Source: an uncultured Dysosmobacter sp.
GTDB lineage: Bacteria > Bacillota > Clostridia > Oscillospirales > Oscillospiraceae
DNA length: 64,000 nucleotides
Direction of reading: 5' to 3'
Assembly (NCBI GenBank): GCA_934565855.1
Contig: CAKTIO010000002.1
Span: 186,001-250,000, forward strand
Part shown: positions 1-64,000 of the stretch, piece by piece
Layout of the letters: every line of letters starts with the position of its first letter
How positions within the stretch are numbered: the first letter of the stretch is position 1
The notes under the pieces: generated by a model
Databases searched by the model: none
The model's input: the letters and a program-made list of their open reading frames with translations, nothing else
What the model was told of the DNA's origin: nothing
Position numbers and translations under genes: made by a program

Positions 1-358
1 GGACGCAAAGAGCAGGGGAGACCGTGGCGAAGCGGAGGTTGCCAAATATCTCCGAGGGCGGAAATACACCTTATTGGAGAGTCAGTGGCGCTGCCGTTTT
101 GGCGAGATCGACCTGGTGGCAAAGAGCCCGGAGGGGTGCCTGTGTTTTGTAGAGGTCAAGCTGCGCAGCCGCTTTGATGTGGGGCTTCCGAGGGAGTTTG
201 TAGATGCCAGAAAACAGCAGAAGCTTCGGACTGCGGCAGAGCTGTATTTAAGCCTGCATGAATGGAATGGACCTGTGCGCTTCGATGTGGCGGAGGTTTA
301 CGAATATTCCAATCCGCGGAGAGCGGAGATCACATATATTCCAAATGCGTTTGAATGA
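1..358 (+). CDS. yraN: YraN/UPF0102 family endonuclease-like protein, 5' end cut by the window
   Basis: The frame is open from base 2, so the true start lies before the window. The visible 118 codons match the UPF0102 (YraN) family, a small predicted endonuclease-fold protein of unsettled function. The family pattern is clear: a GDRGE stretch near the start, then QWRCRFGEIDLVA and FVEVKLR, which give the E-D-(E)VK layout of restriction-endonuclease-like folds. In Firmicutes yraN commonly follows rnhB near ribosome-maturation genes, but that part is not visible here. thrC starts 27 bp downstream. The first in-frame ATG in the window (74) falls inside the conserved domain and is not the start. 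Confidence 0.85.
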   Translation, partial: DAKSRGDRGEAEVAKYLRGRKYTLLESQWRCRFGEIDLVAKSPEGCLCFVEVKLRSRFDVGLPREFVDARKQQKLRTAAELYLSLHEWNGPVRFDVAEVYEYSNPRRAEITYIPNAFE

Positions 359-385
359 AATTTCCTGTAAAGTGAGGAATGGATT

Positions 386-1873
386 ATGAAGTATTACAGT
401 ACAAGAGACGTCAGCTTGCGGTATGATGCTGCGGACGCCATCAAAATGGGATTAAGCCGGGACGGTGGACTGTTAACCCCCTGTGAGATTCCGCAGATTG
501 ATGAAGCGTTTTTGCAGTCTCTGGTTTCCGCGTCTTATCAGGAGCGGGCGGCAAGGGTCATGGCTTTGTACCTGACGGATTACACGGTGGAAGAGCTGAA
601 GGGCTTTGCCGACCGTGCCTATGGTCCGGATAAATTCGATACAGAGACGGTGGCGCCAGTCCGCATGGTGGATGACAGTACCCACTGCCTGGAGCTGTGG
701 CACGGTCCTACCAGTGCCTTCAAGGATATGGCACTGCAAATGCTGCCGCAGCTGCTGTCTGCCGCTTTACAGAAGACTGGTGAGAAAAAGACGGTGTGCA
801 TTCTGGTGGCAACCTCCGGCGATACCGGTAAGGCGGCAATGGAGGGCTTTGCTGATGTCCCGCAGACGAAGATTATGGTGTTTTATCCTAAGCATGGCGT
901 TTCTGCCGTTCAGGAGCTGCAGATGGTCACGCAGGAGGGCGAAAATGTCGGCGTTTGTGCGGTTGTTGGTAATTTCGATGATGCACAGGCAGGTGTAAAG
1001 CGCATTTTCTCCGATGAAAAAATGCGGGAGACGCTGGCGCAGCGCGGATTCTTCCTGTCCTCCGCAAACTCCATCAACTGGGGGCGGATCCTGCCCCAGG
1101 TCGTGTATTATATTTCCGCATACTGCGACCTGCTGCGAGATGGCAGAATCACGATGGGCGAGAAGGTAAACTTCTGCGTTCCCACAGGCAACTTCGGTGA
1201 TATTCTGGCAGCTTATTACGCAAAGCGAATGGGACTGCCGGTTGGGAAGCTGATCTGTGCCTCTAACTGCAACGATGTGCTGACTGACTTCCTCCGGACG
1301 GGTGTGTATGACCGGAACCGTCCCTTCCATACGACAATGAGTCCCTCTATGGATATTCTGGTTTCCAGCAATCTGGAACGGCTGCTGTTTGACCTCTCCG
1401 GAGAGAATGACGCACAGGTCCGTGATTACATGGAGCAGCTGTCCAAAACAGGAAGGTATGAGGTCTCTGACGAGATTAAGCGCCAACTGAAGGAGCTGTA
1501 TTGGGGAGGCTTCTGTGACGAGGCAGGAACGGCGGCAACCATTGCGGAGTACTATCAGAAGCATGACTATCTGATCGACACCCATACAGCAGTGGCAGCC
1601 AATGTAATGGAGCAGTACCGCACAGAGACCGGAGACAAGACGTTGACAGTGTTCGTCTCTACGGCTTCTCCGTATAAGTTCTGCAATCATGTGCTGATAT
1701 CCATCGGTGAAAAGCTGGAGGGTGACGGTGTGGAGCTGATCGACCAACTGCAAAGAGTATCCGGTGTGACTGCACCGAAGCGGCTGGCGGCTTTGAAAGG
1801 CAAGACCCGCAGATTTGACCTGAGCTGCGAAAAGGCAGGAATGGACGGCGTTGTGCTGGATTTCCTGAAATAA
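386..1873 (+). CDS. thrC: Threonine synthase
   Basis: Threonine synthase is a cytosolic PLP enzyme that converts O-phosphohomoserine to threonine and phosphate, the last step of threonine synthesis. At 495 residues it fits the long fungal/E. coli-like class. The PLP lysine is K113 in HGPTSAFKDMALQ, and the phosphate-binding loop is ATSGDTGKAA (about 142-151). The N-terminal YYSTRD and RDGGL motifs are typical of the family. The start is preceded by GTGAGGA. It is followed by the phosphoesterase after 37 bp. No threonine attenuator or T-box is visible upstream, and the 27-bp gap to yraN suggests read-through transcription. Confidence 0.96.
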   Translation: MKYYSTRDVSLRYDAADAIKMGLSRDGGLLTPCEIPQIDEAFLQSLVSASYQERAARVMALYLTDYTVEELKGFADRAYGPDKFDTETVAPVRMVDDSTHCLELWHGPTSAFKDMALQMLPQLLSAALQKTGEKKTVCILVATSGDTGKAAMEGFADVPQTKIMVFYPKHGVSAVQELQMVTQEGENVGVCAVVGNFDDAQAGVKRIFSDEKMRETLAQRGFFLSSANSINWGRILPQVVYYISAYCDLLRDGRITMGEKVNFCVPTGNFGDILAAYYAKRMGLPVGKLICASNCNDVLTDFLRTGVYDRNRPFHTTMSPSMDILVSSNLERLLFDLSGENDAQVRDYMEQLSKTGRYEVSDEIKRQLKELYWGGFCDEAGTAATIAEYYQKHDYLIDTHTAVAANVMEQYRTETGDKTLTVFVSTASPYKFCNHVLISIGEKLEGDGVELIDQLQRVSGVTAPKRLAALKGKTRRFDLSCEKAGMDGVVLDFLK

Positions 1874-1910
1874 ACACGCTGACATACCGTCAGATTAGAA
1901 GGAGGAACGC

Positions 1911-2597
1911 ATGGCACTATACGCCATTGGAGATCTGCATCTTTCTTTGAGCGGAAACAAATCCATGGAAGTATTTGGCGATGCATGGAAGGGCTATGTG
2001 TCCCGGATCGAGCAGTCCCTGTCACAGCTGACGGAGGAGGATGTGCTGGTCCTGGCAGGGGATACGTCCTGGGGAATGTCCATGCCGGAGGCGGAGGCTG
2101 ACTTCCGGTTTCTGGAGCAATTTCCCTGTCAGAAGTATTTGATTAAGGGAAATCATGATTATTGGTGGACAACGGTTTCCAAAATGCGGCATTATCTGGA
2201 GGAAGCGGGAATCCACACTATTGACTTTCTGCATAACAACTGTGTAGAATATAAAAAGTATGCACTGTGCGGGACCCGTGGCTGGTTTTTGGAGGAAGCA
2301 CAGAAACCACATGATGCAAAGGTTCTGAACCGGGAGGTCATGCGGCTGGATGCTTCGCTGCGTGCGGCAGATGGAAGGGAGATCTTTTGTTTTCTCCACT
2401 ATCCGCCCCTGTATCAGGGCTACCGGTGTCCGGAGATTTTGGAAGTGCTGGAAAAATATCCTGTTCAGCGGTGCTGCTATGGGCATTTGCATGGTCCCAC
2501 GATTCGCCGCAGATTCGAGGGCGTTTTTCAAAACACAGAGTTTTCTCTGATTTCTGCGGATTATTTAGGATTTGTTCCTAAAAAAATTTGCGAATAA
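1911..2597 (+). CDS. Calcineurin-like metallophosphoesterase (predicted phosphohydrolase)
   Basis: This is a 228-residue two-metal phosphoesterase of unknown substrate. The calcineurin-like motifs are complete: D8-L-H10, G-D51, G-N81-H82-D83, and a C-terminal YGHLHG. It resembles the stand-alone bacterial predicted phosphohydrolases (COG1768 type) rather than MazG, exonuclease SbcD or YmdB families. No signal peptide or membrane segment is seen, so it should be cytosolic. A strong AGAAGGAGG site precedes the ATG. It sits between thrC and tig and its neighbours give no clue to the substrate. Confidence 0.88.
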   Translation: MALYAIGDLHLSLSGNKSMEVFGDAWKGYVSRIEQSLSQLTEEDVLVLAGDTSWGMSMPEAEADFRFLEQFPCQKYLIKGNHDYWWTTVSKMRHYLEEAGIHTIDFLHNNCVEYKKYALCGTRGWFLEEAQKPHDAKVLNREVMRLDASLRAADGREIFCFLHYPPLYQGYRCPEILEVLEKYPVQRCCYGHLHGPTIRRRFEGVFQNTEFSLISADYLGFVPKKICE

Positions 2598-2687
2598 AGA
2601 AAAAAGGGATAGCTTTTTCAGAGAATATCTGATAAAATTAATTGTTGCATCGGCTGAGAGCCGACGATGAACGGAGGAATAAACAAA

Positions 2688-4088
2688 ATGAGTGTGAAGA
2701 GCTGCGAAAAATTAGAAAAGAACGAAGTCGCCCTGACAATCGAAGTGGGTGCAGAGGCATTTGAAGCTGGCGTGGAAAAGGCATACCGCCAGAAGCGCAA
2801 AGATATCCGTGTTCCTGGTTTCCGTCCTGGAAAGGCACCCCGTCAGCTGATCGAGAAGATGTATGGCGAAGCGGTGTTCTATTCTGACGCAATCGACAAC
2901 GTTTGGTTTGATGCATATAAGGAAGCGGTGGAAGCAGAGAAGCTGCAGGTCGTTGGCGACCCGAAGGTGGAGCTGGTCGGCGAAGTGACCAAGGAGGGCT
3001 TTACCTTTAAGGCAGTGGTTCCCGTTTATCCCGAGGTTACTCTGGGTGCATACAAGGGACTGTCCGCTCCCAAGGCAGAGGTCAAGGTCACCGCTGCGGA
3101 TGTGGATGAGAAGCTGAAGGAGCTGACAGACCGGAACACCCGCTTGGTATCTGTGGACCGTGCCATTGAGACCGGTGATACTGCTGTGATCGACTACAAG
3201 GGCTTTGACGGTGATAAGCAGTTCGATGGCGGCACGGCAGAGAACTATAGCCTGGAGATCGGCTCCGGTACCTTTGTCCCCGGCTTTGAGGATCAGCTGA
3301 TTGGCATGAAGGCTGGAGAAGAAAAGGACATCAACATCACCTTCCCCGAAGAGTATCACGCAGACCTCGCAGGCAAGGCAGTGGTGTTCCATGTCAAGGT
3401 CAATGAAGTGAAGGCAAAGGAAGTTCCCGAGCTGGACGATGAGTTCGCAAAGGACGTTTCCGAGTTTGATACGCTGAAGGAACTGAAGGCAGACCTGAAG
3501 AAGAAGGTTGCTGAGGAGCGCGAGAAGGAAGCGCAGCAGAGCTTTGAGGACGAGCTGATGAAGCAGGTTGCAGAGAACATTACCTGTGATGTCCCCGAGG
3601 CAATGGTGGAGACCCAGGCAAAGCGCTTTGTGGAAAACTTCCGGATGCAGATTCAGCAGCAGGGCATTCCCTATGACCAGTACCTGAAGATTACTGGTGT
3701 GGATGAGGCAAAGCTGCTGGAGGACGCCAAGGAGCCGGCACTGCGCCAGGTCCGTCTGGATGTGGCTCTGAACGCCATCATCAAGGCAGAGAAGCTGGAA
3801 GCAACGGATGAGGATGTGGAATCCGAGTACAAGAGAATGGCTGAGACCTACAACATGGATGTGGATACCGTCAAGAAGTATCTGACCCGCGAGGTTGTGG
3901 AGGATCAGGTCAAGACGCAGAAGGCAATCGCCGTCGTGACCGAGAGTGCTACGGCAACGAAGCCTGAAAAGAAGACCGCCGCAAAGAAGTCTACCAAGAA
4001 GGTTGCTGAAGACGGCGAGGAGAAGCCTGCAAAGAAAACTGCCGCAAAGAAGTCTGCTGCAAAGAAGACGGAGGAAGAATCCAAATAA
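2688..4088 (+). CDS. tig: Trigger factor, ribosome-associated chaperone with Lys/Ala-rich tail
   Basis: Trigger factor binds ribosomal protein uL23 at the exit tunnel and folds nascent chains. The N-terminal ribosome-binding domain carries the FRPGKAPRQ signature (FRxGKxP). A central FKBP-type prolyl isomerase domain (about 150-240) contains DTAVIDYKGFDG, and the C-terminal helical chaperone domain follows. An in-frame ATG at 2667 exists, but ATG 2688 is chosen because CGGAGGA lies 7-8 bases before it. The last 40 or so residues are unusual: repeated AAKKS/TKK blocks with acidic spacers, like a histone-H1-type tail. The protein has 466 residues, longer than the roughly 430 usual. It is followed by clpP and clpX, the standard neighbourhood. 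Confidence 0.96.
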   Translation: MSVKSCEKLEKNEVALTIEVGAEAFEAGVEKAYRQKRKDIRVPGFRPGKAPRQLIEKMYGEAVFYSDAIDNVWFDAYKEAVEAEKLQVVGDPKVELVGEVTKEGFTFKAVVPVYPEVTLGAYKGLSAPKAEVKVTAADVDEKLKELTDRNTRLVSVDRAIETGDTAVIDYKGFDGDKQFDGGTAENYSLEIGSGTFVPGFEDQLIGMKAGEEKDINITFPEEYHADLAGKAVVFHVKVNEVKAKEVPELDDEFAKDVSEFDTLKELKADLKKKVAEEREKEAQQSFEDELMKQVAENITCDVPEAMVETQAKRFVENFRMQIQQQGIPYDQYLKITGVDEAKLLEDAKEPALRQVRLDVALNAIIKAEKLEATDEDVESEYKRMAETYNMDVDTVKKYLTREVVEDQVKTQKAIAVVTESATATKPEKKTAAKKSTKKVAEDGEEKPAKKTAAKKSAAKKTEEESK

Positions 4089-4198
4089 TTCCGGGCATAC
4101 TATGCAGGGAAAAGCGAGCTCCTTACATGAATTCGACAAGATTTCTCACAGCAAGGTAGTATCATGGCGGAAGTAGCTTCTGTGATGCTGCATGGCAT

Positions 4199-4231
4199 AG
4201 CGCCGGTCCCTCACAGGGCTGAGGCGCTTTT
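4199..4231 (+). terminator. Possible weak terminator between tig and clpP
   Basis: An AGCGCC (4199-4204) / GGCGCT (4223-4228) stem with an inner CCCT/AGGG pairing is followed by only TTTT. It sits in the 221-bp tig-clpP gap, which otherwise shows no gene. It may allow partial read-through. Confidence 0.45.
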
Positions 4232-4309
4232 GCCATATTTTCGCCGGACAGTGTGTGACCGGGAGAGAATGCAGAAGACGGGGAGCATTGTTTCAAGGAG
4301 GTTTTACCA

Positions 4310-4891
4310 ATGAGTTTAGTTCCTTATGTAGTTGAGCAGACCAGCCGGGGAGAGCGGTCCTATGATATCTATTCCCGTCTGCTCAATGACCGCATCATCT
4401 TCTTAGGCGAGGAAGTCAATGCGACCACAGCCAGCTTGGTTGTCGCACAGCTTCTCTATCTGGAAGCACAGGACCCGGATAAGGATATCCAGCTGTATAT
4501 CAACAGCCCCGGCGGCAGTGTGACCGATGGTATGGCGATTTATGACACGATGCAGTATATCAAGTGCGATGTGTCTACGATCTGCGTGGGTATGGCTGCC
4601 AGCATGGGTGCTTTCCTGCTTTCCTCCGGTACGAAGGGGAAGCGGATCGCATTGCCCAATGCGGAGATTATGATTCACCAGCCCTCTGCCGGCACTCAGG
4701 GACAGATTACGGATATGGCGATCCATCTGAAGCGCTTGGAGATCATCAAGAAGCGGATGAACCGCATCCTGTCTGAAAATACTGGAAAGCCGGTTGAGGT
4801 CGTAACGGCTGCCTGTGAGCGGGATAACTTCATGAGTGTAGAGGAAGCAAAGGAATTCGGCTTGATCGATAAAGTGATCTATAAGAGATAA
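4310..4891 (+). CDS. clpP: ATP-dependent Clp protease proteolytic subunit
   Basis: ClpP is the tetradecameric serine protease that degrades proteins unfolded by ClpX or ClpC. The 193-residue length is typical. The catalytic triad is visible as S98 (GMAASMG), H123 (MIHQPS) and D172 (ERDNFMS). The N-terminal [20 protein letters not shown] is the canonical axial-loop region. AAGGAGG precedes the ATG. clpX begins 14 bp downstream, so the two are co-transcribed. No CtsR operator was recognised upstream. Confidence 0.98.
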
Positions 4892-4905
4892 ACTGAGGTA
4901 TCACC

Positions 4906-6228
4906 ATGAACGACGAGGGTAAAAAGTCACTTCGCTGCTCTTTTTGCGGAAAGCATGAGCAGCAGGTGCACAGAATGATACAGGGACCGGGTGTCCGGAT
5001 CTGCGATGAGTGTGTGCAGCTTTGCATGAGTATCTTGAATGACGGCTATGAGGAGAGCACGCACAGCACGTTGGAGGAGATTCCGGATAAGCTTCCGACT
5101 CCGCAGGAGATCAAGGCGGTGCTGGACCAATATGTGATCGGTCAGGATGAAGCCAAAATGGCACTGTCTGTGGCTGTTTACAACCACTACAAGCGGATCT
5201 ATTTTGGCGGAGATGAGGATGTTGAGCTGCAAAAGAGCAACATCCTGCTGATTGGTCCAACAGGCTCCGGAAAGACGCTGTTTGCACAGACACTGGCGCG
5301 GATCCTTCAGGTCCCCTTTGCCATTGCGGACGCGACTACGCTGACAGAGGCAGGCTATGTGGGCGACGATGTGGAAAATATTCTGCTTCGCCTGCTGCAA
5401 GCGGCTGATTTCGATGTAGAGCGGGCAGAGCATGGCATTATTTATGTGGATGAGATCGATAAAATTGCCCGGAAGAGTGAAAATACTTCCATTACCCGGG
5501 ATGTTTCCGGCGAGGGAGTACAGCAGGCACTGCTGAAGATCGTGGAGGGAACGGTTGCAAACGTTCCCCCGCAGGGAGGACGCAAGCACCCCCATCAGGA
5601 GTTTATCCAACTGAATACAAAGAACATCCTGTTTATCTGCGGCGGTGCGTTTGACGGTCTGGACAAGATCATTGAGCGACGTGTGGAGCAGAAGAGTATC
5701 GGTTTTGACGCTCCGGTCTCCAGCAGAAGGAATCGGGATGTGGGTGAGCTGTTCCGTCAGGTACAGCCGCATGATCTGCTGAAATTCGGCATCATTCCGG
5801 AGTTGGTGGGTCGTTTGCCTGTCGTGGCATCGTTGAACAGCCTGACGCGGGATGATCTGGTTCAAATTCTGACCCAGCCGAAAAATGCGCTGGTCAAGCA
5901 GTATCAAAAGCTGTTTGAGTATGACGATGTTGAGCTGTCCTTTGAGCAGGAGGCTCTGGAGGCAGTGGCAGACAAAGCAATCGAACGGAACATTGGCGCT
6001 CGGGGACTTCGCGCGGTGATGGAAGGAATGCTGACAGGAATCATGTATGAGATCCCCTCGGATCCGACCATTGAGAAGGTCCTAATTACGAAGGCGTGCG
6101 TGGAGGGAAACGGTAAACCGGTTTTGACACGGAATCCGGATAAAGTCAATCACGCAGTGAAGTTGAACACCGGCAAGGGCGAAAAAGCCGCAGGCGCGGA
6201 AACCTCGTCTCCTGCCTCGGCGTCGTGA
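4906..6228 (+). CDS. clpX: ATP-dependent Clp protease ATP-binding subunit ClpX
   Basis: ClpX is an AAA+ unfoldase that feeds substrates to ClpP. The N-terminal zinc-binding domain has C11, C14, C33 and C36. The AAA+ module has Walker A GPTGSGKT and Walker B YVDEIDKI, with the ClpX-type IGF-like loop in the middle domain (EQKSIGFD). At 440 residues it is slightly longer than most, because of a short low-complexity Ala/Ser-rich tail. It lies directly behind clpP, and a strong terminator follows. Confidence 0.98.
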
Positions 6229-6260
6229 GCTTCAGCGTCTGACCGTAATGACGCATGAAA

Positions 6261-6287
6261 GAGGGCGCTTCTGGCGCCCTCTTTTTT
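6261..6287 (+). terminator. Rho-independent terminator after clpX
   Basis: An 8-bp GC-rich stem GAGGGCGC (6261-6268) / GCGCCCTC (6274-6281) with a 5-nt loop is followed by TTTTTT. It ends only 20 bp before the lon start, so lon needs read-through or a very close promoter. Confidence 0.9.
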
Positions 6288-6306
6288 ACAACAGAAAGGA
6301 ACACCT

Positions 6307-8724
6307 ATGGAATTAACAACTTGGAATATCCCGGTTCTGGCTCTGCGTGGTCTGACGGTGTTTCCGCATATGAATCTGACTTTCGATGTGGAACGCCCGA
6401 TTTCAACACGAGCGCTGGAACACGCGATGGAGACCGACCAGCGTATTTTTCTGGTTACACAGAAAGAGGTTGGCGTCACGGATCCAGAGGAAAAGGATCT
6501 CTATACAGTAGGCACGATTTCCCATATCAGTCAGATCCTGCGGATTGCACCCACAACGGTGCGCGTTATGGTAGAGGGTGAACAGCGTGCCCGCATGAAG
6601 CGCCTGTGGCAGACAGAGCCGTATTTGCAGGCAAATGTGGAGGTCATTCCGGAGGAGGAAGAGTCGGAGGCATTTCAGCGCAGTCCCCGGACAGAGGCGC
6701 TGCTGCGGCAGACGGCAACGCTGTTCAATGAATATGCGGAAATGGTCGGCGGTATCGCGGAAGAGGTGCGCTCTACAGTGCTGGATTGCCGGGATTTGGG
6801 ATATCTTGCAGATTATCTGGCACAGAATATCAATATCCGATCTGGAGAAAAGCAGGAAATTTTAGATGAGATTAATCCCTTTTTGCGGTTGAAGCGCTTG
6901 AATTCTTTCCTGGCACGGGAGAACAACGTGCTGGAATTTGAGCACGAAATGGAGAGCAAGGTTCGGGAGCATTTGGAGCAGTCCCAGCGGGAGCAAATCC
7001 TCCGTACACAGATCCGCGTCATGCAGAATGAGTTGGGCGAATCGGATGACGACGATGAACTGGAGACATACCGCAAGAGGATCACGGCACTTGGTTTGCC
7101 GGAGGATGCAGAGCAGCACCTTCTGAAAGAGGTTAACCGGATCGCAAAGCAGCCCTTTGGAAGTGCGGAGGCGGCGGTATCCCGGAATTATCTGGATGTC
7201 TGTCTGGAAATGCCGTGGAACACGGTTACGAAGGAACGGCTGAATGTGGAAGCGACCAGAAAGATTCTGGACCATGACCATTTCGGCTTGGAGAAGGTTA
7301 AGGAACGGATCTTGGAGGCACTGGCAGTCCGGCAGATGAATCCGGAGGGGAAGGGACAGATCATCTGTCTGGTAGGTCCTCCCGGCGTGGGAAAGACGTC
7401 CATTGCCATTTCCGTGGCAAAGGCACTGAACCGGAAGCTTGCCCGTTTGAGCCTCGGCGGTATCAGGGACGAAGCAGATATTCGGGGGCACCGGAAAACA
7501 TACATTGGTGCCATGCCGGGACGCATTGTGGAGGCAATCAGCCGGAGCGGTTCGATGAATCCGCTGCTGCTGCTGGATGAGATCGACAAAATGGGAAATG
7601 ACTATCGGGGCGATCCGGCTGCGGCTTTGCTGGAGGTTCTGGATTCGGAGCAGAACAGCAGCTTCAGAGACCATTTCCTGGAAATCCCCTTGGATCTCAG
7701 CAAGGTTCTATTTATTACTACTGCAAATACCACCAGCACGATTTCCCGCCCACTGCTGGACCGTATGGAGGTCATTGAACTGTCCAGCTATACAGATGAG
7801 GAAAAGCTGCAGATCGCAAAGCAGCACCTACTGCCCAAGCAGCTGACAGAGCATGGATTGAAGAAGACGCAGCTGCGGATCAGCGATGATGCCATCCGTT
7901 CTGTCATCTGCGACTATACACGGGAGTCTGGTGTTCGCCAGCTGGAACGCCAGCTGGGAAAACTGTGCAGAAAGGCAGATATGTCTTTTCTCACAAAGAA
8001 TGTAAAGCGAATTACCATTACAAATAAAAACCTGAAGGACTACCTTGGCGCACAGCCCTTTGCCCCGGCGCTACATACGGAAAATGAAGAGGTCGGCGTG
8101 GTGAACGGTCTGGCGTGGACGGAAGTCGGCGGAGAGATCCTGGAAGTGGAAGTCAATGTGATGGACGGGACTGGAAAGCTGGAGCTTACCGGAAATCTGG
8201 GTGATGTGATGAAGGAATCAGTCCAAGCTGCGCTCAGCTGTCTGCGCAGCCGTGCGGCTGAATGGGGGATTGACGCGGATTTCTATAAAAATAAGGACAT
8301 TCATGTGCATTTCCCGGAGGGTGCGGTTCCGAAGGATGGTCCTTCTGCGGGAATTGCCATTGCAACGGCGTTGACTTCGGCCTTGACTGGAAGGAGGATC
8401 CGGGCGCATCTGGCAATGACTGGTGAGATCACGATTCGTGGACGGGTGCTTGCTATTGGCGGACTGAAGGAAAAGACGATGGCAGCGCTGCGAAACGGCG
8501 TGAAAACCGTACTGATTCCCAAGGATAACCTGCGGGATCTGGATGAGATTGACCAGACTGTCCGTGCAGGCTTGAGCTTCATTCCGGTAAGCAGTGTGGA
8601 TGAGGTGTTGAGCCAGGCATTGTGTCCTGTGGAGAAAACCGTTGCCCATGAAAAGGATGTGGCAGCGTTCGCACCGGCTTCCGGGCATCGGGAGAACGGC
8701 GAAAATACCGCCCTGCGGCAGTGA
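6307..8724 (+). CDS. lon: ATP-dependent protease Lon (LonA)
   Basis: LonA is a cytosolic AAA+ serine protease for damaged and regulatory proteins. The 805 residues hold an N-terminal LON substrate domain (about 8-200), a coiled-coil linker, the AAA+ module with Walker A GPPGVGKT (357-364) and Walker B LLLLDEIDKM, and the C-terminal protease domain. The catalytic dyad is S680 (PKDGPSAG) and K723 (GGLKEKT). AGAAAGGA lies upstream of the ATG. ysxC follows 9 bp later, the usual Firmicute lon-ysxC pair. Confidence 0.98.
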   Translation: MELTTWNIPVLALRGLTVFPHMNLTFDVERPISTRALEHAMETDQRIFLVTQKEVGVTDPEEKDLYTVGTISHISQILRIAPTTVRVMVEGEQRARMKRLWQTEPYLQANVEVIPEEEESEAFQRSPRTEALLRQTATLFNEYAEMVGGIAEEVRSTVLDCRDLGYLADYLAQNINIRSGEKQEILDEINPFLRLKRLNSFLARENNVLEFEHEMESKVREHLEQSQREQILRTQIRVMQNELGESDDDDELETYRKRITALGLPEDAEQHLLKEVNRIAKQPFGSAEAAVSRNYLDVCLEMPWNTVTKERLNVEATRKILDHDHFGLEKVKERILEALAVRQMNPEGKGQIICLVGPPGVGKTSIAISVAKALNRKLARLSLGGIRDEADIRGHRKTYIGAMPGRIVEAISRSGSMNPLLLLDEIDKMGNDYRGDPAAALLEVLDSEQNSSFRDHFLEIPLDLSKVLFITTANTTSTISRPLLDRMEVIELSSYTDEEKLQIAKQHLLPKQLTEHGLKKTQLRISDDAIRSVICDYTRESGVRQLERQLGKLCRKADMSFLTKNVKRITITNKNLKDYLGAQPFAPALHTENEEVGVVNGLAWTEVGGEILEVEVNVMDGTGKLELTGNLGDVMKESVQAALSCLRSRAAEWGIDADFYKNKDIHVHFPEGAVPKDGPSAGIAIATALTSALTGRRIRAHLAMTGEITIRGRVLAIGGLKEKTMAALRNGVKTVLIPKDNLRDLDEIDQTVRAGLSFIPVSSVDEVLSQALCPVEKTVAHEKDVAAFAPASGHRENGENTALRQ

Positions 8725-8733
8725 GGAAAACAG

Positions 8734-9330
8734 ATGAGCTTGAATTTTGGAAAAGCGGAATTTGTTCGCGCGGCGACGAAGCGGAGTGATTTTCTGCGGG
8801 ACCCTTTGCCGCAGTTTGCATTTGCAGGGCGGTCCAATGTGGGAAAATCTTCGGTGATCAACCGGGTGGTTGGGCGAAAGAAGCTGGCTTATGTCGGCGC
8901 GACTCCCGGAAAAACAACGCAGATCAATTATTTTAAAATTGATGGCGGAGCATATTTGGTGGACCTGCCTGGATATGGATATGCCAAAGTCAGCCGCAGC
9001 GAAAAAGAGCGCTGGGGACGACTGATGGAGGATTACTTTCAGGATGAACAGGGGCTTATCACACTGGGGGTTCTGATTGTGGATATCCGCCATAAACCAA
9101 CGGCGGATGACATTACTATGCATACTTGGTTTCGGGAAACCGGATGTCCGGAAATTATCGTGGCAAATAAGCTGGACAAGCTGAAAAAAAGCCAGGTGGA
9201 ACCGGCGCTTCAGCTGATTCGTGAGACGCTTCAGCTGTGGGAAGAGGATGTTCTCATTCCGTTTTCTGCGGAGAAGGGCGATGGTAAGGAGCAACTGCTG
9301 GAGCAGCTGAACCGGATCTACGGCAAATAA
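8734..9330 (+). CDS. ysxC: Ribosome biogenesis GTP-binding protein YsxC/EngB
   Basis: This is an essential TRAFAC GTPase needed for late 50S subunit assembly. G1 is GRSNVGKSS (32-40), G3 is DLPGYGYA and G4 is NKLDK, all intact. At 198 residues it is normal length. It is co-transcribed with lon (9-bp gap), and a strong terminator follows. Confidence 0.96.
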   Translation: MSLNFGKAEFVRAATKRSDFLRDPLPQFAFAGRSNVGKSSVINRVVGRKKLAYVGATPGKTTQINYFKIDGGAYLVDLPGYGYAKVSRSEKERWGRLMEDYFQDEQGLITLGVLIVDIRHKPTADDITMHTWFRETGCPEIIVANKLDKLKKSQVEPALQLIRETLQLWEEDVLIPFSAEKGDGKEQLLEQLNRIYGK

Positions 9331-9340
9331 ACAGAGAGAA

Positions 9341-9376
9341 GTAGGGAAGCCCTCTAAGAGACTTCCCTACTTTTTT
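9341..9376 (+). terminator. Rho-independent terminator after ysxC
   Basis: A perfect 9-bp stem GTAGGGAAG (9341-9349) / CTTCCCTAC (9362-9370) is followed by TTTTTT. It closes the lon-ysxC unit and separates it from the pyrH operon. Confidence 0.92.
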
Positions 9377-9465
9377 CAGAAAACTTTCGCTACCCCCTAT
9401 GCAAAGCGGGGAAAATACGGTAAAATAGCAGGCAGGAAATTATAGATAATTGGAGGGTTCATCCA

Positions 9466-10182
9466 ATGGAAAAACCTGTGTATCATCGAGTTCTTCTGAA
9501 AATCAGCGGCGAAGCACTGGCTGGCGATAAGCATACGGGACTGGACTTCGATGTGATCGGAAAGGTCTGCGACGTTGTCAAGCAGGCAGTGGAAATGGGC
9601 GTACAGGTAGGCATTGTGATCGGCGGCGGAAACTTCTGGCGCGGCGTAAAGGACGGCGGCGGTAAGATGGAGCGTACCCGTGCCGATCACATGGGCATGC
9701 TGGCAACGGTATTGAACTGCCTGGCAGTTGCTGATGTGATGGAGCAGAAGGGAATTGAAGTCCGCGTGCAGACCGCAGTAGAAATGCGTGCGGTGGCGGA
9801 GCCGTATATCCGCTCCAGAGCGATCCGGCATTTGGAGAAGGGACGTGTGGTGATTTTCGGCTGCGGCACGGGCAATCCTTTCTTCTCTACGGATACAGCC
9901 GCAGTGCTGCGTGCCGCGGAGATTGGTGCGGATGTGATCCTTCTGGCAAAGAATGTGGACGGTGTTTATTCTGCGGATCCGCTGAAGGACCCCACTGCGG
10001 TGAAGTATGATTCCATCAGCTATGATGACGTATTGGCACAGCATCTGATGGTAATGGATTCCACGGCGACCTCTCTGTCGATGGATAATCATATTCCGGT
10101 GCTGCTGTTTGCACTGAAGGACCCCGAAAATATTCTCCGTGCATTACGCGGTGAAAAAATCGGAACGATTGTAAAGGAGTGA
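9466..10182 (+). CDS. pyrH: Uridylate kinase (UMP kinase)
   Basis: PyrH phosphorylates UMP to UDP with ATP. It is a hexameric amino-acid-kinase-fold enzyme of 238 residues. Visible family motifs are LLKISGEAL near the N-terminus, GGGNFWRG in the nucleotide/phosphate loop, and the [13 protein letters not shown] substrate loop. It heads the classic Firmicute pyrH-frr-uppS-cdsA-dxr-rseP-ispG-polC operon, and frr starts 6 bp after its stop. A TAAAAT hexamer at 9421-9426 could be the -10, but its -35 (TATGCA) is poor. TTGGAGGG precedes the ATG. Confidence 0.97.
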
Positions 10183-10188
10183 CCCACC

Positions 10189-10746
10189 ATGTTGAAAGAA
10201 GATTATAAGGTTTACGAAGAGAAGATGGAGAAGAGCATCGACTCTACCGCAGCAGATTTTGCATCTGTCCGTGCTGGTCGTGCCAACGCCGCAGTGCTGG
10301 ACCGGATCACAGTTGATTATTATGGAACGGCGACCCCCATTCAGCAGATCGCCTCGATTTCCTCTCCGGATCCCCGGTCTCTGGTGATTCAGCCCTGGGA
10401 TACCTCTGCGGTGAAGCTGATCAAGAAGGCAATCGAGACCTCTGACCTGGGCATCAATCCTCAGGACGATGGACGGACGCTCCGGCTGAATTTCCCGCAG
10501 CTGACGGAGGAACGCCGTAAGGAACTGGTGAAGCAGATCCATAAGTATGCGGAAAACGGCAAGATCGCTATTCGCAATATCCGCCGGGACGCAATGGATG
10601 TATTTAAGAAGAAAGCAAAGGCATCCGAAATCACGGAGGATGACCTGAAGAGTGCAGAAAAGGATCTTCAGAAGCTGACCGATGACAGCTGCAAGAAGAT
10701 CGACGAACTGTTGAACAAAAAAGAAAAGGAATTGATGGCGGTCTGA
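10189..10746 (+). CDS. frr: Ribosome recycling factor
   Basis: RRF, with EF-G, splits the post-termination 70S ribosome. At 185 residues it is typical, with the L-shaped three-helix bundle plus beta domain. The conserved PEERRKELVK-like block appears as LTEERRKELVKQ, and VRAGRANA is near the N-terminus. Its stop codon overlaps the uppS start by one base (TGATG), which suggests translational coupling. Confidence 0.97.
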   Translation: MLKEDYKVYEEKMEKSIDSTAADFASVRAGRANAAVLDRITVDYYGTATPIQQIASISSPDPRSLVIQPWDTSAVKLIKKAIETSDLGINPQDDGRTLRLNFPQLTEERRKELVKQIHKYAENGKIAIRNIRRDAMDVFKKKAKASEITEDDLKSAEKDLQKLTDDSCKKIDELLNKKEKELMAV

Positions 10747-11504
10747 TGGCGGACATCCTGAAAAAAAGTGCGACGGCGGGGCAGGCAGAATCCAAGCGCC
10801 TGCCTCGCCACATCGCTATTATCATGGACGGCAACGGTCGCTGGGCGACCCGGCGGGGACTGCCGAGAACTGCCGGACATAAGGCGGGAGCAGAGACCTT
10901 CCGCCGAATCGCCACATACTGCAAAAACATCGGTGTGCAGTATTTGACGGTATATGCGTTTTCTACGGAAAATTGGAAGCGTTCCGCAGACGAGGTCAAC
11001 GCCATTATGGCACTGCTGAAAAAATATTTACTGGAAGCAGTGGACACGATGGAGCGGGACCATATCCGCCTGCACTTTTTTGGTGACATGACGCCAATCT
11101 CTCCGGAACTGCGGGCGTTGGCAAAAGAAACGGATGAGATTACCGAGCATTTGTCGGCGGATTCCTTCCAGGCAAATGTTTGCTTGAACTACGGTGGCCG
11201 TGATGAAATTCTGCGGGCGGTCCGGCGATTTACGCAGGATTGCTTAGATGGAAAAAAGACGCTGGAGGAACTGAATGAATCTATTTTTTCCGGATATCTG
11301 GATTCCGCAGGAATCCCGGACCCGGATCTGATTATCCGTCCGTCCGGAGAACAGCGTCTCAGTAACTTTTTGCTGTGGCAGTGCGCGTATTCGGAGTTTT
11401 ATTATACGGACACCCTGTGGCCGGACTTTGATGAAACGGAGTTGGACCGTGCCATCGAAAGTTTTCAAAAAAGAAACCGCAGATATGGCGGTGTAAAGAA
11501 ATAA
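10746..11504 (+). CDS. uppS: Isoprenyl transferase, undecaprenyl diphosphate synthase
   Basis: This cis-prenyltransferase makes the C55 lipid carrier for peptidoglycan precursors. The 252-residue protein shows the invariant IIMDGNGRWA motif (catalytic Asp, N-terminal region), then YAFSTENWKR and the C-terminal RPSGEQRLSNFLLWQ. It starts on the last base of the frr stop codon. Its product is the membrane-bound carrier, in line with cdsA and the isoprenoid genes dxr and ispG in the same operon. Confidence 0.97.
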   Translation: MADILKKSATAGQAESKRLPRHIAIIMDGNGRWATRRGLPRTAGHKAGAETFRRIATYCKNIGVQYLTVYAFSTENWKRSADEVNAIMALLKKYLLEAVDTMERDHIRLHFFGDMTPISPELRALAKETDEITEHLSADSFQANVCLNYGGRDEILRAVRRFTQDCLDGKKTLEELNESIFSGYLDSAGIPDPDLIIRPSGEQRLSNFLLWQCAYSEFYYTDTLWPDFDETELDRAIESFQKRNRRYGGVKK

Positions 11505-11531
11505 ACCTTTACAGAAAAAGGATGGTTTTCC

Positions 11532-12341
11532 ATGTTGAAGCGAGTTCTGGTAGCGGTGGTTGGCATTCCTGCGCTGTTGTGTATTTTCAGCGCGGCGCCT
11601 GCGTGGGCAACGATGCTGCTGTTGTCAGCGATTTGTGCTGTTGGTGTTTATGAGCTGTTAAATGCTGTGGTGAGCGAAGCTCTGCGCGGCATGATACTGC
11701 CCGTGGCTGTCGTGGTGGCGGTGTTGATTCCCATATGCATTGGCTTTGACTGGCAGTGGCTTCCTCTGCTGGCAATGTGCTATGTGTTTTTGCTGTTCTG
11801 GAAATCCATCCGGCATTATGGCGGAGAACGTGCCATTCCGTTTTCTGATGTGACGGCTGCGATTTTTGCAGGTTTGGTCTTTCCGCTGATGATCAGCTGC
11901 CTGCTTCGGCTGCGCCTGATGCAGAATGGAACCGTTCTGGTTTGGGTACCGCTGGCAATTTCCTTTGGTAGCGATACCTTTGCGCTGTTTGGCGGAATGC
12001 TGTGCGGCAAACACAAGCTGGCGCCCCTGGTCAGTCCGAAAAAAACAGTGGAAGGCGGTATTGGAGGTTTGCTGGGCGGCGTGATCGGCTTGTCATTGTT
12101 ACATGTGGTTTCTGCGCTGGTCACAGGAAAAGGCTTCTTCACTTGGTGGGAAATCGTAATATTCGGCGTTGTGGGAAGCGTGGTCAGTCAGATTGGAGAC
12201 CTGAGCTTTTCTGTCATTAAGCGGGAGTTTGGCGTAAAGGACTACGGAAATCTTCTGCCGGGACACGGTGGAGTGCTGGACCGCTTTGACAGCGTGACCT
12301 TTGTTGCACCGTTTGTTTGGTTTATTTTCAGTATTTTATGA
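11532..12341 (+). CDS. cdsA: Phosphatidate cytidylyltransferase (CDP-diglyceride synthase)
   Basis: CdsA is an integral membrane enzyme that makes CDP-diacylglycerol from phosphatidate and CTP, the branch point to phospholipid head groups. The 269 residues are mostly hydrophobic, with about 7-8 membrane segments. The C-terminal signature (S-x-x-GD...K-R...K-D-x-G-x-x-x-P-GHGG-x-x-D-R-x-D) is intact as QIGDLSFSVIKREFG and LLPGHGGVLDRFDS. It ends 16 bp before the dxr start codon. Confidence 0.96.
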   Translation: MLKRVLVAVVGIPALLCIFSAAPAWATMLLLSAICAVGVYELLNAVVSEALRGMILPVAVVVAVLIPICIGFDWQWLPLLAMCYVFLLFWKSIRHYGGERAIPFSDVTAAIFAGLVFPLMISCLLRLRLMQNGTVLVWVPLAISFGSDTFALFGGMLCGKHKLAPLVSPKKTVEGGIGGLLGGVIGLSLLHVVSALVTGKGFFTWWEIVIFGVVGSVVSQIGDLSFSVIKREFGVKDYGNLLPGHGGVLDRFDSVTFVAPFVWFIFSIL

Positions 12342-12357
12342 GAAACTGGAGAATAGA

Positions 12358-13503
12358 ATGACGAAGACGATTTCTTTACTTGGTTCTACCGGTTCTATTG
12401 GGCGGCAGACATTAGATGTTGCGGAACAGATGGGACTGCGCGTAGCAGCGTTAACGGCAAACAGCAGTGTAGACCGGATGGAACGGCAGGTACGCCAGTT
12501 TCATCCAGAGCTTGCAGTTCTGTTTCAGGAAGAGGCTGCTGAGGAACTGCGGGGAAAAATTGCAGATACAGATACCCGTGTGCTGTCCGGCATGGACGGA
12601 TTGCTGGAGGCGGCGACACTGCCATCGGCGGATACAGTGGTTACGGCGGTTGTTGGAATGATCGGATTAAAACCGACCCTGGCTGCCATTCGGGAAAAAA
12701 AGCGGATTGCGCTTGCCAATAAGGAGACGCTGGTCTGTGCCGGCGAGTTGGTTATGGAAGAGGCAGACCGCTGCGGCGCGGAGATCATTCCCGTGGACTC
12801 CGAGCATTCCGCGATTTTCCAGTGCCTTCAAGGATGCCGGAGTAGGGAAGAGATCAAACGTATTCTGCTGACCTGTTCCGGAGGACCTTTTTATGGAAAA
12901 CATTTGGAAGAGCTGGCTGGAATGACGCGGGCGGACGCGCTGAAGCACCCAAATTGGAAGATGGGCGCGAAGATTACTGTGGATTGCGCAACGCTGATGA
13001 ACAAGGGGCTGGAAGTGATCGAGGCAATGCGGCTGTACCATCTGCCGCTGGAGCAGGTCTCTGTGGTTATTCACAGGCAGAGCATCGTTCACTCAATGGT
13101 AGAATTTCAGGATGGTGCGGTGTTGGCACAGCTGGGTACTCCGGACATGCGCCTTCCGATCCGGTATGCGCTGACTTATCCAAACCGCGGTGTGAACCCG
13201 GCAGAACCGCTGGACCTGCTGACGTGTCCTCCGCTGACCTTTGCCGCGCCGGATTTGCAGGCATTTCCCTGCCTGAAACTGGCAATGGATGCCGTGCAGG
13301 AGGGCGGTACGGCGTGTGCCGTCCTAAACGGTGCTAACGAAGCTGCGGTGGGACTGTTTTTGCATGACCAGATCGGGTTTAATGATATCCCAAAGCTGGT
13401 TGCCAAAGCGCGGGAGCATGTGGCAGTGTTCCAGAACCCGGATTTGGAACAGATTCTGGAAGCAGACCATTTGGCACGGCTTGCTGTGTTAGAGGGAAGG
13501 TAA
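12358..13503 (+). CDS. dxr: 1-deoxy-D-xylulose 5-phosphate reductoisomerase
   Basis: DXR converts DXP to MEP with NADPH, the committed step of the non-mevalonate isoprenoid pathway. The start is taken at ATG 12358 (AACTGGAG upstream, NADPH-binding GSTGSIGRQTLDV right after). A longer frame from 12301 would overlap cdsA and add a non-conserved extension. At 381 residues it is typical. Metal and substrate motifs VDSEHSAIFQ and the GMIGL region are present. ispG, a later MEP-pathway gene, is two genes downstream. Confidence 0.96.
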   Translation: MTKTISLLGSTGSIGRQTLDVAEQMGLRVAALTANSSVDRMERQVRQFHPELAVLFQEEAAEELRGKIADTDTRVLSGMDGLLEAATLPSADTVVTAVVGMIGLKPTLAAIREKKRIALANKETLVCAGELVMEEADRCGAEIIPVDSEHSAIFQCLQGCRSREEIKRILLTCSGGPFYGKHLEELAGMTRADALKHPNWKMGAKITVDCATLMNKGLEVIEAMRLYHLPLEQVSVVIHRQSIVHSMVEFQDGAVLAQLGTPDMRLPIRYALTYPNRGVNPAEPLDLLTCPPLTFAAPDLQAFPCLKLAMDAVQEGGTACAVLNGANEAAVGLFLHDQIGFNDIPKLVAKAREHVAVFQNPDLEQILEADHLARLAVLEGR

Positions 13504-13518
13504 GGAGTTTTTTCTCGC

Positions 13519-14595
13519 ATGAAGCTAATTTATATCCTTGCAGCTGTTTTGATTTTCGGTATTCTGATCGCTCTGCACGAGTTGGGACATTTTATGGCAG
13601 CAAAGCTCTGCGGCGTACAGGTAAACGAGTTTTCCATTGGAATGGGACCGTGCGTCTGGCAGCGACAGTACGGAGAAACACAATATTCCCTGAGGGCGCT
13701 TCCCGTGGGGGGATTCTGTGCGATGGAGGGAGAAGAGGAGGCTTCAGAAAATCCAAGAGCCTTGAATCAGCAGGGGTTCTGGAAGAAGCTTTTGATTTTC
13801 GCCGCAGGTGCTGCCATGAATTTTCTGACGGGACTTGTGATTCTGCTGGTTTTATACAGTGGAACGAAAAGCATTCTCGTTCCCTCCATAGCCGGTACGG
13901 CACCGGAGTTTTCAACTGTGAACTCCGGCGCGGTGTTGGAGGAGGGAGATGTGTTCTGGTCCATCAACGGAGAGCGGGTCTATCTCTTTGGTGACGTCAG
14001 CCTGCTGATGGGCTTGAAAAGCGGAGAGCCGTTGGACCTTGTCGTCCTTCGGGATGGGCAGAAGGTGGAATTTCCAGGGCTACAATGGAGTACATTCACA
14101 TCCACGGATGGAACCACACAATACGATGGCTACGGAATTTACCGTTCTCAGAATACAACGGTTCCAGCAACGCTGGGCAAGAAACTGGAAACCAGCTGGA
14201 TGAATACGCTGGATTTTGTACGGTTGGTAAGGCTCAGCCTGCAAATGCTGTCGTCAGGACAGGCGGGAATGGATGATGTCAGCGGTCCGGTAGGAATCGT
14301 TTCTGAAATTACAGAAGTGGGGGAAAATGCGAAAAATATCCGGGATGCCGTAGACAATATTCTTTATATGGCGGCTTTGATTGCGGTCAATCTGGCGGTG
14401 ATGAATCTGCTGCCGATTCCTGCTCTGGATGGAGGACATATCCTGTTTCTGGTGCTGGATGCCATTGCCTTCGCGGTGCTGAAAAAGAGAATTCCGGAGC
14501 GGTATAAGAATGCCATCAGCAGCGCATTCTTTGCCTTGCTCATGGCGTTTATGCTGCTGATAACATTTCACGATGTGTTCAAGCTTTTCCAATAA
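13519..14595 (+). CDS. rseP: RIP metalloprotease RseP (site-2 protease family)
   Basis: This is a membrane zinc protease of the S2P family that cleaves anti-sigma factors and other transmembrane substrates. The zinc motif H20-E21-L-G-H24 lies in the first membrane helix, and the third ligand is in NLLPIPALDGGHI near the C-terminus. One PDZ domain lies between them (about 110-190). At 358 residues with about 4 membrane segments it fits the family. It starts 15 bp after dxr. Confidence 0.96.
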   Translation: MKLIYILAAVLIFGILIALHELGHFMAAKLCGVQVNEFSIGMGPCVWQRQYGETQYSLRALPVGGFCAMEGEEEASENPRALNQQGFWKKLLIFAAGAAMNFLTGLVILLVLYSGTKSILVPSIAGTAPEFSTVNSGAVLEEGDVFWSINGERVYLFGDVSLLMGLKSGEPLDLVVLRDGQKVEFPGLQWSTFTSTDGTTQYDGYGIYRSQNTTVPATLGKKLETSWMNTLDFVRLVRLSLQMLSSGQAGMDDVSGPVGIVSEITEVGENAKNIRDAVDNILYMAALIAVNLAVMNLLPIPALDGGHILFLVLDAIAFAVLKKRIPERYKNAISSAFFALLMAFMLLITFHDVFKLFQ

Positions 14596-14610
14596 GGAGG
14601 CTTTTTACAA

Positions 14611-15648
14611 ATGACAAAACAGGTCATGGTGGGAAAGGTCGCTGTAGGCGGCGGAGCGCCGGTTTCCATTCAATCCATGTGCAACACCAAAACCAATGAC
14701 GTGGCGGCAACTGTTGCTCAAATTCGCCAATTACAGGCGGCTGGCTGTGAGATCGTGCGGGTGGCAATCCCTGACGAGGCGGCAGCGCAGGCAATCGATC
14801 AGATTAAGGCACAGATCGACATTCCTCTGATTGCGGATATTCATTTTAACTATAGGTATGCGCTGGAATGTGCGGAGCGGGGAATCGATGCGATCCGGAT
14901 CAATCCGGGGAATATCGGTGGGGCGGATCGTGTCAAGGCTGTGGCAGATATGTGCCGTCAGAAAAAGATTCCCATCCGCATCGGAGTCAATGGCGGCTCA
15001 CTGGAGAAAGAGCTGCGTCAGCGTTACGGCGGCGTTACGGCAGAAGCACTGGTGGAAAGTGCAATGGGACACGTTCGGCTGCTGAATCAATTTGATTATG
15101 ATGACATCTGCATTTCTGTGAAATGCTCCGATGTACCTTTGACCATGGCGGCTTATCGTTTACTGAGCGAGCGTACAAACTATCCACTGCATCTGGGAGT
15201 GACAGAGGCTGGAACACCCTCAATGGGGATGATCAAGTCCGCTATGGGAATTGGCGGCTTGCTGTGTATGGGAATCGGTGATACCATTCGGGTAACGCTG
15301 ACCGCCGATCCGGTGGAAGAGGTTTTTGCAGCAAAAAAGATTTTGAAGGCTGCCGGATTGCGTAAGGAGGGTGTCAACCTGATTGCATGTCCTACCTGCG
15401 GCAGAACGAGAATCGATTTGATCCCTATGGCAGAGGAAGTAGAGCGCCGTTTGCAGAACTGTCATAAAAATATCACGGTCGCGGTGATGGGCTGTGCGGT
15501 CAACGGTCCTGGAGAAGCAGCCGCAGCGGATATCGGTATTGCGGGCGGTAATGGAGAAGGATTACTATTCCGAAAAGGAAAAATACTTTACAAGGTGCCG
15601 CAGGAGCAGCTGGTAGACGCTTTGATGAAGGAAATTGACCGCCTCTGA
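14611..15648 (+). CDS. ispG: 4-hydroxy-3-methylbut-2-en-1-yl diphosphate synthase (flavodoxin)
   Basis: IspG is a [4Fe-4S] enzyme that reduces MEcPP to HMBPP, the penultimate MEP-pathway step. The TIM-barrel half has SIQSMCNTKTND and INPGNIGG. The C-terminal cluster domain has CPTCGRT and GCAVNGPGEA, giving the three cysteine ligands and the fourth acidic ligand region. At 345 residues it is the short bacterial form. AAGGAGG precedes the ATG, 15 bp after rseP. Confidence 0.97.
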   Translation: MTKQVMVGKVAVGGGAPVSIQSMCNTKTNDVAATVAQIRQLQAAGCEIVRVAIPDEAAAQAIDQIKAQIDIPLIADIHFNYRYALECAERGIDAIRINPGNIGGADRVKAVADMCRQKKIPIRIGVNGGSLEKELRQRYGGVTAEALVESAMGHVRLLNQFDYDDICISVKCSDVPLTMAAYRLLSERTNYPLHLGVTEAGTPSMGMIKSAMGIGGLLCMGIGDTIRVTLTADPVEEVFAAKKILKAAGLRKEGVNLIACPTCGRTRIDLIPMAEEVERRLQNCHKNITVAVMGCAVNGPGEAAAADIGIAGGNGEGLLFRKGKILYKVPQEQLVDALMKEIDRL

Positions 15649-15674
15649 GGCGAAGTCGTTACGCGAAAAAGGGT

Positions 15675-15698
15675 GCGGCGCTTGCAGCGCCGCTTCCT
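15675..15698 (+). terminator. Hairpin between ispG and polC, weak terminator
   Basis: A perfect 7-bp GC stem GCGGCGC (15675-15681) / GCGCCGC (15687-15693) with a 5-nt loop is followed by TTCCTT rather than a run of T. It probably gives partial termination or RNA 3'-end stabilisation before polC. Confidence 0.5.
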
Positions 15699-15728
15699 TG
15701 CTGTTTGGATGTGGAGTGAGGGTAGTTC

Positions 15729-18700
15729 ATGATGCAGAAGATCCCATTTTTTAAATTATTTGCGGCATTGCAGCCGCCTGCGGAATGGAAAGCAAAGCTG
15801 GTCGGTGCGGAGATCGGAAATGCGGTGATTCAGCAGAAGACATTTTCCATGAAGCTTCAGTTGACGACGCGGATGCCGTTGGAAGCGGCAGAGGTGGCGG
15901 AGCTGGAACGCATGATTGCTGTGACATATGGGATGTCTGCCGTATCCATTGATGCACAGAGCGCAGAGAAAACCACTGGAAGAACCGCTGCGCCTGCTGC
16001 TCCGCAGCGTACGGCGGAGGAGCATGGTTCAGCCGCAGAGGTTCTGTATGGAAACCACATCAAGGGAAGACCGGTCCCTATGAAGACTCTGAACCTGAAA
16101 ATGGGAACGGCAACCGTAGCAGGAAAGGTCTTTTCTGCGGACTGTCACGAGACCCGCAGACCAGGTATGTGGCGTTTGTCCTTTGATATGACCGACTATA
16201 CCAATTCGGTTTCTGTTCAGAAAAATCTGACGGCAAAGGAAGCGGAAAAGGTTGGAAAGGCGATTCAGCCAGGAATGTGGCTGCTGGTGCAGGGACGGAT
16301 GGAGCCGACCTGGGACGGAAAGGATATTCAGCTGAATCCGTACCATATCAATCTTTATCAGCACCCCGAGCGGGAGGATACCGCGCCGGAAAAGCGAGTA
16401 GAGCTGCATCTGCATACAAAGATGTCCAACATGGACGCCCTGACGGATACCGGAGAGGTCGTAAAGGAAGCCATCCGGTGGGGACATCCCGCCATTGCTA
16501 TCACGGACCATGGTGTGGCGCAGTCTTTCCCAGACGCTGCAAAGGCGTCTGGAGGAAAAATCAAAATCCTCTATGGTATGGAGGGCTATTTCCTGAATAA
16601 CCTGGATGACCGGATCGCCGTTCATGGAGACTTTGACTGTGACCTGGATGAGGAATTTGTCTGTTTTGATATTGAAACCACCGGATTAAAGGTCAACCGG
16701 GAAGCCATCACAGAGATCGGTGCAGTGATACTCAGTCATGGAGAAATCAAGGAGCGCTTCCAGACCTTTGTCAATCCAAACCGGAAGCTGACGCCGGAGA
16801 TCATAGGTTTAACCGGAATCACGGACGAGATGCTGAAGGGTGCGCCGGAGCTGAAGGAAGCGTTGACCGAATTTTTAAAATTTGTCGATGGCAGACCGCT
16901 GGCAGCACATAATGCGGAATTTGATATTGGATTTATTCGTGCTGGATGCAGGAAGGTGGGACTGGAGTTCCACCCAACCTATGTAGACAGCCTGATTTTG
17001 GCACAGAATTTACTGCCGCATCTGAGCAAGTACAAGCTGGATATTGTAGCAGAGGAACTGGATCTTCCGGCGTTCCAGCACCACCGTGCCAGCGATGATG
17101 GTGCGACGGTGGGGTATATGCTGATCCCATTCTGGAAAATGCTGCGGGAGCGCGGAATTCACCGCTTGCAGGATATCAATGCGGAGATGGAAAAGCTGCG
17201 TCCCTTAGGCAGCAAGACCAACCGCTTTCCAAAGCATATTATTTTACTGGCACGAAATAAGCTGGGACTAAAGAACCTGTATCAGTTGATTTCCCTATCC
17301 AACCTGAAGTATTTTAAGCGGGTTCCGACCATTCCTAAAACGGAACTGATCAAGCACCGGGAGGGACTGATCATCGGCTCTGCCTGTGAGGCAGGCGAGC
17401 TGTTCCGTGCGGTTGTGGACCATAAGGACTGGGACGAGCTGAAGCGTATCGCTTCCTTTTATGATTTCCTTGAGATCCAGCCGATCTGCAATAATATGTT
17501 CATGCTGCGAAATGGAGAGGTGAAGTCAGAGGAGGAGCTACGGGACTTCAACCGCATAGTCGTTCGTTTGGGTGAGGAACTGGGAAAGCCGGTCTGTGCC
17601 ACGGGCGACGTTCACTTCCGGGAGCCGGAGGATGAGGTTTACCGACATATCCTGCTGGCGTCCAAGAAATTTCCGGATGCAAACGCACCGCTTCCAATCT
17701 ATTTCAAGACCACAGACGAAATGCTGCGGGAGTTTTCCTACTTGGGAAAGGAAAAAGCATATGAGGTAGTGGTAAAAAATACGCGCGCCATTGCGAATGC
17801 CTGTGAGAACATAGAGCTGCTGCCAAAGGGACAGCTATTTCCGCCGCGGCTGGAAAATTCCCGTGAGGACCTGTATAACATGGTTTGGGGAAAAGCCCAC
17901 GAGCTGTATGGAGAGGAACTGCCCGAAATTGTGCAGAAGCGGTTGGAGGTTGAGCTGAACGGCATTCTTGGGCGGGGCTATGACGTGATTTACATGAGTG
18001 CGCAGAAGCTGGTGCAGCGCTCGTTGGAAAACGGATATCTGGTAGGTTCCCGAGGCAGCGTAGGGTCGTCTCTGGTTGCGTATATGGCGGGGATCACAGA
18101 GGTAAATTCTCTGGCGCCCCACTATCGCTGTCCCAAGTGCCGCCATTCAGAGTTTATACTGGATCACAGCTATGGCTGCGGTGTGGATATGCCGGACAAG
18201 CTTTGCCCGGTATGCGGAACGAAATACGCAAAGGAAGGGTTTGATATTCCTTTTGAGACCTTCCTGGGCTTTGGCGGTGATAAGGTCCCGGATATTGACC
18301 TGAACTTTTCTGGAGAATATCAGGCAAAGGCACACCGCCATGCAGTGGAAATGTTTGGAGAGACACAGGTTTTCCGGGCAGGAACCATTGGTACGCTGGC
18401 GGAAAAAACAGCTTATGGCTTTGTGCGGAAGTATCTGGAAGAGAACGGAATGACAGTCGGCAGGGCAGAGGAGAATCGTTTGACGCTGGGCTGTGTGGGA
18501 ACCAGGCGGACCACGGGGCAGCACCCCGGCGGACTGGTAGTCGTCCCGGACGATCTGGATGTGGAGGATTTTTGCCCCGTGCAGCATCCGGCGGATTCAG
18601 AGGATTCTGATACCATCACAACGCATTTTGAATATCACTGCATGGAGGACAATCTGCTGAAGCTGGATATGCTGGGTCACGATGATCCGACGATGGTGCG

Positions 18701-19724
18701 CATGATGGAGGACCTGACTGGTGTCAACGCCCGAACAGATATCCCACTGGATGATCCGGATACGATGTCCATCTTTACCTCCAGCAAGGTTCTGGGCTAT
18801 GAGAATGATGAGTTGCTGGGTCCCACGGGTGCCGTTGCCATTCCTGAGTTCAACACCCGTTTTACCAGACAGATGCTGGTGGACACCCAGCCGAAAGATT
18901 TCAATACGCTGGTGCGTCTATCCGGCTTCTCACACGGAACAGATGTGTGGCTGGGAAATGCCCGGGAACTGATTGTCAGCGGTACGGCAACGGTTACGGA
19001 AACTGTGGGCTGCCGTGACGATATTATGCTGTATCTGATTGCGCAGGGCGTGGATGCAAAAATGTCCTTTAAGATCATGGAAGCTGTCCGTAAGGGAAAG
19101 GTAAAGAAGGGTGGTTTTCAGGAGGGCTGGGTAGAGGCTATGAAGGAGCATGATGTTCCGGAATGGTATATTGGCTCCCTGGCGAAAATCGGCTATCTTT
19201 TCCCCAAGGCACATGCGGTGGCGTATGTGACGATGGCGTACCGGATTGCGTGGTTCAAGGTCCATGAGCCGCTGGCATTTTACGCTACGTTTTTCTCTAT
19301 CCGCGCAAAGGCGTTTGATGCAAAATACTGCTGTGCCGGCTTGGATGAGGTAAAGAAAAAGATTCGGGAAATTGAAAATAATAAGGAAGCCTCTGCAGTG
19401 GAGCAGGACCTGATGGTAACGCTGGAGGTCTGCTACGAGTTCAATTTGAGAGGGTTTCATTTCCTCCCAATCGATATCTACGAATCCGACGCCACAAAGT
19501 TCAAGGTCGTGAAGGGAGGACTGCTGCCGCCCTTTAACTCTGTTCACGGTCTGGGAGATTCCGTTGCGCTGGATACCGTTGAAAAGCGGAAGGGGAAACG
19601 CTTTGTTTCCATTGAGGAATTTTCCATGTGCTGCAATAAGCTGTCCAAAACACATATTGAGCAGCTGAAAAGTCTGGGTGCCTTTGCAGGGATGGCAGAC
19701 ACCAGTCAGATTACATTGTTCTAA
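15729..19724 (+). CDS. polC: DNA polymerase III alpha subunit, PolC type
   Basis: PolC is the essential replicative polymerase of low-GC Gram-positives, combining polymerase and 3'-5' proofreading in one chain. The order is N-terminal domain, OB fold (about 95-220), PHP domain (ELHLHTKMSNMDALT) interrupted by a DnaQ-like exonuclease (about 310-475, FVCFDIETTGL with the acidic D-x-E), then the C-family polymerase. The polymerase part has GSRGSVGSSLVAYMAG, a zinc-finger CPKC...CPVC segment and the catalytic PDIDLNFSG. At 1331 residues it is about 100 shorter than B. subtilis PolC, mainly at the N-terminus. It ends the long operon at a strong terminator. Confidence 0.98.
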   Translation: MMQKIPFFKLFAALQPPAEWKAKLVGAEIGNAVIQQKTFSMKLQLTTRMPLEAAEVAELERMIAVTYGMSAVSIDAQSAEKTTGRTAAPAAPQRTAEEHGSAAEVLYGNHIKGRPVPMKTLNLKMGTATVAGKVFSADCHETRRPGMWRLSFDMTDYTNSVSVQKNLTAKEAEKVGKAIQPGMWLLVQGRMEPTWDGKDIQLNPYHINLYQHPEREDTAPEKRVELHLHTKMSNMDALTDTGEVVKEAIRWGHPAIAITDHGVAQSFPDAAKASGGKIKILYGMEGYFLNNLDDRIAVHGDFDCDLDEEFVCFDIETTGLKVNREAITEIGAVILSHGEIKERFQTFVNPNRKLTPEIIGLTGITDEMLKGAPELKEALTEFLKFVDGRPLAAHNAEFDIGFIRAGCRKVGLEFHPTYVDSLILAQNLLPHLSKYKLDIVAEELDLPAFQHHRASDDGATVGYMLIPFWKMLRERGIHRLQDINAEMEKLRPLGSKTNRFPKHIILLARNKLGLKNLYQLISLSNLKYFKRVPTIPKTELIKHREGLIIGSACEAGELFRAVVDHKDWDELKRIASFYDFLEIQPICNNMFMLRNGEVKSEEELRDFNRIVVRLGEELGKPVCATGDVHFREPEDEVYRHILLASKKFPDANAPLPIYFKTTDEMLREFSYLGKEKAYEVVVKNTRAIANACENIELLPKGQLFPPRLENSREDLYNMVWGKAHELYGEELPEIVQKRLEVELNGILGRGYDVIYMSAQKLVQRSLENGYLVGSRGSVGSSLVAYMAGITEVNSLAPHYRCPKCRHSEFILDHSYGCGVDMPDKLCPVCGTKYAKEGFDIPFETFLGFGGDKVPDIDLNFSGEYQAKAHRHAVEMFGETQVFRAGTIGTLAEKTAYGFVRKYLEENGMTVGRAEENRLTLGCVGTRRTTGQHPGGLVVVPDDLDVEDFCPVQHPADSEDSDTITTHFEYHCMEDNLLKLDMLGHDDPTMVRMMEDLTGVNARTDIPLDDPDTMSIFTSSKVLGYENDELLGPTGAVAIPEFNTRFTRQMLVDTQPKDFNTLVRLSGFSHGTDVWLGNARELIVSGTATVTETVGCRDDIMLYLIAQGVDAKMSFKIMEAVRKGKVKKGGFQEGWVEAMKEHDVPEWYIGSLAKIGYLFPKAHAVAYVTMAYRIAWFKVHEPLAFYATFFSIRAKAFDAKYCCAGLDEVKKKIREIENNKEASAVEQDLMVTLEVCYEFNLRGFHFLPIDIYESDATKFKVVKGGLLPPFNSVHGLGDSVALDTVEKRKGKRFVSIEEFSMCCNKLSKTHIEQLKSLGAFAGMADTSQITLF

Positions 19725-19754
19725 AAAACCAGGCGGTTAAAACCGCCTGGTTTT
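19725..19754 (+). terminator. Rho-independent terminator after polC, symmetric
   Basis: A perfect 14-bp stem (19725-19738 / 19741-19754) with core ACCAGGCGGTT is flanked by A-runs and T-runs, so it can work on both strands. It ends the pyrH-polC operon. Confidence 0.93.
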
Positions 19755-19770
19755 CAATATGATATGGTTT

Positions 19771-19806
19771 AAAAAAGAGCAAGCAACCATTTATGGCTGC
19801 TTGCTC
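19771..19806 (-). terminator. Terminator of the pot/thioesterase operon (minus strand)
   Basis: GAGCAAGCAaCCAT (19777-19790) pairs with ATGGcTGCTTGCTC (19793-19806) with one mismatch. On the minus strand it is followed by TTTTTT (19776-19771). It lies 24 bp after the thioesterase stop. Confidence 0.9.
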
Positions 19807-19829
19807 TGCATACTGCAAAGAGGGAAGGA

Positions 19830-20225
19830 TCAATGCTCCAGCTTTGCGTTGCACTTTTCCAGAAAACGCTGGTTATTGATGATGGCGCGGGTATGGGTTC
19901 CCTTGCTGATAGGACCCTTTTCATCCCATGCGCGCACGTCAAAAACGACCATCTTTCCGTTTTCAGAAACGTCCTTGATCTCAGCTTCCGCAGTGACCTT
20001 CATGCCAATGGGAGTGGGAGCATCGTGGGAGATGTCCAGATGGGTGCCTACGCTGCCCTTTCCATCCTCCAGAAATTCCTGAAGGCAGGTCAAGGCGGCG
20101 TTTTCCATCATAGCGGCAAGGAAGGGAGTGCCAAAAACCGGCAGAGCACCAGAACCAACCTTGGCAGCGGTGATCTCATCCGTAACGACCTGTTCGATTT
20201 GGCATTTTGCACCGATAACGATCAT
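19830..20225 (-). CDS. FlK-like hotdog-fold thioesterase
   Basis: This is a 131-residue single-domain hotdog thioesterase of the COG5496 / fluoroacetyl-CoA thioesterase-like family, presumably hydrolysing a small acyl-CoA. The predicted active site is T33 (VFGTP), E41 (MMENAA) and H67 (HLDISH), matching the Thr/Glu/His set of FlK. Homologues are common in bacteria that never meet fluoroacetate, so the real substrate is unknown. It starts 21 bp after potD with AGGAGG upstream, so it appears to be the last gene of the potABCD operon. No functional link to polyamines is evident. Confidence 0.88.
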   Translation of the reverse strand: MIVIGAKCQIEQVVTDEITAAKVGSGALPVFGTPFLAAMMENAALTCLQEFLEDGKGSVGTHLDISHDAPTPIGMKVTAEAEIKDVSENGKMVVFDVRAWDEKGPISKGTHTRAIINNQRFLEKCNAKLEH

Positions 20226-20246
20226 ATCAAAATCCTCCTGTTTTAT

Positions 20247-21362
20247 TTAGATGCCCAATTCTGTCCACAGCTCATTATACAGAGCCAAGGTGTCCTCAGG
20301 CAGGTTGACATACAGCTCGCAACGGTCCAGAACCTCCTGCGGAGCAGCCATCGTTTCAAACCGCTTTTGCTCCAAAGGTTCTCCATAGGTCTCTTCATAA
20401 TAGTCGGGATATTCGGCAAGGGCTTCTGCATTGGGGGAAGCGTATCCGATATAGTCCATATTAGCAAGGTTAGAGGAGGTGGAGGCAATGAAGTTGATCC
20501 ATTCCTCAGCTTCTTCCTTGTGCTGTGCGTTCTTCAGAACACACATGGCGTCTACAAACCAGTTGGAACCCTCCTTGGGAACGACAAATGCCAGGTCGGG
20601 ATTGTTGTCCAGCATGGTCAGGTAGTCGCCTGCATAATACATAGCGATAGCAGCGTTACCACCCTCCATTTTCTGGAATACCTGATCCATAACGAAAGCC
20701 TGATACACACCGTTGCTCTTGGCGTCAGCCAGCAGCTGATAGGCTTCCTGGATCTGCCCCTCGTCCGTTGTATTGATGGAGTAGCCCAGATCCAGCAGAG
20801 CAGCTGCCAAGGAATCCCGGGAATTGTTGATCATGAGTACGTTTCCGGCGTACTTGTCATCAAACATGGCGTCCCAGCTGGTAATGGGTTCATCGACCAT
20901 TGTGGTATTGTAGATAATGCCCAGCGTACCCCAGGTGTAAGGAACGGTATATTTATTCTCCGGGTCGTAGCTCAATCCCTTATACTGGTCGTCGATCAGG
21001 TCATAATTCGGAATATTGCTGTAATCCAGCTCTGCCAGCATATCCTCGGAAATGAGCCGTGCAATCATATAGTCAGATGGGACGATTACGTCGAAGTCTC
21101 CTGCGCCGGTTTTCAGCAGGGAGTAGAGGGCTTCATTGCTTTCTGCGGTTTGGTAATTGACTTCAATGCCGGTCTCGTCCTCAAATTGATAGATCAAGTC
21201 CTCGTCAATGTATTCACCCCAGCTGCACACGTTTACAACACGCTTGCCGCTGCCGTTACTGCCGCTGGCTGCACTGGAGTTGGAACCAGTTCCGCCGCAT
21301 CCAGTCAGGAACAGGCTTGCCGCCATTGTCATGACACAAGTCAAGGCTACTGTTTTTTTCAA
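20247..21362 (-). CDS. potD: Spermidine/putrescine ABC transporter substrate-binding lipoprotein
   Basis: PotD is the extracytoplasmic polyamine-binding protein. A lipoprotein signal peptide ends in LTGC, with C22 as the lipidation site, followed by a Gly/Ser-rich linker and an SBP_bac_8-type domain (VCSWGEYIDEDLIYQFEDET is the family start). At 371 residues it is typical. It is the fourth gene of potABCD, 60 bp after potC. The gap holds a small GCCCG/CGGGC hairpin (21402-21415) that may adjust its expression relative to the membrane genes. Confidence 0.95.
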   Translation of the reverse strand: MKKTVALTCVMTMAASLFLTGCGGTGSNSSAASGSNGSGKRVVNVCSWGEYIDEDLIYQFEDETGIEVNYQTAESNEALYSLLKTGAGDFDVIVPSDYMIARLISEDMLAELDYSNIPNYDLIDDQYKGLSYDPENKYTVPYTWGTLGIIYNTTMVDEPITSWDAMFDDKYAGNVLMINNSRDSLAAALLDLGYSINTTDEGQIQEAYQLLADAKSNGVYQAFVMDQVFQKMEGGNAAIAMYYAGDYLTMLDNNPDLAFVVPKEGSNWFVDAMCVLKNAQHKEEAEEWINFIASTSSNLANMDYIGYASPNAEALAEYPDYYEETYGEPLEQKRFETMAAPQEVLDRCELYVNLPEDTLALYNELWTELGI

Positions 21363-21401
21363 TTGATCATTCCTCCAATAAATTATGGTTTATTATCTCA
21401 A

Positions 21402-21415
21402 GCCCGAAAACGGGC
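21402..21415 (-). other. Intercistronic stem-loop between potC and potD
   Basis: GCCCG-AAAA-CGGGC forms a 5-bp stem with a 4-nt loop. It has no T-run and so is not a terminator. It may protect or separate the potD part of the mRNA. Confidence 0.35.
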
Positions 21416-21422
21416 ATTGGGA

Positions 21423-22286
21423 TCACTTCCGCCTGGCGGCGGTCTTTTTCTCCATATTCGCCTCTCGGATATTCACAATGGCAAGCAGGATCAGCACTGT
21501 AACAAACAGCAGGGTGGAGAGTGCATTGATTTGAGGGGTGACCCGCTTTTTTGTCATGCCATAGATGGTCATGGCAAGGGTAGAAGAGGAGGAGCCTGCT
21601 GTGAAATAGCTGATGATGAAATCATCAATGCTCATAGTAAACGCAGTCAAGGCACCTGATACAATACCGGGCTTGATCTCCGGAATGATGACCTTCCAGA
21701 ACGCCTGCATCCAGGTGCAGCCCAGATCCATTGCCGCATCCACTAGATTTTTGTCCATTTGCCGCAACTTGGGGCTGACGGAGAGGATCACATAGGGGAT
21801 ATTGAATGTGATATGGGCAATCAGCAGGGTGCTGAAGCCCATTGTCAGGCGAACGGGAAGCTGAAACCATCCCAGCGTATTGAACCAGTTGGCAAAGCTA
21901 CTCCAGCCATTGAAGAACGCAACGAAAAACAGGCACATGGCAACGCCGGTAACGATATCGGCATTCATCATGGGGATGTTGTTGACCGTCATCAGCGGGT
22001 TACGGTACCGGCGGCGCATGGCAAAAAAGCCAATCGCAGCAAAGGTGCCGGCAAAGGTAGCAATCACCGTTGCAAGGAAAGAGACCAGCAGGGTGGTGTA
22101 TAAACTCTGCATAATGAGACGGTTCCGGAAGAGCTTACTATACCAATCCAGAGAAAAGCCTTTCCAGACAGAGGAACTGTTGCCCGCATTGAAAGAAAAT
22201 ACGATCAAGACAATGATCGGAGCGTAGAGGAACAGGAACGCCAGAAGCATAAACAGCCGGTTTCCCAGAGAGTTACGTCTTTTCAT
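21423..22286 (-). CDS. potC: Spermidine/putrescine ABC transporter permease PotC
   Basis: This is one of two permease subunits of the polyamine importer. The 287 residues hold six predicted membrane helices and the EAA loop (VDAAMDLGCTWMQAFWKVIIPEIKPG region, 172-197) that contacts PotA. Its ATG overlaps the potB stop as ATGA, so translation is probably coupled. Confidence 0.95.
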   Translation of the reverse strand: MKRRNSLGNRLFMLLAFLFLYAPIIVLIVFSFNAGNSSSVWKGFSLDWYSKLFRNRLIMQSLYTTLLVSFLATVIATFAGTFAAIGFFAMRRRYRNPLMTVNNIPMMNADIVTGVAMCLFFVAFFNGWSSFANWFNTLGWFQLPVRLTMGFSTLLIAHITFNIPYVILSVSPKLRQMDKNLVDAAMDLGCTWMQAFWKVIIPEIKPGIVSGALTAFTMSIDDFIISYFTAGSSSSTLAMTIYGMTKKRVTPQINALSTLLFVTVLILLAIVNIREANMEKKTAARRK

Positions 22287-23140
22287 AGCATCACCGCCTG
22301 TTCCTCGCCCTCACCGAAGCGATTCATCAGCCACATGCAGATCACAACAATCAGCATCATCACCAGTGAGATCGCAGCGCCCAGCTGCGGGTTGTATGCG
22401 CCGCCCAGGAACTGCCGTTCAATCAGGTCGCCCAGCAGCAGCTCCGTTCCGCCGCCCAGCATGGTGCTGATGGCGAAGGTGGATACGGAGGGAACGAATA
22501 CCATCGTGATTCCGGAAAGCACACCGGGCAGGCTCAGCGGCAGAATGACGCGGCGAAATACCTGAAAGGAGTTGGCACCCAGATCCCGCGCAGCGTCCAG
22601 CAGGGAGTGGTCCAGCTTTACGATAACAGAGTAGATGGGCAGGATCATAAATGGCAGGTAGTTATATACCATGCCCAGGACTACAGCTCCCTGTGTATTG
22701 ATCATGTGGAACGCGGTCAGATTGGTGCCAAAGATATGGTTGTAGAGGGCAATCAAACCGATTTTCTGAAAGAACTGATTCAAAAGACCGTTGTTTTCCA
22801 ACAGGGTCATCCAGGAATAGGTTCTTAAAAGGAAGTTCATCCACATGGGCAGCATGATCAGTACCATAGCGACGCGCTGAAAACGGGCGCCCTCCTTGCT
22901 CATAACATAGGAGAGAGGATATCCGATCAAAAGGCAGATGGCTGTGGCAATCAGTGCGAGCTTGAAGGAACGGGTGAACACCACGGTATAGGTCCCCATT
23001 TTTGCGAAGTTGGACAGGGTAAAGCCACCATCGGATGCGGAGAAGGCGTAAAGAACCACCATGATGATGGGTGCGACCACAAACAGCGCCATCCAGATGA
23101 CGTAGGGGATGGCAAATCTGGAGAGCTTAGTTTTCATCCC
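22283..23140 (-). CDS. potB: Spermidine/putrescine ABC transporter permease PotB
   Basis: This is the second permease of the polyamine importer, with six predicted helices and the EAA loop ([19 protein letters not shown]). The start chosen is ATG 23140 ([13 protein letters not shown]), with GGAGGAGAG about 7 bases before it. The frame is open to 23215, but that start would run 89 bp into potA. With the chosen start the overlap with potA is 14 bp. At 285 residues it matches the family. Confidence 0.94.
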
Positions 23141-24311
23141 CGCTCTCCTCCTCGTCCGGCTGGATACTGGCGTCATCCAGTTCATCATATTCCTCCGAGA
23201 AAGAGGAGTAGTCACCGTACATACCGGAATACTTGCTCTTCTTCATAACATGAATGCCGTCGGGGTCGATTTTGATGCCGATGCGGGATCCCTCCGGGCA
23301 ATGGTCCGTAGTTTGGATCAGCCATTTGAAGCCCTTGAAATCCACGATGATATCATACTGCATTCCCTTGAAGGTGACGCTGGTGACGGTGCCGACCAGC
23401 TGTCCCTGTTCCACGGGAACGATGTCAATGTCCTCCGGACGGATAACAACATCCACAGGCTCATTTTCGGCAAAGCCGCTGTCCAGACAGGGGAATTGCT
23501 TTCCATACATCTGCACGACCTCATCCTTGACCATGATGCCGTCAATGATGTTGGATTCTCCGATGAAGTCTGCCACAAAGGCATTTTTCGGCTCGTTATA
23601 AATATCCTCCGGTGTACCGATCTGCTGAATGGAACCCTTGTCCATGACAACGATGGTATCAGACATGGTCAGGGCTTCTTCCTGATCGTGGGTGACATAA
23701 ATAAAGGTGATGCCGACCTGCTGCTGAATTTTTTTCAGCTCGATCTGCATGTCCTTGCGGAGCTTCAGATCCAGAGCGCCCAGCGGCTCGTCCAGCAGCA
23801 GGACCTTGGGGCGGTTTACCAATGCCCGGGCAATGGCGACACGCTGCTGCTGTCCGCCGGAGAGAGCGTCCGGCTTGCGGTGTTCAAAGCCTTTGAGGCT
23901 GATGACCTCCAGCATTTCCATCACGCGGTCGTGGATCTCCTCCTCGGAGATTTTGACCTTACGCTTTCCAGAGGGATCATTGGGATCGGGAATGCGCTGC
24001 ATGCGAAGACCAAAGGCAATATTTTCAAAGACGTTCAGGTGCGGAAACAGCGCGTATTTCTGGAAAACCGTATTGATCTGCCGCTGATATGGCGGAACGT
24101 CATTAATCCTCACACCGTCGAACAGGACGTCTCCGCTCGTAGGGGTAGCGAAGCCGCCGATAATCCGGAGTGTAGTGGTTTTACCGCACCCACTGGGACC
24201 AAGCAGTGTGAGGAATTCTTTATCATTGATATACAGATTTAAATGATCGAGAACCAGCTCGTCGTCGTACGCCATGCAGCAATCCCGCAGGCGAATCAAC
24301 TCTTTGGACAT
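23127..24311 (-). CDS. potA: Spermidine/putrescine ABC transporter ATP-binding protein
   Basis: PotA is the ATPase of the polyamine importer. Walker A is GPSGCGKTT, the signature is LSGGQQQR, Walker B is [12 protein letters not shown], and a C-terminal TOBE domain runs from about 290. The 394-residue length includes an acidic, poorly conserved C-terminal tail ([10 protein letters not shown] to GDEN). GGGGGAGGA precedes the ATG. It is the first gene of potABCD and has a clear upstream promoter at 24413-24441. Confidence 0.96.
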
Positions 24312-24412
24312 GTATCCTCCCCCGTTTCTTTAAATAAAATCGTTTGTCTGGATGTAGACGCCTCTTTTCTCTGTTGAGGGGGAACCTTTCTCGTCGAAAT
24401 TCAGCACTTTGA

Positions 24413-24441
24413 ACTATATCGAAAGTGTCAGGGAATGTCAA
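24413..24441 (-). promoter_or_regulatory. Sigma-A type promoter of the potABCD operon
   Basis: On the minus strand TTGACA (24441-24436), a 17-nt spacer and TATAGT (24418-24413) lie about 100 bp before potA. This is one base off full consensus, with ideal spacing. Confidence 0.88.
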
Positions 24442-24476
24442 GGGTGTTCCACTATTTCCTGATAATTTTACTGGAT

Positions 24477-25439
24477 TTATGCGTGGGAAAAGTACTTTTC
24501 CCGGAAAGGAACATCCTGAACCTGAAAAACCTGACCGCGCAGGTAGTTCAGCAGACCGGCGTCGGTGGGAAAATCAAAATGCAGCTGATAGGAATACAGC
24601 GCCTGCCGGGTCTCGTGGTAGCGGCGGTTTACATCGCCGCGACCGTATTTACCGTCACCTAAAAGTGGGCATCCGATTTCAGCCATAGAGACACGGATCT
24701 GATGCGTTCTTCCAGTCAGAAGTCGGCATTCCACCAAAGATAATTCTCCCCGCCGCTCCAGTTCTTTATATAATGTAGCGGCGGATTTTCCGCCGGAAAC
24801 GGGATGGTGATAAAAGGAAACTGTTTTTTTTGCCTCATTTTTCAGAAGGAAACCATCGATCCGCCCTTGAGTTGGCTTGGGATGTCCCACAGTGATACAA
24901 AGATAGGACTTTTCCAGCTCATGGTCCCGGATCTTTTCGTTAATGATCCGGAGGGTCTCCGCGTTTTTGGCAGCAATGACAATACCGCCGGTGTTCCGGT
25001 CGATCCGGTTGCACAGCGCCGGAGTAAAGGCGTTTTCCCATTTGGGGTTCCATTCCTTTTTCTGATACAGGTACGCCTGGATATGGTTGATCAGGGTATT
25101 GACCTTTTCTGTCTCGTCCGCGTGAACGACCAGACCGGGACGCTTATCCACCAGCAGCAGGTTTTCATCCTCATAAACGATATTCAGCTGCGGCTTGAAA
25201 ACAGAAAGGAACAGATTTTCTTCTGTCGGCTTGTCAAAGAACTCATCGTTGATATATAATTGTAAAACATCGCCGCACTGTAGGCGGGCGTCCCGCTGTG
25301 AACCTTTGCCGTTGACCTTGATCCGCTTCAAACGGATGTACTTTTGCAGCAGGGCAGGGGGAAGCAGGGGCAGGGACTTGGATACAAAGCGGTCCAGCCG
25401 CTGTCCTGCGTCATTTTTTCCAATCGTGAGTTCCCGCAT
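24477..25439 (-). CDS. RluA/RluD-family 23S rRNA pseudouridine synthase
   Basis: This enzyme isomerises uridines in rRNA. An N-terminal S4 RNA-binding domain (QRLDRFVSKSLPLLPP onward) is followed by the RluA catalytic domain. The catalytic Asp lies in NRIDRNTGG, the counterpart of HRLDxxTSG. At 320 residues it is typical. Which uridines it modifies cannot be told from the sequence. A promoter and a CCGGAGG site lie upstream, and it is transcribed away from yceD. Confidence 0.9.
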   Translation of the reverse strand: MRELTIGKNDAGQRLDRFVSKSLPLLPPALLQKYIRLKRIKVNGKGSQRDARLQCGDVLQLYINDEFFDKPTEENLFLSVFKPQLNIVYEDENLLLVDKRPGLVVHADETEKVNTLINHIQAYLYQKKEWNPKWENAFTPALCNRIDRNTGGIVIAAKNAETLRIINEKIRDHELEKSYLCITVGHPKPTQGRIDGFLLKNEAKKTVSFYHHPVSGGKSAATLYKELERRGELSLVECRLLTGRTHQIRVSMAEIGCPLLGDGKYGRGDVNRRYHETRQALYSYQLHFDFPTDAGLLNYLRGQVFQVQDVPFREKYFSHA

Positions 25440-25478
25440 AAATCCCTCCGGAAATCATTTGATTTTTCAACTATTTTC

Positions 25479-25506
25479 ATTCTAACAAGAATTAAAAATT
25501 TTGCAA
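25479..25506 (-). promoter_or_regulatory. Sigma-A type promoter of the pseudouridine synthase gene
   Basis: On the minus strand TTGCAA (25506-25501), 16 nt, then TAGAAT (25484-25479), 40 bp before the gene. It is back to back with the yceD promoter. Confidence 0.7.
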
Positions 25507-25525
25507 GAAAATTTGAAAATAATGT

Positions 25526-25554
25526 TTGACATTGAATGGAATGTCTACTATAAT
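25526..25554 (+). promoter_or_regulatory. Consensus sigma-A promoter of yceD-rpmF
   Basis: TTGACA (25526-25531), 17 nt, TATAAT (25549-25554) is a perfect match to the vegetative consensus. It shows that coding cannot start at the upstream in-frame codon at 25501. Confidence 0.93.
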
Positions 25555-25581
25555 AATACCCGTGTCATTGCGAGGTGTGAT

Positions 25582-26091
25582 ATGCAGCTTAGCGTAAGAA
25601 CGATTATCAACTTTCCCGGGAAAGAGCTTCCGTTCCATTTTCTCATGGATTTGTCCGATATGGAATTTTACGGACAGTATCCGGCAAAGGAACCGATCCA
25701 AGTGAACGGCAGTATTCGAAACACTGCCGGAGTGCTGGAGCTTTCCCTGCGGGCTGAGACGATTCTGGACTGTGCTTGTGATCGGTGTGGAAAAGAGTTT
25801 CAGCGGGAAAAGGTCGTAGAGTTCCAATGTATGCTTGCCGACGAAAAACAGAACGAAGAAAACGATGAGATCGTTCTGTTGGAAAATGGCGAGTTCGTGG
25901 ATGCAGAGGAGCTTGCGCGTACGGCATTTATCCTTGGAATGGACACGAAAATTTTGTGTTCAGAAGATTGCAAAGGACTTTGTCCCCGGTGCGGTGCTGA
26001 CCTGAACCTCGGTCCGTGTTCCTGTAAAAAGGAAATTGATCCTCGGATGGCAGTCCTGGCAAAGCTTTTGGAGAAAAATAATAACGAATGA
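25582..26091 (+). CDS. yceD: YceD/DUF177 family metal-binding protein
   Basis: DUF177 proteins are linked to 23S rRNA and 50S subunit accumulation and usually sit directly before rpmF, as here. The start is placed at ATG 25582 (MQLSVRTIINF), because the consensus promoter lies upstream of it and GCGAGGTG precedes it. That gives 169 residues. Zinc-type cysteine pairs are visible: CACDRC in the middle and CSEDCKGLCPRC with CSC near the end. The exact molecular role is not established. Confidence 0.92.
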   Translation: MQLSVRTIINFPGKELPFHFLMDLSDMEFYGQYPAKEPIQVNGSIRNTAGVLELSLRAETILDCACDRCGKEFQREKVVEFQCMLADEKQNEENDEIVLLENGEFVDAEELARTAFILGMDTKILCSEDCKGLCPRCGADLNLGPCSCKKEIDPRMAVLAKLLEKNNNE

Positions 26092-26136
26092 ATAAGAGCG
26101 GCAACCGCTGCTTTTCAAGATCAAGGAGGTGTCAAC

Positions 26137-26331
26137 ATGGCAGTCCCTAAGGGAAAAGTATCTAAAGCAAGACGCGATAAGAGACGCAGCTCCACCTGGA
26201 AGCTGGCAACTCCCGGTCTCGTTGCATGCCCCAAGTGCGGTGCGCTGCATCTGCCTCACAGAATGTGTCCTGAGTGCGGCACTTACAAGGGCCGTGAAGT
26301 CAAGGTCGTCAAGTCTGTTGTGGCAAAATAA
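26137..26331 (+). CDS. rpmF: 50S ribosomal protein L32 (bL32), zinc-binding form
   Basis: L32 is a small 50S protein near the peptidyl transferase exit region. The 64 residues start [18 protein letters not shown] and carry the zinc form C-x-x-C...C-x-x-C (ACPKCG and CPECG). AAGGAGGTG precedes the ATG. It follows yceD by 45 bp and a strong terminator follows. Confidence 0.98.
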
Positions 26332-26347
26332 GTTTGCTATGCTTGAA

Positions 26348-26381
26348 AAGGAGGGAAGAGGTTCTTCCCTCCTTACTTTTT
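26348..26381 (+). terminator. Rho-independent terminator after rpmF
   Basis: A perfect 10-bp stem AAGGAGGGAA (26348-26357) / TTCCCTCCTT (26365-26374) is followed by ACTTTTT. Confidence 0.9.
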
Positions 26382-26384
26382 ATG

Positions 26385-26414
26385 TTGCTCTTTTCTGTGA
26401 TTTGTGCCTATAAT
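26385..26414 (+). promoter_or_regulatory. Probable promoter of der-plsY-gpsA
   Basis: TATAAT at 26409-26414 is a perfect -10. TTGCTC at 26385-26390 with 18-nt spacing is a half-matching -35. Confidence 0.6.
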
Positions 26415-26492
26415 AATTCATAGAACAGAGCTTATCCCGTCTCATATAATTGGAAGGACGGAGATTCCATAGGAAAGGGAAGGATACAACCG

Positions 26493-27818
26493 ATGAAACC
26501 TATCGTCGCCATTGTGGGACGTCCGAATGTCGGAAAATCGATGCTGTTTAACAAGCTGATTGGGAAACGGCTTTCCATCGTAGAAGATACGCCGGGAGTA
26601 ACGCGCGACCGTATTTATGGAGAGACGGATTGGAACGGTCGGAAGTTTACGCTCATTGACACCGGCGGTATCGAGCCGCGGACGGACAATCAGATTTTGG
26701 GCTTTATGCGCCAGCAGGCGCAGATCGCCATTGAAAACGCCACGGTGATCGTATTTTTGACGGATATCCGCACGGGCTTGACTGCTGCCGATCATGAGGT
26801 GGCAAATATGCTGCTGCGGTGCGGAAAGCCCATTGTGCTGGCAGTGAATAAAATGGATTCCACAGGTACGCCGGACCCGGATTTTTATGAGTTTTACAAT
26901 CTGGGTCTGGGCGATCCCATCGCGGTATCCGCTGTGCATGGGCATGGTACCGGAGACCTGTTGGATGCTTGTGTGCAGTATTTTCCGCCGGAGGATGAAG
27001 AGGAAGACGAGGACGATGCCATTAAGGTTGCGCTGATCGGCAAGCCCAACGTGGGAAAATCCTCCTTGGTAAATAAAATTCTTGGAGAGAACCGGGTCAT
27101 TGTCAGTAATGTTGCCGGTACGACCCGCGATGCCATTGACTCACGCTTTGAAAATGCAAAGGGAAAGTTTGTCCTGATCGACACAGCTGGTATGCGGCGG
27201 AAATCAAAGGTTGAGGAGGACATTGAAAAGTACAGTGTACTGCGTGCCACCATGGCAATCGAGCGCTCAGATGTCTGCCTGATTTTGATCGATGCACAGG
27301 AGGGTGTAACAGAACAGGACACAAAGGTTGCCGGTCTGGCGCATGAGGCAGGCAAGGCGTGTATCATTGTGGTCAACAAGTGGGATCTGATCGACAAGGA
27401 TACGAAGACGATGGATCATATGACCGCAGATATTCGGAGAGACTTGGGCTTTATGACCTACGCGCCGATCCTGTTTATCTCTGCCCTGACGGGACAGCGT
27501 GTGGATAAGCTGTTTGATTTGATCGTGGCGGTCAGCAATCAGGCATCCATGCGTATTACGACCGGAATGCTGAACAATGTTCTGGCAGATGCGCAGACTC
27601 GTGTGCAGCCGCCCACAGATAAGGGACGCCGCTTGAAGATCTATTATATGACGCAGGTGGGTATTCGTCCGCCGCATTTTGTAGTTTTCTGTAATGATGC
27701 AAGGCTGTTCCATTTCTCCTATCAGCGCTATCTGGAAAACTGTATCCGCAATGTATTTGGTTTGACAGGAACTCCAATTATTCTATCTATCCGGCAAAAG
27801 GGAGATAAGGAGGAGTAA
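26493..27818 (+). CDS. der: Ribosome-associated GTPase Der (EngA)
   Basis: Der is an essential double-GTPase for 50S subunit assembly. The first G domain has GRPNVGKS (8-15) and DTGGIE, the second GKPNVGKSS and DTAGMRRKSK, and a C-terminal KH-like domain follows. An acidic Glu/Asp linker separates the G domains. At 441 residues it is standard. plsY starts 2 bp after the stop. Confidence 0.97.
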   Translation: MKPIVAIVGRPNVGKSMLFNKLIGKRLSIVEDTPGVTRDRIYGETDWNGRKFTLIDTGGIEPRTDNQILGFMRQQAQIAIENATVIVFLTDIRTGLTAADHEVANMLLRCGKPIVLAVNKMDSTGTPDPDFYEFYNLGLGDPIAVSAVHGHGTGDLLDACVQYFPPEDEEEDEDDAIKVALIGKPNVGKSSLVNKILGENRVIVSNVAGTTRDAIDSRFENAKGKFVLIDTAGMRRKSKVEEDIEKYSVLRATMAIERSDVCLILIDAQEGVTEQDTKVAGLAHEAGKACIIVVNKWDLIDKDTKTMDHMTADIRRDLGFMTYAPILFISALTGQRVDKLFDLIVAVSNQASMRITTGMLNNVLADAQTRVQPPTDKGRRLKIYYMTQVGIRPPHFVVFCNDARLFHFSYQRYLENCIRNVFGLTGTPIILSIRQKGDKEE

Positions 27819-27820
27819 GC

Positions 27821-28510
27821 ATGGAGCCATATATGAGCCTGTGTCAGCAGATCTCACAGTTGGGAGGGCGCTTTTGGCTGATTGCCTTGCTGGTGGCTGT
27901 GATCGCATATTTCTGCGGCTGCTTTAACGGCGCCGTGATTGTTTCCAAGTATATCCTTCGGGACGATGTACGGACGCATGGCAGCGGAAATGCCGGATTG
28001 ACCAACTTCTACCGGACCTTCGGCGGACCTTTAACAGCGGTTGTGATTTTAACGGATGTTCTGAAGGCGGTTGTGGCTCTGCTGCTGGCAAAGGCTATTT
28101 TTGCGGCGGGAATTTCGGATAATGCGGAAATACTTTGTTTGGCAAAGTATTGGGCGGCACTTTGGTGCCTGCTGGGTCATATGTTTCCGTGTATGTTTCA
28201 TTTCCGGGGCGGAAAGGGGATCCTTTCCGGAGGTACCATTGCCATTATGATCGACTGGCGCATTGCGCTGGTGGTCTGGGGCGGCTTTTTGATTTTGGCA
28301 GTCCTGACAAAATATGTGTCCTTGGGGTCGGTCTGGGCAGGCACCAGCTTTCCATTTGCCACCTGGTTTTGCTATTCGGATCCGGTGATTGTGGTTCTTG
28401 CGTTTTTGATAGGTGGTCTGGTGGTTTGGAAGCATCGGGGAAATATCAAGCGGCTGCTGAGCGGAACAGAATCTAAGTTCAGTTTTCACCATAAAAAAGC
28501 GGAGGGCTGA
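27821..28510 (+). CDS. plsY: Glycerol-3-phosphate acyltransferase PlsY
   Basis: PlsY is a membrane enzyme that transfers acyl groups from acyl-phosphate to glycerol-3-phosphate, the first step of phospholipid synthesis. Several membrane segments and the motifs SGNAGLTNFYRTFG and HFRGGKGI identify the family. At 229 residues it is a little longer than usual because of an N-terminal extension and a basic tail. It sits between der and gpsA, which makes its substrate. Confidence 0.95.
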   Translation: MEPYMSLCQQISQLGGRFWLIALLVAVIAYFCGCFNGAVIVSKYILRDDVRTHGSGNAGLTNFYRTFGGPLTAVVILTDVLKAVVALLLAKAIFAAGISDNAEILCLAKYWAALWCLLGHMFPCMFHFRGGKGILSGGTIAIMIDWRIALVVWGGFLILAVLTKYVSLGSVWAGTSFPFATWFCYSDPVIVVLAFLIGGLVVWKHRGNIKRLLSGTESKFSFHHKKAEG

Positions 28511-28512
28511 TT

Positions 28513-29526
28513 ATGAAAGCAGTTGTATTAGGCAGCGGCGGCTGGGGAACGGCATTGTCGCTGGTTTTATGTGACAATGGGCATGATGTAACGCTGTGGT
28601 CGCACAATCCGGAAAAAGCGCAGCTTTTGACGCAGACCAGGGAAAATCCACTGTTAAAGGGTGTAACACTGCCGGAAAATTTGAAGATTACATCGGATAT
28701 TTCCTGTGTTGCGGATGCAGATCTGGTTGTGTCGGCATCTCCATCCTATGCGGTACGCGCTACCGGAAAAAAAGCCGCGCCCTATTTGAAGCCGGAGATG
28801 ATTCTGGTGACCGTTTCCAAGGGCGTGGAAAGAAATACCAATCTGCGCATGAGCCAGATTTTGCAGGAGGAGACAAAAAATGTTTGTAAAGTAGTTGCAC
28901 TTTCTGGTCCTTCTCATGCAGAGGAGGTAGGGATTCGGATGCCCACCGGATGTGTGGCGGCGTGTCCGGATGAGGCAGCGGCGCGGTTTGTGCAGGATGC
29001 CTTTATGAACGACTATTTCCGTATTTATACCAGCCCTGATATTGTGGGAGTTGAGCTTTCCGGTGCATTGAAAAATGTGATCGCGCTGTCCTGCGGCATC
29101 TGTGACGGCATGGGTTATCAGGATAACACTAAGGCATTGCTGATGACCCGGGCGATGGTTGAGCTGTCCCGCCTGGGAGAGAAACTGGGCGGAGACCGGC
29201 AGACCTTCGGAGGTCTGGCTGGCATGGGAGATCTGATCGTGACCTGCACATCCATGCACTCCCGCAACCGCAGAGCGGGAATCCTGATTGGAAAAGGCGA
29301 AAGCGCCCAGCAGGCAATGGAAGAGATCGGCGCGGTAGTGGAAGGCTACTATGCCGCAGAGAGCATTGAGCAGTTGGCGGCGAAGACCGGGGTTGAAATG
29401 CCCATCTGCCATTGTGCTTATGAAGTTCTCTATCACGGGAGAGGTGTCCGGGAAGTGGTGGCAGAACTGATGACCCGCTCTAAAAAGGGCGAGATCGAAA
29501 ATGGCTGGCGCTACCCACTTCAGTAA
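28513..29526 (+). CDS. gpsA: Glycerol-3-phosphate dehydrogenase [NAD(P)+]
   Basis: GpsA reduces dihydroxyacetone phosphate to sn-glycerol-3-phosphate, the substrate of PlsY encoded just upstream. The N-terminal nucleotide fold is GSGGWGTALS. The catalytic region has SGALKNVIALSCGICDGMG, and GLAGMGDLIVTC follows. 337 residues is typical. It ends the operon at a very long terminator. Confidence 0.97.
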   Translation: MKAVVLGSGGWGTALSLVLCDNGHDVTLWSHNPEKAQLLTQTRENPLLKGVTLPENLKITSDISCVADADLVVSASPSYAVRATGKKAAPYLKPEMILVTVSKGVERNTNLRMSQILQEETKNVCKVVALSGPSHAEEVGIRMPTGCVAACPDEAAARFVQDAFMNDYFRIYTSPDIVGVELSGALKNVIALSCGICDGMGYQDNTKALLMTRAMVELSRLGEKLGGDRQTFGGLAGMGDLIVTCTSMHSRNRRAGILIGKGESAQQAMEEIGAVVEGYYAAESIEQLAAKTGVEMPICHCAYEVLYHGRGVREVVAELMTRSKKGEIENGWRYPLQ

Positions 29527-29540
29527 AAAGCAGAAAATCA

Positions 29541-29580
29541 AAATAGGCAGGCAGCGGCTTAAGCCGCTGCCTGCCTATTT
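29541..29580 (+). terminator. Bidirectional terminator between gpsA and nrdG
   Basis: A perfect 40-nt palindrome (20-bp arms meeting at GGCTTAAGCC) with A-run and T-run ends. It lies between convergent genes and can stop transcription from both sides. Confidence 0.94.
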
Positions 29581-29603
29581 TTATAGCGGAGAAGTGTAAG
29601 GGA

Positions 29604-30125
29604 TTATCCTTCCCAAAGGGTGACTTTTCCGGATGCTATGGTCTTCTTCAAATCAATCAGTCGCTGATTGGAGCTTCCACGAAACCGCAGACTGATATCA
29701 TGCAGCTCTTGGACAAAGCGTCCGTCTACCAAAACATCTAAAAGAGACAGCAGAGGAAGGGTGTCTTCACAGTGCGGATAACTGCCTGGAGTGGTCAGTT
29801 CCTCATAAGTGAAGCCTGAGAATGCCCAGATGCTCTTCTGAGGAAGCTCCTTCCGCACCCGTTGAAGAAAGGGGAGAAGGACCTTTTGATTGAGTGGTTC
29901 AAAGGGCTCGCCGCCCAATACAGTGAGACCATTGATGTAGGAGGGACGCAGAAGCTCCAGTATGGAATCCTCTGTGGATTCCGTAAACGGCTGCCCATAG
30001 TCAAATGCCCAGGTTTGTGGCTGGAAGCAATGTTCACAATGGTTGGTACAGCCGGATACAAACAGACTGACCCGAACACCAATGCCATTGGCAATGTCAC
30101 AGTTTTTGATTTCTCCGTAATACAT
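29604..30125 (-). CDS. nrdG: Anaerobic ribonucleoside-triphosphate reductase activating protein
   Basis: NrdG is the radical-SAM activase that installs the glycyl radical in NrdD. The cluster motif is C26-x3-C30-x2-C33 (GCTNHCEHC), with GGEPFEP for SAM binding. 173 residues is normal. It lies 57 bp behind nrdD on the same strand, with a strong hairpin in between, so it may be expressed at a lower level. Confidence 0.96.
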   Translation of the reverse strand: MYYGEIKNCDIANGIGVRVSLFVSGCTNHCEHCFQPQTWAFDYGQPFTESTEDSILELLRPSYINGLTVLGGEPFEPLNQKVLLPFLQRVRKELPQKSIWAFSGFTYEELTTPGSYPHCEDTLPLLSLLDVLVDGRFVQELHDISLRFRGSSNQRLIDLKKTIASGKVTLWEG

Positions 30126-30142
30126 GTGTTCCTCCGTTGTGG

Positions 30143-30172
30143 AAAAGACCTCTGCTTAAGCAGAGGTCTTTT
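30143..30172 (-). terminator. Palindromic hairpin between nrdD and nrdG
   Basis: A perfect 30-nt palindrome (15-bp arms, centre GCTTAAGC) with terminal A-runs and T-runs lies in the 57-bp gap. It should terminate much of the nrdD transcript, leaving nrdG to read-through. Confidence 0.88.
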
Positions 30173-30182
30173 GGATTTGCGC

Positions 30183-32381
30183 TTACAGGTGCAGGACCCG
30201 GTCACGAATCTCCTGTGTACGCCCCTGGTTCCAGAACTGTGTTCCGATATAACCGCAGGTGCGCCGGGCGACATTCATCTTGTCCTGATCGGTGTTGCCG
30301 CATTTGGGACATCTCCAAATCAGCTTTCCGTCCTCTTCCACGATCTGAATTTCTCCGTCATATCCACACACCTGACAGTAGTCCGACTTGGTATTCAGCT
30401 CTGCATAGATAATATTGTCATAGATGAACTTCATGACTTCCAGAACAGCGGGGATGTTGTCCTGCATATTGGGAACTTCCACATAGCTGATGGCACCGCC
30501 GGGGGACAGGTGCTGAAACTGTGCTTCAAACTTCAGCTTGTCAAAGGCGTTGATTTTTTCAGTCACATGGACATGGTAGCTGTTGGTGATGTACCCCTTG
30601 TCCGTGATGCCTTCGATCACACCAAAACGGCGCTGCAGGCATTTGGCAAACTTATAGGTAGTGGACTCCAATGGAGTGCCGTAAAGAGAGTAGTCGATGT
30701 TTTCTGCCTTTTTCCACTCCGCGCACTTGTCGTTCATCTTTTGCATGATTTGCAGGGCAAACGGCGTGGCAGAGGGGTCCGTGTGGCTCTTCCCGGTCAT
30801 GTACTTGACGCATTCATAAAGACCGGCATACCCAAGAGAAATGGTGGAGTAGCCATTGTAAAGCAGCTTGTCGATGGTTTCGCCCTTTTTCAGGCGCGCC
30901 AGAGCGCCGTATTGCCAGAGAATGGGAGCCACATCGGAAGCAGTTCCCTTCAGGCGGTTGTGGCGGCATTGCAGCGCACGGTGGCAAAGCTCCAGACGAT
31001 CCTCAAAAATTTCCCAGAACTTATTCAGATCACCGCCGGAGGACAAAGCGACATCCGGCAGATTGATGGTGACAACACCCTGATTAAAGCGACCGTAATA
31101 CTTGTGCTTACCGGGTTCATAGTTGCCGGCATTGGCAACGTTACCGATTCCAGCGTCAGTGAAACGGTCAGGAGTCAGGAAGGAGCGGCAGCCCATGCAG
31201 GTATATACATCGCCCTTCAGCTCTTTCATCTTTTTCTCGGAGATGTAGTCAGGAACCATACGGCGCGCGGTACATTTGGCGGCGAGCTCCGTCAGGTACC
31301 AGTAGGGAGTACCCTCCTTGATATTATCTTCCTCTAAGGTATAGATCAGCTTTGGGAAGGCGGGAGTGACCCACACGCCGTCCTCGTTTTTCACGCCCTG
31401 ATAGCGCTGAAGCAGCATCTCTTCAATGATCATGGCAAGGTCCTTCTTCTCCTGCTCGTTCCGTGCCTCGTTGAGGTACATAAAAACAGTGATAAAGGGT
31501 GCCTGTCCATTGGTAGTCAGCAGAGTGACGACCTGATATTGAATGGTTTGAACACCGCGGCGGATCTCTTCCCGCAAACGGGCTTCCACCAGTTCGGAAA
31601 TTTTTTCCTCGCCGGGATCGGCACCAATGGAGGTCATCTCAGCTTCCACAATTTTACGGATCTTTTTCCGGCTGACCTCGACAAAGGGAGCCAGATGGGT
31701 CAAAGAGATGGACTGACCGCCGTATTGGTTACTGGCAACCTGCGCCACGATTTGAGTGGCGATATTGCAGGCAGTGGCAAAGCTGTGGGGACGCTCAATC
31801 AGAGTTCCGGTGATAACGGTCCCGTTTTGCAGCATATCATCCAGATTTACCAGATCGCAGTTGTGCATATGCTGGGCAAAATAGTCGGCATCGTGGAAGT
31901 GGATGATTCCCTCGCGGTGCGCCTCCACAATATCCTTTGGCAGAAGCATCCGCTCTGTCAGGTCCCGGGAGACTTCGCCTGCCATATAGTCCCGCTGCGT
32001 GGAGTTCACAATAGGATTCTTGTTGGAATTTTCCTGCTTGGCTTCCTCATTGCAGCACTCAATCAGGCTGAGAATCTTTTCATCCGTTGTGTTGCTCTGA
32101 CGGACCAGAGAACGGGTGTAGCGGTAGGTGATGTACTGCTTGGCTACTTCAAAAGCGCCGTGAGCCATGATCTGATGCTCAACCAGGTCCTGAATTTCTT
32201 CAACAGAGGGAGAGCGGTTCATTTGCTGGCATGCAAGCTCAACGGACTGCGCGATCCGCTGAATCTGCATTGGAGTCATTCTCTGCGCTTCCGCGACAGC
32301 ACCATTGGCTTTTCCAATCGCAACTAATATTTTTGTAATATCGAAGATCACTTCGGAGCCGTTGCGTTTAATGACTTTCAT
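30183..32381 (-). CDS. nrdD: Anaerobic ribonucleoside-triphosphate reductase (class III)
   Basis: NrdD reduces ribonucleoside triphosphates to dNTPs by glycyl-radical chemistry without oxygen. An N-terminal ATP-cone (about 1-90) is the allosteric activity site. The catalytic core follows, then a zinc site (CQVCG...CPKCG), and the radical G710 lies in RTCGYIG near the end. 732 residues is typical. AGGGAGAGG precedes the ATG. Two NrdR-like boxes lie 43-88 bp upstream. Confidence 0.97.
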   Translation of the reverse strand: MKVIKRNGSEVIFDITKILVAIGKANGAVAEAQRMTPMQIQRIAQSVELACQQMNRSPSVEEIQDLVEHQIMAHGAFEVAKQYITYRYTRSLVRQSNTTDEKILSLIECCNEEAKQENSNKNPIVNSTQRDYMAGEVSRDLTERMLLPKDIVEAHREGIIHFHDADYFAQHMHNCDLVNLDDMLQNGTVITGTLIERPHSFATACNIATQIVAQVASNQYGGQSISLTHLAPFVEVSRKKIRKIVEAEMTSIGADPGEEKISELVEARLREEIRRGVQTIQYQVVTLLTTNGQAPFITVFMYLNEARNEQEKKDLAMIIEEMLLQRYQGVKNEDGVWVTPAFPKLIYTLEEDNIKEGTPYWYLTELAAKCTARRMVPDYISEKKMKELKGDVYTCMGCRSFLTPDRFTDAGIGNVANAGNYEPGKHKYYGRFNQGVVTINLPDVALSSGGDLNKFWEIFEDRLELCHRALQCRHNRLKGTASDVAPILWQYGALARLKKGETIDKLLYNGYSTISLGYAGLYECVKYMTGKSHTDPSATPFALQIMQKMNDKCAEWKKAENIDYSLYGTPLESTTYKFAKCLQRRFGVIEGITDKGYITNSYHVHVTEKINAFDKLKFEAQFQHLSPGGAISYVEVPNMQDNIPAVLEVMKFIYDNIIYAELNTKSDYCQVCGYDGEIQIVEEDGKLIWRCPKCGNTDQDKMNVARRTCGYIGTQFWNQGRTQEIRDRVLHL

Positions 32382-32423
32382 GACGATAAATCCTCTCCCT
32401 GTTTAAAATCCTATACAGAAAAC

Positions 32424-32469
32424 ACACAATATATAGGATTGGCATTAGTAAATACACGATATCTTGTTG
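32424..32469 (-). promoter_or_regulatory. Pair of NrdR-like boxes upstream of nrdDG
   Basis: Compared with the NrdR consensus ACACwATATATwGTGT, box 1 at 32424-32439 reads ACACAATATATAGGAT (14 of 16). Box 2 at 32454-32469 reads ACACGATATCTTGTTG (12 of 16). Their starts are 30 bp apart, about three helical turns, as usual for NrdR pairs. They lie directly before nrdD. NrdR itself is not in the window. Confidence 0.75.
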
Positions 32470-32590
32470 TTTTTACCTTAGCAACCATAGCACGTTTTCC
32501 ATCAGAACACAAGGCTTTCCTGAAAAAATAGTGACGAACTTCAAAGCGCCATTTTCGGAAAGAGGAACTTTTCTGTTAGGGAAAACAGAG

Positions 32591-33172
32591 TTAAGAGGTG
32601 GAATCTTCTGGATTTTTACGCATTCCAAAGAAAAAAATGCGATATTCCATCTCATAATGCCCCAGCAGGTCGTACTGATCACCTTGTAATACCCAGTCAA
32701 ACAGCAGTCCCCGTACAAGCCGCATGACCAGGTCGGTCAACTCCGCTGGAGTGTATTGTGTGGAGATCATATTCTGGTCCATAGCCTGCTTTAAAATACG
32801 GCAAATCTCCTGACAGTATGGACGGTCCCGGTCATACCGGTGGACAGACGGATGGTTCAGTAAAACGCGGTAGTATTGACCGATTTCCGGTCCGATTTCG
32901 TCACGGACATAGCAGATATATTTTCGCAGCAGCCGGTCCAGCGCGTGCAGGGGAGGGAGCTGGCTGTATTCTGCCGTAAAATCATCCGTCAGCAGCCAGT
33001 CAACACTCTGATAGGCAGCCAATGCCAGACCATCCTTTGTGCCGAACTGATGGTAGAAGGAACCTGTGGAAACGCCGGCGGCACGGCATAGCTCCTGTAC
33101 AGTGATCCTGTCATAGTTTTTTTTATGCGCCAACTGGATCATGGCGTCGATCAGCTTTCTCTGTGTTTCCAT
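32591..33172 (-). CDS. TetR/AcrR-family transcriptional regulator
   Basis: This is a 193-residue one-component repressor. The N-terminal helix-turn-helix is ITVQELCRAAGVSTGSFYHQFGTKDGL (24-50), and the C-terminal ligand domain is not recognisable. It is transcribed away from degV. A 27-bp inverted repeat at 33331-33357 covers the presumed degV transcription start and is a good operator candidate. The ligand is unknown; a fatty-acid-related signal would fit DegV, but this is inference. Confidence 0.88.
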   Translation of the reverse strand: METQRKLIDAMIQLAHKKNYDRITVQELCRAAGVSTGSFYHQFGTKDGLALAAYQSVDWLLTDDFTAEYSQLPPLHALDRLLRKYICYVRDEIGPEIGQYYRVLLNHPSVHRYDRDRPYCQEICRILKQAMDQNMISTQYTPAELTDLVMRLVRGLLFDWVLQGDQYDLLGHYEMEYRIFFFGMRKNPEDSTS

Positions 33173-33301
33173 AGAGCATTGATACTGTGGACGGTGAATG
33201 GCATCCGCCTCCCTTGCATGGTGATGGATCCGGCTGAAAAGATTATTTGAAGACGATAGGAATGTTTTTTACAGACGATGGTAGTATAGCAAAATATCTA
33301 C

Positions 33302-33330
33302 TTGTTTACCAGCTAAAATTGTGTTATATT
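33302..33330 (+). promoter_or_regulatory. Probable degV promoter
   Basis: TTGTTT (33302-33307), 17 nt, TATATT (33325-33330). The -35 matches in half its bases and the -10 in five of six. An inverted repeat follows at once. Confidence 0.6.
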
Positions 33331-33357
33331 CTAAATTAGAATGAAATTCTAATTTAG
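33331..33357 (+). promoter_or_regulatory. Candidate TetR operator between tetR and degV
   Basis: A perfect 11-bp inverted repeat CTAAATTAGAA / TTCTAATTTAG with a 5-nt centre starts right after the degV -10. The left arm with the preceding TTC is itself almost a palindrome, so two overlapping sites are possible. Binding would block transcription start. Confidence 0.65.
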
Positions 33358-33368
33358 GAGTGTGCTAC

Positions 33369-34220
33369 ATGAAGATGGCAGCGATCGTAACGGATACCAA
33401 CAGCGGGATCACTCCGGCGCAGGCGGAGCAGTATGGAGTCTATCTGGTTCCCATGCCATTTCTGGTAAACGGTGTCCAGCATTTGGAGGGTAGCTTTACA
33501 CCGGAGGAGTTTTTCACAAATTTAAAAGCCGGGGCAGAGGTATCGACCTCACAGCCGGCACCGGGAGAAATCGTTGCTCTCTGGGAAAAGCTTTTAAAGG
33601 AGCATGAGGCAGTTCTGTATTTCCCAATGTCCTCCGGTCTCAGCGGCTCCTGTCAGACGGCAAAGGCATTGGCGCTGGATTATCCGAACCGGGTTTTTGT
33701 AGTAGACAACCATCGGATTTCCGTGACACAGATGCAGTCCGTTCTGGATGCCAAGCGGCTGCTGGAAGCGGGAATGCCCCCTGCGGAGGTTCACGCCGCA
33801 CTGGAGAGGGAAGGATATGAATCCAGCATTTATATTGCAGTGAATACATTGGAGTATTTAAAAAGAAGCGGACGTGTGACAGCGGCGGGCGCTGCTATGG
33901 CAGCGGTTTTGAATCTGAAGCCTGTTCTTCAGATTCAGGGAGATAAGCTGGATGCTTTCAAAAAAGTGCGTGGAATGCCGCAGGCAAGAAAGACCATGCT
34001 GGCGGCGATCCGCAAGGATTTGGAAGAACGTTTTGCAGGCAAGAAGATGTACCTGTATTCGGCGTGGTCCGGTGATCCCGAGGCGGGTGCATCGTGGAAT
34101 CAGGAGGTACAGGCTGCCTTCCCGGAATATCAGGTGGAAAGCTCTATGCTGCCATTAAGCATCTGTTGCCATGTTGGCGATGGCGCATTGGGTATTGGAT
34201 GCGCAAAGGTTCTGGAATAA
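33369..34220 (+). CDS. DegV family fatty-acid-binding protein
   Basis: DegV/FakB proteins hold a fatty acid and, with the FakA kinase, present it for phosphorylation and entry into phospholipid synthesis. Two EDD-fold lobes are seen, with IVTDTNSGI at the start, the TSQPAPGE loop (fatty-acid head-group region) and LKPVLQI in the second half. The ATG at 33369 is preferred over an in-frame GTG at 33360 because TAGGAG lies 9 bases before it. 283 residues is normal. No fakA is in the window. Confidence 0.9.
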   Translation: MKMAAIVTDTNSGITPAQAEQYGVYLVPMPFLVNGVQHLEGSFTPEEFFTNLKAGAEVSTSQPAPGEIVALWEKLLKEHEAVLYFPMSSGLSGSCQTAKALALDYPNRVFVVDNHRISVTQMQSVLDAKRLLEAGMPPAEVHAALEREGYESSIYIAVNTLEYLKRSGRVTAAGAAMAAVLNLKPVLQIQGDKLDAFKKVRGMPQARKTMLAAIRKDLEERFAGKKMYLYSAWSGDPEAGASWNQEVQAAFPEYQVESSMLPLSICCHVGDGALGIGCAKVLE

Positions 34221-34253
34221 TAGAAAAAACAAGGGATTAGGGGCAAGAGAGCT

Positions 34254-34874
34254 ATGAAGGTGTTATTGATCAATGGCAGTCCCCACGCTGCGGGCTGCAC
34301 TTATACAGCATTGCATGAGGTAGAGAAGACCCTGCAGGGACATGGAATTGAAACAGAGCTGATACAGTTGGGAACGAAGCCGGTTGCTGGATGCATTGCC
34401 TGCAAACAATGTATGAAGACTGGACGCTGTGTGTTTGATGATGCAGTCAATCAGATTCACCAGAGATTGGATGAATTTGACGCCATGGTAGTCGGGTCTC
34501 CAGTTTATTATGCCGGAGCTGCCGGACAGCTGACATCGTTTTTGGACCGCCTGTTTTACAGCAGCGGAAGTCAGATGTGGGGAAAGCTTGGCGCGGCGGT
34601 AGTTTCCTGCCGCAGAGGCGGTGCGTCCGCCGCATTTGACCAGTTGAATAAGTATTTTGCCATGAGCAATATGCCGATCGTACCGTCCCAGTATTGGAAT
34701 CAAATCCACGGAAATGTTGCTGAAGAAGCGCTGCAGGACGGAGAAGGCTTGCAGACCATGCGGACCCTTGGTGAAAATATGGCATGGCTTTTAAAATGCA
34801 TGGAAGCGGGGCGGAATGCAGGAATTCAGAAACCGCAGTACGAGGAAAAGATCCGGACAAATTTCATCCGTTAA
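34254..34874 (+). CDS. NADPH-dependent FMN reductase / flavodoxin-like (WrbA-type) protein
   Basis: This is a 206-residue flavodoxin-fold oxidoreductase. LLINGSPHAAGCTYTAL is the FMN phosphate loop, and GSPVYYAG contacts the flavin. The segment CIACKQCMKTGRC (47-59) is the cysteine-rich loop of iron-sulfur flavoprotein-like family members. Whether it binds a cluster cannot be decided here. It lies 33 bp after degV on the same strand and ends at a strong terminator. Confidence 0.9.
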   Translation: MKVLLINGSPHAAGCTYTALHEVEKTLQGHGIETELIQLGTKPVAGCIACKQCMKTGRCVFDDAVNQIHQRLDEFDAMVVGSPVYYAGAAGQLTSFLDRLFYSSGSQMWGKLGAAVVSCRRGGASAAFDQLNKYFAMSNMPIVPSQYWNQIHGNVAEEALQDGEGLQTMRTLGENMAWLLKCMEAGRNAGIQKPQYEEKIRTNFIR

Positions 34875-34886
34875 AGTTCATTAAGT

Positions 34887-34928
34887 AAAGGACGCATTGG
34901 CGCAGTTTTTTGCGCCAATGCGTCCTTT
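34887..34928. terminator. Bidirectional terminator between the flavoprotein gene and the cotJC 3' part
   Basis: A perfect 18-bp stem (34887-34904 / 34911-34928; outer AAAGGACGC, inner TTGGCGCA) has a GTTTTT loop. It lies 4 bp past the cotJC stop codon, so it would be the natural end of a restored cotJABC operon on the minus strand. Confidence 0.93.
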
Positions 34929-34932
34929 GTGA

Positions 34933-35136
34933 TTATTGGTCGAAGGAAGGATTGAGGTAATAAACGTTTTTTTCACCCAACCGGTCCTTTGCCAACCGAA
35001 GTCCTTCGCCAAAGCGTTGGAAATGAACAATTTCTCGAGCGCGTAAATAACGGATGGCGTCCGTGACATCGGGATCGTCAGAAAGCCGCAGAATATTGTC
35101 GTAGGTAACTCGCGCCTTCTGCTCTGCTGCGATCAT
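34933..35136 (-). pseudogene. cotJC: 3' part of split cotJC (Mn-catalase-like spore coat protein)
   Basis: The open frame encodes the C-terminal third of CotJC: AAEQKARVTYD, then RAREIVHFQRFGEGL and a YYLNPSFDQ end. It has no ribosome-binding site and no promoter, and its first four codons (MIAA) belong to the attachment-site sequence. The remaining 63 codons complete exactly what is missing from the 5' part at 54458-54880. It supplies two expected di-manganese ligands, the Glu of AAEQKAR and the His of REIVHF, 33 residues apart. It is therefore one exon-like half of an interrupted gene rather than a decayed relic. It would be expressed only after removal of the intervening 19.35 kb. Confidence 0.9.
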
Positions 35137-35149
35137 ATAAGAACAACAT
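35123..35149. repeat. Attachment site attL: core TCTGC plus one 25-bp arm
   Basis: Core TCTGC is at 35123-35127. The arm from 35125 to 35149 begins TGCTGCGATCAT and ends GAACAACAT. It is the inverted counterpart of the arm at 54449-54473 (23 of 25 bases identical). Bases before 35123 are cotJC coding sequence. Confidence 0.88.
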
Positions 35150-35184
35150 GAATCACCGAATCTTTTATAAAATGCAAGTTGTTT

Positions 35185-36060
35185 TTAATTCCTCTTCCGA
35201 TACCCACTGGGCGACATTCCGGTTTTATCACGGAAGCACTTTCCGAAGTGGCTGGTTTGTCCAAAACCCACGCTGACGGCAATTTCGCTAATTGGCATGT
35301 CTGTATTTCGGAGCAATTCTGCTGCCTTGGAGAGCCGGTATTCCATCAGATATTGATATGGCGCGGTTTGCAGGGATGCCTTGAAGCAGCGTAGGCACTC
35401 TGATTTACTGACGTTAGCGCTTTTGGCAAGCATATCCAGTGATATGGGTTCCGGGTAATGCTGTTCGATGTAGCGCAGGAATATAGTCATGCGGGTCTCG
35501 GTGACGTTTTCAGAAAACGAGGTCTGCGGCAGTGTCACAATGTGGCATAGCTCCAACCAGAGACCGCAGAGTGTTGTCAGCACTTCGTAAGCGTATAGTG
35601 ACGTTTTCTGCTGCTCTAGGTCAGATAATTTTTTTAATGCGTTTAGCACATCTTTGCAGTTCTCCCGGTTTTTCATGGGAAAAACCGGGAGACTTTTATT
35701 TTCCATCAGCCGCTCCACAATATTACCAGCCGGACTGCCAAAATAGAATTTCAAAAAATAGTCCGGAAAGATAAAGCTGTTGTAGTGGCAGGAGCCGCTT
35801 TTTTTCACCAGATGCACAACATTTTTATTGATGAAAATGCCTTCGCCTGTATGGAGCGAAATGCGTGTTTCCAGGGTTGCGACCTCGATTGCACCGGACA
35901 GTACATAAATGAACTGTAAATCCTCGTGCCAGTGCATGACCTGAAAACCGGGATTTTGCGGATAGCTGTTATTGTCTATCACATTTAAGACCAGATATGG
36001 AAAATCCGTATTCTGGTTTAGATTGATGGAATGGATATAATCCTGCTGCTTCATGGACAT
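35185..36060 (-). CDS. AraC-family regulator with cupin sensor domain
   Basis: This is a 291-residue transcription factor. The N-terminal cupin-like domain contains MHWHEDLQFIYVLSGAIEV and HTGEGIFINKNVVH. The C-terminal double helix-turn-helix includes LDMLAKSANVSKSECLRCF and ISEIAVSVGFGQTSHFGKCF. The ligand is unknown. It is divergent from the DNA-glycosylase cluster and may control it, though it lacks the Ada methyl-acceptor domain. It is the first gene inside the left end of the element, 35 bp from the attachment arm. Confidence 0.92.
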   Translation of the reverse strand: MSMKQQDYIHSINLNQNTDFPYLVLNVIDNNSYPQNPGFQVMHWHEDLQFIYVLSGAIEVATLETRISLHTGEGIFINKNVVHLVKKSGSCHYNSFIFPDYFLKFYFGSPAGNIVERLMENKSLPVFPMKNRENCKDVLNALKKLSDLEQQKTSLYAYEVLTTLCGLWLELCHIVTLPQTSFSENVTETRMTIFLRYIEQHYPEPISLDMLAKSANVSKSECLRCFKASLQTAPYQYLMEYRLSKAAELLRNTDMPISEIAVSVGFGQTSHFGKCFRDKTGMSPSGYRKRN

Positions 36061-36100
36061 CTCGCCTTATCTCGGAGTGATTATGATAATTTTAGAATAT

Positions 36101-36130
36101 TTTATAATAGTAATCCCTATATAATTGCAA
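36101..36130 (-). promoter_or_regulatory. Possible promoter of the araC-type gene
   Basis: On the minus strand TTGCAA (36130-36125), 18 nt, TATAAA (36106-36101). The region is AT-rich and several other TATAAT-like hexamers occur, so the assignment is uncertain. Confidence 0.4.
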
Positions 36131-36169
36131 TATCATTATACTGCAACTAATGTGAAACGCAAGAAGGTG

Positions 36170-36826
36170 ATGGAAGTGTATTTTGAATATGGAGAGAAGG
36201 AGCTGTCATACTTGCGGCAAAAGGACCAGCGGCTCCGAGAGGTCATTGACTGCATTGGGCATATCGACCGGGCGGCAGATACAGATTTGTTTTCATCTGT
36301 TATCCATCACATCATTGGGCAGCAGATTTCAACCAAGGCACAAGCAACCATCTGGCAGCGGATGCAGGATGCTTTAGGCGAAGTGAATGCTGAAACGATC
36401 CGCGCGGCGGGAGTTCCTAAGCTGCAATCCATAGGTATGATCTTTCGTAAAGCGGAGTATATTACGGATTTTGCTGAAAAGGTCCATAGTGGTTCATTTG
36501 ATTTGAATGCAGTCTGGCATATGTCCAATGAAGCTGCGATTCGGGAATTGAGCAGCTTGAAGGGGATTGGTGTTTGGACAGCAGAGATGATTTTACTGTT
36601 CTGTATGCAGCGTCTGGATATCTTCAGCTACGATGACCTTGCCATCCAGCGTGGACTGCGGATGGTCTACCATCACCGTAGGATCGACCGCAGACTGTTT
36701 GAAAAGTATCGCCGCCGGTTTCATCCCTATTGCAGCGTGGCGAGCCTGTATTTGTGGGCAGTGGCAGGTGGTGCGATTCCGGAAATGAGGGATTATAGAC
36801 CGAAATGCAAAAGAGGAGGAAGATAA
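36170..36826 (+). CDS. HhH-GPD DNA glycosylase, AlkA-like (3-methyladenine glycosylase II)
   Basis: This is a base-excision repair glycosylase of the AlkA/MAG branch. The helix-hairpin-helix is LKGIGVWTAEMILLF, followed by the catalytic Asp region SYDDLAIQRG. The early SSVIHHIIGQQIS motif is typical. There is no Fe-S cysteine cluster, which argues against MutY/Nth. The ATG at 36170 is used, although the AAGAAGG site suits GTG 36176 about as well; an upstream codon at 36125 is less likely. It heads a tight four-gene set with abm, ogt and an HD gene, which suggests alkylation damage repair. Confidence 0.86.
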   Translation: MEVYFEYGEKELSYLRQKDQRLREVIDCIGHIDRAADTDLFSSVIHHIIGQQISTKAQATIWQRMQDALGEVNAETIRAAGVPKLQSIGMIFRKAEYITDFAEKVHSGSFDLNAVWHMSNEAAIRELSSLKGIGVWTAEMILLFCMQRLDIFSYDDLAIQRGLRMVYHHRRIDRRLFEKYRRRFHPYCSVASLYLWAVAGGAIPEMRDYRPKCKRGGR

Positions 36827-37180
36827 ATGGTAAATATCGTTGTCCTATTTGAAGTAAAGCCCACAGCAGCGGGAATGCAGAAATATCTGGATCTTGCTGC
36901 GATGCTGAAGCCCATGCTCGCTGGCTTTGAGGGATTTATCCGAGCTGAGCGCTTCTCCAGCCTGAATGAAGAGGGCAAGCTGCTTTCCATGAATGTTTGG
37001 ACGGATGAAGCGGCTGTGGAGCGCTGGCGTAATGTAATGCAGCATCGCATGAGCCAGAAGGAAGGGCGGGAAAGATTGTTCGAGAGCTATAAAATCACGG
37101 ATTGCTCTGAAATTCGTTCCTATTCAGATACCGACCGTACACAGGCTCCACAGGATTCCAATTTTTTCTTCGGGGTGTAA
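36827..37180 (+). CDS. Antibiotic biosynthesis monooxygenase (ABM) domain protein
   Basis: This is a 117-residue ferredoxin-like alpha+beta barrel protein of the ABM family. The family includes quinol monooxygenases and heme-degrading enzymes, but many members are uncharacterised. The family pattern is seen in IVVLFEVKPTAAGMQKYLDL, FEGFIRAERFSS and WTDEAAVERWR. Its ATG follows the stop of the glycosylase gene with no gap. Its role among repair genes is unknown; detoxification of an electrophile is a guess. Confidence 0.82.
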   Translation: MVNIVVLFEVKPTAAGMQKYLDLAAMLKPMLAGFEGFIRAERFSSLNEEGKLLSMNVWTDEAAVERWRNVMQHRMSQKEGRERLFESYKITDCSEIRSYSDTDRTQAPQDSNFFFGV

Positions 37181-37183
37181 GCA

Positions 37184-37717
37184 ATGACCTTTATTCAACA
37201 TTACGAATCTCCGCTGGGCGGCATTCTGCTTGCGGCAGATGAGATAGGATTGACCGGCTTGTGGTTTGATGGGGAAAAGTACTTTGCCGACCACCTTCCA
37301 GCAGAACGCACGGAAAAGGAAACATCTATTCTTACAGAGACCAAACGCTGGTTAGATATTTATTTTGCCGGCAAGGAGCCGGACTTTTTGCCGCCGCTGC
37401 ATCCCGTTGGTTCCGCGTTCCGAAAGTCTGTGTGGGAGATTCTTTTGAAAATTCCATACGGGCAAACCACTACCTATGGTGAGATTGCACGGCAGCTTGC
37501 TGAAAAGCAAGGACTTGTCCGGATGTCCGCGCAGGCAGTTGGCGGAGCTGTTGGACACAACGAAATTTCCATTATCATTCCTTGTCATCGTGTGGTTGGA
37601 ACCAACGGAAGTTTGACTGGGTATGCTGGCGGAATCAGTAAAAAAGTGAAATTGCTGGAATTGGAACGTACCGATATGAGTGGTCTTTTTGTGCCGAAGA
37701 AGGGAACTGCACTCTGA
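37184..37717 (+). CDS. ogt: Methylated-DNA-[protein]-cysteine S-methyltransferase (Ogt type)
   Basis: Ogt removes alkyl groups from O6-alkylguanine in a suicide reaction. The acceptor C134 lies in the canonical IPCHRVVG. The helix-turn-helix region KIPYGQTTTYGEIA is present, and the N-terminal ribonuclease-like domain is also there. 177 residues fits Ogt, without an Ada regulatory domain. It lies 3 bp after the ABM gene, and the HD gene starts in its stop codon (TGATGG). Confidence 0.95.
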   Translation: MTFIQHYESPLGGILLAADEIGLTGLWFDGEKYFADHLPAERTEKETSILTETKRWLDIYFAGKEPDFLPPLHPVGSAFRKSVWEILLKIPYGQTTTYGEIARQLAEKQGLVRMSAQAVGGAVGHNEISIIIPCHRVVGTNGSLTGYAGGISKKVKLLELERTDMSGLFVPKKGTAL

Positions 37718-38241
37718 TGGATGAAAGGAATATGCTTGTTGCATTTGCAACGCAAAGGATGATTGAGTTTTATAAGGGAAACCTCCACGATATTGACCAT
37801 TTTCTCAAAGTATGGGCAATGGCAAAAACGATTGGAGAGCTTGAGGTATTGGACAGCCGTACGCAGAAGCTTTTAGAGCTTGCTGCTGTGGTACATGACA
37901 TTGCCTGTCCGCTGTGCCGGGAAAAGTACGGTGATACTAATGGAAAGCATCAGGAATTGGAAAGCCCACCGCTGGTAGAAGCATTTTTAGCAGAGCTGCC
38001 GATTACGCATTCTGATGTGGAACGGATTTCGTGGTTGGTGGCACATCATCATACCTATACGAATGTCGATGGTATGGACTACCAGATTTTACTGGAGGCG
38101 GATTTCCTGGTCAATGCAGGAGAGAGTGGTTATGCGCGGTCAGCGATTGAAAATTTTCGCCAGCGAGTGTTTCGTACTGTCACAGGCACGCGATTATTAG
38201 ACAGTATTTATCTAAAAGGCATAGGCACAGGAGGGGCGTGA
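37717..38241 (+). CDS. HD domain phosphohydrolase
   Basis: This is a 174-residue metal-dependent phosphohydrolase of the HD superfamily. Candidate ligands are the His of DIDHF, the HD pair in VVHDIACP, and HHHT. The substrate is unknown; such proteins often act on nucleotides. Its start overlaps the ogt stop by one base, making it the last gene of the repair-like cluster. A terminator lies 130 bp downstream. Confidence 0.85.
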   Translation: MDERNMLVAFATQRMIEFYKGNLHDIDHFLKVWAMAKTIGELEVLDSRTQKLLELAAVVHDIACPLCREKYGDTNGKHQELESPPLVEAFLAELPITHSDVERISWLVAHHHTYTNVDGMDYQILLEADFLVNAGESGYARSAIENFRQRVFRTVTGTRLLDSIYLKGIGTGGA

Positions 38242-38369
38242 GAGCTTCCAGTGGAACTTGGACCCAACGGACGAAATTGGTTATTAGAGAAAATGCTCGT
38301 TTTTCACTGCAAACAGGCAATATGAAACGAAGGACTACGGACTTTGTAAAAATCGCTGTACTCAGAAAG
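38242..38369 (+). other. Non-coding stretch with a possible short gene remnant
   Basis: This is part of the 333-bp gap between the HD gene and the MATE gene. A 24-codon stretch from about 38250 reads VELGPNGRNWLLEKM and then stops. It may be the tail of a lost gene, but I recognise no family. The rest of the gap holds a terminator and the MATE promoter. Confidence 0.3.
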
Positions 38370-38408
38370 AATCCGGCATTACGCTGTCAGCGCAATGCCG
38401 GATTTTTG
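38370..38408 (+). terminator. Rho-independent terminator after the repair-like cluster
   Basis: AATCCGGCATT (38370-38380) pairs with AATGCCGGATT (38394-38404), with further pairing inside, followed by TTTTT. Confidence 0.9.
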
Positions 38409-38501
38409 TATCTTTTTTGTGTGTATTTTAAATAATCACGGTGTATTGGGATTGCATTTACTACTTGACAGAATACTAAAAAAGCTGGAAACAGATTTTT
38501 C

Positions 38502-38529
38502 TTGACAAATAGAGTTACTTCAGTATAAT
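38502..38529 (+). promoter_or_regulatory. Consensus promoter of MATE-marR
   Basis: TTGACA (38502-38507), 16 nt, TATAAT (38524-38529). Both hexamers are perfect and the spacer is one base short. The following 45 bp are AT-rich and may hold the MarR site, but no clean operator was resolved. Confidence 0.85.
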
Positions 38530-38574
38530 AGTCAATGTTATTTACCGTAATTAAATTGACCTTTGGAGGACTAT

Positions 38575-39915
38575 ATGGAGCAGCATGAGAATTCATTGGA
38601 TATCAGAGCGTCGGTGGGCTCATTGCTGAAATATGTGCTGCCAACGATCCTATCCAATATCTTCATGAATATCTACAGCATTGTTGACCAACTTTTTGTG
38701 TCGAATTTGCTGGGAACAGCTGCACTTTCTGCGGTGAGCATTGCGGGACCGTTTCTTGCAATTGCGCTTGCCGTTGGCACAATGATTGCAACAGGCGGCT
38801 GTGCTTTGGTGTCCAATCAAATTGGAGAGAAAAAGAATGAAAAAGCACGGCAGAACTTTTCTTTTTTCATGCTGTTCAGCATAGCTATCAGCACGGCTTT
38901 TTGCGTGGCTGGCATTGTATTTCGGCAGCAAATTCTGTATGCTATGGGTGCAGACACCGCTTTATATGACCTTTGTGAGGCATATGCTGTGCCGATTTTC
39001 CTGCTGATTCCGTTTGCAATGGTCAGTATCGTGCTGCAAATTTTCTTTGTTGCGGCTGGAAAACCGGAGCTTGGATTTTGGCTATCGATTGCGGGTGGTG
39101 TGACGAATATTGGCTTGGATTATGTACTGCTTGCGGTATTTCCTCTGGGAGTGGCTGGGGCAGCTTATGCAACAGCGGCAGGATATGTTTTGCAGTCTGT
39201 CATCGGAGTGGTATTTTTCCTGACCAACCGACAGGGTTCGCTTTATTTTGTTTATCCACGGTTTGACGGAAGGGCATTACTAAAAGCCTGTTCCAACGGT
39301 ATGAGCGAGATGGTAGGAATGCTGGCTGTTACTGTAACGATGATTGCCATGAACCTTATTTTAATGCGGCTTGCTGGCTCTGATGGTGTGGCGGCAGCAG
39401 CGATTATTCTCTCAGTGCAGACGATCCTTTCGGCTGGCTATGTCGGGTATGTGCAGGGGATTGCACCTGTGGTCAGTTATCACTATGGAGCAGGGAATGA
39501 GACAGAACTTCACAAGCTCTACCGGGCAGCACTGAAGACGATTGCCGTGATGTCCGTTGTTACTTTTATTACCGCATTTCCATTAGCAAAGCCGATTGCA
39601 CGGCTATTTGCCGACGGGACAGAAAACGTCATCCGGATGGCTGTCCGTGGAACGGATATTTTTGCGGCGGCATTTTTGCTGATGGGATTTAATTTGTTTG
39701 CTTCCGGCTTTTTCACGGCACTGAACGATGGGAGGACTTCTGCGATTCTGTCTCTATTCCGCATACTGGTTTTCTTAATTGTTCCGTTGCTGTTTTTGCC
39801 GGCATGGATGGGCGTAGATGGCGTATGGATATCCATGCCAGCAGCTGAAGTGCTGAGCGCAGCACTTTCTGTGTTCTTTTTTCAAAAATACAAATCAAAA
39901 TACCATTATGCGTAA
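38575..39915 (+). CDS. MATE-family multidrug efflux transporter
   Basis: This is a cation-coupled exporter of the MATE family with about 12 membrane helices in two six-helix halves. The family start (LKYVLPTILSNIFMNIYSIV) and DQLFVSNLLG are clear. The ATG at 38575 with GGAGG before it is chosen over an in-frame TTG at 38563. 446 residues is typical. A MarR-type regulator follows 12 bp downstream, the usual drug-efflux arrangement. Confidence 0.93.
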   Translation: MEQHENSLDIRASVGSLLKYVLPTILSNIFMNIYSIVDQLFVSNLLGTAALSAVSIAGPFLAIALAVGTMIATGGCALVSNQIGEKKNEKARQNFSFFMLFSIAISTAFCVAGIVFRQQILYAMGADTALYDLCEAYAVPIFLLIPFAMVSIVLQIFFVAAGKPELGFWLSIAGGVTNIGLDYVLLAVFPLGVAGAAYATAAGYVLQSVIGVVFFLTNRQGSLYFVYPRFDGRALLKACSNGMSEMVGMLAVTVTMIAMNLILMRLAGSDGVAAAAIILSVQTILSAGYVGYVQGIAPVVSYHYGAGNETELHKLYRAALKTIAVMSVVTFITAFPLAKPIARLFADGTENVIRMAVRGTDIFAAAFLLMGFNLFASGFFTALNDGRTSAILSLFRILVFLIVPLLFLPAWMGVDGVWISMPAAEVLSAALSVFFFQKYKSKYHYA

Positions 39916-39927
39916 GGAGGGGATATA

Positions 39928-40365
39928 ATGGTTTCCATACAGGATAAACTTATGCAGCAATTTCAGCGTATGGATAAGGTTTACGAAAAATATGCAAAAT
40001 CGAATGGCATGACCTATCTCAGCCTGATGGTTTTGGAAGAGATCTATGAACTGGGCAATGGCTGCACACAAAAGCAGATCAGTGAAGATATTCATTATCC
40101 AAAGCAGTCGATTAATTTAATTGTCAAGGCTTTTATGACAGATGGTATCGTTGAACTCAGGGAGCTGCCGGAAAATCGAAAGAATAAAGGCATTACACTG
40201 ACAAAAAAAGGACAGGACCTTTGCAAAGCTGTGGTTGTTCCACTATTACAGCAGGAGGAGACGGCTATACAGAAAATGGGAGACGCGGAAAGCCGGGAAT
40301 TGATTCGACTATTGGAGCTTTACGGAACCGAATACTGTGAACAAATCACTCAAATCTGTAAGTAA
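39928..40365 (+). CDS. MarR-family transcriptional regulator
   Basis: This is a 145-residue winged-helix regulator. The helix-turn-helix is CTQKQISEDIHYPKQSINLIV and the wing is LPENRKNKGITLTKKG. It is co-transcribed with the MATE gene, so it probably represses that unit until a toxic ligand binds. GGAGGGG precedes the ATG. Confidence 0.9.
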   Translation: MVSIQDKLMQQFQRMDKVYEKYAKSNGMTYLSLMVLEEIYELGNGCTQKQISEDIHYPKQSINLIVKAFMTDGIVELRELPENRKNKGITLTKKGQDLCKAVVVPLLQQEETAIQKMGDAESRELIRLLELYGTEYCEQITQICK

Positions 40366-40412
40366 ATTGGGGAGGACGGATTAATTCCCACTTCTGCCAG
40401 ATAAACAGAAAA

Positions 40413-40449
40413 CCTCCGGTACACATCTTGTACCGGAGGCTTATTTTTC
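40413..40449. terminator. Bidirectional terminator between marR and the lysR-type gene
   Basis: A perfect 10-bp stem CCTCCGGTAC (40413-40422) / GTACCGGAGG (40430-40439) has A-runs on the left and a T-rich stretch on the right. It overlaps the end of the convergent lysR gene. Confidence 0.88.
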
Positions 40450-41307
40450 CTGGTAGGAAAATTTGCGGCACAAAGACTGTGCAAACCCCGTGGCTTCCTT
40501 AGATGGGGAATTGGGTAACGCAACTCCTAACACCCGTTTTGTTGATGGGGTCAATTTTAGCACCCGGACCTGTTCCGGAAGATTTTGCAGACATAACTGC
40601 GGCATAGCCGTTACACCGATACCCTGTGCCACCATAGAGAGCAGAGTCGAATCATCATCACAGTTTACCCGGAGCTGATTGACCGGACAGACGGATAAAT
40701 ACCGGTCTAAAGCATTCATGGGCGCCATCACGAATGGGTACGCAGCAAGATCCTTCTGGGAGATGCTGTCACATTCTGGTGCCAGAGCTTTTGGCAGGAC
40801 TGCAAAATAAGGATCATCCATCAATGGAAACCAGCGGAACGCCCGGCAGCGGACGGGGTCTCCCAGCGCTAAGTCAACAGCACCGTTGAGCAGCCAATCC
40901 GCCAATACATCGGTTCCCACCTGAATATCAAAGGTAGTCTTCGGATGCAGTGCATGATATTCCTGCAAAGCCCCTGGCAGCCATGTATTGGAGATGCTTG
41001 AAAATGTCCCGATCCGCAGGGGTGCCGATGTGCCGTCTGCCAACTGCTTTGCCCGTTCGGTCAAACGGGTGAGCGAGGCATCCGCTTCCATTAAGAGCGG
41101 TAAAAGCTCTTCTCCGTCAGGCGTCAGGCGGATTCCATTGTGATTTCGCTGCAATACCTTGCAGTTCAATTCATTTTCAAGGCTGTTCATTGCCTGCGTT
41201 ACGGCGGACTGTGTGCAATTCAATTCCTGCGCGGCTTTGCGAAAGCTCCCTGTGCGGATAGAGGTCAGCAGAACGCGGATTTTATAGTCATCCATAGAAT
41301 TCTCCAA
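40441..41307 (-). CDS. LysR-family transcriptional regulator
   Basis: This is a 288-residue LysR regulator. The N-terminal winged helix is FRKAAQELNCTQSAVTQAMNSLE, followed by the effector domain with GTFSSISNTWLP. Family members usually regulate a divergent neighbour; here that is the CsaA-like and EamA pair starting at 41405. The effector is unknown. Confidence 0.92.
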   Translation of the reverse strand: MENSMDDYKIRVLLTSIRTGSFRKAAQELNCTQSAVTQAMNSLENELNCKVLQRNHNGIRLTPDGEELLPLLMEADASLTRLTERAKQLADGTSAPLRIGTFSSISNTWLPGALQEYHALHPKTTFDIQVGTDVLADWLLNGAVDLALGDPVRCRAFRWFPLMDDPYFAVLPKALAPECDSISQKDLAAYPFVMAPMNALDRYLSVCPVNQLRVNCDDDSTLLSMVAQGIGVTAMPQLCLQNLPEQVRVLKLTPSTKRVLGVALPNSPSKEATGFAQSLCRKFSYQEK

Positions 41308-41404
41308 GATAAATAAGACTTTCTTATACCCTGATCATACATTCTGTCTTTGCAAAATGCAACTCCTGCGTTACACTTTACTTTAAAACAGGAGGGTGAT
41401 ACAA

Positions 41405-41734
41405 ATGATAACCATTGAGGATTTTGACAAGATACATATGTGCGTGGGAACTGTTACAGCGGTTTCCATGAACAAAAAAGCCAGAAAGCCGGCATATAAG
41501 GTCACGTTGGATTTCGGTCCGGAGCTGGGAGAGAAGACGTCCTCTGCACAGCTGACAAAGCTTTACCAGCCGGAGGACCTGATAGGAAAGCAGCTGATTT
41601 GCTGCGTCAACCTGGAGCCGATGCACATCGGGAGCGTAAAGAGTGAGGTGCGTATTCTTGGTACGGAGTCCAGTCAGGGGTGTGTGCTGCTCATGCCGAT
41701 GGAAGCTGTAGAGAACGGAGACCGGATTTTTTGA
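41405..41734 (+). CDS. CsaA/tRNA-binding-domain protein
   Basis: This is a 109-residue stand-alone tRNA-binding (EMAP/Trbp111-like OB-fold) domain, as in CsaA chaperone-like proteins. KIHMCVGTVTAV, FGPELGEKTSSAQ and CCVNLEPMHIGSVKSEVRILG are the family blocks. ATG 41405 has GGAGGGTG at good distance; an in-frame GTG at 41396 lies inside that site. Its stop overlaps the EamA start by one base. The biological role is unclear. Confidence 0.88.
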   Translation: MITIEDFDKIHMCVGTVTAVSMNKKARKPAYKVTLDFGPELGEKTSSAQLTKLYQPEDLIGKQLICCVNLEPMHIGSVKSEVRILGTESSQGCVLLMPMEAVENGDRIF

Positions 41735-42612
41735 TGCTGCGTAGGAACACATTAGAACAGGGACCCGTGCTGGTTTTTATTGCTGGTGTCCTGTGGGGCA
41801 GCATCGGGCTGTTTATTCATCTAATGTCCGAGGCAGGTGCTTCCGCCGCGACAATCAGCTTTCTTCGCATGGCGTTTGCATTTGGGATCCTTTTCAGCAT
41901 AACAGCGGTTTCCTCCGGCATTTCTGTATTTCGGGTCAGTCGAAAAACGCTTTTTTGCAGCGCGGCGCTCGGATTGGTCTGCCACGGCATTTACAATGTT
42001 TTTTACAGCTGGGCTGTGACGATGATCGGCGTAACGGTCAGCGCGGTTCTGCTGAACATTGCTCCAGTTTTTACAGCTATCATTTCAGCGCTGCTCTTTC
42101 ATGAAAAAATGACTCTCCGTAAAGGAATCGCATTGGTCGTCAACGTGGTTGGGTGTGTGCTGGCAGCGACAGGCGGACATTTTGCGGATGCGCCGCTTTC
42201 CTTTGTGGGAATTTTATGTGGAGTTGCGGCGGGGCTTTGCTATGCGTTGACCGCGATTCTCGGGCGGCTTGCAGGGGAGGGGAGTAATCCCTTTGTAATC
42301 AGCACATACAGCTATTTCTTTGCGGCGCTGTTTTTGGCTATTTTTCAAAAACCGTGGGCAGTGCGGATTGTAATCACGCCCTCCATCGCAGGGCTTGGAT
42401 TTTTGTATGCACTGATTCCGACAGCAATCGGCTATCTGCTTTATTATCAGGGAGTTCAGAGGATCAGGGAAAGCAGTAAGGTTCCCGTCATTGCATCAGT
42501 GGAGACTGTGACAGCAGCTTTGTTGGGTGTACTGGTATTGGGGGAGCAGCTGAGCCTCATTCACTACCTTGGCATTGCTGTTGTGCTTCTGTCCATCGTG
42601 CTGATGCAGTAA
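41734..42612 (+). CDS. EamA/DMT-family permease
   Basis: This is a drug/metabolite transporter superfamily protein with two EamA repeats and ten predicted membrane helices in 292 residues. The start is placed at ATG 41734 (MLRRNTLEQGP), in the stop of the CsaA-like gene. The substrate is unknown; DMT exporters often carry amino acids or metabolites. With csaA-like it forms a two-gene unit divergent from a LysR regulator. Confidence 0.88.
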   Translation: MLRRNTLEQGPVLVFIAGVLWGSIGLFIHLMSEAGASAATISFLRMAFAFGILFSITAVSSGISVFRVSRKTLFCSAALGLVCHGIYNVFYSWAVTMIGVTVSAVLLNIAPVFTAIISALLFHEKMTLRKGIALVVNVVGCVLAATGGHFADAPLSFVGILCGVAAGLCYALTAILGRLAGEGSNPFVISTYSYFFAALFLAIFQKPWAVRIVITPSIAGLGFLYALIPTAIGYLLYYQGVQRIRESSKVPVIASVETVTAALLGVLVLGEQLSLIHYLGIAVVLLSIVLMQ

Positions 42613-42657
42613 AACCGGAGTACCAGCAGAATATAAAATTGTTATCTGATAAAAGGG

Positions 42658-42687
42658 TGCAGTCTGGTCAACAGACTGCATCTTTTT
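42658..42687 (+). terminator. Terminator after the EamA permease
   Basis: TGCAGTCTG (42658-42666) / CAGACTGCA (42672-42680) is followed by TCTTTTTT. It abuts the end of the convergent lysR-type gene. Confidence 0.88.
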
Positions 42688-43598
42688 TAGTAGTTAATGC
42701 TGAATGGTTCTTCAGATGCCAGCAGCATTTTCTTTAAAGCTTTCATAGCGATGCTCTGAGGGCGGGAGAGATCCTCAATCAGACTGACTGAACGCTCCGG
42801 AACCGGCTCCACCAGACGGATCTGGGTCACACTCCCGGCGGCAATGGCGGAGGATGCCATTGGCTCCGGGTAAAAGCCAATGCCAAGGTTGCTTTGAACC
42901 ATAGGCAGGACCTGATCCATAGTGGCAGCCTCCATATCCACATGGAAGGTCAGGTCATGCTTCAGAAACAGCCGCTGATAAAAGGAAAACGTACTGGTCC
43001 CGTTGCCCATGCAGACGAATGGACAAAACTCCACATCCCGAAGCCGCCGCATTTCCGCTGCAAGATATTGAAAATCTGAGCCACAGATCAAAATTTCACG
43101 AAAGGAAAGCAGAGAGGTTTCCCGCAGGGGCTTTCTCACCTGAATCGGAGTTGTGACCACGGCGCAATCGACCTGCCCGTGAAACAGAGCTTCCATTGCA
43201 CGGGGAGTAGAGTCGTTGGTAATCCGCAGATGAACGCCCGGATAGCGCTTATGAAAGGCGGCAAGGCGGTTCAAAAGGATCAGATGCAGAGCGGTTTCAC
43301 TGGCGGCAATGGAAATACTGCCGGTTTCCAGACTGCAATCCTCCCGAATTTCATCCTCTCCCAACCGAAGCTGTTCAAATGCTACGGCGGCACGACCATA
43401 GAGGCGCTGTCCCTCTGGTGTCAGAGAAACGCCGTGGTTGGTACGGACGAACAGCTTGCAGCCCAGATCCTGCTCCAGATTGTTCATACAACGGGTAATG
43501 TTTGGCTGATTGTTGCCAAGAGCCTCCGCAGCCTTAGTAAAGCTTTTGTGCTGGGCAACATAGTAAAAAATGCGGTAATAGTCATAGGGAACCGCCAT
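42687..43598 (-). CDS. LysR-family transcriptional regulator next to purA
   Basis: This is a 303-residue LysR regulator. The helix-turn-helix is FTKAAEALGNNQPNITRCMNNLE. The frame is open to 43817, but the start is set at ATG 43598 (MAVPYDYYRIF) with AGAGGTG before it; the longer version would run through the purA promoter and start. It is divergent from purA, so control of the purA-atp unit is plausible. The effector is unknown. Confidence 0.9.
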   Translation of the reverse strand: MAVPYDYYRIFYYVAQHKSFTKAAEALGNNQPNITRCMNNLEQDLGCKLFVRTNHGVSLTPEGQRLYGRAAVAFEQLRLGEDEIREDCSLETGSISIAASETALHLILLNRLAAFHKRYPGVHLRITNDSTPRAMEALFHGQVDCAVVTTPIQVRKPLRETSLLSFREILICGSDFQYLAAEMRRLRDVEFCPFVCMGNGTSTFSFYQRLFLKHDLTFHVDMEAATMDQVLPMVQSNLGIGFYPEPMASSAIAAGSVTQIRLVEPVPERSVSLIEDLSRPQSIAMKALKKMLLASEEPFSINY

Positions 43599-43653
43599 AT
43601 TTTGCACCTCTTTGCCATATGATTTAGACATATACAATATATCAAATATACTT

Positions 43654-43682
43654 TTTACATCTTGCTGCCAGGACAGTATAAT
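43654..43682 (+). promoter_or_regulatory. Strong promoter of the purA-atp unit
   Basis: TTTACA (43654-43659), 17 nt, TATAAT (43677-43682), one base from consensus. It lies 56 bp before the LysR gene start on the other strand, so a LysR dimer could act on both. Confidence 0.87.
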
Positions 43683-43764
43683 ACGGACGTTCTCAAAAAG
43701 CAATGAAATTTTCCAGAAAGGCGGGATGTCAAATGTATCTGCAAAGGGGCAGGAGACGCATACC

Positions 43765-45078
43765 ATGCTGACGGCAGTCACAGGAATCAACTGGGGCGAT
43801 GAAGGCAAGGGACGCATCGTAGATCTGCTGGCAGAGCAGGCAGATGTTGTCGTGCGCTATCAAGGCGGCAGCAATGCGGGTCATACCGTTGTAACAGACA
43901 ACGGAAGGTATGTTTTTAATCTGCTGCCCTCCGGAATCCTGCATCCAAAGGTTGTATGTGTGCTGGGTGACGGTATGGTGGTGGACCTGGAGCATCTGCG
44001 GCATGAGCTTTCCATGATGGAGTATTTCCATGTAAAGGTCAGTCCGGAAAACCTGAAGCTGTCGGCACGTGCCACGATTTGCATGCCGTTCCACGTCCGG
44101 CAGGATGTTCTGGAGGAAGAGCGCCTTTCCCGCAGCGGAAATGCGTTTGGCTCCACCCGGCGCGGGATCGCCTATGCCTACGGCGACAAGTACATGAAAA
44201 AGACTCTGCGGTTAGGGGATCTGCTTTACCTGAACGAACCGTCTGTTCGTCAGCGGCTGCGAATGATTTTGGACAGCAAAAATGAGATCATGACGAAGCT
44301 GTACGGGGAGTCTCCCCTGAGCGGAGAGGAGTGTATCCAATGGTGTGCGGATCAGGCGCGGTATTTTGCCCCCTATATCTGTGATACTGGCAGATGGCTG
44401 CGAAGGGCAGAAGCGGAGGAAAAGAATATCCTGCTGGAAGCGCAGCTGGGTGCCATGCGGGACATTGACCAGGGAATTTATCCCTTTACCTCCAGTTCCA
44501 GCACACTGGCAGCCTACGCGCCTATTGGCGCGGGAATCCCCGGCGCACAGCTGGATCATGTAGTAGGCGTTCTGAAAGCCTATTCCACCTGTGTGGGCGC
44601 TGGTCCCTTTGTTGTGGAAAAAGCAATGCCGAAGGAGTGGAATGACTTGCTGCGGCAGACAGGCGGCGAATATGGAGCGGCTACTGGTCGTCCCCGCCGG
44701 GTCGGTCCCTTTGACGCGGTTGCCAGCCGGTATGGGCTGGAATGTCAGCAGGCGGACCGGATTGCTTTGACTAAGCTGGATGTACTCAGTGGACCGGAGA
44801 AAATTCCGGTGGTCAACGCCTATCAGGTGGACGGACAGATTACCCAGGATTTTCCCGCGAATGCTATGCTGGAGTATGCGGACCCCGTGGTCACAGAGCT
44901 GCCGGGCTGGCAATGCGATATTTCCGGCTGCCGCAGCTGGAAAGAGTTGCCGGAAAATGCCCGGCGGTATGTGGAGGCATTGGAAACCATGATTGGACAG
45001 TCCATTGACTTGATTTCTGTCGGCGCGGACCGCGGCGCCTGCTTCCCAACGCGGAAAGAAAGCTGGTTATCTGCATGA
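43765..45078 (+). CDS. purA: Adenylosuccinate synthetase
   Basis: PurA condenses IMP and aspartate with GTP, the first committed step to AMP. The active-site start TAVTGINWGDEGKGRIVDLL matches the family from residue 2, so ATG 43765 is taken (AGGAG upstream). Longer in-frame starts at 43612 and 43726 add unconserved residues. Other motifs are GSNAGHTVV and the C-terminal base-binding region. 437 residues is typical. Its stop overlaps the atpB start as ATGA, an unusual coupling of a purine gene to ATP synthase. It lies inside the cotJC element. Confidence 0.95.
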   Translation: MLTAVTGINWGDEGKGRIVDLLAEQADVVVRYQGGSNAGHTVVTDNGRYVFNLLPSGILHPKVVCVLGDGMVVDLEHLRHELSMMEYFHVKVSPENLKLSARATICMPFHVRQDVLEEERLSRSGNAFGSTRRGIAYAYGDKYMKKTLRLGDLLYLNEPSVRQRLRMILDSKNEIMTKLYGESPLSGEECIQWCADQARYFAPYICDTGRWLRRAEAEEKNILLEAQLGAMRDIDQGIYPFTSSSSTLAAYAPIGAGIPGAQLDHVVGVLKAYSTCVGAGPFVVEKAMPKEWNDLLRQTGGEYGAATGRPRRVGPFDAVASRYGLECQQADRIALTKLDVLSGPEKIPVVNAYQVDGQITQDFPANAMLEYADPVVTELPGWQCDISGCRSWKELPENARRYVEALETMIGQSIDLISVGADRGACFPTRKESWLSA

Positions 45079-45923
45079 AAAATCGAAAAAAGTTTTTATT
45101 TCTCTGGATTCTGCTGATGGTCGTCCTGTTTGCAGGCAGCTTATTGGCGGCTTCCCCAGAGAAAACGGAGACCATTCAGACGACGATGCGGGACGCTGTT
45201 CTGCATGAGGAAAATCAGATTAGTCTGTTTGGCTGGAAAAATGTCAATCCCGGCTTGATCTCCGGTATGACCGTTTCTATTCTCCTGCTGATCGCGGCAG
45301 CATGTATCCGGATTTTTGTGATCCCGCGGTTCAAAATGGTGCCGGGACGGTTCCAGATGCTGCTGGAACAGGCAGTGAACCTGTTTGACAATATGGCTAA
45401 AACCAGCAGCCCTCAGCGCAACGGTTTTCTGGGCGCTTACATCTTTGGCGCAGGCGCGTATATTTTTGTCGGTACGCTGTTTGAGCTTTTCGGATTTCAG
45501 GCAGTTACCACAATGGGACATTCCGTTACGCTTCCTGCTCCATTGTCGGATGTAAACGGTGCCATCGCATTAGGCTGTCTATCCTATCTGGTGATTTTGT
45601 CCGGCGGCATTGCGGGCAACGGTCTTAAAGGCGTTGGGAGCACCTTAAAAGAGTTCTCGCTTCCAATTTCTATGAGCTTCCGTTTGTTTGGCGCATTGCT
45701 CAGCGGCTTGCTGGTAACAGAGCTGGTTTATTACTATGTGCAGCTCAGCTATATACTTCCGGTTCTGGTGGGCATCTTGTTCACTCTGCTGCATGCGTTG
45801 ATTCAGGCGTATGTTCTGACCATGCTGACAGCGCTGTTCTACGGCGAGGTATCAGAGCATTCGGAGACAGAAGCTGGTAAAGAAAAGCATTCCGCCCGGG
45901 TGGCTGCTTCAAATCAGGTGTGA
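45075..45923 (+). CDS. atpB: F-type ATP synthase subunit a
   Basis: Subunit a is the membrane stator that provides the ion half-channels. The 282-residue protein has an N-terminal hydrophobic signal-like helix and about five further helices. The essential Arg lies in PISMSFRLFGALLSG. The last helix has LLHALIQAYVLTMLTALFY, typical of bacterial a subunits. A charged tail of about 25 residues follows. It starts within the purA stop codon. Confidence 0.94.
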   Translation: MKNRKKFLFLWILLMVVLFAGSLLAASPEKTETIQTTMRDAVLHEENQISLFGWKNVNPGLISGMTVSILLLIAAACIRIFVIPRFKMVPGRFQMLLEQAVNLFDNMAKTSSPQRNGFLGAYIFGAGAYIFVGTLFELFGFQAVTTMGHSVTLPAPLSDVNGAIALGCLSYLVILSGGIAGNGLKGVGSTLKEFSLPISMSFRLFGALLSGLLVTELVYYYVQLSYILPVLVGILFTLLHALIQAYVLTMLTALFYGEVSEHSETEAGKEKHSARVAASNQV

Positions 45924-46337
<414 letters not shown>

Positions 46338-46353
46338 AGGCAGGTGGGAAACC

Positions 46354-46848
46354 ATGAATATCCCTTTGAATATTGACTGGCAGCAAATTCTGCTGCATCT
46401 GCTGAATTTCGTAATTCTGGCAGGCGGTCTGTATCTGCTGCTCTATAAGCCGGTGAAGGCGTTTATGGAAAAGCGGCAGAGCTATTATCAGGAGCAGGAT
46501 GCACAGGCGGAGAAGAAGCTGGCAGAAGCTGAAAAAACAAAGGCGGAGGTACAGCAGCGGTTGAAAAATGCCGATACCGCCGCGGCGGAAAAAATTGCCC
46601 AGGCGGAAAAGGCGGCAAATGACGCCATTCAACAGCAGTTGTCTGACGCCAGAGCGCAGGCGAACCAGATCATTGCCGACGCTCATACTGCCGCACAGAG
46701 AGAGCATGATAAGCTTCTTGCCGACGCCCAGAGAGAATTGAAGGAGCTGGCGGTGGCAGCCACGGAAAGGCTGGTGCTTCAATCTGTCGGCGATGCCTTT
46801 GATCAGTTCCTGAATGAAGCGGAGAGAGGTGAGTCCCATGAGGAGTGA
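46354..46848 (+). CDS. atpF: F-type ATP synthase subunit b
   Basis: Subunit b is the peripheral stalk. A single N-terminal membrane helix (LLNFVILAGGLYLLLY) is followed by a long Ala/Glu/Lys/Gln-rich coiled coil of about 120 residues. 164 residues is normal. It overlaps the next gene by 11 bp. No separate delta gene follows; the delta C-terminal domain is fused to alpha instead. Confidence 0.94.
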   Translation: MNIPLNIDWQQILLHLLNFVILAGGLYLLLYKPVKAFMEKRQSYYQEQDAQAEKKLAEAEKTKAEVQQRLKNADTAAAEKIAQAEKAANDAIQQQLSDARAQANQIIADAHTAAQREHDKLLADAQRELKELAVAATERLVLQSVGDAFDQFLNEAERGESHEE

Positions 46849-48601
46849 GGCGGCATTGGAAGCGGTACTGCACAGCACCGTGGAACCGACCGTGGAGCAA
46901 AGGACCCGCTTTGCAGACTTCCTGAAGAAAAAGTACCATAGGGAAATCACACTTAGCTGGGAAAGAGATCCTGCATTGGAAAACGGTTTTCGGCTGGAGG
47001 TTGGCGCAGACCTGTATGACTGGAGCTTGGAGGGGCGTCTACGCCAGTTCCGGGAACAGCTGGAACAGCTGAAGCCGACAGGCACATCTGTGATTCCGCT
47101 GATGCGGGAGGCTGTGCATAACTGGCAGCCGGCGGTAGCACCGGAAGAGGTTGGTAGTGTTCTGACAGTGGGGGATGAGATCGCTACGGTCAGTGGTCTG
47201 GAGCATGCCGTTTACGGTGAGATTTTACAGTTTTCCTCCGGCGTGAAGGGTATGGTACAGGATCTGCGTCCGGACCGTATTGGCTGTATCCTGTTCGGAA
47301 ACAGTGAGGATATTGAAGAGGGCAGCATTGTCCGCCGTACTGGAAAAACAGCTGGCGTTCCCGTGAGTGACGGTTACCTTGGAAGGGTTGTAAATGCATT
47401 GGGAGAGCCCATTGACGGCAAGGGTGATATTCCAGCGGAGGATTATCTGCCCATAGAATCTCCGGCACCCGGCATTATCGACCGTCAGCCTGTAAACCGT
47501 CCGATGGAGACCGGACTGCTTGCCATTGACTCCATGTTTCCCATTGGTCGCGGTCAGCGGGAATTGATCATTGGCGACCGTCAGACCGGAAAGACCGCCA
47601 TTGCGCTGGACACCATTCTCAACCAGAAGGGAAAGAATGTGGTCTGCATTTATGTTGCCATCGGACAGAAATCCAGCTCGGTAGCACAGCTGGTAGAAAA
47701 TTTGAAGCGCCGCGGCGCAATGGAATATTCCATTGTGGTAAATGCGCCTGCCAGTGCATCAGCGTCCCTGCAGTATGTTGCACCTTACGCTGGAACGGCT
47801 CTTGGAGAATATTTTATGCGCAAGGGACAAGATGTGCTGATCGTCTATGATGATCTGTCCAAGCATGCAGTGGCTTACCGGACACTGAGCCTGCTGTTGG
47901 AGCGCTCTCCTGGACGGGAGGCGTATCCGGGCGATGTGTTCTATCTGCATTCCCGGCTGCTGGAGCGCTCTGCCCATCTCTCTGATGAGCAGGGCGGCGG
48001 CAGCATGACGGCGCTGCCCATTGTGGAGACCCAAGCGGGTGATGTGTCTGCATATATCCCGACCAATATTATTTCTATCACCGATGGTCAGATCTTTTTG
48101 GAGAGCAATTTGTTCTTCTCCGGTCAGAGACCCGCTGTCAATGTCGGCTTGTCGGTTTCCCGCGTAGGCGGAGATGCCCAAACAAAGGCAATGAAAAAAG
48201 CCTCTGGTGCGCTGCGGCTGGATTTGGCACAGTACCGGGAAATGGAGGTTTTTACCCAGTTCTCCAGTGATTTGGATGAAACGACAAAGCGCCAGCTGGT
48301 CTATGGGCAAGGATTGATGCGTTTGCTGCGCCAACCCCAGTATCATCCGTATGCACAGCATCAGCAGGTCATTTTGCTGGTGGCGGCGCTAAATCATGTG
48401 ATGCAGACGGTGCCGCTGGCAAGCATGGATGATTTCCGCACACAGCTGCTGCAATATGTGGAGACACAAAATATGGTGCTGTGCCGGAAAGTGGATGAAA
48501 GCGGACAGATGAGCGATGACGACCGGGAGACGATTTTAAAATTGTCCAAGGATTTTCTGGCACAGTATCAGGGAACATCCGCGGAAAAGAACGGTGGTTG
48601 A
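46838..48601 (+). CDS. atpA: ATP synthase subunit alpha fused to a delta C-terminal domain
   Basis: Residues about 1-75 match the C-terminal domain of subunit delta (AtpH): EPTVEQRTRF, RDPALENGFRLEVGADLYDW, then SLEGRLRQFREQL. The rest is a full alpha subunit with Walker A GDRQTGKTA, beginning near SVIPLMREAVHNWQP. The delta N-terminal domain, which normally clamps alpha, is missing, so direct fusion could replace that contact while the delta C-domain still meets subunit b. The start ATG 46838 has GAGAGGTGAG before it; an in-frame ATG at 46814 is less likely. 587 residues compares with about 500 for plain alpha. Confidence 0.93.
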   Translation: MRSEAALEAVLHSTVEPTVEQRTRFADFLKKKYHREITLSWERDPALENGFRLEVGADLYDWSLEGRLRQFREQLEQLKPTGTSVIPLMREAVHNWQPAVAPEEVGSVLTVGDEIATVSGLEHAVYGEILQFSSGVKGMVQDLRPDRIGCILFGNSEDIEEGSIVRRTGKTAGVPVSDGYLGRVVNALGEPIDGKGDIPAEDYLPIESPAPGIIDRQPVNRPMETGLLAIDSMFPIGRGQRELIIGDRQTGKTAIALDTILNQKGKNVVCIYVAIGQKSSSVAQLVENLKRRGAMEYSIVVNAPASASASLQYVAPYAGTALGEYFMRKGQDVLIVYDDLSKHAVAYRTLSLLLERSPGREAYPGDVFYLHSRLLERSAHLSDEQGGGSMTALPIVETQAGDVSAYIPTNIISITDGQIFLESNLFFSGQRPAVNVGLSVSRVGGDAQTKAMKKASGALRLDLAQYREMEVFTQFSSDLDETTKRQLVYGQGLMRLLRQPQYHPYAQHQQVILLVAALNHVMQTVPLASMDDFRTQLLQYVETQNMVLCRKVDESGQMSDDDRETILKLSKDFLAQYQGTSAEKNGG

Positions 48602-48602
48602 G

Positions 48603-50909
<2,307 letters not shown>

Positions 50910-50910
<1 letters not shown>

Positions 50911-51326
50911 TGAGCGCTTTTCATGCACGGATTCTCGCCTCGGATACTTCGTTTTTTGACGGCTCCTGCGAATTCATGGTTGTCCCCTGCGCAGATGGCA
51001 CCTTAGGAATTCTGGCGCATCACAGCAATATGATTGCCGCTGTAGTACCGGGAGAACTGCGCTTTCAACCGGAAGGCGGTGAACTGCGGACAGCTGCAGT
51101 GTCTGCCGGATTGGTCAAGATCGAAGAGGGAGAGGTTCTGCTTCTAGTGGATACGGCAGAGCGTCCAGAGGATATTGATGCAAACCGGGCAAAACGCGCA
51201 GCGGATGCTGCCAAGGAAGAGCTTTTGCAAAAGAAAAGTATCCGGGAATATAAGAGCGCGCAGGCAAATCTGGCACGGGCGCTCAGCCGTCTGCGGGTTA
51301 AGGAGCATTGGAGCGGATCCGATTGA
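50910..51326 (+). CDS. atpC: F-type ATP synthase subunit epsilon
   Basis: This is the regulatory rotor subunit. The N-terminal beta sandwich contains DGTLGILAHHSNMIAAV (the GxxGxLxxH pattern), and the C-terminal two-helix arm is Ala/Lys-rich. 138 residues is normal. Its ATG overlaps the beta stop (TGATG). It completes the synthase; no atpI or separate atpH is present. Confidence 0.94.
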
Positions 51327-51358
51327 CGGTACAGACAAGAAAATTGAAGAAGTGATTG

Positions 51359-52042
51359 ATGGTGTATGTTCACAAACGTCATGGGCAGATGTCAGAATCT
51401 TTGCTAACGGCTGCTTTTATTATTCTTTCTGGCGGCTTACAGGATGCTTATACCTATCTTTGCCGGGGAAAGGTGTTCGCAAATGCCCAAACCGGAAACA
51501 TTGTGCTGTTCAGCGCATATCTCTTTGGGGGGAGCTGGACACGCTGTGTCCGTTATCTCATTCCAGTGCTTTCGTTCATGCTTGGAATTTTCGCGGCGGA
51601 ATGTGTCCACCGCCGTTATAAGCATATGGAAAAAGTGCATTGGCGGCAGTTGATCATTTTGGCGGAAATCATTCTGCTTTTTCTGGTAGGCTTTCTTCCG
51701 CAGAACATGAATACCTTTGCCAATGCGGTGGTGTCCTTTGTCTGTGCTATGCAGGTGCAGACCTTTCGTAAGGTACGGGGACATGCGTATGCCAGCACAA
51801 TGTGTATTGGTAATATGCGCAGTGGCACGGAAGCATTGTGCGTTTACTTTCATACCCATGACCATGAGGTGTTGTATAAGGCACTGACCTATTTCGGCGT
51901 CATTGGACTGTTTGCCGTGGGGGCGGGAGTTGGCGCATTGCTGACAGGACGGTTTGCCGAACGCGGTATATGGGTTTCCTGCATATTGCTGGTAGTCAGC
52001 TTTTTGATTATGTTTATCCATGAGGAGGAAGAAAAGAAGTGA
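51359..52042 (+). CDS. YoaK/DUF1275 family membrane protein
   Basis: This is a 227-residue membrane protein of the DUF1275 (YoaK) family, with about six hydrophobic segments. The signature GGLQDAYTYLCRGKVFANAQTGN near the start (about 26-48) and the inner repeat-like TMCIGNMRSGTEAL are typical. The function is unknown. It follows atpC by 32 bp with only a weak ribosome-binding site, probably in the same transcript. It overlaps the next gene by 4 bp. Confidence 0.88.
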   Translation: MVYVHKRHGQMSESLLTAAFIILSGGLQDAYTYLCRGKVFANAQTGNIVLFSAYLFGGSWTRCVRYLIPVLSFMLGIFAAECVHRRYKHMEKVHWRQLIILAEIILLFLVGFLPQNMNTFANAVVSFVCAMQVQTFRKVRGHAYASTMCIGNMRSGTEALCVYFHTHDHEVLYKALTYFGVIGLFAVGAGVGALLTGRFAERGIWVSCILLVVSFLIMFIHEEEEKK

Positions 52043-52470
52043 GCTGTTTTTTGCCGCCCATCGGAGATATGGATGCTTATGCCGCCAATAATCCCTTTAT
52101 GGCATACAATCATATTCATCTTGTTACCATTGATATGGATGAGAAAGGGGAGTATCGGGCAAAGGCTTGCGTGGAGCTGCGTCCGGAATCTAAAAACCTG
52201 CATGGAGCTGTTCATGGCGGATTACTTTACGGTCTGGCAGACTGTGCGGCAGGGGCTGCTGCCCGCTGTGATGGCAATGACTATGTGACTCAAAGCGCAC
52301 ATATTGATTTTCTCCGCAATACCACATATGGAAAAGTTACCGCACGGGCTGCAGTAGTCCGGCGGGGGCGGCATGTCGTGGTTTTGCATGTAGAGATTTA
52401 CGATGAGGAAAACATGCTTCTTGCTGATTGTGCGGTGGATATGATGCGCATAGAGAAAAAAGAGAAATAG
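52039..52470 (+). CDS. PaaI-type hotdog thioesterase
   Basis: This is a 143-residue hotdog thioesterase of the PaaI/4-hydroxybenzoyl-CoA thioesterase family. NLHGAVHGGLLYGLADCAAG is the conserved active-site helix and QSAHIDFLRNT the central strand. GTG 52039 is taken as the start, because GAGGAGG lies 10 or so bases upstream inside the DUF1275 gene; ATG 52069 would lack that site. It is the last gene of the purA-atp unit. The acyl-CoA substrate is unknown. Confidence 0.88.
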   Translation: MSCFLPPIGDMDAYAANNPFMAYNHIHLVTIDMDEKGEYRAKACVELRPESKNLHGAVHGGLLYGLADCAAGAAARCDGNDYVTQSAHIDFLRNTTYGKVTARAAVVRRGRHVVVLHVEIYDEENMLLADCAVDMMRIEKKEK

Positions 52471-52479
52471 AAAAATCAA

Positions 52480-52520
52480 AAGGAAGCTGTTCCAATTTAT
52501 CGGAATAGCTTCCTTCTTTA
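52480..52520. terminator. Bidirectional terminator between the thioesterase and recombinase genes
   Basis: AAGGAAGCTGTTCC (52480-52493) pairs with GGAATAGCTTCCTT (52502-52515) with one G-U pair, flanked by A-rich and T-rich stretches. It separates the atp unit from the convergent recombinase. Confidence 0.88.
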
Positions 52521-52522
52521 TT

Positions 52523-54079
52523 TCAGAAGTTCCAGTGAATCTCGATAGGGACGTTCTGTGTTCCGGGAATTCTTTTTCCAACTGTGATATAGTCAATTAG
52601 AATTTCTACTATCTCGCGAGTCAAGTGATCTACATGAGTGTAATGCTGTATAATTTCTTTTTGCTGGTCGCCTGTAAGTATTTGTGTTGCCAGTTCATTT
52701 AAGTTTCGATCGGTATCTTTGATTTGATTTTCTATGCGTTTTCGTTCTGCTGAAAAGTCATTTGCTATGGAATGATAGTCTTCCTCACTGACAATTCCTT
52801 TTACTTTATCCATGTATAAAATGCGCAGATAGGAGTGATTGCTCTCCAACTGCTTTTGAAGTATCGTTTTAGCTTTTTGCCAATTTTCTCTTTGTTGCTC
52901 CACATTTCGATTGAACTCTACGTTGCGTTCTAATTCTCTTTCATCCAAGTAACATTGCGAAAATTTGTTTAGCTCCTCAATTACGATTTTTTCCAGTTTA
53001 TCGACTGCAATGAAGGATCCAATACAGGCGTCCTTTGCCACATGTCGGTTGGAACATTGCAGGTAGTGTTTTTCATGGCTTTTTGATGAACGCATGATAT
53101 AGCCGCAGTTGGCGCAGCGTACCTTTTTAGCAAATAGCCCTATGGTTCCAATGTTAAATGGCTTTGATCGAGATGCGATAAGGGTCTGTACCCGCTCCCA
53201 AAGATTACGGTCAATAATGGCTTCATGAGTATTTTCGACACGATACCAGTCGCTTTGGGGGCGTGGTTTGTTCTGCTTGGTTTTGTAAGAAATGCTGCCA
53301 TATTTACCTTGTATCATATTCCCTATGTAAATCTCGTTGGTTAGCATATCGGAAATTGAAAAATATTTCCACAGGGTACTGTTTTTCCGCCTTGGCTGTT
53401 GGTATCGAAGACCGTGAAGACGTTTATATTCCGTTGGATTTGGAATACCGCGGTCATTCAGCATTCGAGCGATCATTGTTTTCCCGTATCCTTGGGAAAA
53501 GAGAGTAAATATTTCTCGCACTACGGCGGCAGCCTCTTCATCAACTATGAGATGTCCTTGCTTTTCCGGATCTTTTTTATAACCATAAAGTGCAAAAGCA
53601 CCGATATGAAATCCATTTTTGCGGCGGTTAGTCAACACGGCACGGATGTTTTCAGACATATCTTCCAGATACCATTCGTTGACCAGACCGTTGATTTGAC
53701 GGGATTTTTTGTTGCCTTTGTTTGCCGTGTCTGCGTTGTCTACCAGACTGATAAAACGGATGCCCCAGACAGGAAATAGCCCGTTTATGTATTTTTCTAC
53801 CAGTTCTAATTCGCGTGTGAAACGGGATTGACTCTTGCAGAGAATAATATCGAACTTATGTGTTTGGGCATCGTCTAATAAGCGCTTAAATTCTGGGCGG
53901 TTTCGGTCAGAGCCTGTGTAATTGTCATCACTGTAAATGTTATATACTTCCCAGTTTTGCTGAATAGAATATTCCAGAAGCATAGACTTTTGATTTTGGA
54001 TGCTGTTACTATCATCTAATTCACTTTTTTTGTTACGGTCTTCTTCTGACAATCGGCAGTAAATCGCAGCCTTTTTCAC
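52523..54079 (-). CDS. Large serine recombinase of the cotJC element
   Basis: This is a 518-residue site-specific recombinase. The resolvase/invertase catalytic domain (about 1-150) has nucleophile S11 (CRLSEED) with R9, R86 and R89. A recombinase domain (about 160-285), a zinc ribbon with C322, C325, C342 and C352, and a coiled-coil stretch (about 385-470) follow, as in phage integrases, TndX and skin/SP-beta recombinases. It starts with GTG 54079 after TAGGAGG. It lies 0.4 kb inside one attachment site and reads in the same direction as cotJC. Its DNA is more AT-rich than the flanking genes. It is the obvious candidate to excise the element. Confidence 0.94.
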   Translation of the reverse strand: MKKAAIYCRLSEEDRNKKSELDDSNSIQNQKSMLLEYSIQQNWEVYNIYSDDNYTGSDRNRPEFKRLLDDAQTHKFDIILCKSQSRFTRELELVEKYINGLFPVWGIRFISLVDNADTANKGNKKSRQINGLVNEWYLEDMSENIRAVLTNRRKNGFHIGAFALYGYKKDPEKQGHLIVDEEAAAVVREIFTLFSQGYGKTMIARMLNDRGIPNPTEYKRLHGLRYQQPRRKNSTLWKYFSISDMLTNEIYIGNMIQGKYGSISYKTKQNKPRPQSDWYRVENTHEAIIDRNLWERVQTLIASRSKPFNIGTIGLFAKKVRCANCGYIMRSSKSHEKHYLQCSNRHVAKDACIGSFIAVDKLEKIVIEELNKFSQCYLDERELERNVEFNRNVEQQRENWQKAKTILQKQLESNHSYLRILYMDKVKGIVSEEDYHSIANDFSAERKRIENQIKDTDRNLNELATQILTGDQQKEIIQHYTHVDHLTREIVEILIDYITVGKRIPGTQNVPIEIHWNF

Positions 54080-54114
54080 TTACACAGCCTCCTATCAAAC
54101 TTTCACAGGGATAT

Positions 54115-54156
54115 AAAAAATCCGCTTTCATCGCAGTCTGAACGCGATGAAAACGG
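54115..54156 (-). terminator. Hairpin-terminator between the 44-codon ORF and the recombinase gene
   Basis: On the minus strand CCGTTTTCATCGC (54156-54144) pairs with GCGATGAAAGCGG (54134-54122), one mismatch, followed by TTTTTT. Only 35 bp remain before the recombinase start, too little for another promoter. Recombinase expression therefore probably needs read-through or antitermination. Confidence 0.82.
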
Positions 54157-54183
54157 GGTTTATGTATTTGCACCAATATCTGA

Positions 54184-54318
54184 TTATTTAATACCAAATA
54201 GGATTGCTTTAGAACGTTCCAACTGATTGATCAGTTGAATCCAGATGTTTGTGTAATTCTGAACGGTCGTATGGTTTTCACCGCTTTTAAAATAGTTCTT
54301 GCAGGTAGAGTCGCTCAT
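54184..54318 (-). CDS. Small 44-residue ORF beside the recombinase, possible directionality factor
   Basis: The ORF encodes MSDSTCKNYFKSGENHTTVQ, then NYTNIWIQLINQLERSKAIL and FGIK. GAGGAGG lies 9-10 bases before the ATG, strong support for translation. It sits between attR and the serine recombinase, in the same direction. I do not recognise the family. By position it could be the recombination directionality factor, as SprB is for SP-beta, or a leader peptide coupled to the following terminator. CATATTTTA at 54341-54333 resembles a sigma-K -10, but it lies very close to the ribosome-binding site. Confidence 0.7.
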   Translation of the reverse strand: MSDSTCKNYFKSGENHTTVQNYTNIWIQLINQLERSKAILFGIK

Positions 54319-54448
54319 CAAATAATTCCTCCTCGATTTAAAATATGCTGGGATTAAGTAGAGTAGAAGAAAAATTATTTGGAATAAACTGAAAATAATT
54401 GCAGAGTTTTATAGATTATCATTTTATTATTGAAAGAGCGGTTATTAT

Positions 54449-54478
54449 ATGTTGTCCTTACATGATCGCAGCATCTGC
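54449..54478. repeat. Attachment site attR: 25-bp arm plus core TCTGC
   Basis: The arm 54449-54473 begins ATGTTGTCC and ends GATCGCAGCA; core TCTGC is at 54474-54478. The arm is the inverted match of 35125-35149 with two mismatches. It introduces the premature stop (TAA, 54460-54458) into the 5' part of cotJC. Confidence 0.88.
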
Positions 54479-54880
54479 AGCCAAGTCCTCTGTAAGGTCC
54501 GCGATCGTGTCGCCAGTGACCTGCATAGTCGCAGCGGACCACGGATAGCCCGAAGCGAACTGTGGAAATACCCCCGTCGTGTGATCAACAAAGTAGCTGT
54601 CAAATCCGGATTCTTTAATTTGATCTTCTGTGAGATTTCTTGTCAGTTGATGGACAATGGTTCCGACCATCTCTAAATGTCCCAGTTCCTCTGTGCCGAT
54701 ATCGGTTAGCAGCCCTTTCAGTTCCGGATAGGGCATGGAGTAACGCTGGGACAAATACCGCAGGGAAGCGCCAAGTTCGCCGTCCGGTCCGCCATACTGT
54801 GTAATGATCAGTGCTGCCAATTTTGGATTTGGCGTTTTGATGTTGACCGGATATTGAAGCTTTTTTTCATAGACAAACAT
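54458..54880 (-). pseudogene. cotJC: 5' part of split cotJC (Mn-catalase-like spore coat protein)
   Basis: The frame encodes residues 1-135 of CotJC plus five codons (DAAIM) from the attachment arm before a stop. CotJC is a manganese-catalase-like protein of the inner spore coat. Expected metal ligands E35 (GPDGELG), E65 and H68 (TEELGHLE) are present, but the fourth and fifth lie in the distant 3' part. Joining at TC restores E136 and, in the other half, H169. The spacings 35/65/68/136/169 follow the Mn-catalase pattern. The frame starts directly in the cotJAB stop region with a good ribosome-binding site (GGGAGGTCGCGC). As it stands, the product cannot form the dimetal site. Confidence 0.92.
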
Positions 54881-55335
54881 TAAGCGCGACCTCCCTCATC
54901 CCACGGCCATGGGTCTTTTAACCACGAAAAGCTTCCATCAGCAGTCAAGTCTGTTTGCTGCAAGGGACCGTATTCCTTCTCATATTTTGCGCGCCCTTCG
55001 TTTGCCAGTTGGACATATGACCAGTACAGCTCTAATGCTTCCTGGTCTTCTGGATGTGTTGTTAAATATAATCCCAGTTCATCGACTGCAAAGTCAAGCG
55101 CCATCAATTCGGCAAGGGCTGTGTTGGGAAGTTTTCCTTTTGCAGTCATCGCAGCACGAAAGGGCAGATTCAAACCGGGAAACAGCGTTCCATTTTCCAA
55201 CGCTTCATTGCGCTGGTATCTGGCTGGTTGATTTTCCTGCATGGGAACATAGGGAAATGCAAGCGGAGCACAGGTCCCGGGTAGGGAACCATTATTTGTT
55301 CCGCAGGCTTTCTCATTTGGCTTACCCTGTTGCAA
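54880..55335 (-). CDS. cotJB: Fused CotJA-CotJB spore coat protein
   Basis: One 151-residue frame carries both small CotJ proteins. Residues about 20-62 match CotJA (LAFPYVPMQ...GTLFPGLNLPF). Residues about 70-148 match CotJB (ALAELMALDFAVDELGLYL, QEALELYWSYVQLANEGR, SWLKDPWPW). In Bacillus these are separate genes ahead of cotJC. The start is TTG 55335 with AAGGAGG 8 bases upstream. The gene overlaps cotJC by one base. It should be expressed in the mother cell during sporulation. Confidence 0.88.
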   Translation of the reverse strand: MQQGKPNEKACGTNNGSLPGTCAPLAFPYVPMQENQPARYQRNEALENGTLFPGLNLPFRAAMTAKGKLPNTALAELMALDFAVDELGLYLTTHPEDQEALELYWSYVQLANEGRAKYEKEYGPLQQTDLTADGSFSWLKDPWPWDEGGRA

Positions 55336-55482
55336 ATGAAGCTCCTCCTTTGATGAATCATTGCAAAAAATTCAATCTTACAGATCACTGATTCAATGCT
55401 CTGCAACACATTTTATGCAAAAAACGGAGGATCGGGAACAGCACTTGAATCAATGACTGTACTCGGATATAATAAAAATTAG

Positions 55483-55512
55483 GGAATATTGAATGCGAAA
55501 GAAATCATACCC
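55483..55512 (+). promoter_or_regulatory. Candidate forespore-type (sigma-G/F) promoter of cwlD
   Basis: GGAATA (55483-55488), 17 nt, CATACCC (55506-55512) resembles the sigma-G pattern tGAATA / CATAcTA (most bases match). It lies 19 bp before cwlD, a gene under sporulation sigma factors in Bacillus. Confidence 0.45.
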
Positions 55513-55531
55513 TTAAAAAAGGGGTGATGGA

Positions 55532-56278
55532 ATGATATTGGTGTTGCGAAAAAAATGTCTGGCTTCCTTGGCGGCGTGTTGTACACTCGGAATTACTTTT
55601 ATGAGTGTTCTGTATGAAGCGCAGCCAGTAGCAGTATCGTCTTCTGTCAAAGCACCGGAACAGCGAACTGTTTATGTCATTGATGCCGGGCACGGTGGGG
55701 AGGACGGCGGCGCCGTTGCAGCAGATGGAACGATAGAAAGCAGTATCAATCTGGATATTGCTATTCGTTTGAATGATTTGCTGCAATTTTGTGGGCAAGA
55801 ATGTACTATGATACGAACAGAGGACCGGGCATTGTACTCTGATGGTGCGGTATCCCTGCGGGAAAAGAAAGCGTCTGATTTGAAAAACAGGGTACAACTG
55901 GTAAATCAATATCCCAAGGCAGTGTTAATTAGTATTCACCAAAATTATCTGGAATCAAACAGGACTGTGCATGGTGCGCAGGCGTTCTGTAACGCCGCAG
56001 AGCAGGCGGATGTATTAGCAAAACATGTGCAGTCTGCTTTGAATCAGACAATCAACGCGGAGCATCCGAAAGAAAGTAAACGAATTTCAGATTCGATTTA
56101 TATTATGAAGAATGTAACTGTCCCAGCTGTCTTGATCGAATGCGGGTTTCTATCCAATGCAGAGGAAACTCAGTTATTAAAACAGGCGGCTTATCAGAAA
56201 AAAATGGCGGCTGTTATCACGGCGGGAATTTTGCAGAATGAATCCTATTCAACTGCGGGAGGAGACCCTATTTTATGA
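55532..56278 (+). CDS. cwlD: N-acetylmuramoyl-L-alanine amidase CwlD
   Basis: CwlD is the zinc amidase that, during spore formation, removes stem peptides so that muramic-delta-lactam can form in the cortex. An N-terminal hydrophobic signal/anchor (about 9-28) is followed by the Amidase_3 domain: IDAGHGGEDGG (zinc H54), E69, SIHQNYLE (zinc His), and ECGFLSN (catalytic Glu). 248 residues is typical. AAAAGGGGTG precedes the ATG. Its stop overlaps radA as ATGA. Confidence 0.93.
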   Translation: MILVLRKKCLASLAACCTLGITFMSVLYEAQPVAVSSSVKAPEQRTVYVIDAGHGGEDGGAVAADGTIESSINLDIAIRLNDLLQFCGQECTMIRTEDRALYSDGAVSLREKKASDLKNRVQLVNQYPKAVLISIHQNYLESNRTVHGAQAFCNAAEQADVLAKHVQSALNQTINAEHPKESKRISDSIYIMKNVTVPAVLIECGFLSNAEETQLLKQAAYQKKMAAVITAGILQNESYSTAGGDPIL

Positions 56279-57657
56279 AGGCAAAGCAAAAGACTCTTTT
56301 TTATTGTACGGAATGTGGAAATGAATTTTCCAAATGGGCAGGGAAGTGTCCTTCCTGCGGAGCGTGGAATACCATTGTAGAACAGCCGGAATGCAAAAGC
56401 CCGAAGGCAGTTGGCGGAAGCAACCGAATGAAGGTGCAGCAGCACCGTGCCTGTCCGGTGACAGAGCTGCAATCTTCTGAAGAAATCCGCTTTCCCACAG
56501 GAATGGGGGAGTTGGATCGGGTTCTCGGCGGTGGTGCGGTGAAGGGCTCCTTAGTTTTGGTAGGCGGTGCCCCAGGCATTGGAAAGTCTACACTGATGCT
56601 GCAAATCTGCAATAAGCTCTGTGAATTTTCTAAGGTTCTTTACATATCCGGAGAGGAATCTGAGCATCAATTAAAGCTGCGGGCAAAGCGGCTGCAAGTG
56701 GAACGCGACCAATTATATGTGTTGTCTGAAACACGGTTGTCCAATATTTTAGATGCAGTCCAGGATGAAAAACCAGATGTTTTGATCGTAGACTCGATTC
56801 AGACCCTGTATAGCGATGAGGTGGAATCTACTGCAGGCAGTATTTCTCAGGTAAAGGGCTGCACAATGGCGTTGATGCAGCTTGCAAAAGGGGAAGGCAT
56901 CACCATCTTTGTCATCGGTCATGTAAATAAGGAGGGGGCTATTGCGGGACCACGGGTACTGGAGCATATGGTGGATTGCGTGCTGTATTTTGAGGGAGAC
57001 CAGCATTCGTCCTACCGGATTTTGCGCGCGGCAAAGAACCGTTTTGGCGCGACAAATGAGATCGGTGTTTTTGAAATGCGGGATATCGGTTTGGCAGAAG
57101 TTCCTAATCCATCGGAACTGCTGCTGTCGGAACGTCCGGAAAATGCGCCCGGAACATGCGTTACCTGTGTTATGGAGGGCGTTCGCCCGGTCCTTGCAGA
57201 GATTCAGGCGTTGGTGGTTCCAAGCAGCTATAGCTCTCCGCGGCGAACCAGCAATGGTTTTGATTATAACAGAGCTGCCATGCTGATGGCTGTGCTGGAA
57301 AAAAGGGGAGGACTGAAGGTCTCATCCTGTGACGCCTACATTAATATCATCGGCGGATTATACCTGGATGAACCTGCCGCAGACATTGCCGCAGTCGTTG
57401 CGATTGCGTCCAGCTATTTAGATCGCCCAGTCCCGAAGGACTTTGTGGCAATCGGAGAAGTTGGATTGACCGGAGAGCTGCGGAGCGTCAATCAACTGGA
57501 ACAACGGATCTCAGAGGCACAGCGTCTGGGATTTCAAAAATGTCTCGTTCCTGCGTATCGCGCACAGCAGCTGAAAAACCAGTACACATTAGAATTACTT
57601 CCGGTTTACGATATTGGTGATGTTTTACGTTTGGCATTTCGGGCAGATAGTAAATGA
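56275..57657 (+). CDS. radA: DNA repair protein RadA
   Basis: RadA is a RecA-like branch-migration helicase used in recombination repair. The N-terminal zinc finger has C11, C14, C25 and C28. Walker A is GGAPGIGKST, the RadA-specific motif is KNRFGATNEIGVFEM, and a C-terminal Lon-protease-like domain follows. 460 residues is typical. It overlaps cwlD by 4 bp. Confidence 0.97.
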   Translation: MKAKQKTLFYCTECGNEFSKWAGKCPSCGAWNTIVEQPECKSPKAVGGSNRMKVQQHRACPVTELQSSEEIRFPTGMGELDRVLGGGAVKGSLVLVGGAPGIGKSTLMLQICNKLCEFSKVLYISGEESEHQLKLRAKRLQVERDQLYVLSETRLSNILDAVQDEKPDVLIVDSIQTLYSDEVESTAGSISQVKGCTMALMQLAKGEGITIFVIGHVNKEGAIAGPRVLEHMVDCVLYFEGDQHSSYRILRAAKNRFGATNEIGVFEMRDIGLAEVPNPSELLLSERPENAPGTCVTCVMEGVRPVLAEIQALVVPSSYSSPRRTSNGFDYNRAAMLMAVLEKRGGLKVSSCDAYINIIGGLYLDEPAADIAAVVAIASSYLDRPVPKDFVAIGEVGLTGELRSVNQLEQRISEAQRLGFQKCLVPAYRAQQLKNQYTLELLPVYDIGDVLRLAFRADSK

Positions 57658-57718
57658 ATGCTTCTGCAGAGTAGATAACTGGAAAAACGTTGAAAGGGGT
57701 TAAAAGAGGAATATAGCG

Positions 57719-57748
57719 TTTTGAACAAAATAAAAATTTTGTTCAAAA
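57719..57748. repeat. AT-rich 13-bp inverted repeat upstream of the Xer-type gene
   Basis: TTTTGAACAAAAT (57719-57731) and ATTTTGTTCAAAA (57736-57748) are separated by AAAA. The repeat lies in the 161-bp radA-xer gap. It may act as a weak terminator of radA or as an operator for the recombinase gene. The rest of the gap shows nothing clear. Confidence 0.55.
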
Positions 57749-57818
57749 TAGGGGATGGATATTTTGGGCTATTCCCATTTTGCATCGGTTTTTAAGGGAT
57801 TCCTCTGATATATAAGCT

Positions 57819-58838
57819 ATGGCGAACTATCGTGAAGATGCACCAGAGATTCTGCGTGATTTTTTGGCGTATCATGAAACTATTAAAGGACATTCTCAAC
57901 GAACTGTTGACGAATACTATTTGGATCTTAGAAATTTTTTTCGCTATTTAAAGCAAACCCGAGATCCGGCTTTAAAGAACTGCAAGTTAGACGAAATCTC
58001 GATCATGGATGTTGATTTAAATTTTGTTGGAAATGTTACCTTGACAGATATTTATGAGTATATGGCTTATTTAAGCCGTGACAGGATTCAGCATCAAAAC
58101 AGCTCCCATTCTTCGTATGGTTTGAATGCGGCTTCCAGAGCCAGAAAAATTGCGACCATTCGGTCATTTTATAAGTATCTGACAAATAAAATGCATCTAT
58201 TGGAGGAAAATCCAGTCAAGGACTTGGACTCTCCAAAGCTGAAAAAAACCTTGCCGAAATATCTGACTCTGGAAGAAAGTAAAAATCTGCTTCGTTCAGT
58301 CGATGGAAAAAACGCGGAAAGGGATTATTGCATTCTAACACTGTTTTTGAATTGTGGTTTGCGGATTTCTGAGTTAGTTGCGCTAAACCTAAATGATATC
58401 CAGGAGGAAGCTTTACGGATTTTAGGTAAAGGAAACAAAGTACGGATCGTCTATTTAAATGATGCGTGCCAGCAGGCCTTGCAGCAATACTTAGCGGTCC
58501 GGCGTCCAATTCAGGGACGTGATGAGAACGCATTGTTTTTGTCCACACAAAATGAACGAATCAGCCGCTCAGGAGTCCATGCGCTTGTCAAAAAACGGCT
58601 TGCCGAGGCTGGACTGGACAGCACACAGTATTCCTCACATAAGCTGCGCCATACAGCAGCGACCTTGATGCTGCAAAACGGTGTAGATGTGCGCGCTGTT
58701 CAGGAGGTTTTGGGTCATGAACATTTGAACACGACGGAGATTTATACTCATATTGATAATGATGACCTACGTACTGCTGCAAGAGCAAATCCATTGTCTG
58801 GTGTGCTGCGGAAAAAATCAGAAAAATCTGGTCAATAA
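57819..58838 (+). CDS. Tyrosine recombinase, XerC/XerD-like
   Basis: This is a 339-residue site-specific tyrosine recombinase. The N-terminal SAM-like DNA-binding domain (about 1-130) is followed by the catalytic domain with R182 (NCGLRISELVAL), Lys in GKGNKVR, H274 and R277 (SSHKLRHT), H300 (LGHEHL) and nucleophile Y309. All catalytic residues are present. It is probably the host chromosome-dimer recombinase, as no other mobile-element genes are nearby, but dif was not identified. No good ribosome-binding site is seen before the ATG. Confidence 0.93.
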   Translation: MANYREDAPEILRDFLAYHETIKGHSQRTVDEYYLDLRNFFRYLKQTRDPALKNCKLDEISIMDVDLNFVGNVTLTDIYEYMAYLSRDRIQHQNSSHSSYGLNAASRARKIATIRSFYKYLTNKMHLLEENPVKDLDSPKLKKTLPKYLTLEESKNLLRSVDGKNAERDYCILTLFLNCGLRISELVALNLNDIQEEALRILGKGNKVRIVYLNDACQQALQQYLAVRRPIQGRDENALFLSTQNERISRSGVHALVKKRLAEAGLDSTQYSSHKLRHTAATLMLQNGVDVRAVQEVLGHEHLNTTEIYTHIDNDDLRTAARANPLSGVLRKKSEKSGQ

Positions 58839-58867
58839 TCTGTAAAGCTTTATTACTTCCCTGCTAT

Positions 58868-59377
58868 TTATTTTGGTCGGATTGCTCCTGTGATATGCAG
58901 AAAGCGGATATCTTCAAATTGGTATGTAGACAGTGGACGGTTATCTGCATCATAGCTGTGGGCGGCAACCAGAACATCTTCCAAGGTTTGCGCATGCGAT
59001 GCCTGAACAACGACTGGCGTATGCTGGAAAACGGTCCCGTGAAAACGTAATTGAACCAGATCTCCGGGAAGAAGCTCCTCTAATTTGCAAACCCGTGCAA
59101 CCGGTCCCACAGAAAATGATGACCGGGTCAAAAACTGGAATAAAAATGGCACACCTGTCCATGCGGGGGCTTTTTGATTTGAAGTAATGTAATACCATCC
59201 ATAGTCTGGGGTAAAATTCATGCTCCCGCACCCAGCATAAAGGCACTGGGAAGCAAAGTTCGTACAATCCCCGCCAATCTCTTCATAATCGTAGAATCTG
59301 GGGTTGCGGCTGAACGCCCATTCGTGCGCATAAAGAACAGCTGCACGACGGTCATAATTTTCATCGAAACGCATCAT
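58868..59377 (-). CDS. Amidase-domain protein (Amidase_6-like)
   Basis: This is a 169-residue protein of the putative amidase domain family (Amidase_6, papain/CHAP-like). A Cys-Asn-His type site is suggested by GGDCTNFASQCLYAGC (catalytic Cys) and the later HTPVVVQ and AAHSYD segments. WYYITSNQ and WTGVPFLFQFL match the family. No signal peptide is seen, although related proteins are often secreted or spore-associated. ATG 59377 is chosen (GGGAAG 8 bases upstream) over an in-frame GTG at 59386. The role is unknown. Confidence 0.82.
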   Translation of the reverse strand: MMRFDENYDRRAAVLYAHEWAFSRNPRFYDYEEIGGDCTNFASQCLYAGCGSMNFTPDYGWYYITSNQKAPAWTGVPFLFQFLTRSSFSVGPVARVCKLEELLPGDLVQLRFHGTVFQHTPVVVQASHAQTLEDVLVAAHSYDADNRPLSTYQFEDIRFLHITGAIRPK

Positions 59378-59454
59378 ATACAGCACTTCCCTTTTTGTGT
59401 TATTCCATACATTCTATGTTGAAATACCGCATATGGGAACTACGCAAGACTATT

Positions 59455-59488
59455 AAAAAGGACGCGCTTTTTATAGCGCGTCCTTTTT
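59455..59488. terminator. Terminator downstream of fba, bidirectional
   Basis: AAAAAGGACGCGCT (59455-59468) and AGCGCGTCCTTTTT (59475-59488) form a perfect 14-bp stem with T-runs on either strand. It ends fba transcription on the minus strand. Confidence 0.92.
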
Positions 59489-59529
59489 GGAGGTATCAAA
59501 GTAAATCCAAGCCGCTTCAAAATAGAAAG

Positions 59530-60468
59530 TTAAGCCTTTCCGTTGCAGCCCAGCACGTCTACCAGCTTATGACGGACCATTTCCTTAATGGCAGCTCTTG
59601 CGGGCTTCAGATACTGGCGGGGATCGAAATCAGCAGGATGCTCAGCCAAATACTGACGGATGGTTGCCGTCATTGCCAAACGCAGATCAGAGTCGATGTT
59701 GATCTTGCAAACGGACAGCTCTGCAGCATGGCGCAGCTGATCCTCCGGAACACCGATGGCACCGGGCATATTCCCACCAAACTGGTTGATCTTTTCAACA
59801 AATTCCTGAGGAACGGACGAAGAACCGTGCAGAACAATGGGGAATCCCGGCAGGCGCTTGGAAACCTCCTCCAGAACATCGAAGCGCAGCTGCGGCTTCG
59901 TACCCGGCTTGAACTTATATGCACCGTGGCTGGTTCCGATAGCGATTGCCAGGGAATCACAGCCAGTCTTAGAAACAAACTCCTCTACTTCCTCGGGATG
60001 TGTATAGGAAGAGTCCTCCGCAGAGACCTTTACTTCATCCTCGATGCCTGCCAAGGTACCCAGTTCAGCCTCGACTACCACACCGTGGTCGTGTGCATAC
60101 TCCACGACCTTTCTGGTGATCTCGATATTTTCTGCAAACGGCTTGCTGCTGGCATCGATCATAACGGAGGTAAATCCGCCGTCAATGCAGGACTTACAGG
60201 TCTCAAAATCGGGACCATGGTCCAAATGCAGTGCAATGGGAATTTCCGGACACTCGATCACGGCAGCCTCTACCAGCTTGATCAGATAGGTGTGATTGGC
60301 GTAAACGCGTGCGCCCTTGGAGACCTGCAGGATCAGAGGAGCCTTTTCCTCGCGGGCAGCTTCGGTGATGCCCTGTACGATTTCCATATTGTTTACATTG
60401 AATGCACCGATTGCATAACCGCCATCGTAAGCTTTCTTAAACATTTCGGTAGTAGTAACTAATGGCAT
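59530..60468 (-). CDS. fba: Fructose-bisphosphate aldolase, class II
   Basis: This is a zinc-dependent aldolase that splits fructose-1,6-bisphosphate into DHAP and glyceraldehyde-3-phosphate. ALHLDHGPD carries the proton donor D83 and a zinc ligand H84. Further ligands are in GTSHGAYKF and VLHGSSSVP. 312 residues is typical. It is divergent from the PPi-phosphofructokinase gene, the preceding step in glycolysis. GGAGATG precedes the start. Confidence 0.97.
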   Translation of the reverse strand: MPLVTTTEMFKKAYDGGYAIGAFNVNNMEIVQGITEAAREEKAPLILQVSKGARVYANHTYLIKLVEAAVIECPEIPIALHLDHGPDFETCKSCIDGGFTSVMIDASSKPFAENIEITRKVVEYAHDHGVVVEAELGTLAGIEDEVKVSAEDSSYTHPEEVEEFVSKTGCDSLAIAIGTSHGAYKFKPGTKPQLRFDVLEEVSKRLPGFPIVLHGSSSVPQEFVEKINQFGGNMPGAIGVPEDQLRHAAELSVCKINIDSDLRLAMTATIRQYLAEHPADFDPRQYLKPARAAIKEMVRHKLVDVLGCNGKA

Positions 60469-60579
60469 AGAATCATCTCCAAATCAATTATTCCGTATCC
60501 CACTTTCCGGCAGAGGTACTTTCTTACAAGAAACCACAATTTTCACCAGAAAATTACAGGAAAACGATTATCCAAATAG

Positions 60580-60607
60580 ATAATATCACAAATAAAATAA
60601 ATTGCAA
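60580..60607 (-). promoter_or_regulatory. fba promoter
   Basis: On the minus strand TTGCAA (60607-60602), 16 nt, TATTAT (60585-60580). It is back to back with the phosphofructokinase promoter, with the two -35 hexamers only 3 bp apart. Confidence 0.75.
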
Positions 60608-60610
60608 GTA

Positions 60611-60639
60611 TTTACATTTTATTTTCCAAATGCTATGAT
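60611..60639 (+). promoter_or_regulatory. PPi-phosphofructokinase promoter
   Basis: TTTACA (60611-60616), 17 nt, TATGAT (60634-60639), then a GAGGAGG ribosome-binding site before ATG 60671. Confidence 0.83.
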
Positions 60640-60670
60640 GAAAGAAATACAATGAGGAGGAAATCCTGTT

Positions 60671-61909
60671 ATGAGTGAATTGAAGGGCGCATGTATTTTT
60701 GGACAATCCGGTGGACCAACCGCCGTGATCAATGCCAGTGCATACGGCGTGATCGACACTGCATTGAAAAATCCCAATATTACCCGCGTTTTGGGTGCGG
60801 AGCATGGCATCAAGGGTGTCCTGAATGATCGCCTTTTTGATATGGGTGCTGAGGACCCAAAGGAATTAGAGCTTCTTAAGTATACACCTTCCTCCGCACT
60901 TGGTTCCTGCCGCTATAAAATGGCAGATCCGGATGTGGATGACACGGATTACCGGCGCATCCTTGAGATTTTCAAGAAGCATGATGTTCGTTACTTCTTC
61001 TATAACGGCGGCAATGACTCAATGGATACCTGCAATAAAATCTCAAAATACATGCAGAAGGTCGGATATGACTGCCGTGTCATGGGTGTTCCCAAGACCA
61101 TTGATAATGACCTGTTTGGCACAGACCATTGTCCGGGATACGCTTCTGCTGCAAAGTACATTGCCACGACCTGTATGGAGGTGTATCTGGATGCCCGGGT
61201 ATATGACACGGGTATGATCTGCATTATGGAAATTATGGGTCGCCACGCCGGCTGGCTGGCAGGCTCTGCCGCCTTGGCAACCGCATATGGCGCAGGTCCG
61301 GACTTGGTTTATCTTCCGGAGACTACCTTCGATATGGAACAGTTCCTGTCTGATGTGGAGCGCATCTATAAGGAAAAGGGCAACTGTATGGTGGCTGTAT
61401 CCGAGGGAATTCATTATGCAGATGGCAGCTTTGTCTCAGAAGCAAAGACGTCTGCAACAGATGGCTTTGGTCATGCACAGTTGGGCGGACTGGCAGCAAC
61501 TCTGGCAGCAATTGTCAAAGAGCGGACCGGTGCCAAGGTTCGTGGAATCGAGTTGAGTTTGCTGCAGCGCTGTGGCGCGCATATTGCCTCTGAAACCGAT
61601 ATTGAAGAATCGTTTATGGCAGGAAAAGCAGCGGTAGAAAATGCAGTGGCTGGTATCACCGATAAAATGGTAGGCTTTGAGCGTGGAATTCGCAATGGAA
61701 AATACGCATGCAAAACCAAGCTACTGAATCTGACGGATGTTGCCAATACGGAAAAGAAGGTTCCGTTAGAATGGATCAACAGTAAAGGAAATGGCGTGGA
61801 ACAGGCATTTATCGACTATGTGCTGCCCTTGATTCAGGGAGAGCCCGTTCTTCCCAAGGAGGATTCTCTTCCTCGCTTTGCAAAGCTGAAAAAGGTGCTT
61901 GCGAAATAA
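60671..61909 (+). CDS. pfp: Diphosphate-fructose-6-phosphate 1-phosphotransferase (PPi-PFK)
   Basis: This enzyme phosphorylates fructose-6-phosphate reversibly with pyrophosphate. The 412 residues fit the PPi-dependent group rather than the 320-residue ATP-PFK. The nucleotide/PPi loop reads GGNDSMDT (113-120), with an acidic residue where ATP enzymes have Gly. PKTIDND (141-147) carries the PPi-type Lys and the catalytic Asp. MGRHAGWLA is the sugar-binding motif. It is paired with fba across overlapping promoters, suggesting PPi-based glycolysis. Confidence 0.94.
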   Translation: MSELKGACIFGQSGGPTAVINASAYGVIDTALKNPNITRVLGAEHGIKGVLNDRLFDMGAEDPKELELLKYTPSSALGSCRYKMADPDVDDTDYRRILEIFKKHDVRYFFYNGGNDSMDTCNKISKYMQKVGYDCRVMGVPKTIDNDLFGTDHCPGYASAAKYIATTCMEVYLDARVYDTGMICIMEIMGRHAGWLAGSAALATAYGAGPDLVYLPETTFDMEQFLSDVERIYKEKGNCMVAVSEGIHYADGSFVSEAKTSATDGFGHAQLGGLAATLAAIVKERTGAKVRGIELSLLQRCGAHIASETDIEESFMAGKAAVENAVAGITDKMVGFERGIRNGKYACKTKLLNLTDVANTEKKVPLEWINSKGNGVEQAFIDYVLPLIQGEPVLPKEDSLPRFAKLKKVLAK

Positions 61910-61923
61910 GAAGCACAGTAAAG

Positions 61924-61964
61924 AGACCCTCCATGAGTGATCACTCATGGAGGGTCTTATTTTA
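61924..61964 (+). terminator. Terminator after pfp
   Basis: A perfect 34-bp palindrome (61924-61957, 17-bp arms with AGACCCTCC outermost and centre GTGATCAC) is followed by TATTTTA. Confidence 0.92.
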
Positions 61965-61980
61965 TAAGTCACTCTAAAAC

Positions 61981-62014
61981 ACAAAAAGACGTCCGAATAT
62001 AGACGTCTTTTTGT
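61981..62014 (-). terminator. Terminator of the sigH-zinc ribbon unit (minus strand)
   Basis: ACAAAAAGACGTC (61981-61993) pairs perfectly with GACGTCTTTTTGT (62002-62014). On the minus strand GACGTC is followed by TTTTTGT. It lies 14 bp after the zinc-ribbon gene. Confidence 0.88.
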
Positions 62015-62027
62015 TAGAAAACATATG

Positions 62028-62309
62028 TTATCTCTGCTGCTCTCTCATCTTTGCAAAGCACTCGCTGCAATAGACGGGACGATCAGACTTCGGCTCGAAA
62101 GGAACCTTTGCCTCGCCGCCGCAGGCAGCGCACACTGCAGTGAAGTACTCACGGGGACCACGAGCAGCCGCCTTGCGGGCATCGCGGCATGCCTTGCAGC
62201 GCTGGGGCTCATTCTGGAAACCACGCTCAGCATAGAACTCCTGCTCACCAGCGGTGAACACGAACTCCTGACCGCACTCCTTGCAAACTAAAGTCTTGTC
62301 TTCGTACAT
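62028..62309 (-). CDS. Zinc-ribbon domain protein
   Basis: This 93-residue protein has two cysteine-pair units: CKECGQEF with CKACRDAR in the first half, and CAACGG with CSECF in the second. It matches the small double zinc-ribbon (probable zinc-binding) proteins common in Clostridia and is probably a nucleic-acid or protein adaptor; its function is unknown. ATG 62309 has GAGAGGG upstream. The frame is open to 62453, but that extension would overlap sigH. It follows sigH by 37 bp, so it is likely co-transcribed. Confidence 0.82.
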   Translation of the reverse strand: MYEDKTLVCKECGQEFVFTAGEQEFYAERGFQNEPQRCKACRDARKAAARGPREYFTAVCAACGGEAKVPFEPKSDRPVYCSECFAKMREQQR

Positions 62310-62346
62310 GATTTTACCCTCTCTTTGATAGAAAAATATATTGCGT

Positions 62347-62964
62347 TCAGCTCCTGCTGATATCGCCGGAAAGAAGTTGCCGTGCCAATTTTCGCCGAAT
62401 CCGCTGCACAGCGTTGTCCACGGACTTTGGGGATTTGCCAACAGCCTTGGCAATCTCCCTACAGGAAAGACCGTCTAAATAGTACCCTAAAATCTTCGCT
62501 TCGAACTCGGACAACTGTTTCCGGACACAGGATAAAAGGCTCTTCGTGTGTTCCCTGTCGATCAAAAAATCTTCGGGATTGCGCTGTGCCAAATGACTGG
62601 TTCCAGAGGTGTAGGAATTACTATCAAAGAAGGGTGTATCCAAAGGAACCGACTGATTCAAAGGGGAATGCCTCTCCCCTGCCGCATTTCGCAACACAGA
62701 ATACAGACGATTGCGTATACAAATCTCTGCGAATGTCCGAAAGGATGCCGCCTTTCCGCTATCGTATTCCCTAACGGCATTCATCAATCCAAACATTCCC
62801 TCCTGTGTCAGGTCCTCACTATCTCCACCAATGAGAAAAAACGGACGGGCACAGGTACGGACCAGCCGGTGATACCGGGTAACTAACAGCTCCTCTGCGA
62901 AGCGGTTCTCCTGTTTGACGAGAACACATAGTTCTTCATCAGACAGTGTATTCAGGTATTCCAT
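62347..62964 (-). CDS. sigH: RNA polymerase sigma factor SigH-like (early sporulation/stationary phase)
   Basis: This is a sigma-70 family factor of the sigma-H (Spo0H) type. Region 2 contains FFLIGGDSEDLTQEGMFGLM and SFRTFAEICIRNRL, and region 4 is LSCREIAKAVGKSPKSVDNA. An ATG at 62988 lies only 5 nt after a perfect -10 and would be leaderless. ATG 62964 has GAGG 6 bases before it and is preferred (205 residues). In Bacillus sigma-H starts sporulation; here it may act in the same way upstream of cotJ and cwlD control. Confidence 0.9.
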   Translation of the reverse strand: MEYLNTLSDEELCVLVKQENRFAEELLVTRYHRLVRTCARPFFLIGGDSEDLTQEGMFGLMNAVREYDSGKAASFRTFAEICIRNRLYSVLRNAAGERHSPLNQSVPLDTPFFDSNSYTSGTSHLAQRNPEDFLIDREHTKSLLSCVRKQLSEFEAKILGYYLDGLSCREIAKAVGKSPKSVDNAVQRIRRKLARQLLSGDISRS

Positions 62965-62993
62965 GCGATCCTCATTGCTTTTATTCATATAAT

Positions 62994-63023
62994 ATTATAC
63001 CTATTTTGAGCGGCGATTGTCAA
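62994..63023 (-). promoter_or_regulatory. Consensus promoter of sigH
   Basis: On the minus strand TTGACA (63023-63018), 18 nt, TATAAT (62999-62994). Both hexamers are perfect. Confidence 0.9.
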
Positions 63024-63054
63024 GCTGATTTGTCAAAAATATTCAGCCGAAACG

Positions 63055-64000
63055 TCAGATTTTTAGTGATTTTATGAAATTTACCAGCCGCTCTGCCACC
63101 TCTTGCGCGACCTGCGTAGTTTTTGCTTCGACCATGACGCGGATAAGTGCTTCTGTGCCGGAGGCGCGGACCAGAACTCTTCCCTCTCCGTCCAGCTGCT
63201 CCTCCTCTTTCTGTACCGCCTGCTGCAGTTCTCTGGAAGCCATGATTTTTTCCTTAACGCCACCCGTGTGCGGAACCTCCACATTGATCAGAACCTGTGG
63301 ATAGGTATTGCAGCAGGAAACCAGCTCAGAAGCTTTTTTACCGGAGCTTTTCAGCACCTGCAAAAATTGAAGGGCACTCACCTCTCCATCGCCTGTGGTT
63401 TCCAACTCTGTGAAAATGGTGTGTCCGGACTGCTCACCGCCAATTCGGTAATCATTTTTCAGCATTTCCTCCAGAACATTCCGGTCACCCACATTGGTGC
63501 AGACCATGTCAATACCGTTGTTTCGGCAAAACTCATGCAGCCCCAAATTGGACATGACTGTGGCAACAATGGTGTTTCCATTCAGTTTTCCGCGTCGCTT
63601 CATATCTGCGGCACATACGGCAATCACCTTGTCTCCATCAATGACTGCACCGGTTTCGTCTACCAGCAGACAGCGGTCCGCGTCTCCGTCAAAAGCAACG
63701 CCAATATCATATTTTCCATTTACAACGCTTCTGGACAGATCCTCCAGATGGGTAGATCCACAGCGGCTGTTGATATTGATCCCGTCTGGTGCCCGGTGAA
63801 TGAAGTCTGTATGCGCCTTGAAACGGCCGAACAGTTCCGGAGCCGTTGCAGACGCGGCACCATTTGCACAGTCTACCAGAATGTGCAGCCCAGCCAAGTC
63901 GCTCTCAACGGTAGATGCGACGAAATTGATATAATCCTGCTTCAACTGCCGCATACCGTGATGCCGGCGTCCAATTTCACCGCGGGTCTTGGCAGGCAGC
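63055..64000 (-). CDS. glmM: Phosphoglucosamine mutase, 5' end cut by the window
   Basis: GlmM interconverts glucosamine-6-phosphate and glucosamine-1-phosphate for UDP-GlcNAc and cell wall synthesis. The frame is open to the window edge (...AKTRGEIGRRHHGM...), so the N-terminal third with the phosphoserine loop is missing. The visible part has the metal loop FDGDADR, the sugar-binding GEQSGHTIF and the phosphate-binding RASGTEALIRVMVE near the end. An ATG at 63954 is internal. Confidence 0.95.
   Translation of the reverse strand, partial: LPAKTRGEIGRRHHGMRQLKQDYINFVASTVESDLAGLHILVDCANGAASATAPELFGRFKAHTDFIHRAPDGININSRCGSTHLEDLSRSVVNGKYDIGVAFDGDADRCLLVDETGAVIDGDKVIAVCAADMKRRGKLNGNTIVATVMSNLGLHEFCRNNGIDMVCTNVGDRNVLEEMLKNDYRIGGEQSGHTIFTELETTGDGEVSALQFLQVLKSSGKKASELVSCCNTYPQVLINVEVPHTGGVKEKIMASRELQQAVQKEEEQLDGEGRVLVRASGTEALIRVMVEAKTTQVAQEVAERLVNFIKSLKI

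Follow-up and report, generated by a model that had tools for sequence, protein, structure and literature searches.

The window analysed here, a stretch of 64,000 nucleotides from an uncultured Dysosmobacter sp., carries the coat gene cotJC as two pieces on the minus strand, broken at codon 136 (Table 1). An earlier note, made from the letters alone, had described these halves, the motif TCTGC that they share, and a spacing of 19.35 kb. Both halves were found again at the same places, both belong to the same Pfam family, and the distance between the core centres agrees. The core reads GCAGA on the cotJC strand, and its two-base centre is TC on the plus strand. The ORF of the 5′ half is cotJC-derived to about position 54474, and its terminal DAAIM is encoded by the element, across and beyond the core. 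Joining the halves in silico at the core gives ...EDLAAEQKAR..., a product of 198 residues with no internal stop, which reproduces the in-frame join proposed earlier; the terminator thought to close the restored operon is also present, as a hairpin. The element is thus bounded on each side by a short direct repeat, at a core that is conserved, and its removal restores the frame, as in elements of the skin, SP-beta, and gin kind. Its GC content (48.8%, compared with 50.5 and 47.3%) gives no sign of foreign base composition.

Table 1. Features of the interrupted cotJ operon and of the element within it (positions in the window)
Feature	Position	Strand	Basis or detail
Hairpin ending the restored cotJ operon	34886..34928	-	Folding energy -33.8 kcal/mol, z -9.3
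3′ half of cotJC	34933..35136	-	Residues 136-198 once joined; Pfam Mn_catalase (PF05067) positions 147-197
Junction, 3′-half end	35095..35150		Core TCTGC, centre TC 35123-35124, element arm TGCTGCGATCATATAAGAACAACAT
Intervening element	35125..54473		Region between the core centres, which lie 19,351 bp apart
Cargo: AraC regulator, HhH-GPD glycosylase, ABM, Ogt-type methyltransferase, HD protein, MATE transporter, MarR, LysR-type regulator, tRNA-binding domain, EamA transporter, presumed second LysR-type ORF	35185..43817		Pfam, except second LysR-type ORF
purA-like adenylosuccinate synthetase	43612..45078	+	Pfam E 1e-147
F-type ATP synthase operon	45075..51326	+	Pfam for subunit a and delta-alpha fusion; relatives
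Cargo: DUF1275 protein and thioesterase	51356..52470	+	Pfam
Large serine recombinase, 518 aa	52523..54079	-	Pfam Resolvase, Recombinase, zinc ribbon, DUF4368; PHROG integrase
44-aa ORF directly upstream of recombinase	54184..54318	-	Conserved by tblastn
CATATTTTA, sigmaE/sigmaK-type -10 box	54339..54347	-	29 nt before small ORF; AC 15 nt further upstream
Junction, 5′-half end	54449..54500		Element arm ATGTTGTCCTTACATGATCGCAGCA, core TCTGC, centre TC 54474-54475
5′ half of cotJC	54458..54880	-	140-residue ORF; Pfam Mn_catalase (PF05067) profile positions 1-151
Fused cotJA-cotJB, upstream partner of cotJC	54880..55335	-	Pfam CotJA and CotJB
CATAAAATG box upstream of cotJ operon	55409..55417	-	Sequence pattern

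The interrupted gene belongs to the sporulation programme and is probably expressed in the mother cell, judging by coat operons of Clostridioides difficile and by the CATAAAAT box before cotJAB. According to sections of PMC3789822, the cotJB2-cotD and cotF-cotCB operons, which encode manganese-catalase coat proteins, are down in a C. difficile sigK mutant, sigmaE and sigmaK of that species have a common -10 motif, and a sigmaK-type promoter of its sigK has CATATAAT with AC. We read those manganese-catalase proteins as homologues of CotJC.

The arrangement recurs. Close relatives of the recombinase are present in 20 of 400 genomes of the family, and in all 20 of these genomes a cotJC piece ending at codon 136 lies beside it. 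Across the order, a recombinase relative is likewise tied to cotJC at all 15 loci examined (of 25 rows), and so are six of seven full-length relatives of at least 61% in IMG/VR, the seventh of which stops at a contig end. Counting that of the window there are 21 elements, and the two ends can be paired in 16 of them and not in five. Every paired element joins in frame, and 13 of the 16 yield a full CotJC of 198-206 residues; in the other three (G132, G371, and G433) the joined frame continues into other sequence, because cotJC is cut again near residue 175. The earlier note had named misassembly as an outcome that would overturn it. However, the same cut is present in many assemblies, so it is not misassembly as a class, and the two halves lie on one contig and on the same strand in G452 (a contig of 3.67 Mb) and in 10 other genomes. 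We regard an artefactual joining of unrelated contigs as having next to no probability. The recombinase family as a whole was considered as a marker of cotJC insertion and rejected, given more distant relatives without cotJC: it is absent beside three relatives at 43-46% (L081-L083; wider stretches L124-L126) and beside two IMG/VR relatives at 43-45%. In L124, the only one of these relatives tested, the gene next to the recombinase is PRK06851-like, with a score below the model's cut-off.

The element has its own site-specific recombinase near one end. It was placed by the earlier note 0.4 kb from a junction, and its ORF starts 0.39 kb from that core. To our knowledge, neither TnpX nor the TP901-1 integrase rebuilds a sporulation gene. 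These two are the nearest solved chains to the recombinase by sequence, for the N-terminal part only (PDB 2mhc, 3bvp). By tblastn the 44-aa ORF is matched in 17 of the 20 related elements, with E 0.006 and 0.077 for the weakest two matches, and a short ORF is seen by eye at the equivalent place in the remaining three. By its position it is a candidate recombination directionality factor, without a match to a known one. Of the 21 elements, 18 (all except L160, L161, and L162) have a CATANNNT box before the recombinase unit, compared with 24 of 215 control upstream regions, a comparison that counts related elements as independent. The sigmaK -35 element AC was discarded as a general feature: it is present in the window, yet in only 2 of the 18 box-bearing elements, so that either sigmaE or sigmaK may read the box. 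The ends of the element make up a near-palindromic attP: around GA, 23 of the 26 positions are complementary, versus 3 of 26 in the empty site. The joint of an excised circle was not seen, as a full-arm attP pattern found no match in IMG/VR when searched as an exact pattern, which divergent members would escape. The short core pattern matched 60 viral stretches, none of them with both outer arms, and was dropped.

Most of the element is cargo, which includes a fused delta-alpha subunit of ATP synthase (46814-48601). The remaining ATP synthase subunits are labelled on the assumption of operon order, and we take the ORF at 42687-43817 to be the second LysR-type gene. Ten element proteins compared with PHROGs gave no head, tail, or lysis match of the sort that would mark a prophage. 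Likewise, no relaxase or transfer genes, as in an integrative conjugative element, were found by Pfam in 16 element proteins, a scan that left out seven ORFs (five atp subunits, one LysR-type, and the small ORF). An atp operon that shares this subunit fusion is present in 35 of 86 related genomes, and at all 17 such loci examined there is neither cotJC nor such a recombinase within the surrounding 6.8-20 kb. The ATP synthase block did not turn up in any of the 20 related elements, for some of which the sequence searched was incomplete. These distributions favour the idea that host genes, the ATP synthase block among them, were acquired between the att sites of an element that was small at first. 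However, the block could also have arrived as cargo, and we consider this history possible but rather doubtful. It is compatible with the mother-cell excision that we prefer below.

Sister genomes, to which the earlier note had pointed for an empty site, do contain it. cotJC reads through the site without a stop in all 80 relatives compared (the best 80 of 497 confirmed, by a ranking that favours whole genes), and the window's two flanks, which align to L219 with 72-74% identity, fall on adjoining positions there. No rejoined product of the window's gene was seen: the best intact CotJC among the protein-database matches listed is 92% identical, in a database clustered at 90%, in which a closer copy may sit inside a cluster.

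Vertical descent alone does not account for these elements, as the identity of the recombinase correlates only weakly with that of cotJC (Spearman 0.20, p 0.03; 120 pairs, 16 elements). One genome pair indicates transfer of the element between species, and in another the element has come down together with its host, in a single block of 12.8 kb at 87.9%. In this inherited pair, the single one on which selection was assessed and to which the window does not belong, the stranded 3′ halves differ by 15 synonymous and 0 nonsynonymous changes (Fisher p 5e-12), a pattern that points clearly to strong purifying selection. No stop was found in any of 17 such halves (17/17). It could be argued that an ordinary integrative element has inactivated a coat gene that the cell can do without, and that it exits occasionally, with no role in development and no selective pressure to restore the gene. 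The cargo does resemble ordinary host genes, and the insertion in the window could be recent. However, the conserved and stop-free 3′ halves, and the mother-cell-type box before most of the recombinase units, make this improbable. Still less probable, and in our judgement very much so, is a split protein, the halves of which are made separately and cooperate with no DNA rearrangement. An in-frame ATG happens to start the 3′ half in the window, but it is not kept, as the bases preceding this half vary among members (e.g., G093, G124, G132), and a split protein would not need a conserved recombinase and att arms.

We therefore consider it highly probable that this is a skin-like element that is removed in the mother cell, rejoining cotJC. 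The large serine recombinase that the element encodes would have inserted it into codon 136. Once the cell sporulates, sigmaE or sigmaK, acting as the mother-cell sigma factor, would read the box before the small ORF, and both this ORF and the recombinase would be expressed. With the small protein acting as directionality factor, the two ends would be joined and the element would leave as a circle, after which the rejoined cotJA/B-cotJC operon could give the complete coat protein. The copy on the forespore chromosome would be retained, so that the element is inherited despite its loss from the dying mother cell. Under this scheme cotJC probably has to be stitched together at each spore formation and would be assembled only during sporulation.

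The earlier note had described a single interrupted cotJC. This stands for the window, but the phenomenon is wider: the interruption belongs to a family, and the gene has at least three more insertion sites besides codon 136, mostly with other recombinases at them. In some genomes cotJC is in three pieces. No cotJC piece was found within 1.5 kb of five relatives (55-57%) of the codon-175 recombinase, which also speaks against the recombinase family as a whole as a marker of cotJC. The codon-175 group has no clear CATA box beside its small ORF, so the promoter argument is limited to the codon-136 group. We lean, with some reserve, towards the view that cotJC serves as a general docking gene in the Oscillospiraceae and their relatives, used by at least four recombinase groups, each with its own conserved site, all a few codons from metal-ligand motifs. 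Islands whose cargo is of ordinary host type (an ATP synthase operon here and a Cas9 system elsewhere) may lodge there silently. Where cotJC is in three pieces, two separate excisions would be needed per coat protein, and the mother cell here would discard an ATP synthase operon.

Different recombinase groups thus strike one coat gene repeatedly and at more than one place, in gut spore-formers mostly known from metagenomes, with signs of both between-species transfer and stable inheritance. Why elements settle in mother-cell genes therefore becomes testable by comparison, and many natural sets of recombinase, att sites, and partner are on offer. A caution for gut genomes is that spore genes, cotJC among them, may be counted there as disrupted or absent.

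Developmental gene reassembly has so far been demonstrated for a handful of genes, mostly in Bacillus, according to portions of PMC6957869, PMC5595907, PMC10747680, and PMC4191935. We found no report of an element within cotJC in the open-access PMC literature. The term cotJ is absent from the main text of the first three of these papers and cotJC from the fourth; the word cotJC does occur in PMC4028888, PMC2648990, PMC3682946, and PMC3416734. cotJC is a target gene without an earlier report that we could find, for a known kind of element. Skin in sigK (Bacillus subtilis, C. difficile) is alike, in the accounts available, in its element-borne serine recombinase, the cutting of a mother-cell gene, in-frame rejoining, and a small directionality factor. 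Its target is a sigma factor, whereas here it is a structural coat gene, with no phage-structural match in the cargo tested. Separately, some of these genomes have their sigK-like sequence in pieces as well; none of the 20 genomes and none of the control genomes reached the cut-off of the sigK model, and the score serves as likeness only. SP-beta is much larger than the element of the window. It is an active phage, unlike the present element, in which the 10 proteins tested gave no phage-structural match. It is similar in that a spore-envelope gene, spsM, is rebuilt by precise excision during sporulation (sections of PMC4191935). gin, in gerE of B. cereus ATCC10987, is also a non-phage island, in which the serine recombinase GirC and its partner GirX are sporulation-expressed; in the parts of PMC5595907 available, gin has three serine recombinases and targets gerE, whereas one is seen in the window's element and the target is cotJC. 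Finally, vfbin (spoVFB), vrin (spoVR), yin (yabG), and phi12-5 (kamA) are also elements within sporulation genes, with one site per gene as far as the available descriptions go, whereas cotJC has at least four sites and is sometimes in three pieces.

In the window sequence, cotJC does lie as two minus-strand pieces 19.35 kb apart, as the earlier note described, and the break points have TCTGC in common, with fusion there giving the proposed 198 codons. The best cotJC relatives are from records named Oscillibacter and Oscillospiraceae (identity up to 88%, 91%, or 92%, depending on the search), which suggests an Oscillibacter-like gut bacterium as the source, and cotJAB-amidase-radA-xerC on the upstream side is the usual neighborhood in the window's nearest relatives. 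The empty site that the note suggested looking for was also recovered: the place of interruption is read through without a stop in 80/80 fetched cotJC relatives (the best-ranked 80 of 497 confirmed; this ranking favors whole genes), and at one fetched locus (L219) the flanks on either side of the window element align to touching positions, with a 10-base overlap and 72%–74% identity.

The interruption at codon 136 defines a family of elements rather than a single case. The large serine recombinase of the window element has a match in 20 of 400 same-family genomes (E ≤ 1e-180, 55%–82% identity), and when the surroundings of all 20 were fetched, each had a cotJC piece on the same stretch. In a whole-CotJC search, 19 of these genomes had the gene as two distinct pieces, a 5'-side one ending near residue 136 and a 3' one; the remaining genome (G119) gave only a 3' piece. 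No intact cotJC orthologue was among the whole-CotJC matches listed for the 20; one genome (G362) has a cotJC paralogue at 40% identity. Order-wide, 24 of 295 genomes match the recombinase at E ≤ 1e-130, and all 15 loci taken from 25 rows (14 new and one already among the family genomes; some of the 10 rows left out are at only 44%–47% identity) adjoin a cotJC half. Seven of 11 IMG/VR loci are full-length recombinase relatives (identity at least 61%), six of them adjoining a cotJC half and the seventh stopping at a contig end; two IMG/VR relatives at 43%–45% have no cotJC at the locus. Misassembly does not explain the class, because both halves lie on one 3.67-Mb contig in G452 and on the same strand of a single contig in 10 further genomes. 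In one genome with cotJC in three pieces (G234; see table), the 3' piece is on the opposite strand, through either an inversion or a scaffolding error. The cotJC pieces on IMG/VR contigs called viral (L283, L284, L286) start at about residue 63 and stop at 136, which means two cuts in the gene; some members of the family may be prophages.

Among the 21 elements (the window's and those of the 20 family genomes), 5' ends of 18 and 3' ends of 20 were compared, and they follow a single pattern, in the window GCAGA-TGCTGCGATCATGTAAGGACAACAT and ATGTTGTTCTTATATGATCGCAGCAGA-GCAG. The arms are divergent in some elements (e.g., G234, G433), and G371 and G452 carry GCACCAGA where the window pattern has GCAGCAGA. 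When the window arms are joined as in a circle, 23 of 26 positions are complementary around the central GA; the same count at the empty site is 3 of 26. Large serine integrases usually have complementary arms of this kind. All 16 elements with paired ends join the gene in frame, 13 of them to a full-length protein (five unpaired elements, in G119, G145, G202, G234, and G478, were left out of this test).

The best test of whether the split gene is used comes from genomes G302 and G180, which align in one block (12.8 kb, 87.9%) from the upstream neighbors through the element to the 3' half, an arrangement indicating that the element is inherited together with its host. The 3' half has no part in CotJC before the element leaves. 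In this pair its 62 codons show 15 synonymous and 0 nonsynonymous differences (p = 5e-12), the 5' half shows 54 and 4, and the recombinase has a pN/pS of 0.16. Stop codons are absent from all 17 3' halves. Constraint on these halves looks to be kept, though somewhat weaker, given a median pN/pS of 0.20 (136 pairs) versus 0.13 in 40 intact genes, sets that differ in divergence. Two other pairs show movement of the element: in G093 and G132, stretches of it 13.2 and 5.3 kb long are 91.4% and 96.3% identical, with cotJC at 75%–77%, and in G452 and G371 the recombinase genes are 93.2% alike, with cotJC at 69.9%.

Directly before the recombinase is a small ORF, by position a candidate directionality factor, with a tblastn match in 17 of the 20 other elements (query, the window's 44-residue protein; E ≤ 1; two weakest matches, 0.006 and 0.077); in the other three, a short ORF at the equivalent place was matched by eye. 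A putative promoter box, CATANNNT, occurs at most 75 nt before the small ORF in 18 of 21 elements (at 27–44 nt in 17, at 62 in one), compared with 24 of 215 other gene upstreams from the same loci; shuffled sequences average 1.8 and never exceed 7 of 21. The enrichment p of 7e-15 is overstated because the elements share ancestry and four pairs of them are close relatives. For C. difficile, passages of one study describe very similar −10 sequences in sigmaE and sigmaK promoters, and reduced cotJB2-cotD and cotF-cotCB operons in a sigK mutant (PMC3789822). The window has AC 15 nt upstream of the box, but only 2 of the 18 box-bearing elements do, so either sigma factor may act.

Cargo of the window element comprises an F-type ATP synthase operon and a purA-like gene, together with two transporters, regulators, and enzymes of DNA-repair type; ATP synthase matches equal in span to the operon's delta-alpha fusion are present in related genomes. 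An operon of the window type occurs in 35 of 86 related genomes (E ≤ 1e-100), and in 17/17 fetched neither cotJC nor a recombinase of this kind lies near it. No phage-structural matches were found among 10 window element proteins. The G093 element in cotJC carries a type II CRISPR system with Cas9 (TIGR01865), Cas2, a Cas1 divided between two ORFs, and, adjoining the cotJC junction, a repeat array with a period of 66 bp.

Coordinates and layout of interrupted genes and selected cargo
Feature	Genome or contig	Position	Detail
ORF fusing the C-terminal part of ATP synthase delta with the alpha subunit	window	46814-48601	
CRISPR-bearing element	G093:C62	about 65451-92610	27 kb; loci L147 and L167
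cotJC in three pieces	G234:C1	about 112, 72, 130 kb	3' piece on opposite strand
Additional cotJC cut	G234, G478	near residue 32	
Additional cotJC cut	G145, G202	near residue 62	
Additional cotJC cut	G132, G371, G433	near residue 175	
Split sigK-like sequence	G452:C1	883325-906243	pieces about 22 kb apart
Split sigK-like sequence	G371:C69	83242-102362	pieces about 18.5 kb apart

By the whole-CotJC search, 7 of the 20 genomes have an additional cut in cotJC. Another serine recombinase is at the additional junction in G234, G478, G145, G202, and G132; none was recognized there in G371 and G433. The two ends share a 12-nt core in G132 (CGCTTCGGCGAA) and G234 (GTATGGCGGACC), and no clear core of this length was seen at the additional cut in G202, G371, and G478. 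The residue-175 recombinase has a match in 30 of 300 genomes (E ≤ 1e-120); among 15 loci examined, the cotJC tail adjoins 10 at 62% identity or more (query included), and five at 55%–57% have no adjoining tail. For the residue-62 recombinase (46 of 300 genomes, E ≤ 1e-110), 13 of 15 examined loci (query and G145 included) adjoin a cotJC cut at 61–66, L303 is without cotJC, and L305 is mixed: its recombinase lies next to one divergent cotJC-like piece and another such stretch that contains a stop, which may represent a decayed copy. The four sites fall in the 85th–95th percentile of DNA conservation across 79 intact genes (joint p 0.006, for windows around the sites that we chose ourselves). 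In alignment, they are a few codons from residues matching manganese catalase metal ligands, which we take to be E35, E66, H69, E148, and H181 in L. plantarum. Long CotJC matches occur in 208 of 400 genomes (E ≤ 1e-82), some stopping near residue 178 (e.g., G020, G207, G296).

A sigK-like sequence is also in two complementary pieces in G452, G371, G433, G190, and G124, the pattern that would be expected of skin elements. At three loci (L124, L125, L126), recombinases at 43%–46% identity precede look-alike ORFs, here too with a small ORF and CATA boxes upstream; in L124, the one locus scanned, the ORF next to the recombinase has a partial PRK06851-like match, and perhaps another gene is interrupted at these loci.

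Passages of four papers describe elements in sigK, spsM, spoVFB, spoVR, gerE, kamA, and yabG, and cotJC is absent from the main text of all four (PMC6957869, PMC5595907, PMC10747680, PMC4191935). Searches of the open-access literature turned up no element in cotJC. What sets the present case apart is its new target, the way one gene is hit repeatedly and at several sites, and cargo with no phage-structural match. Like skin, the window element interrupts a sporulation gene, and we infer that it works like skin, with excision in the mother cell as the predicted step.
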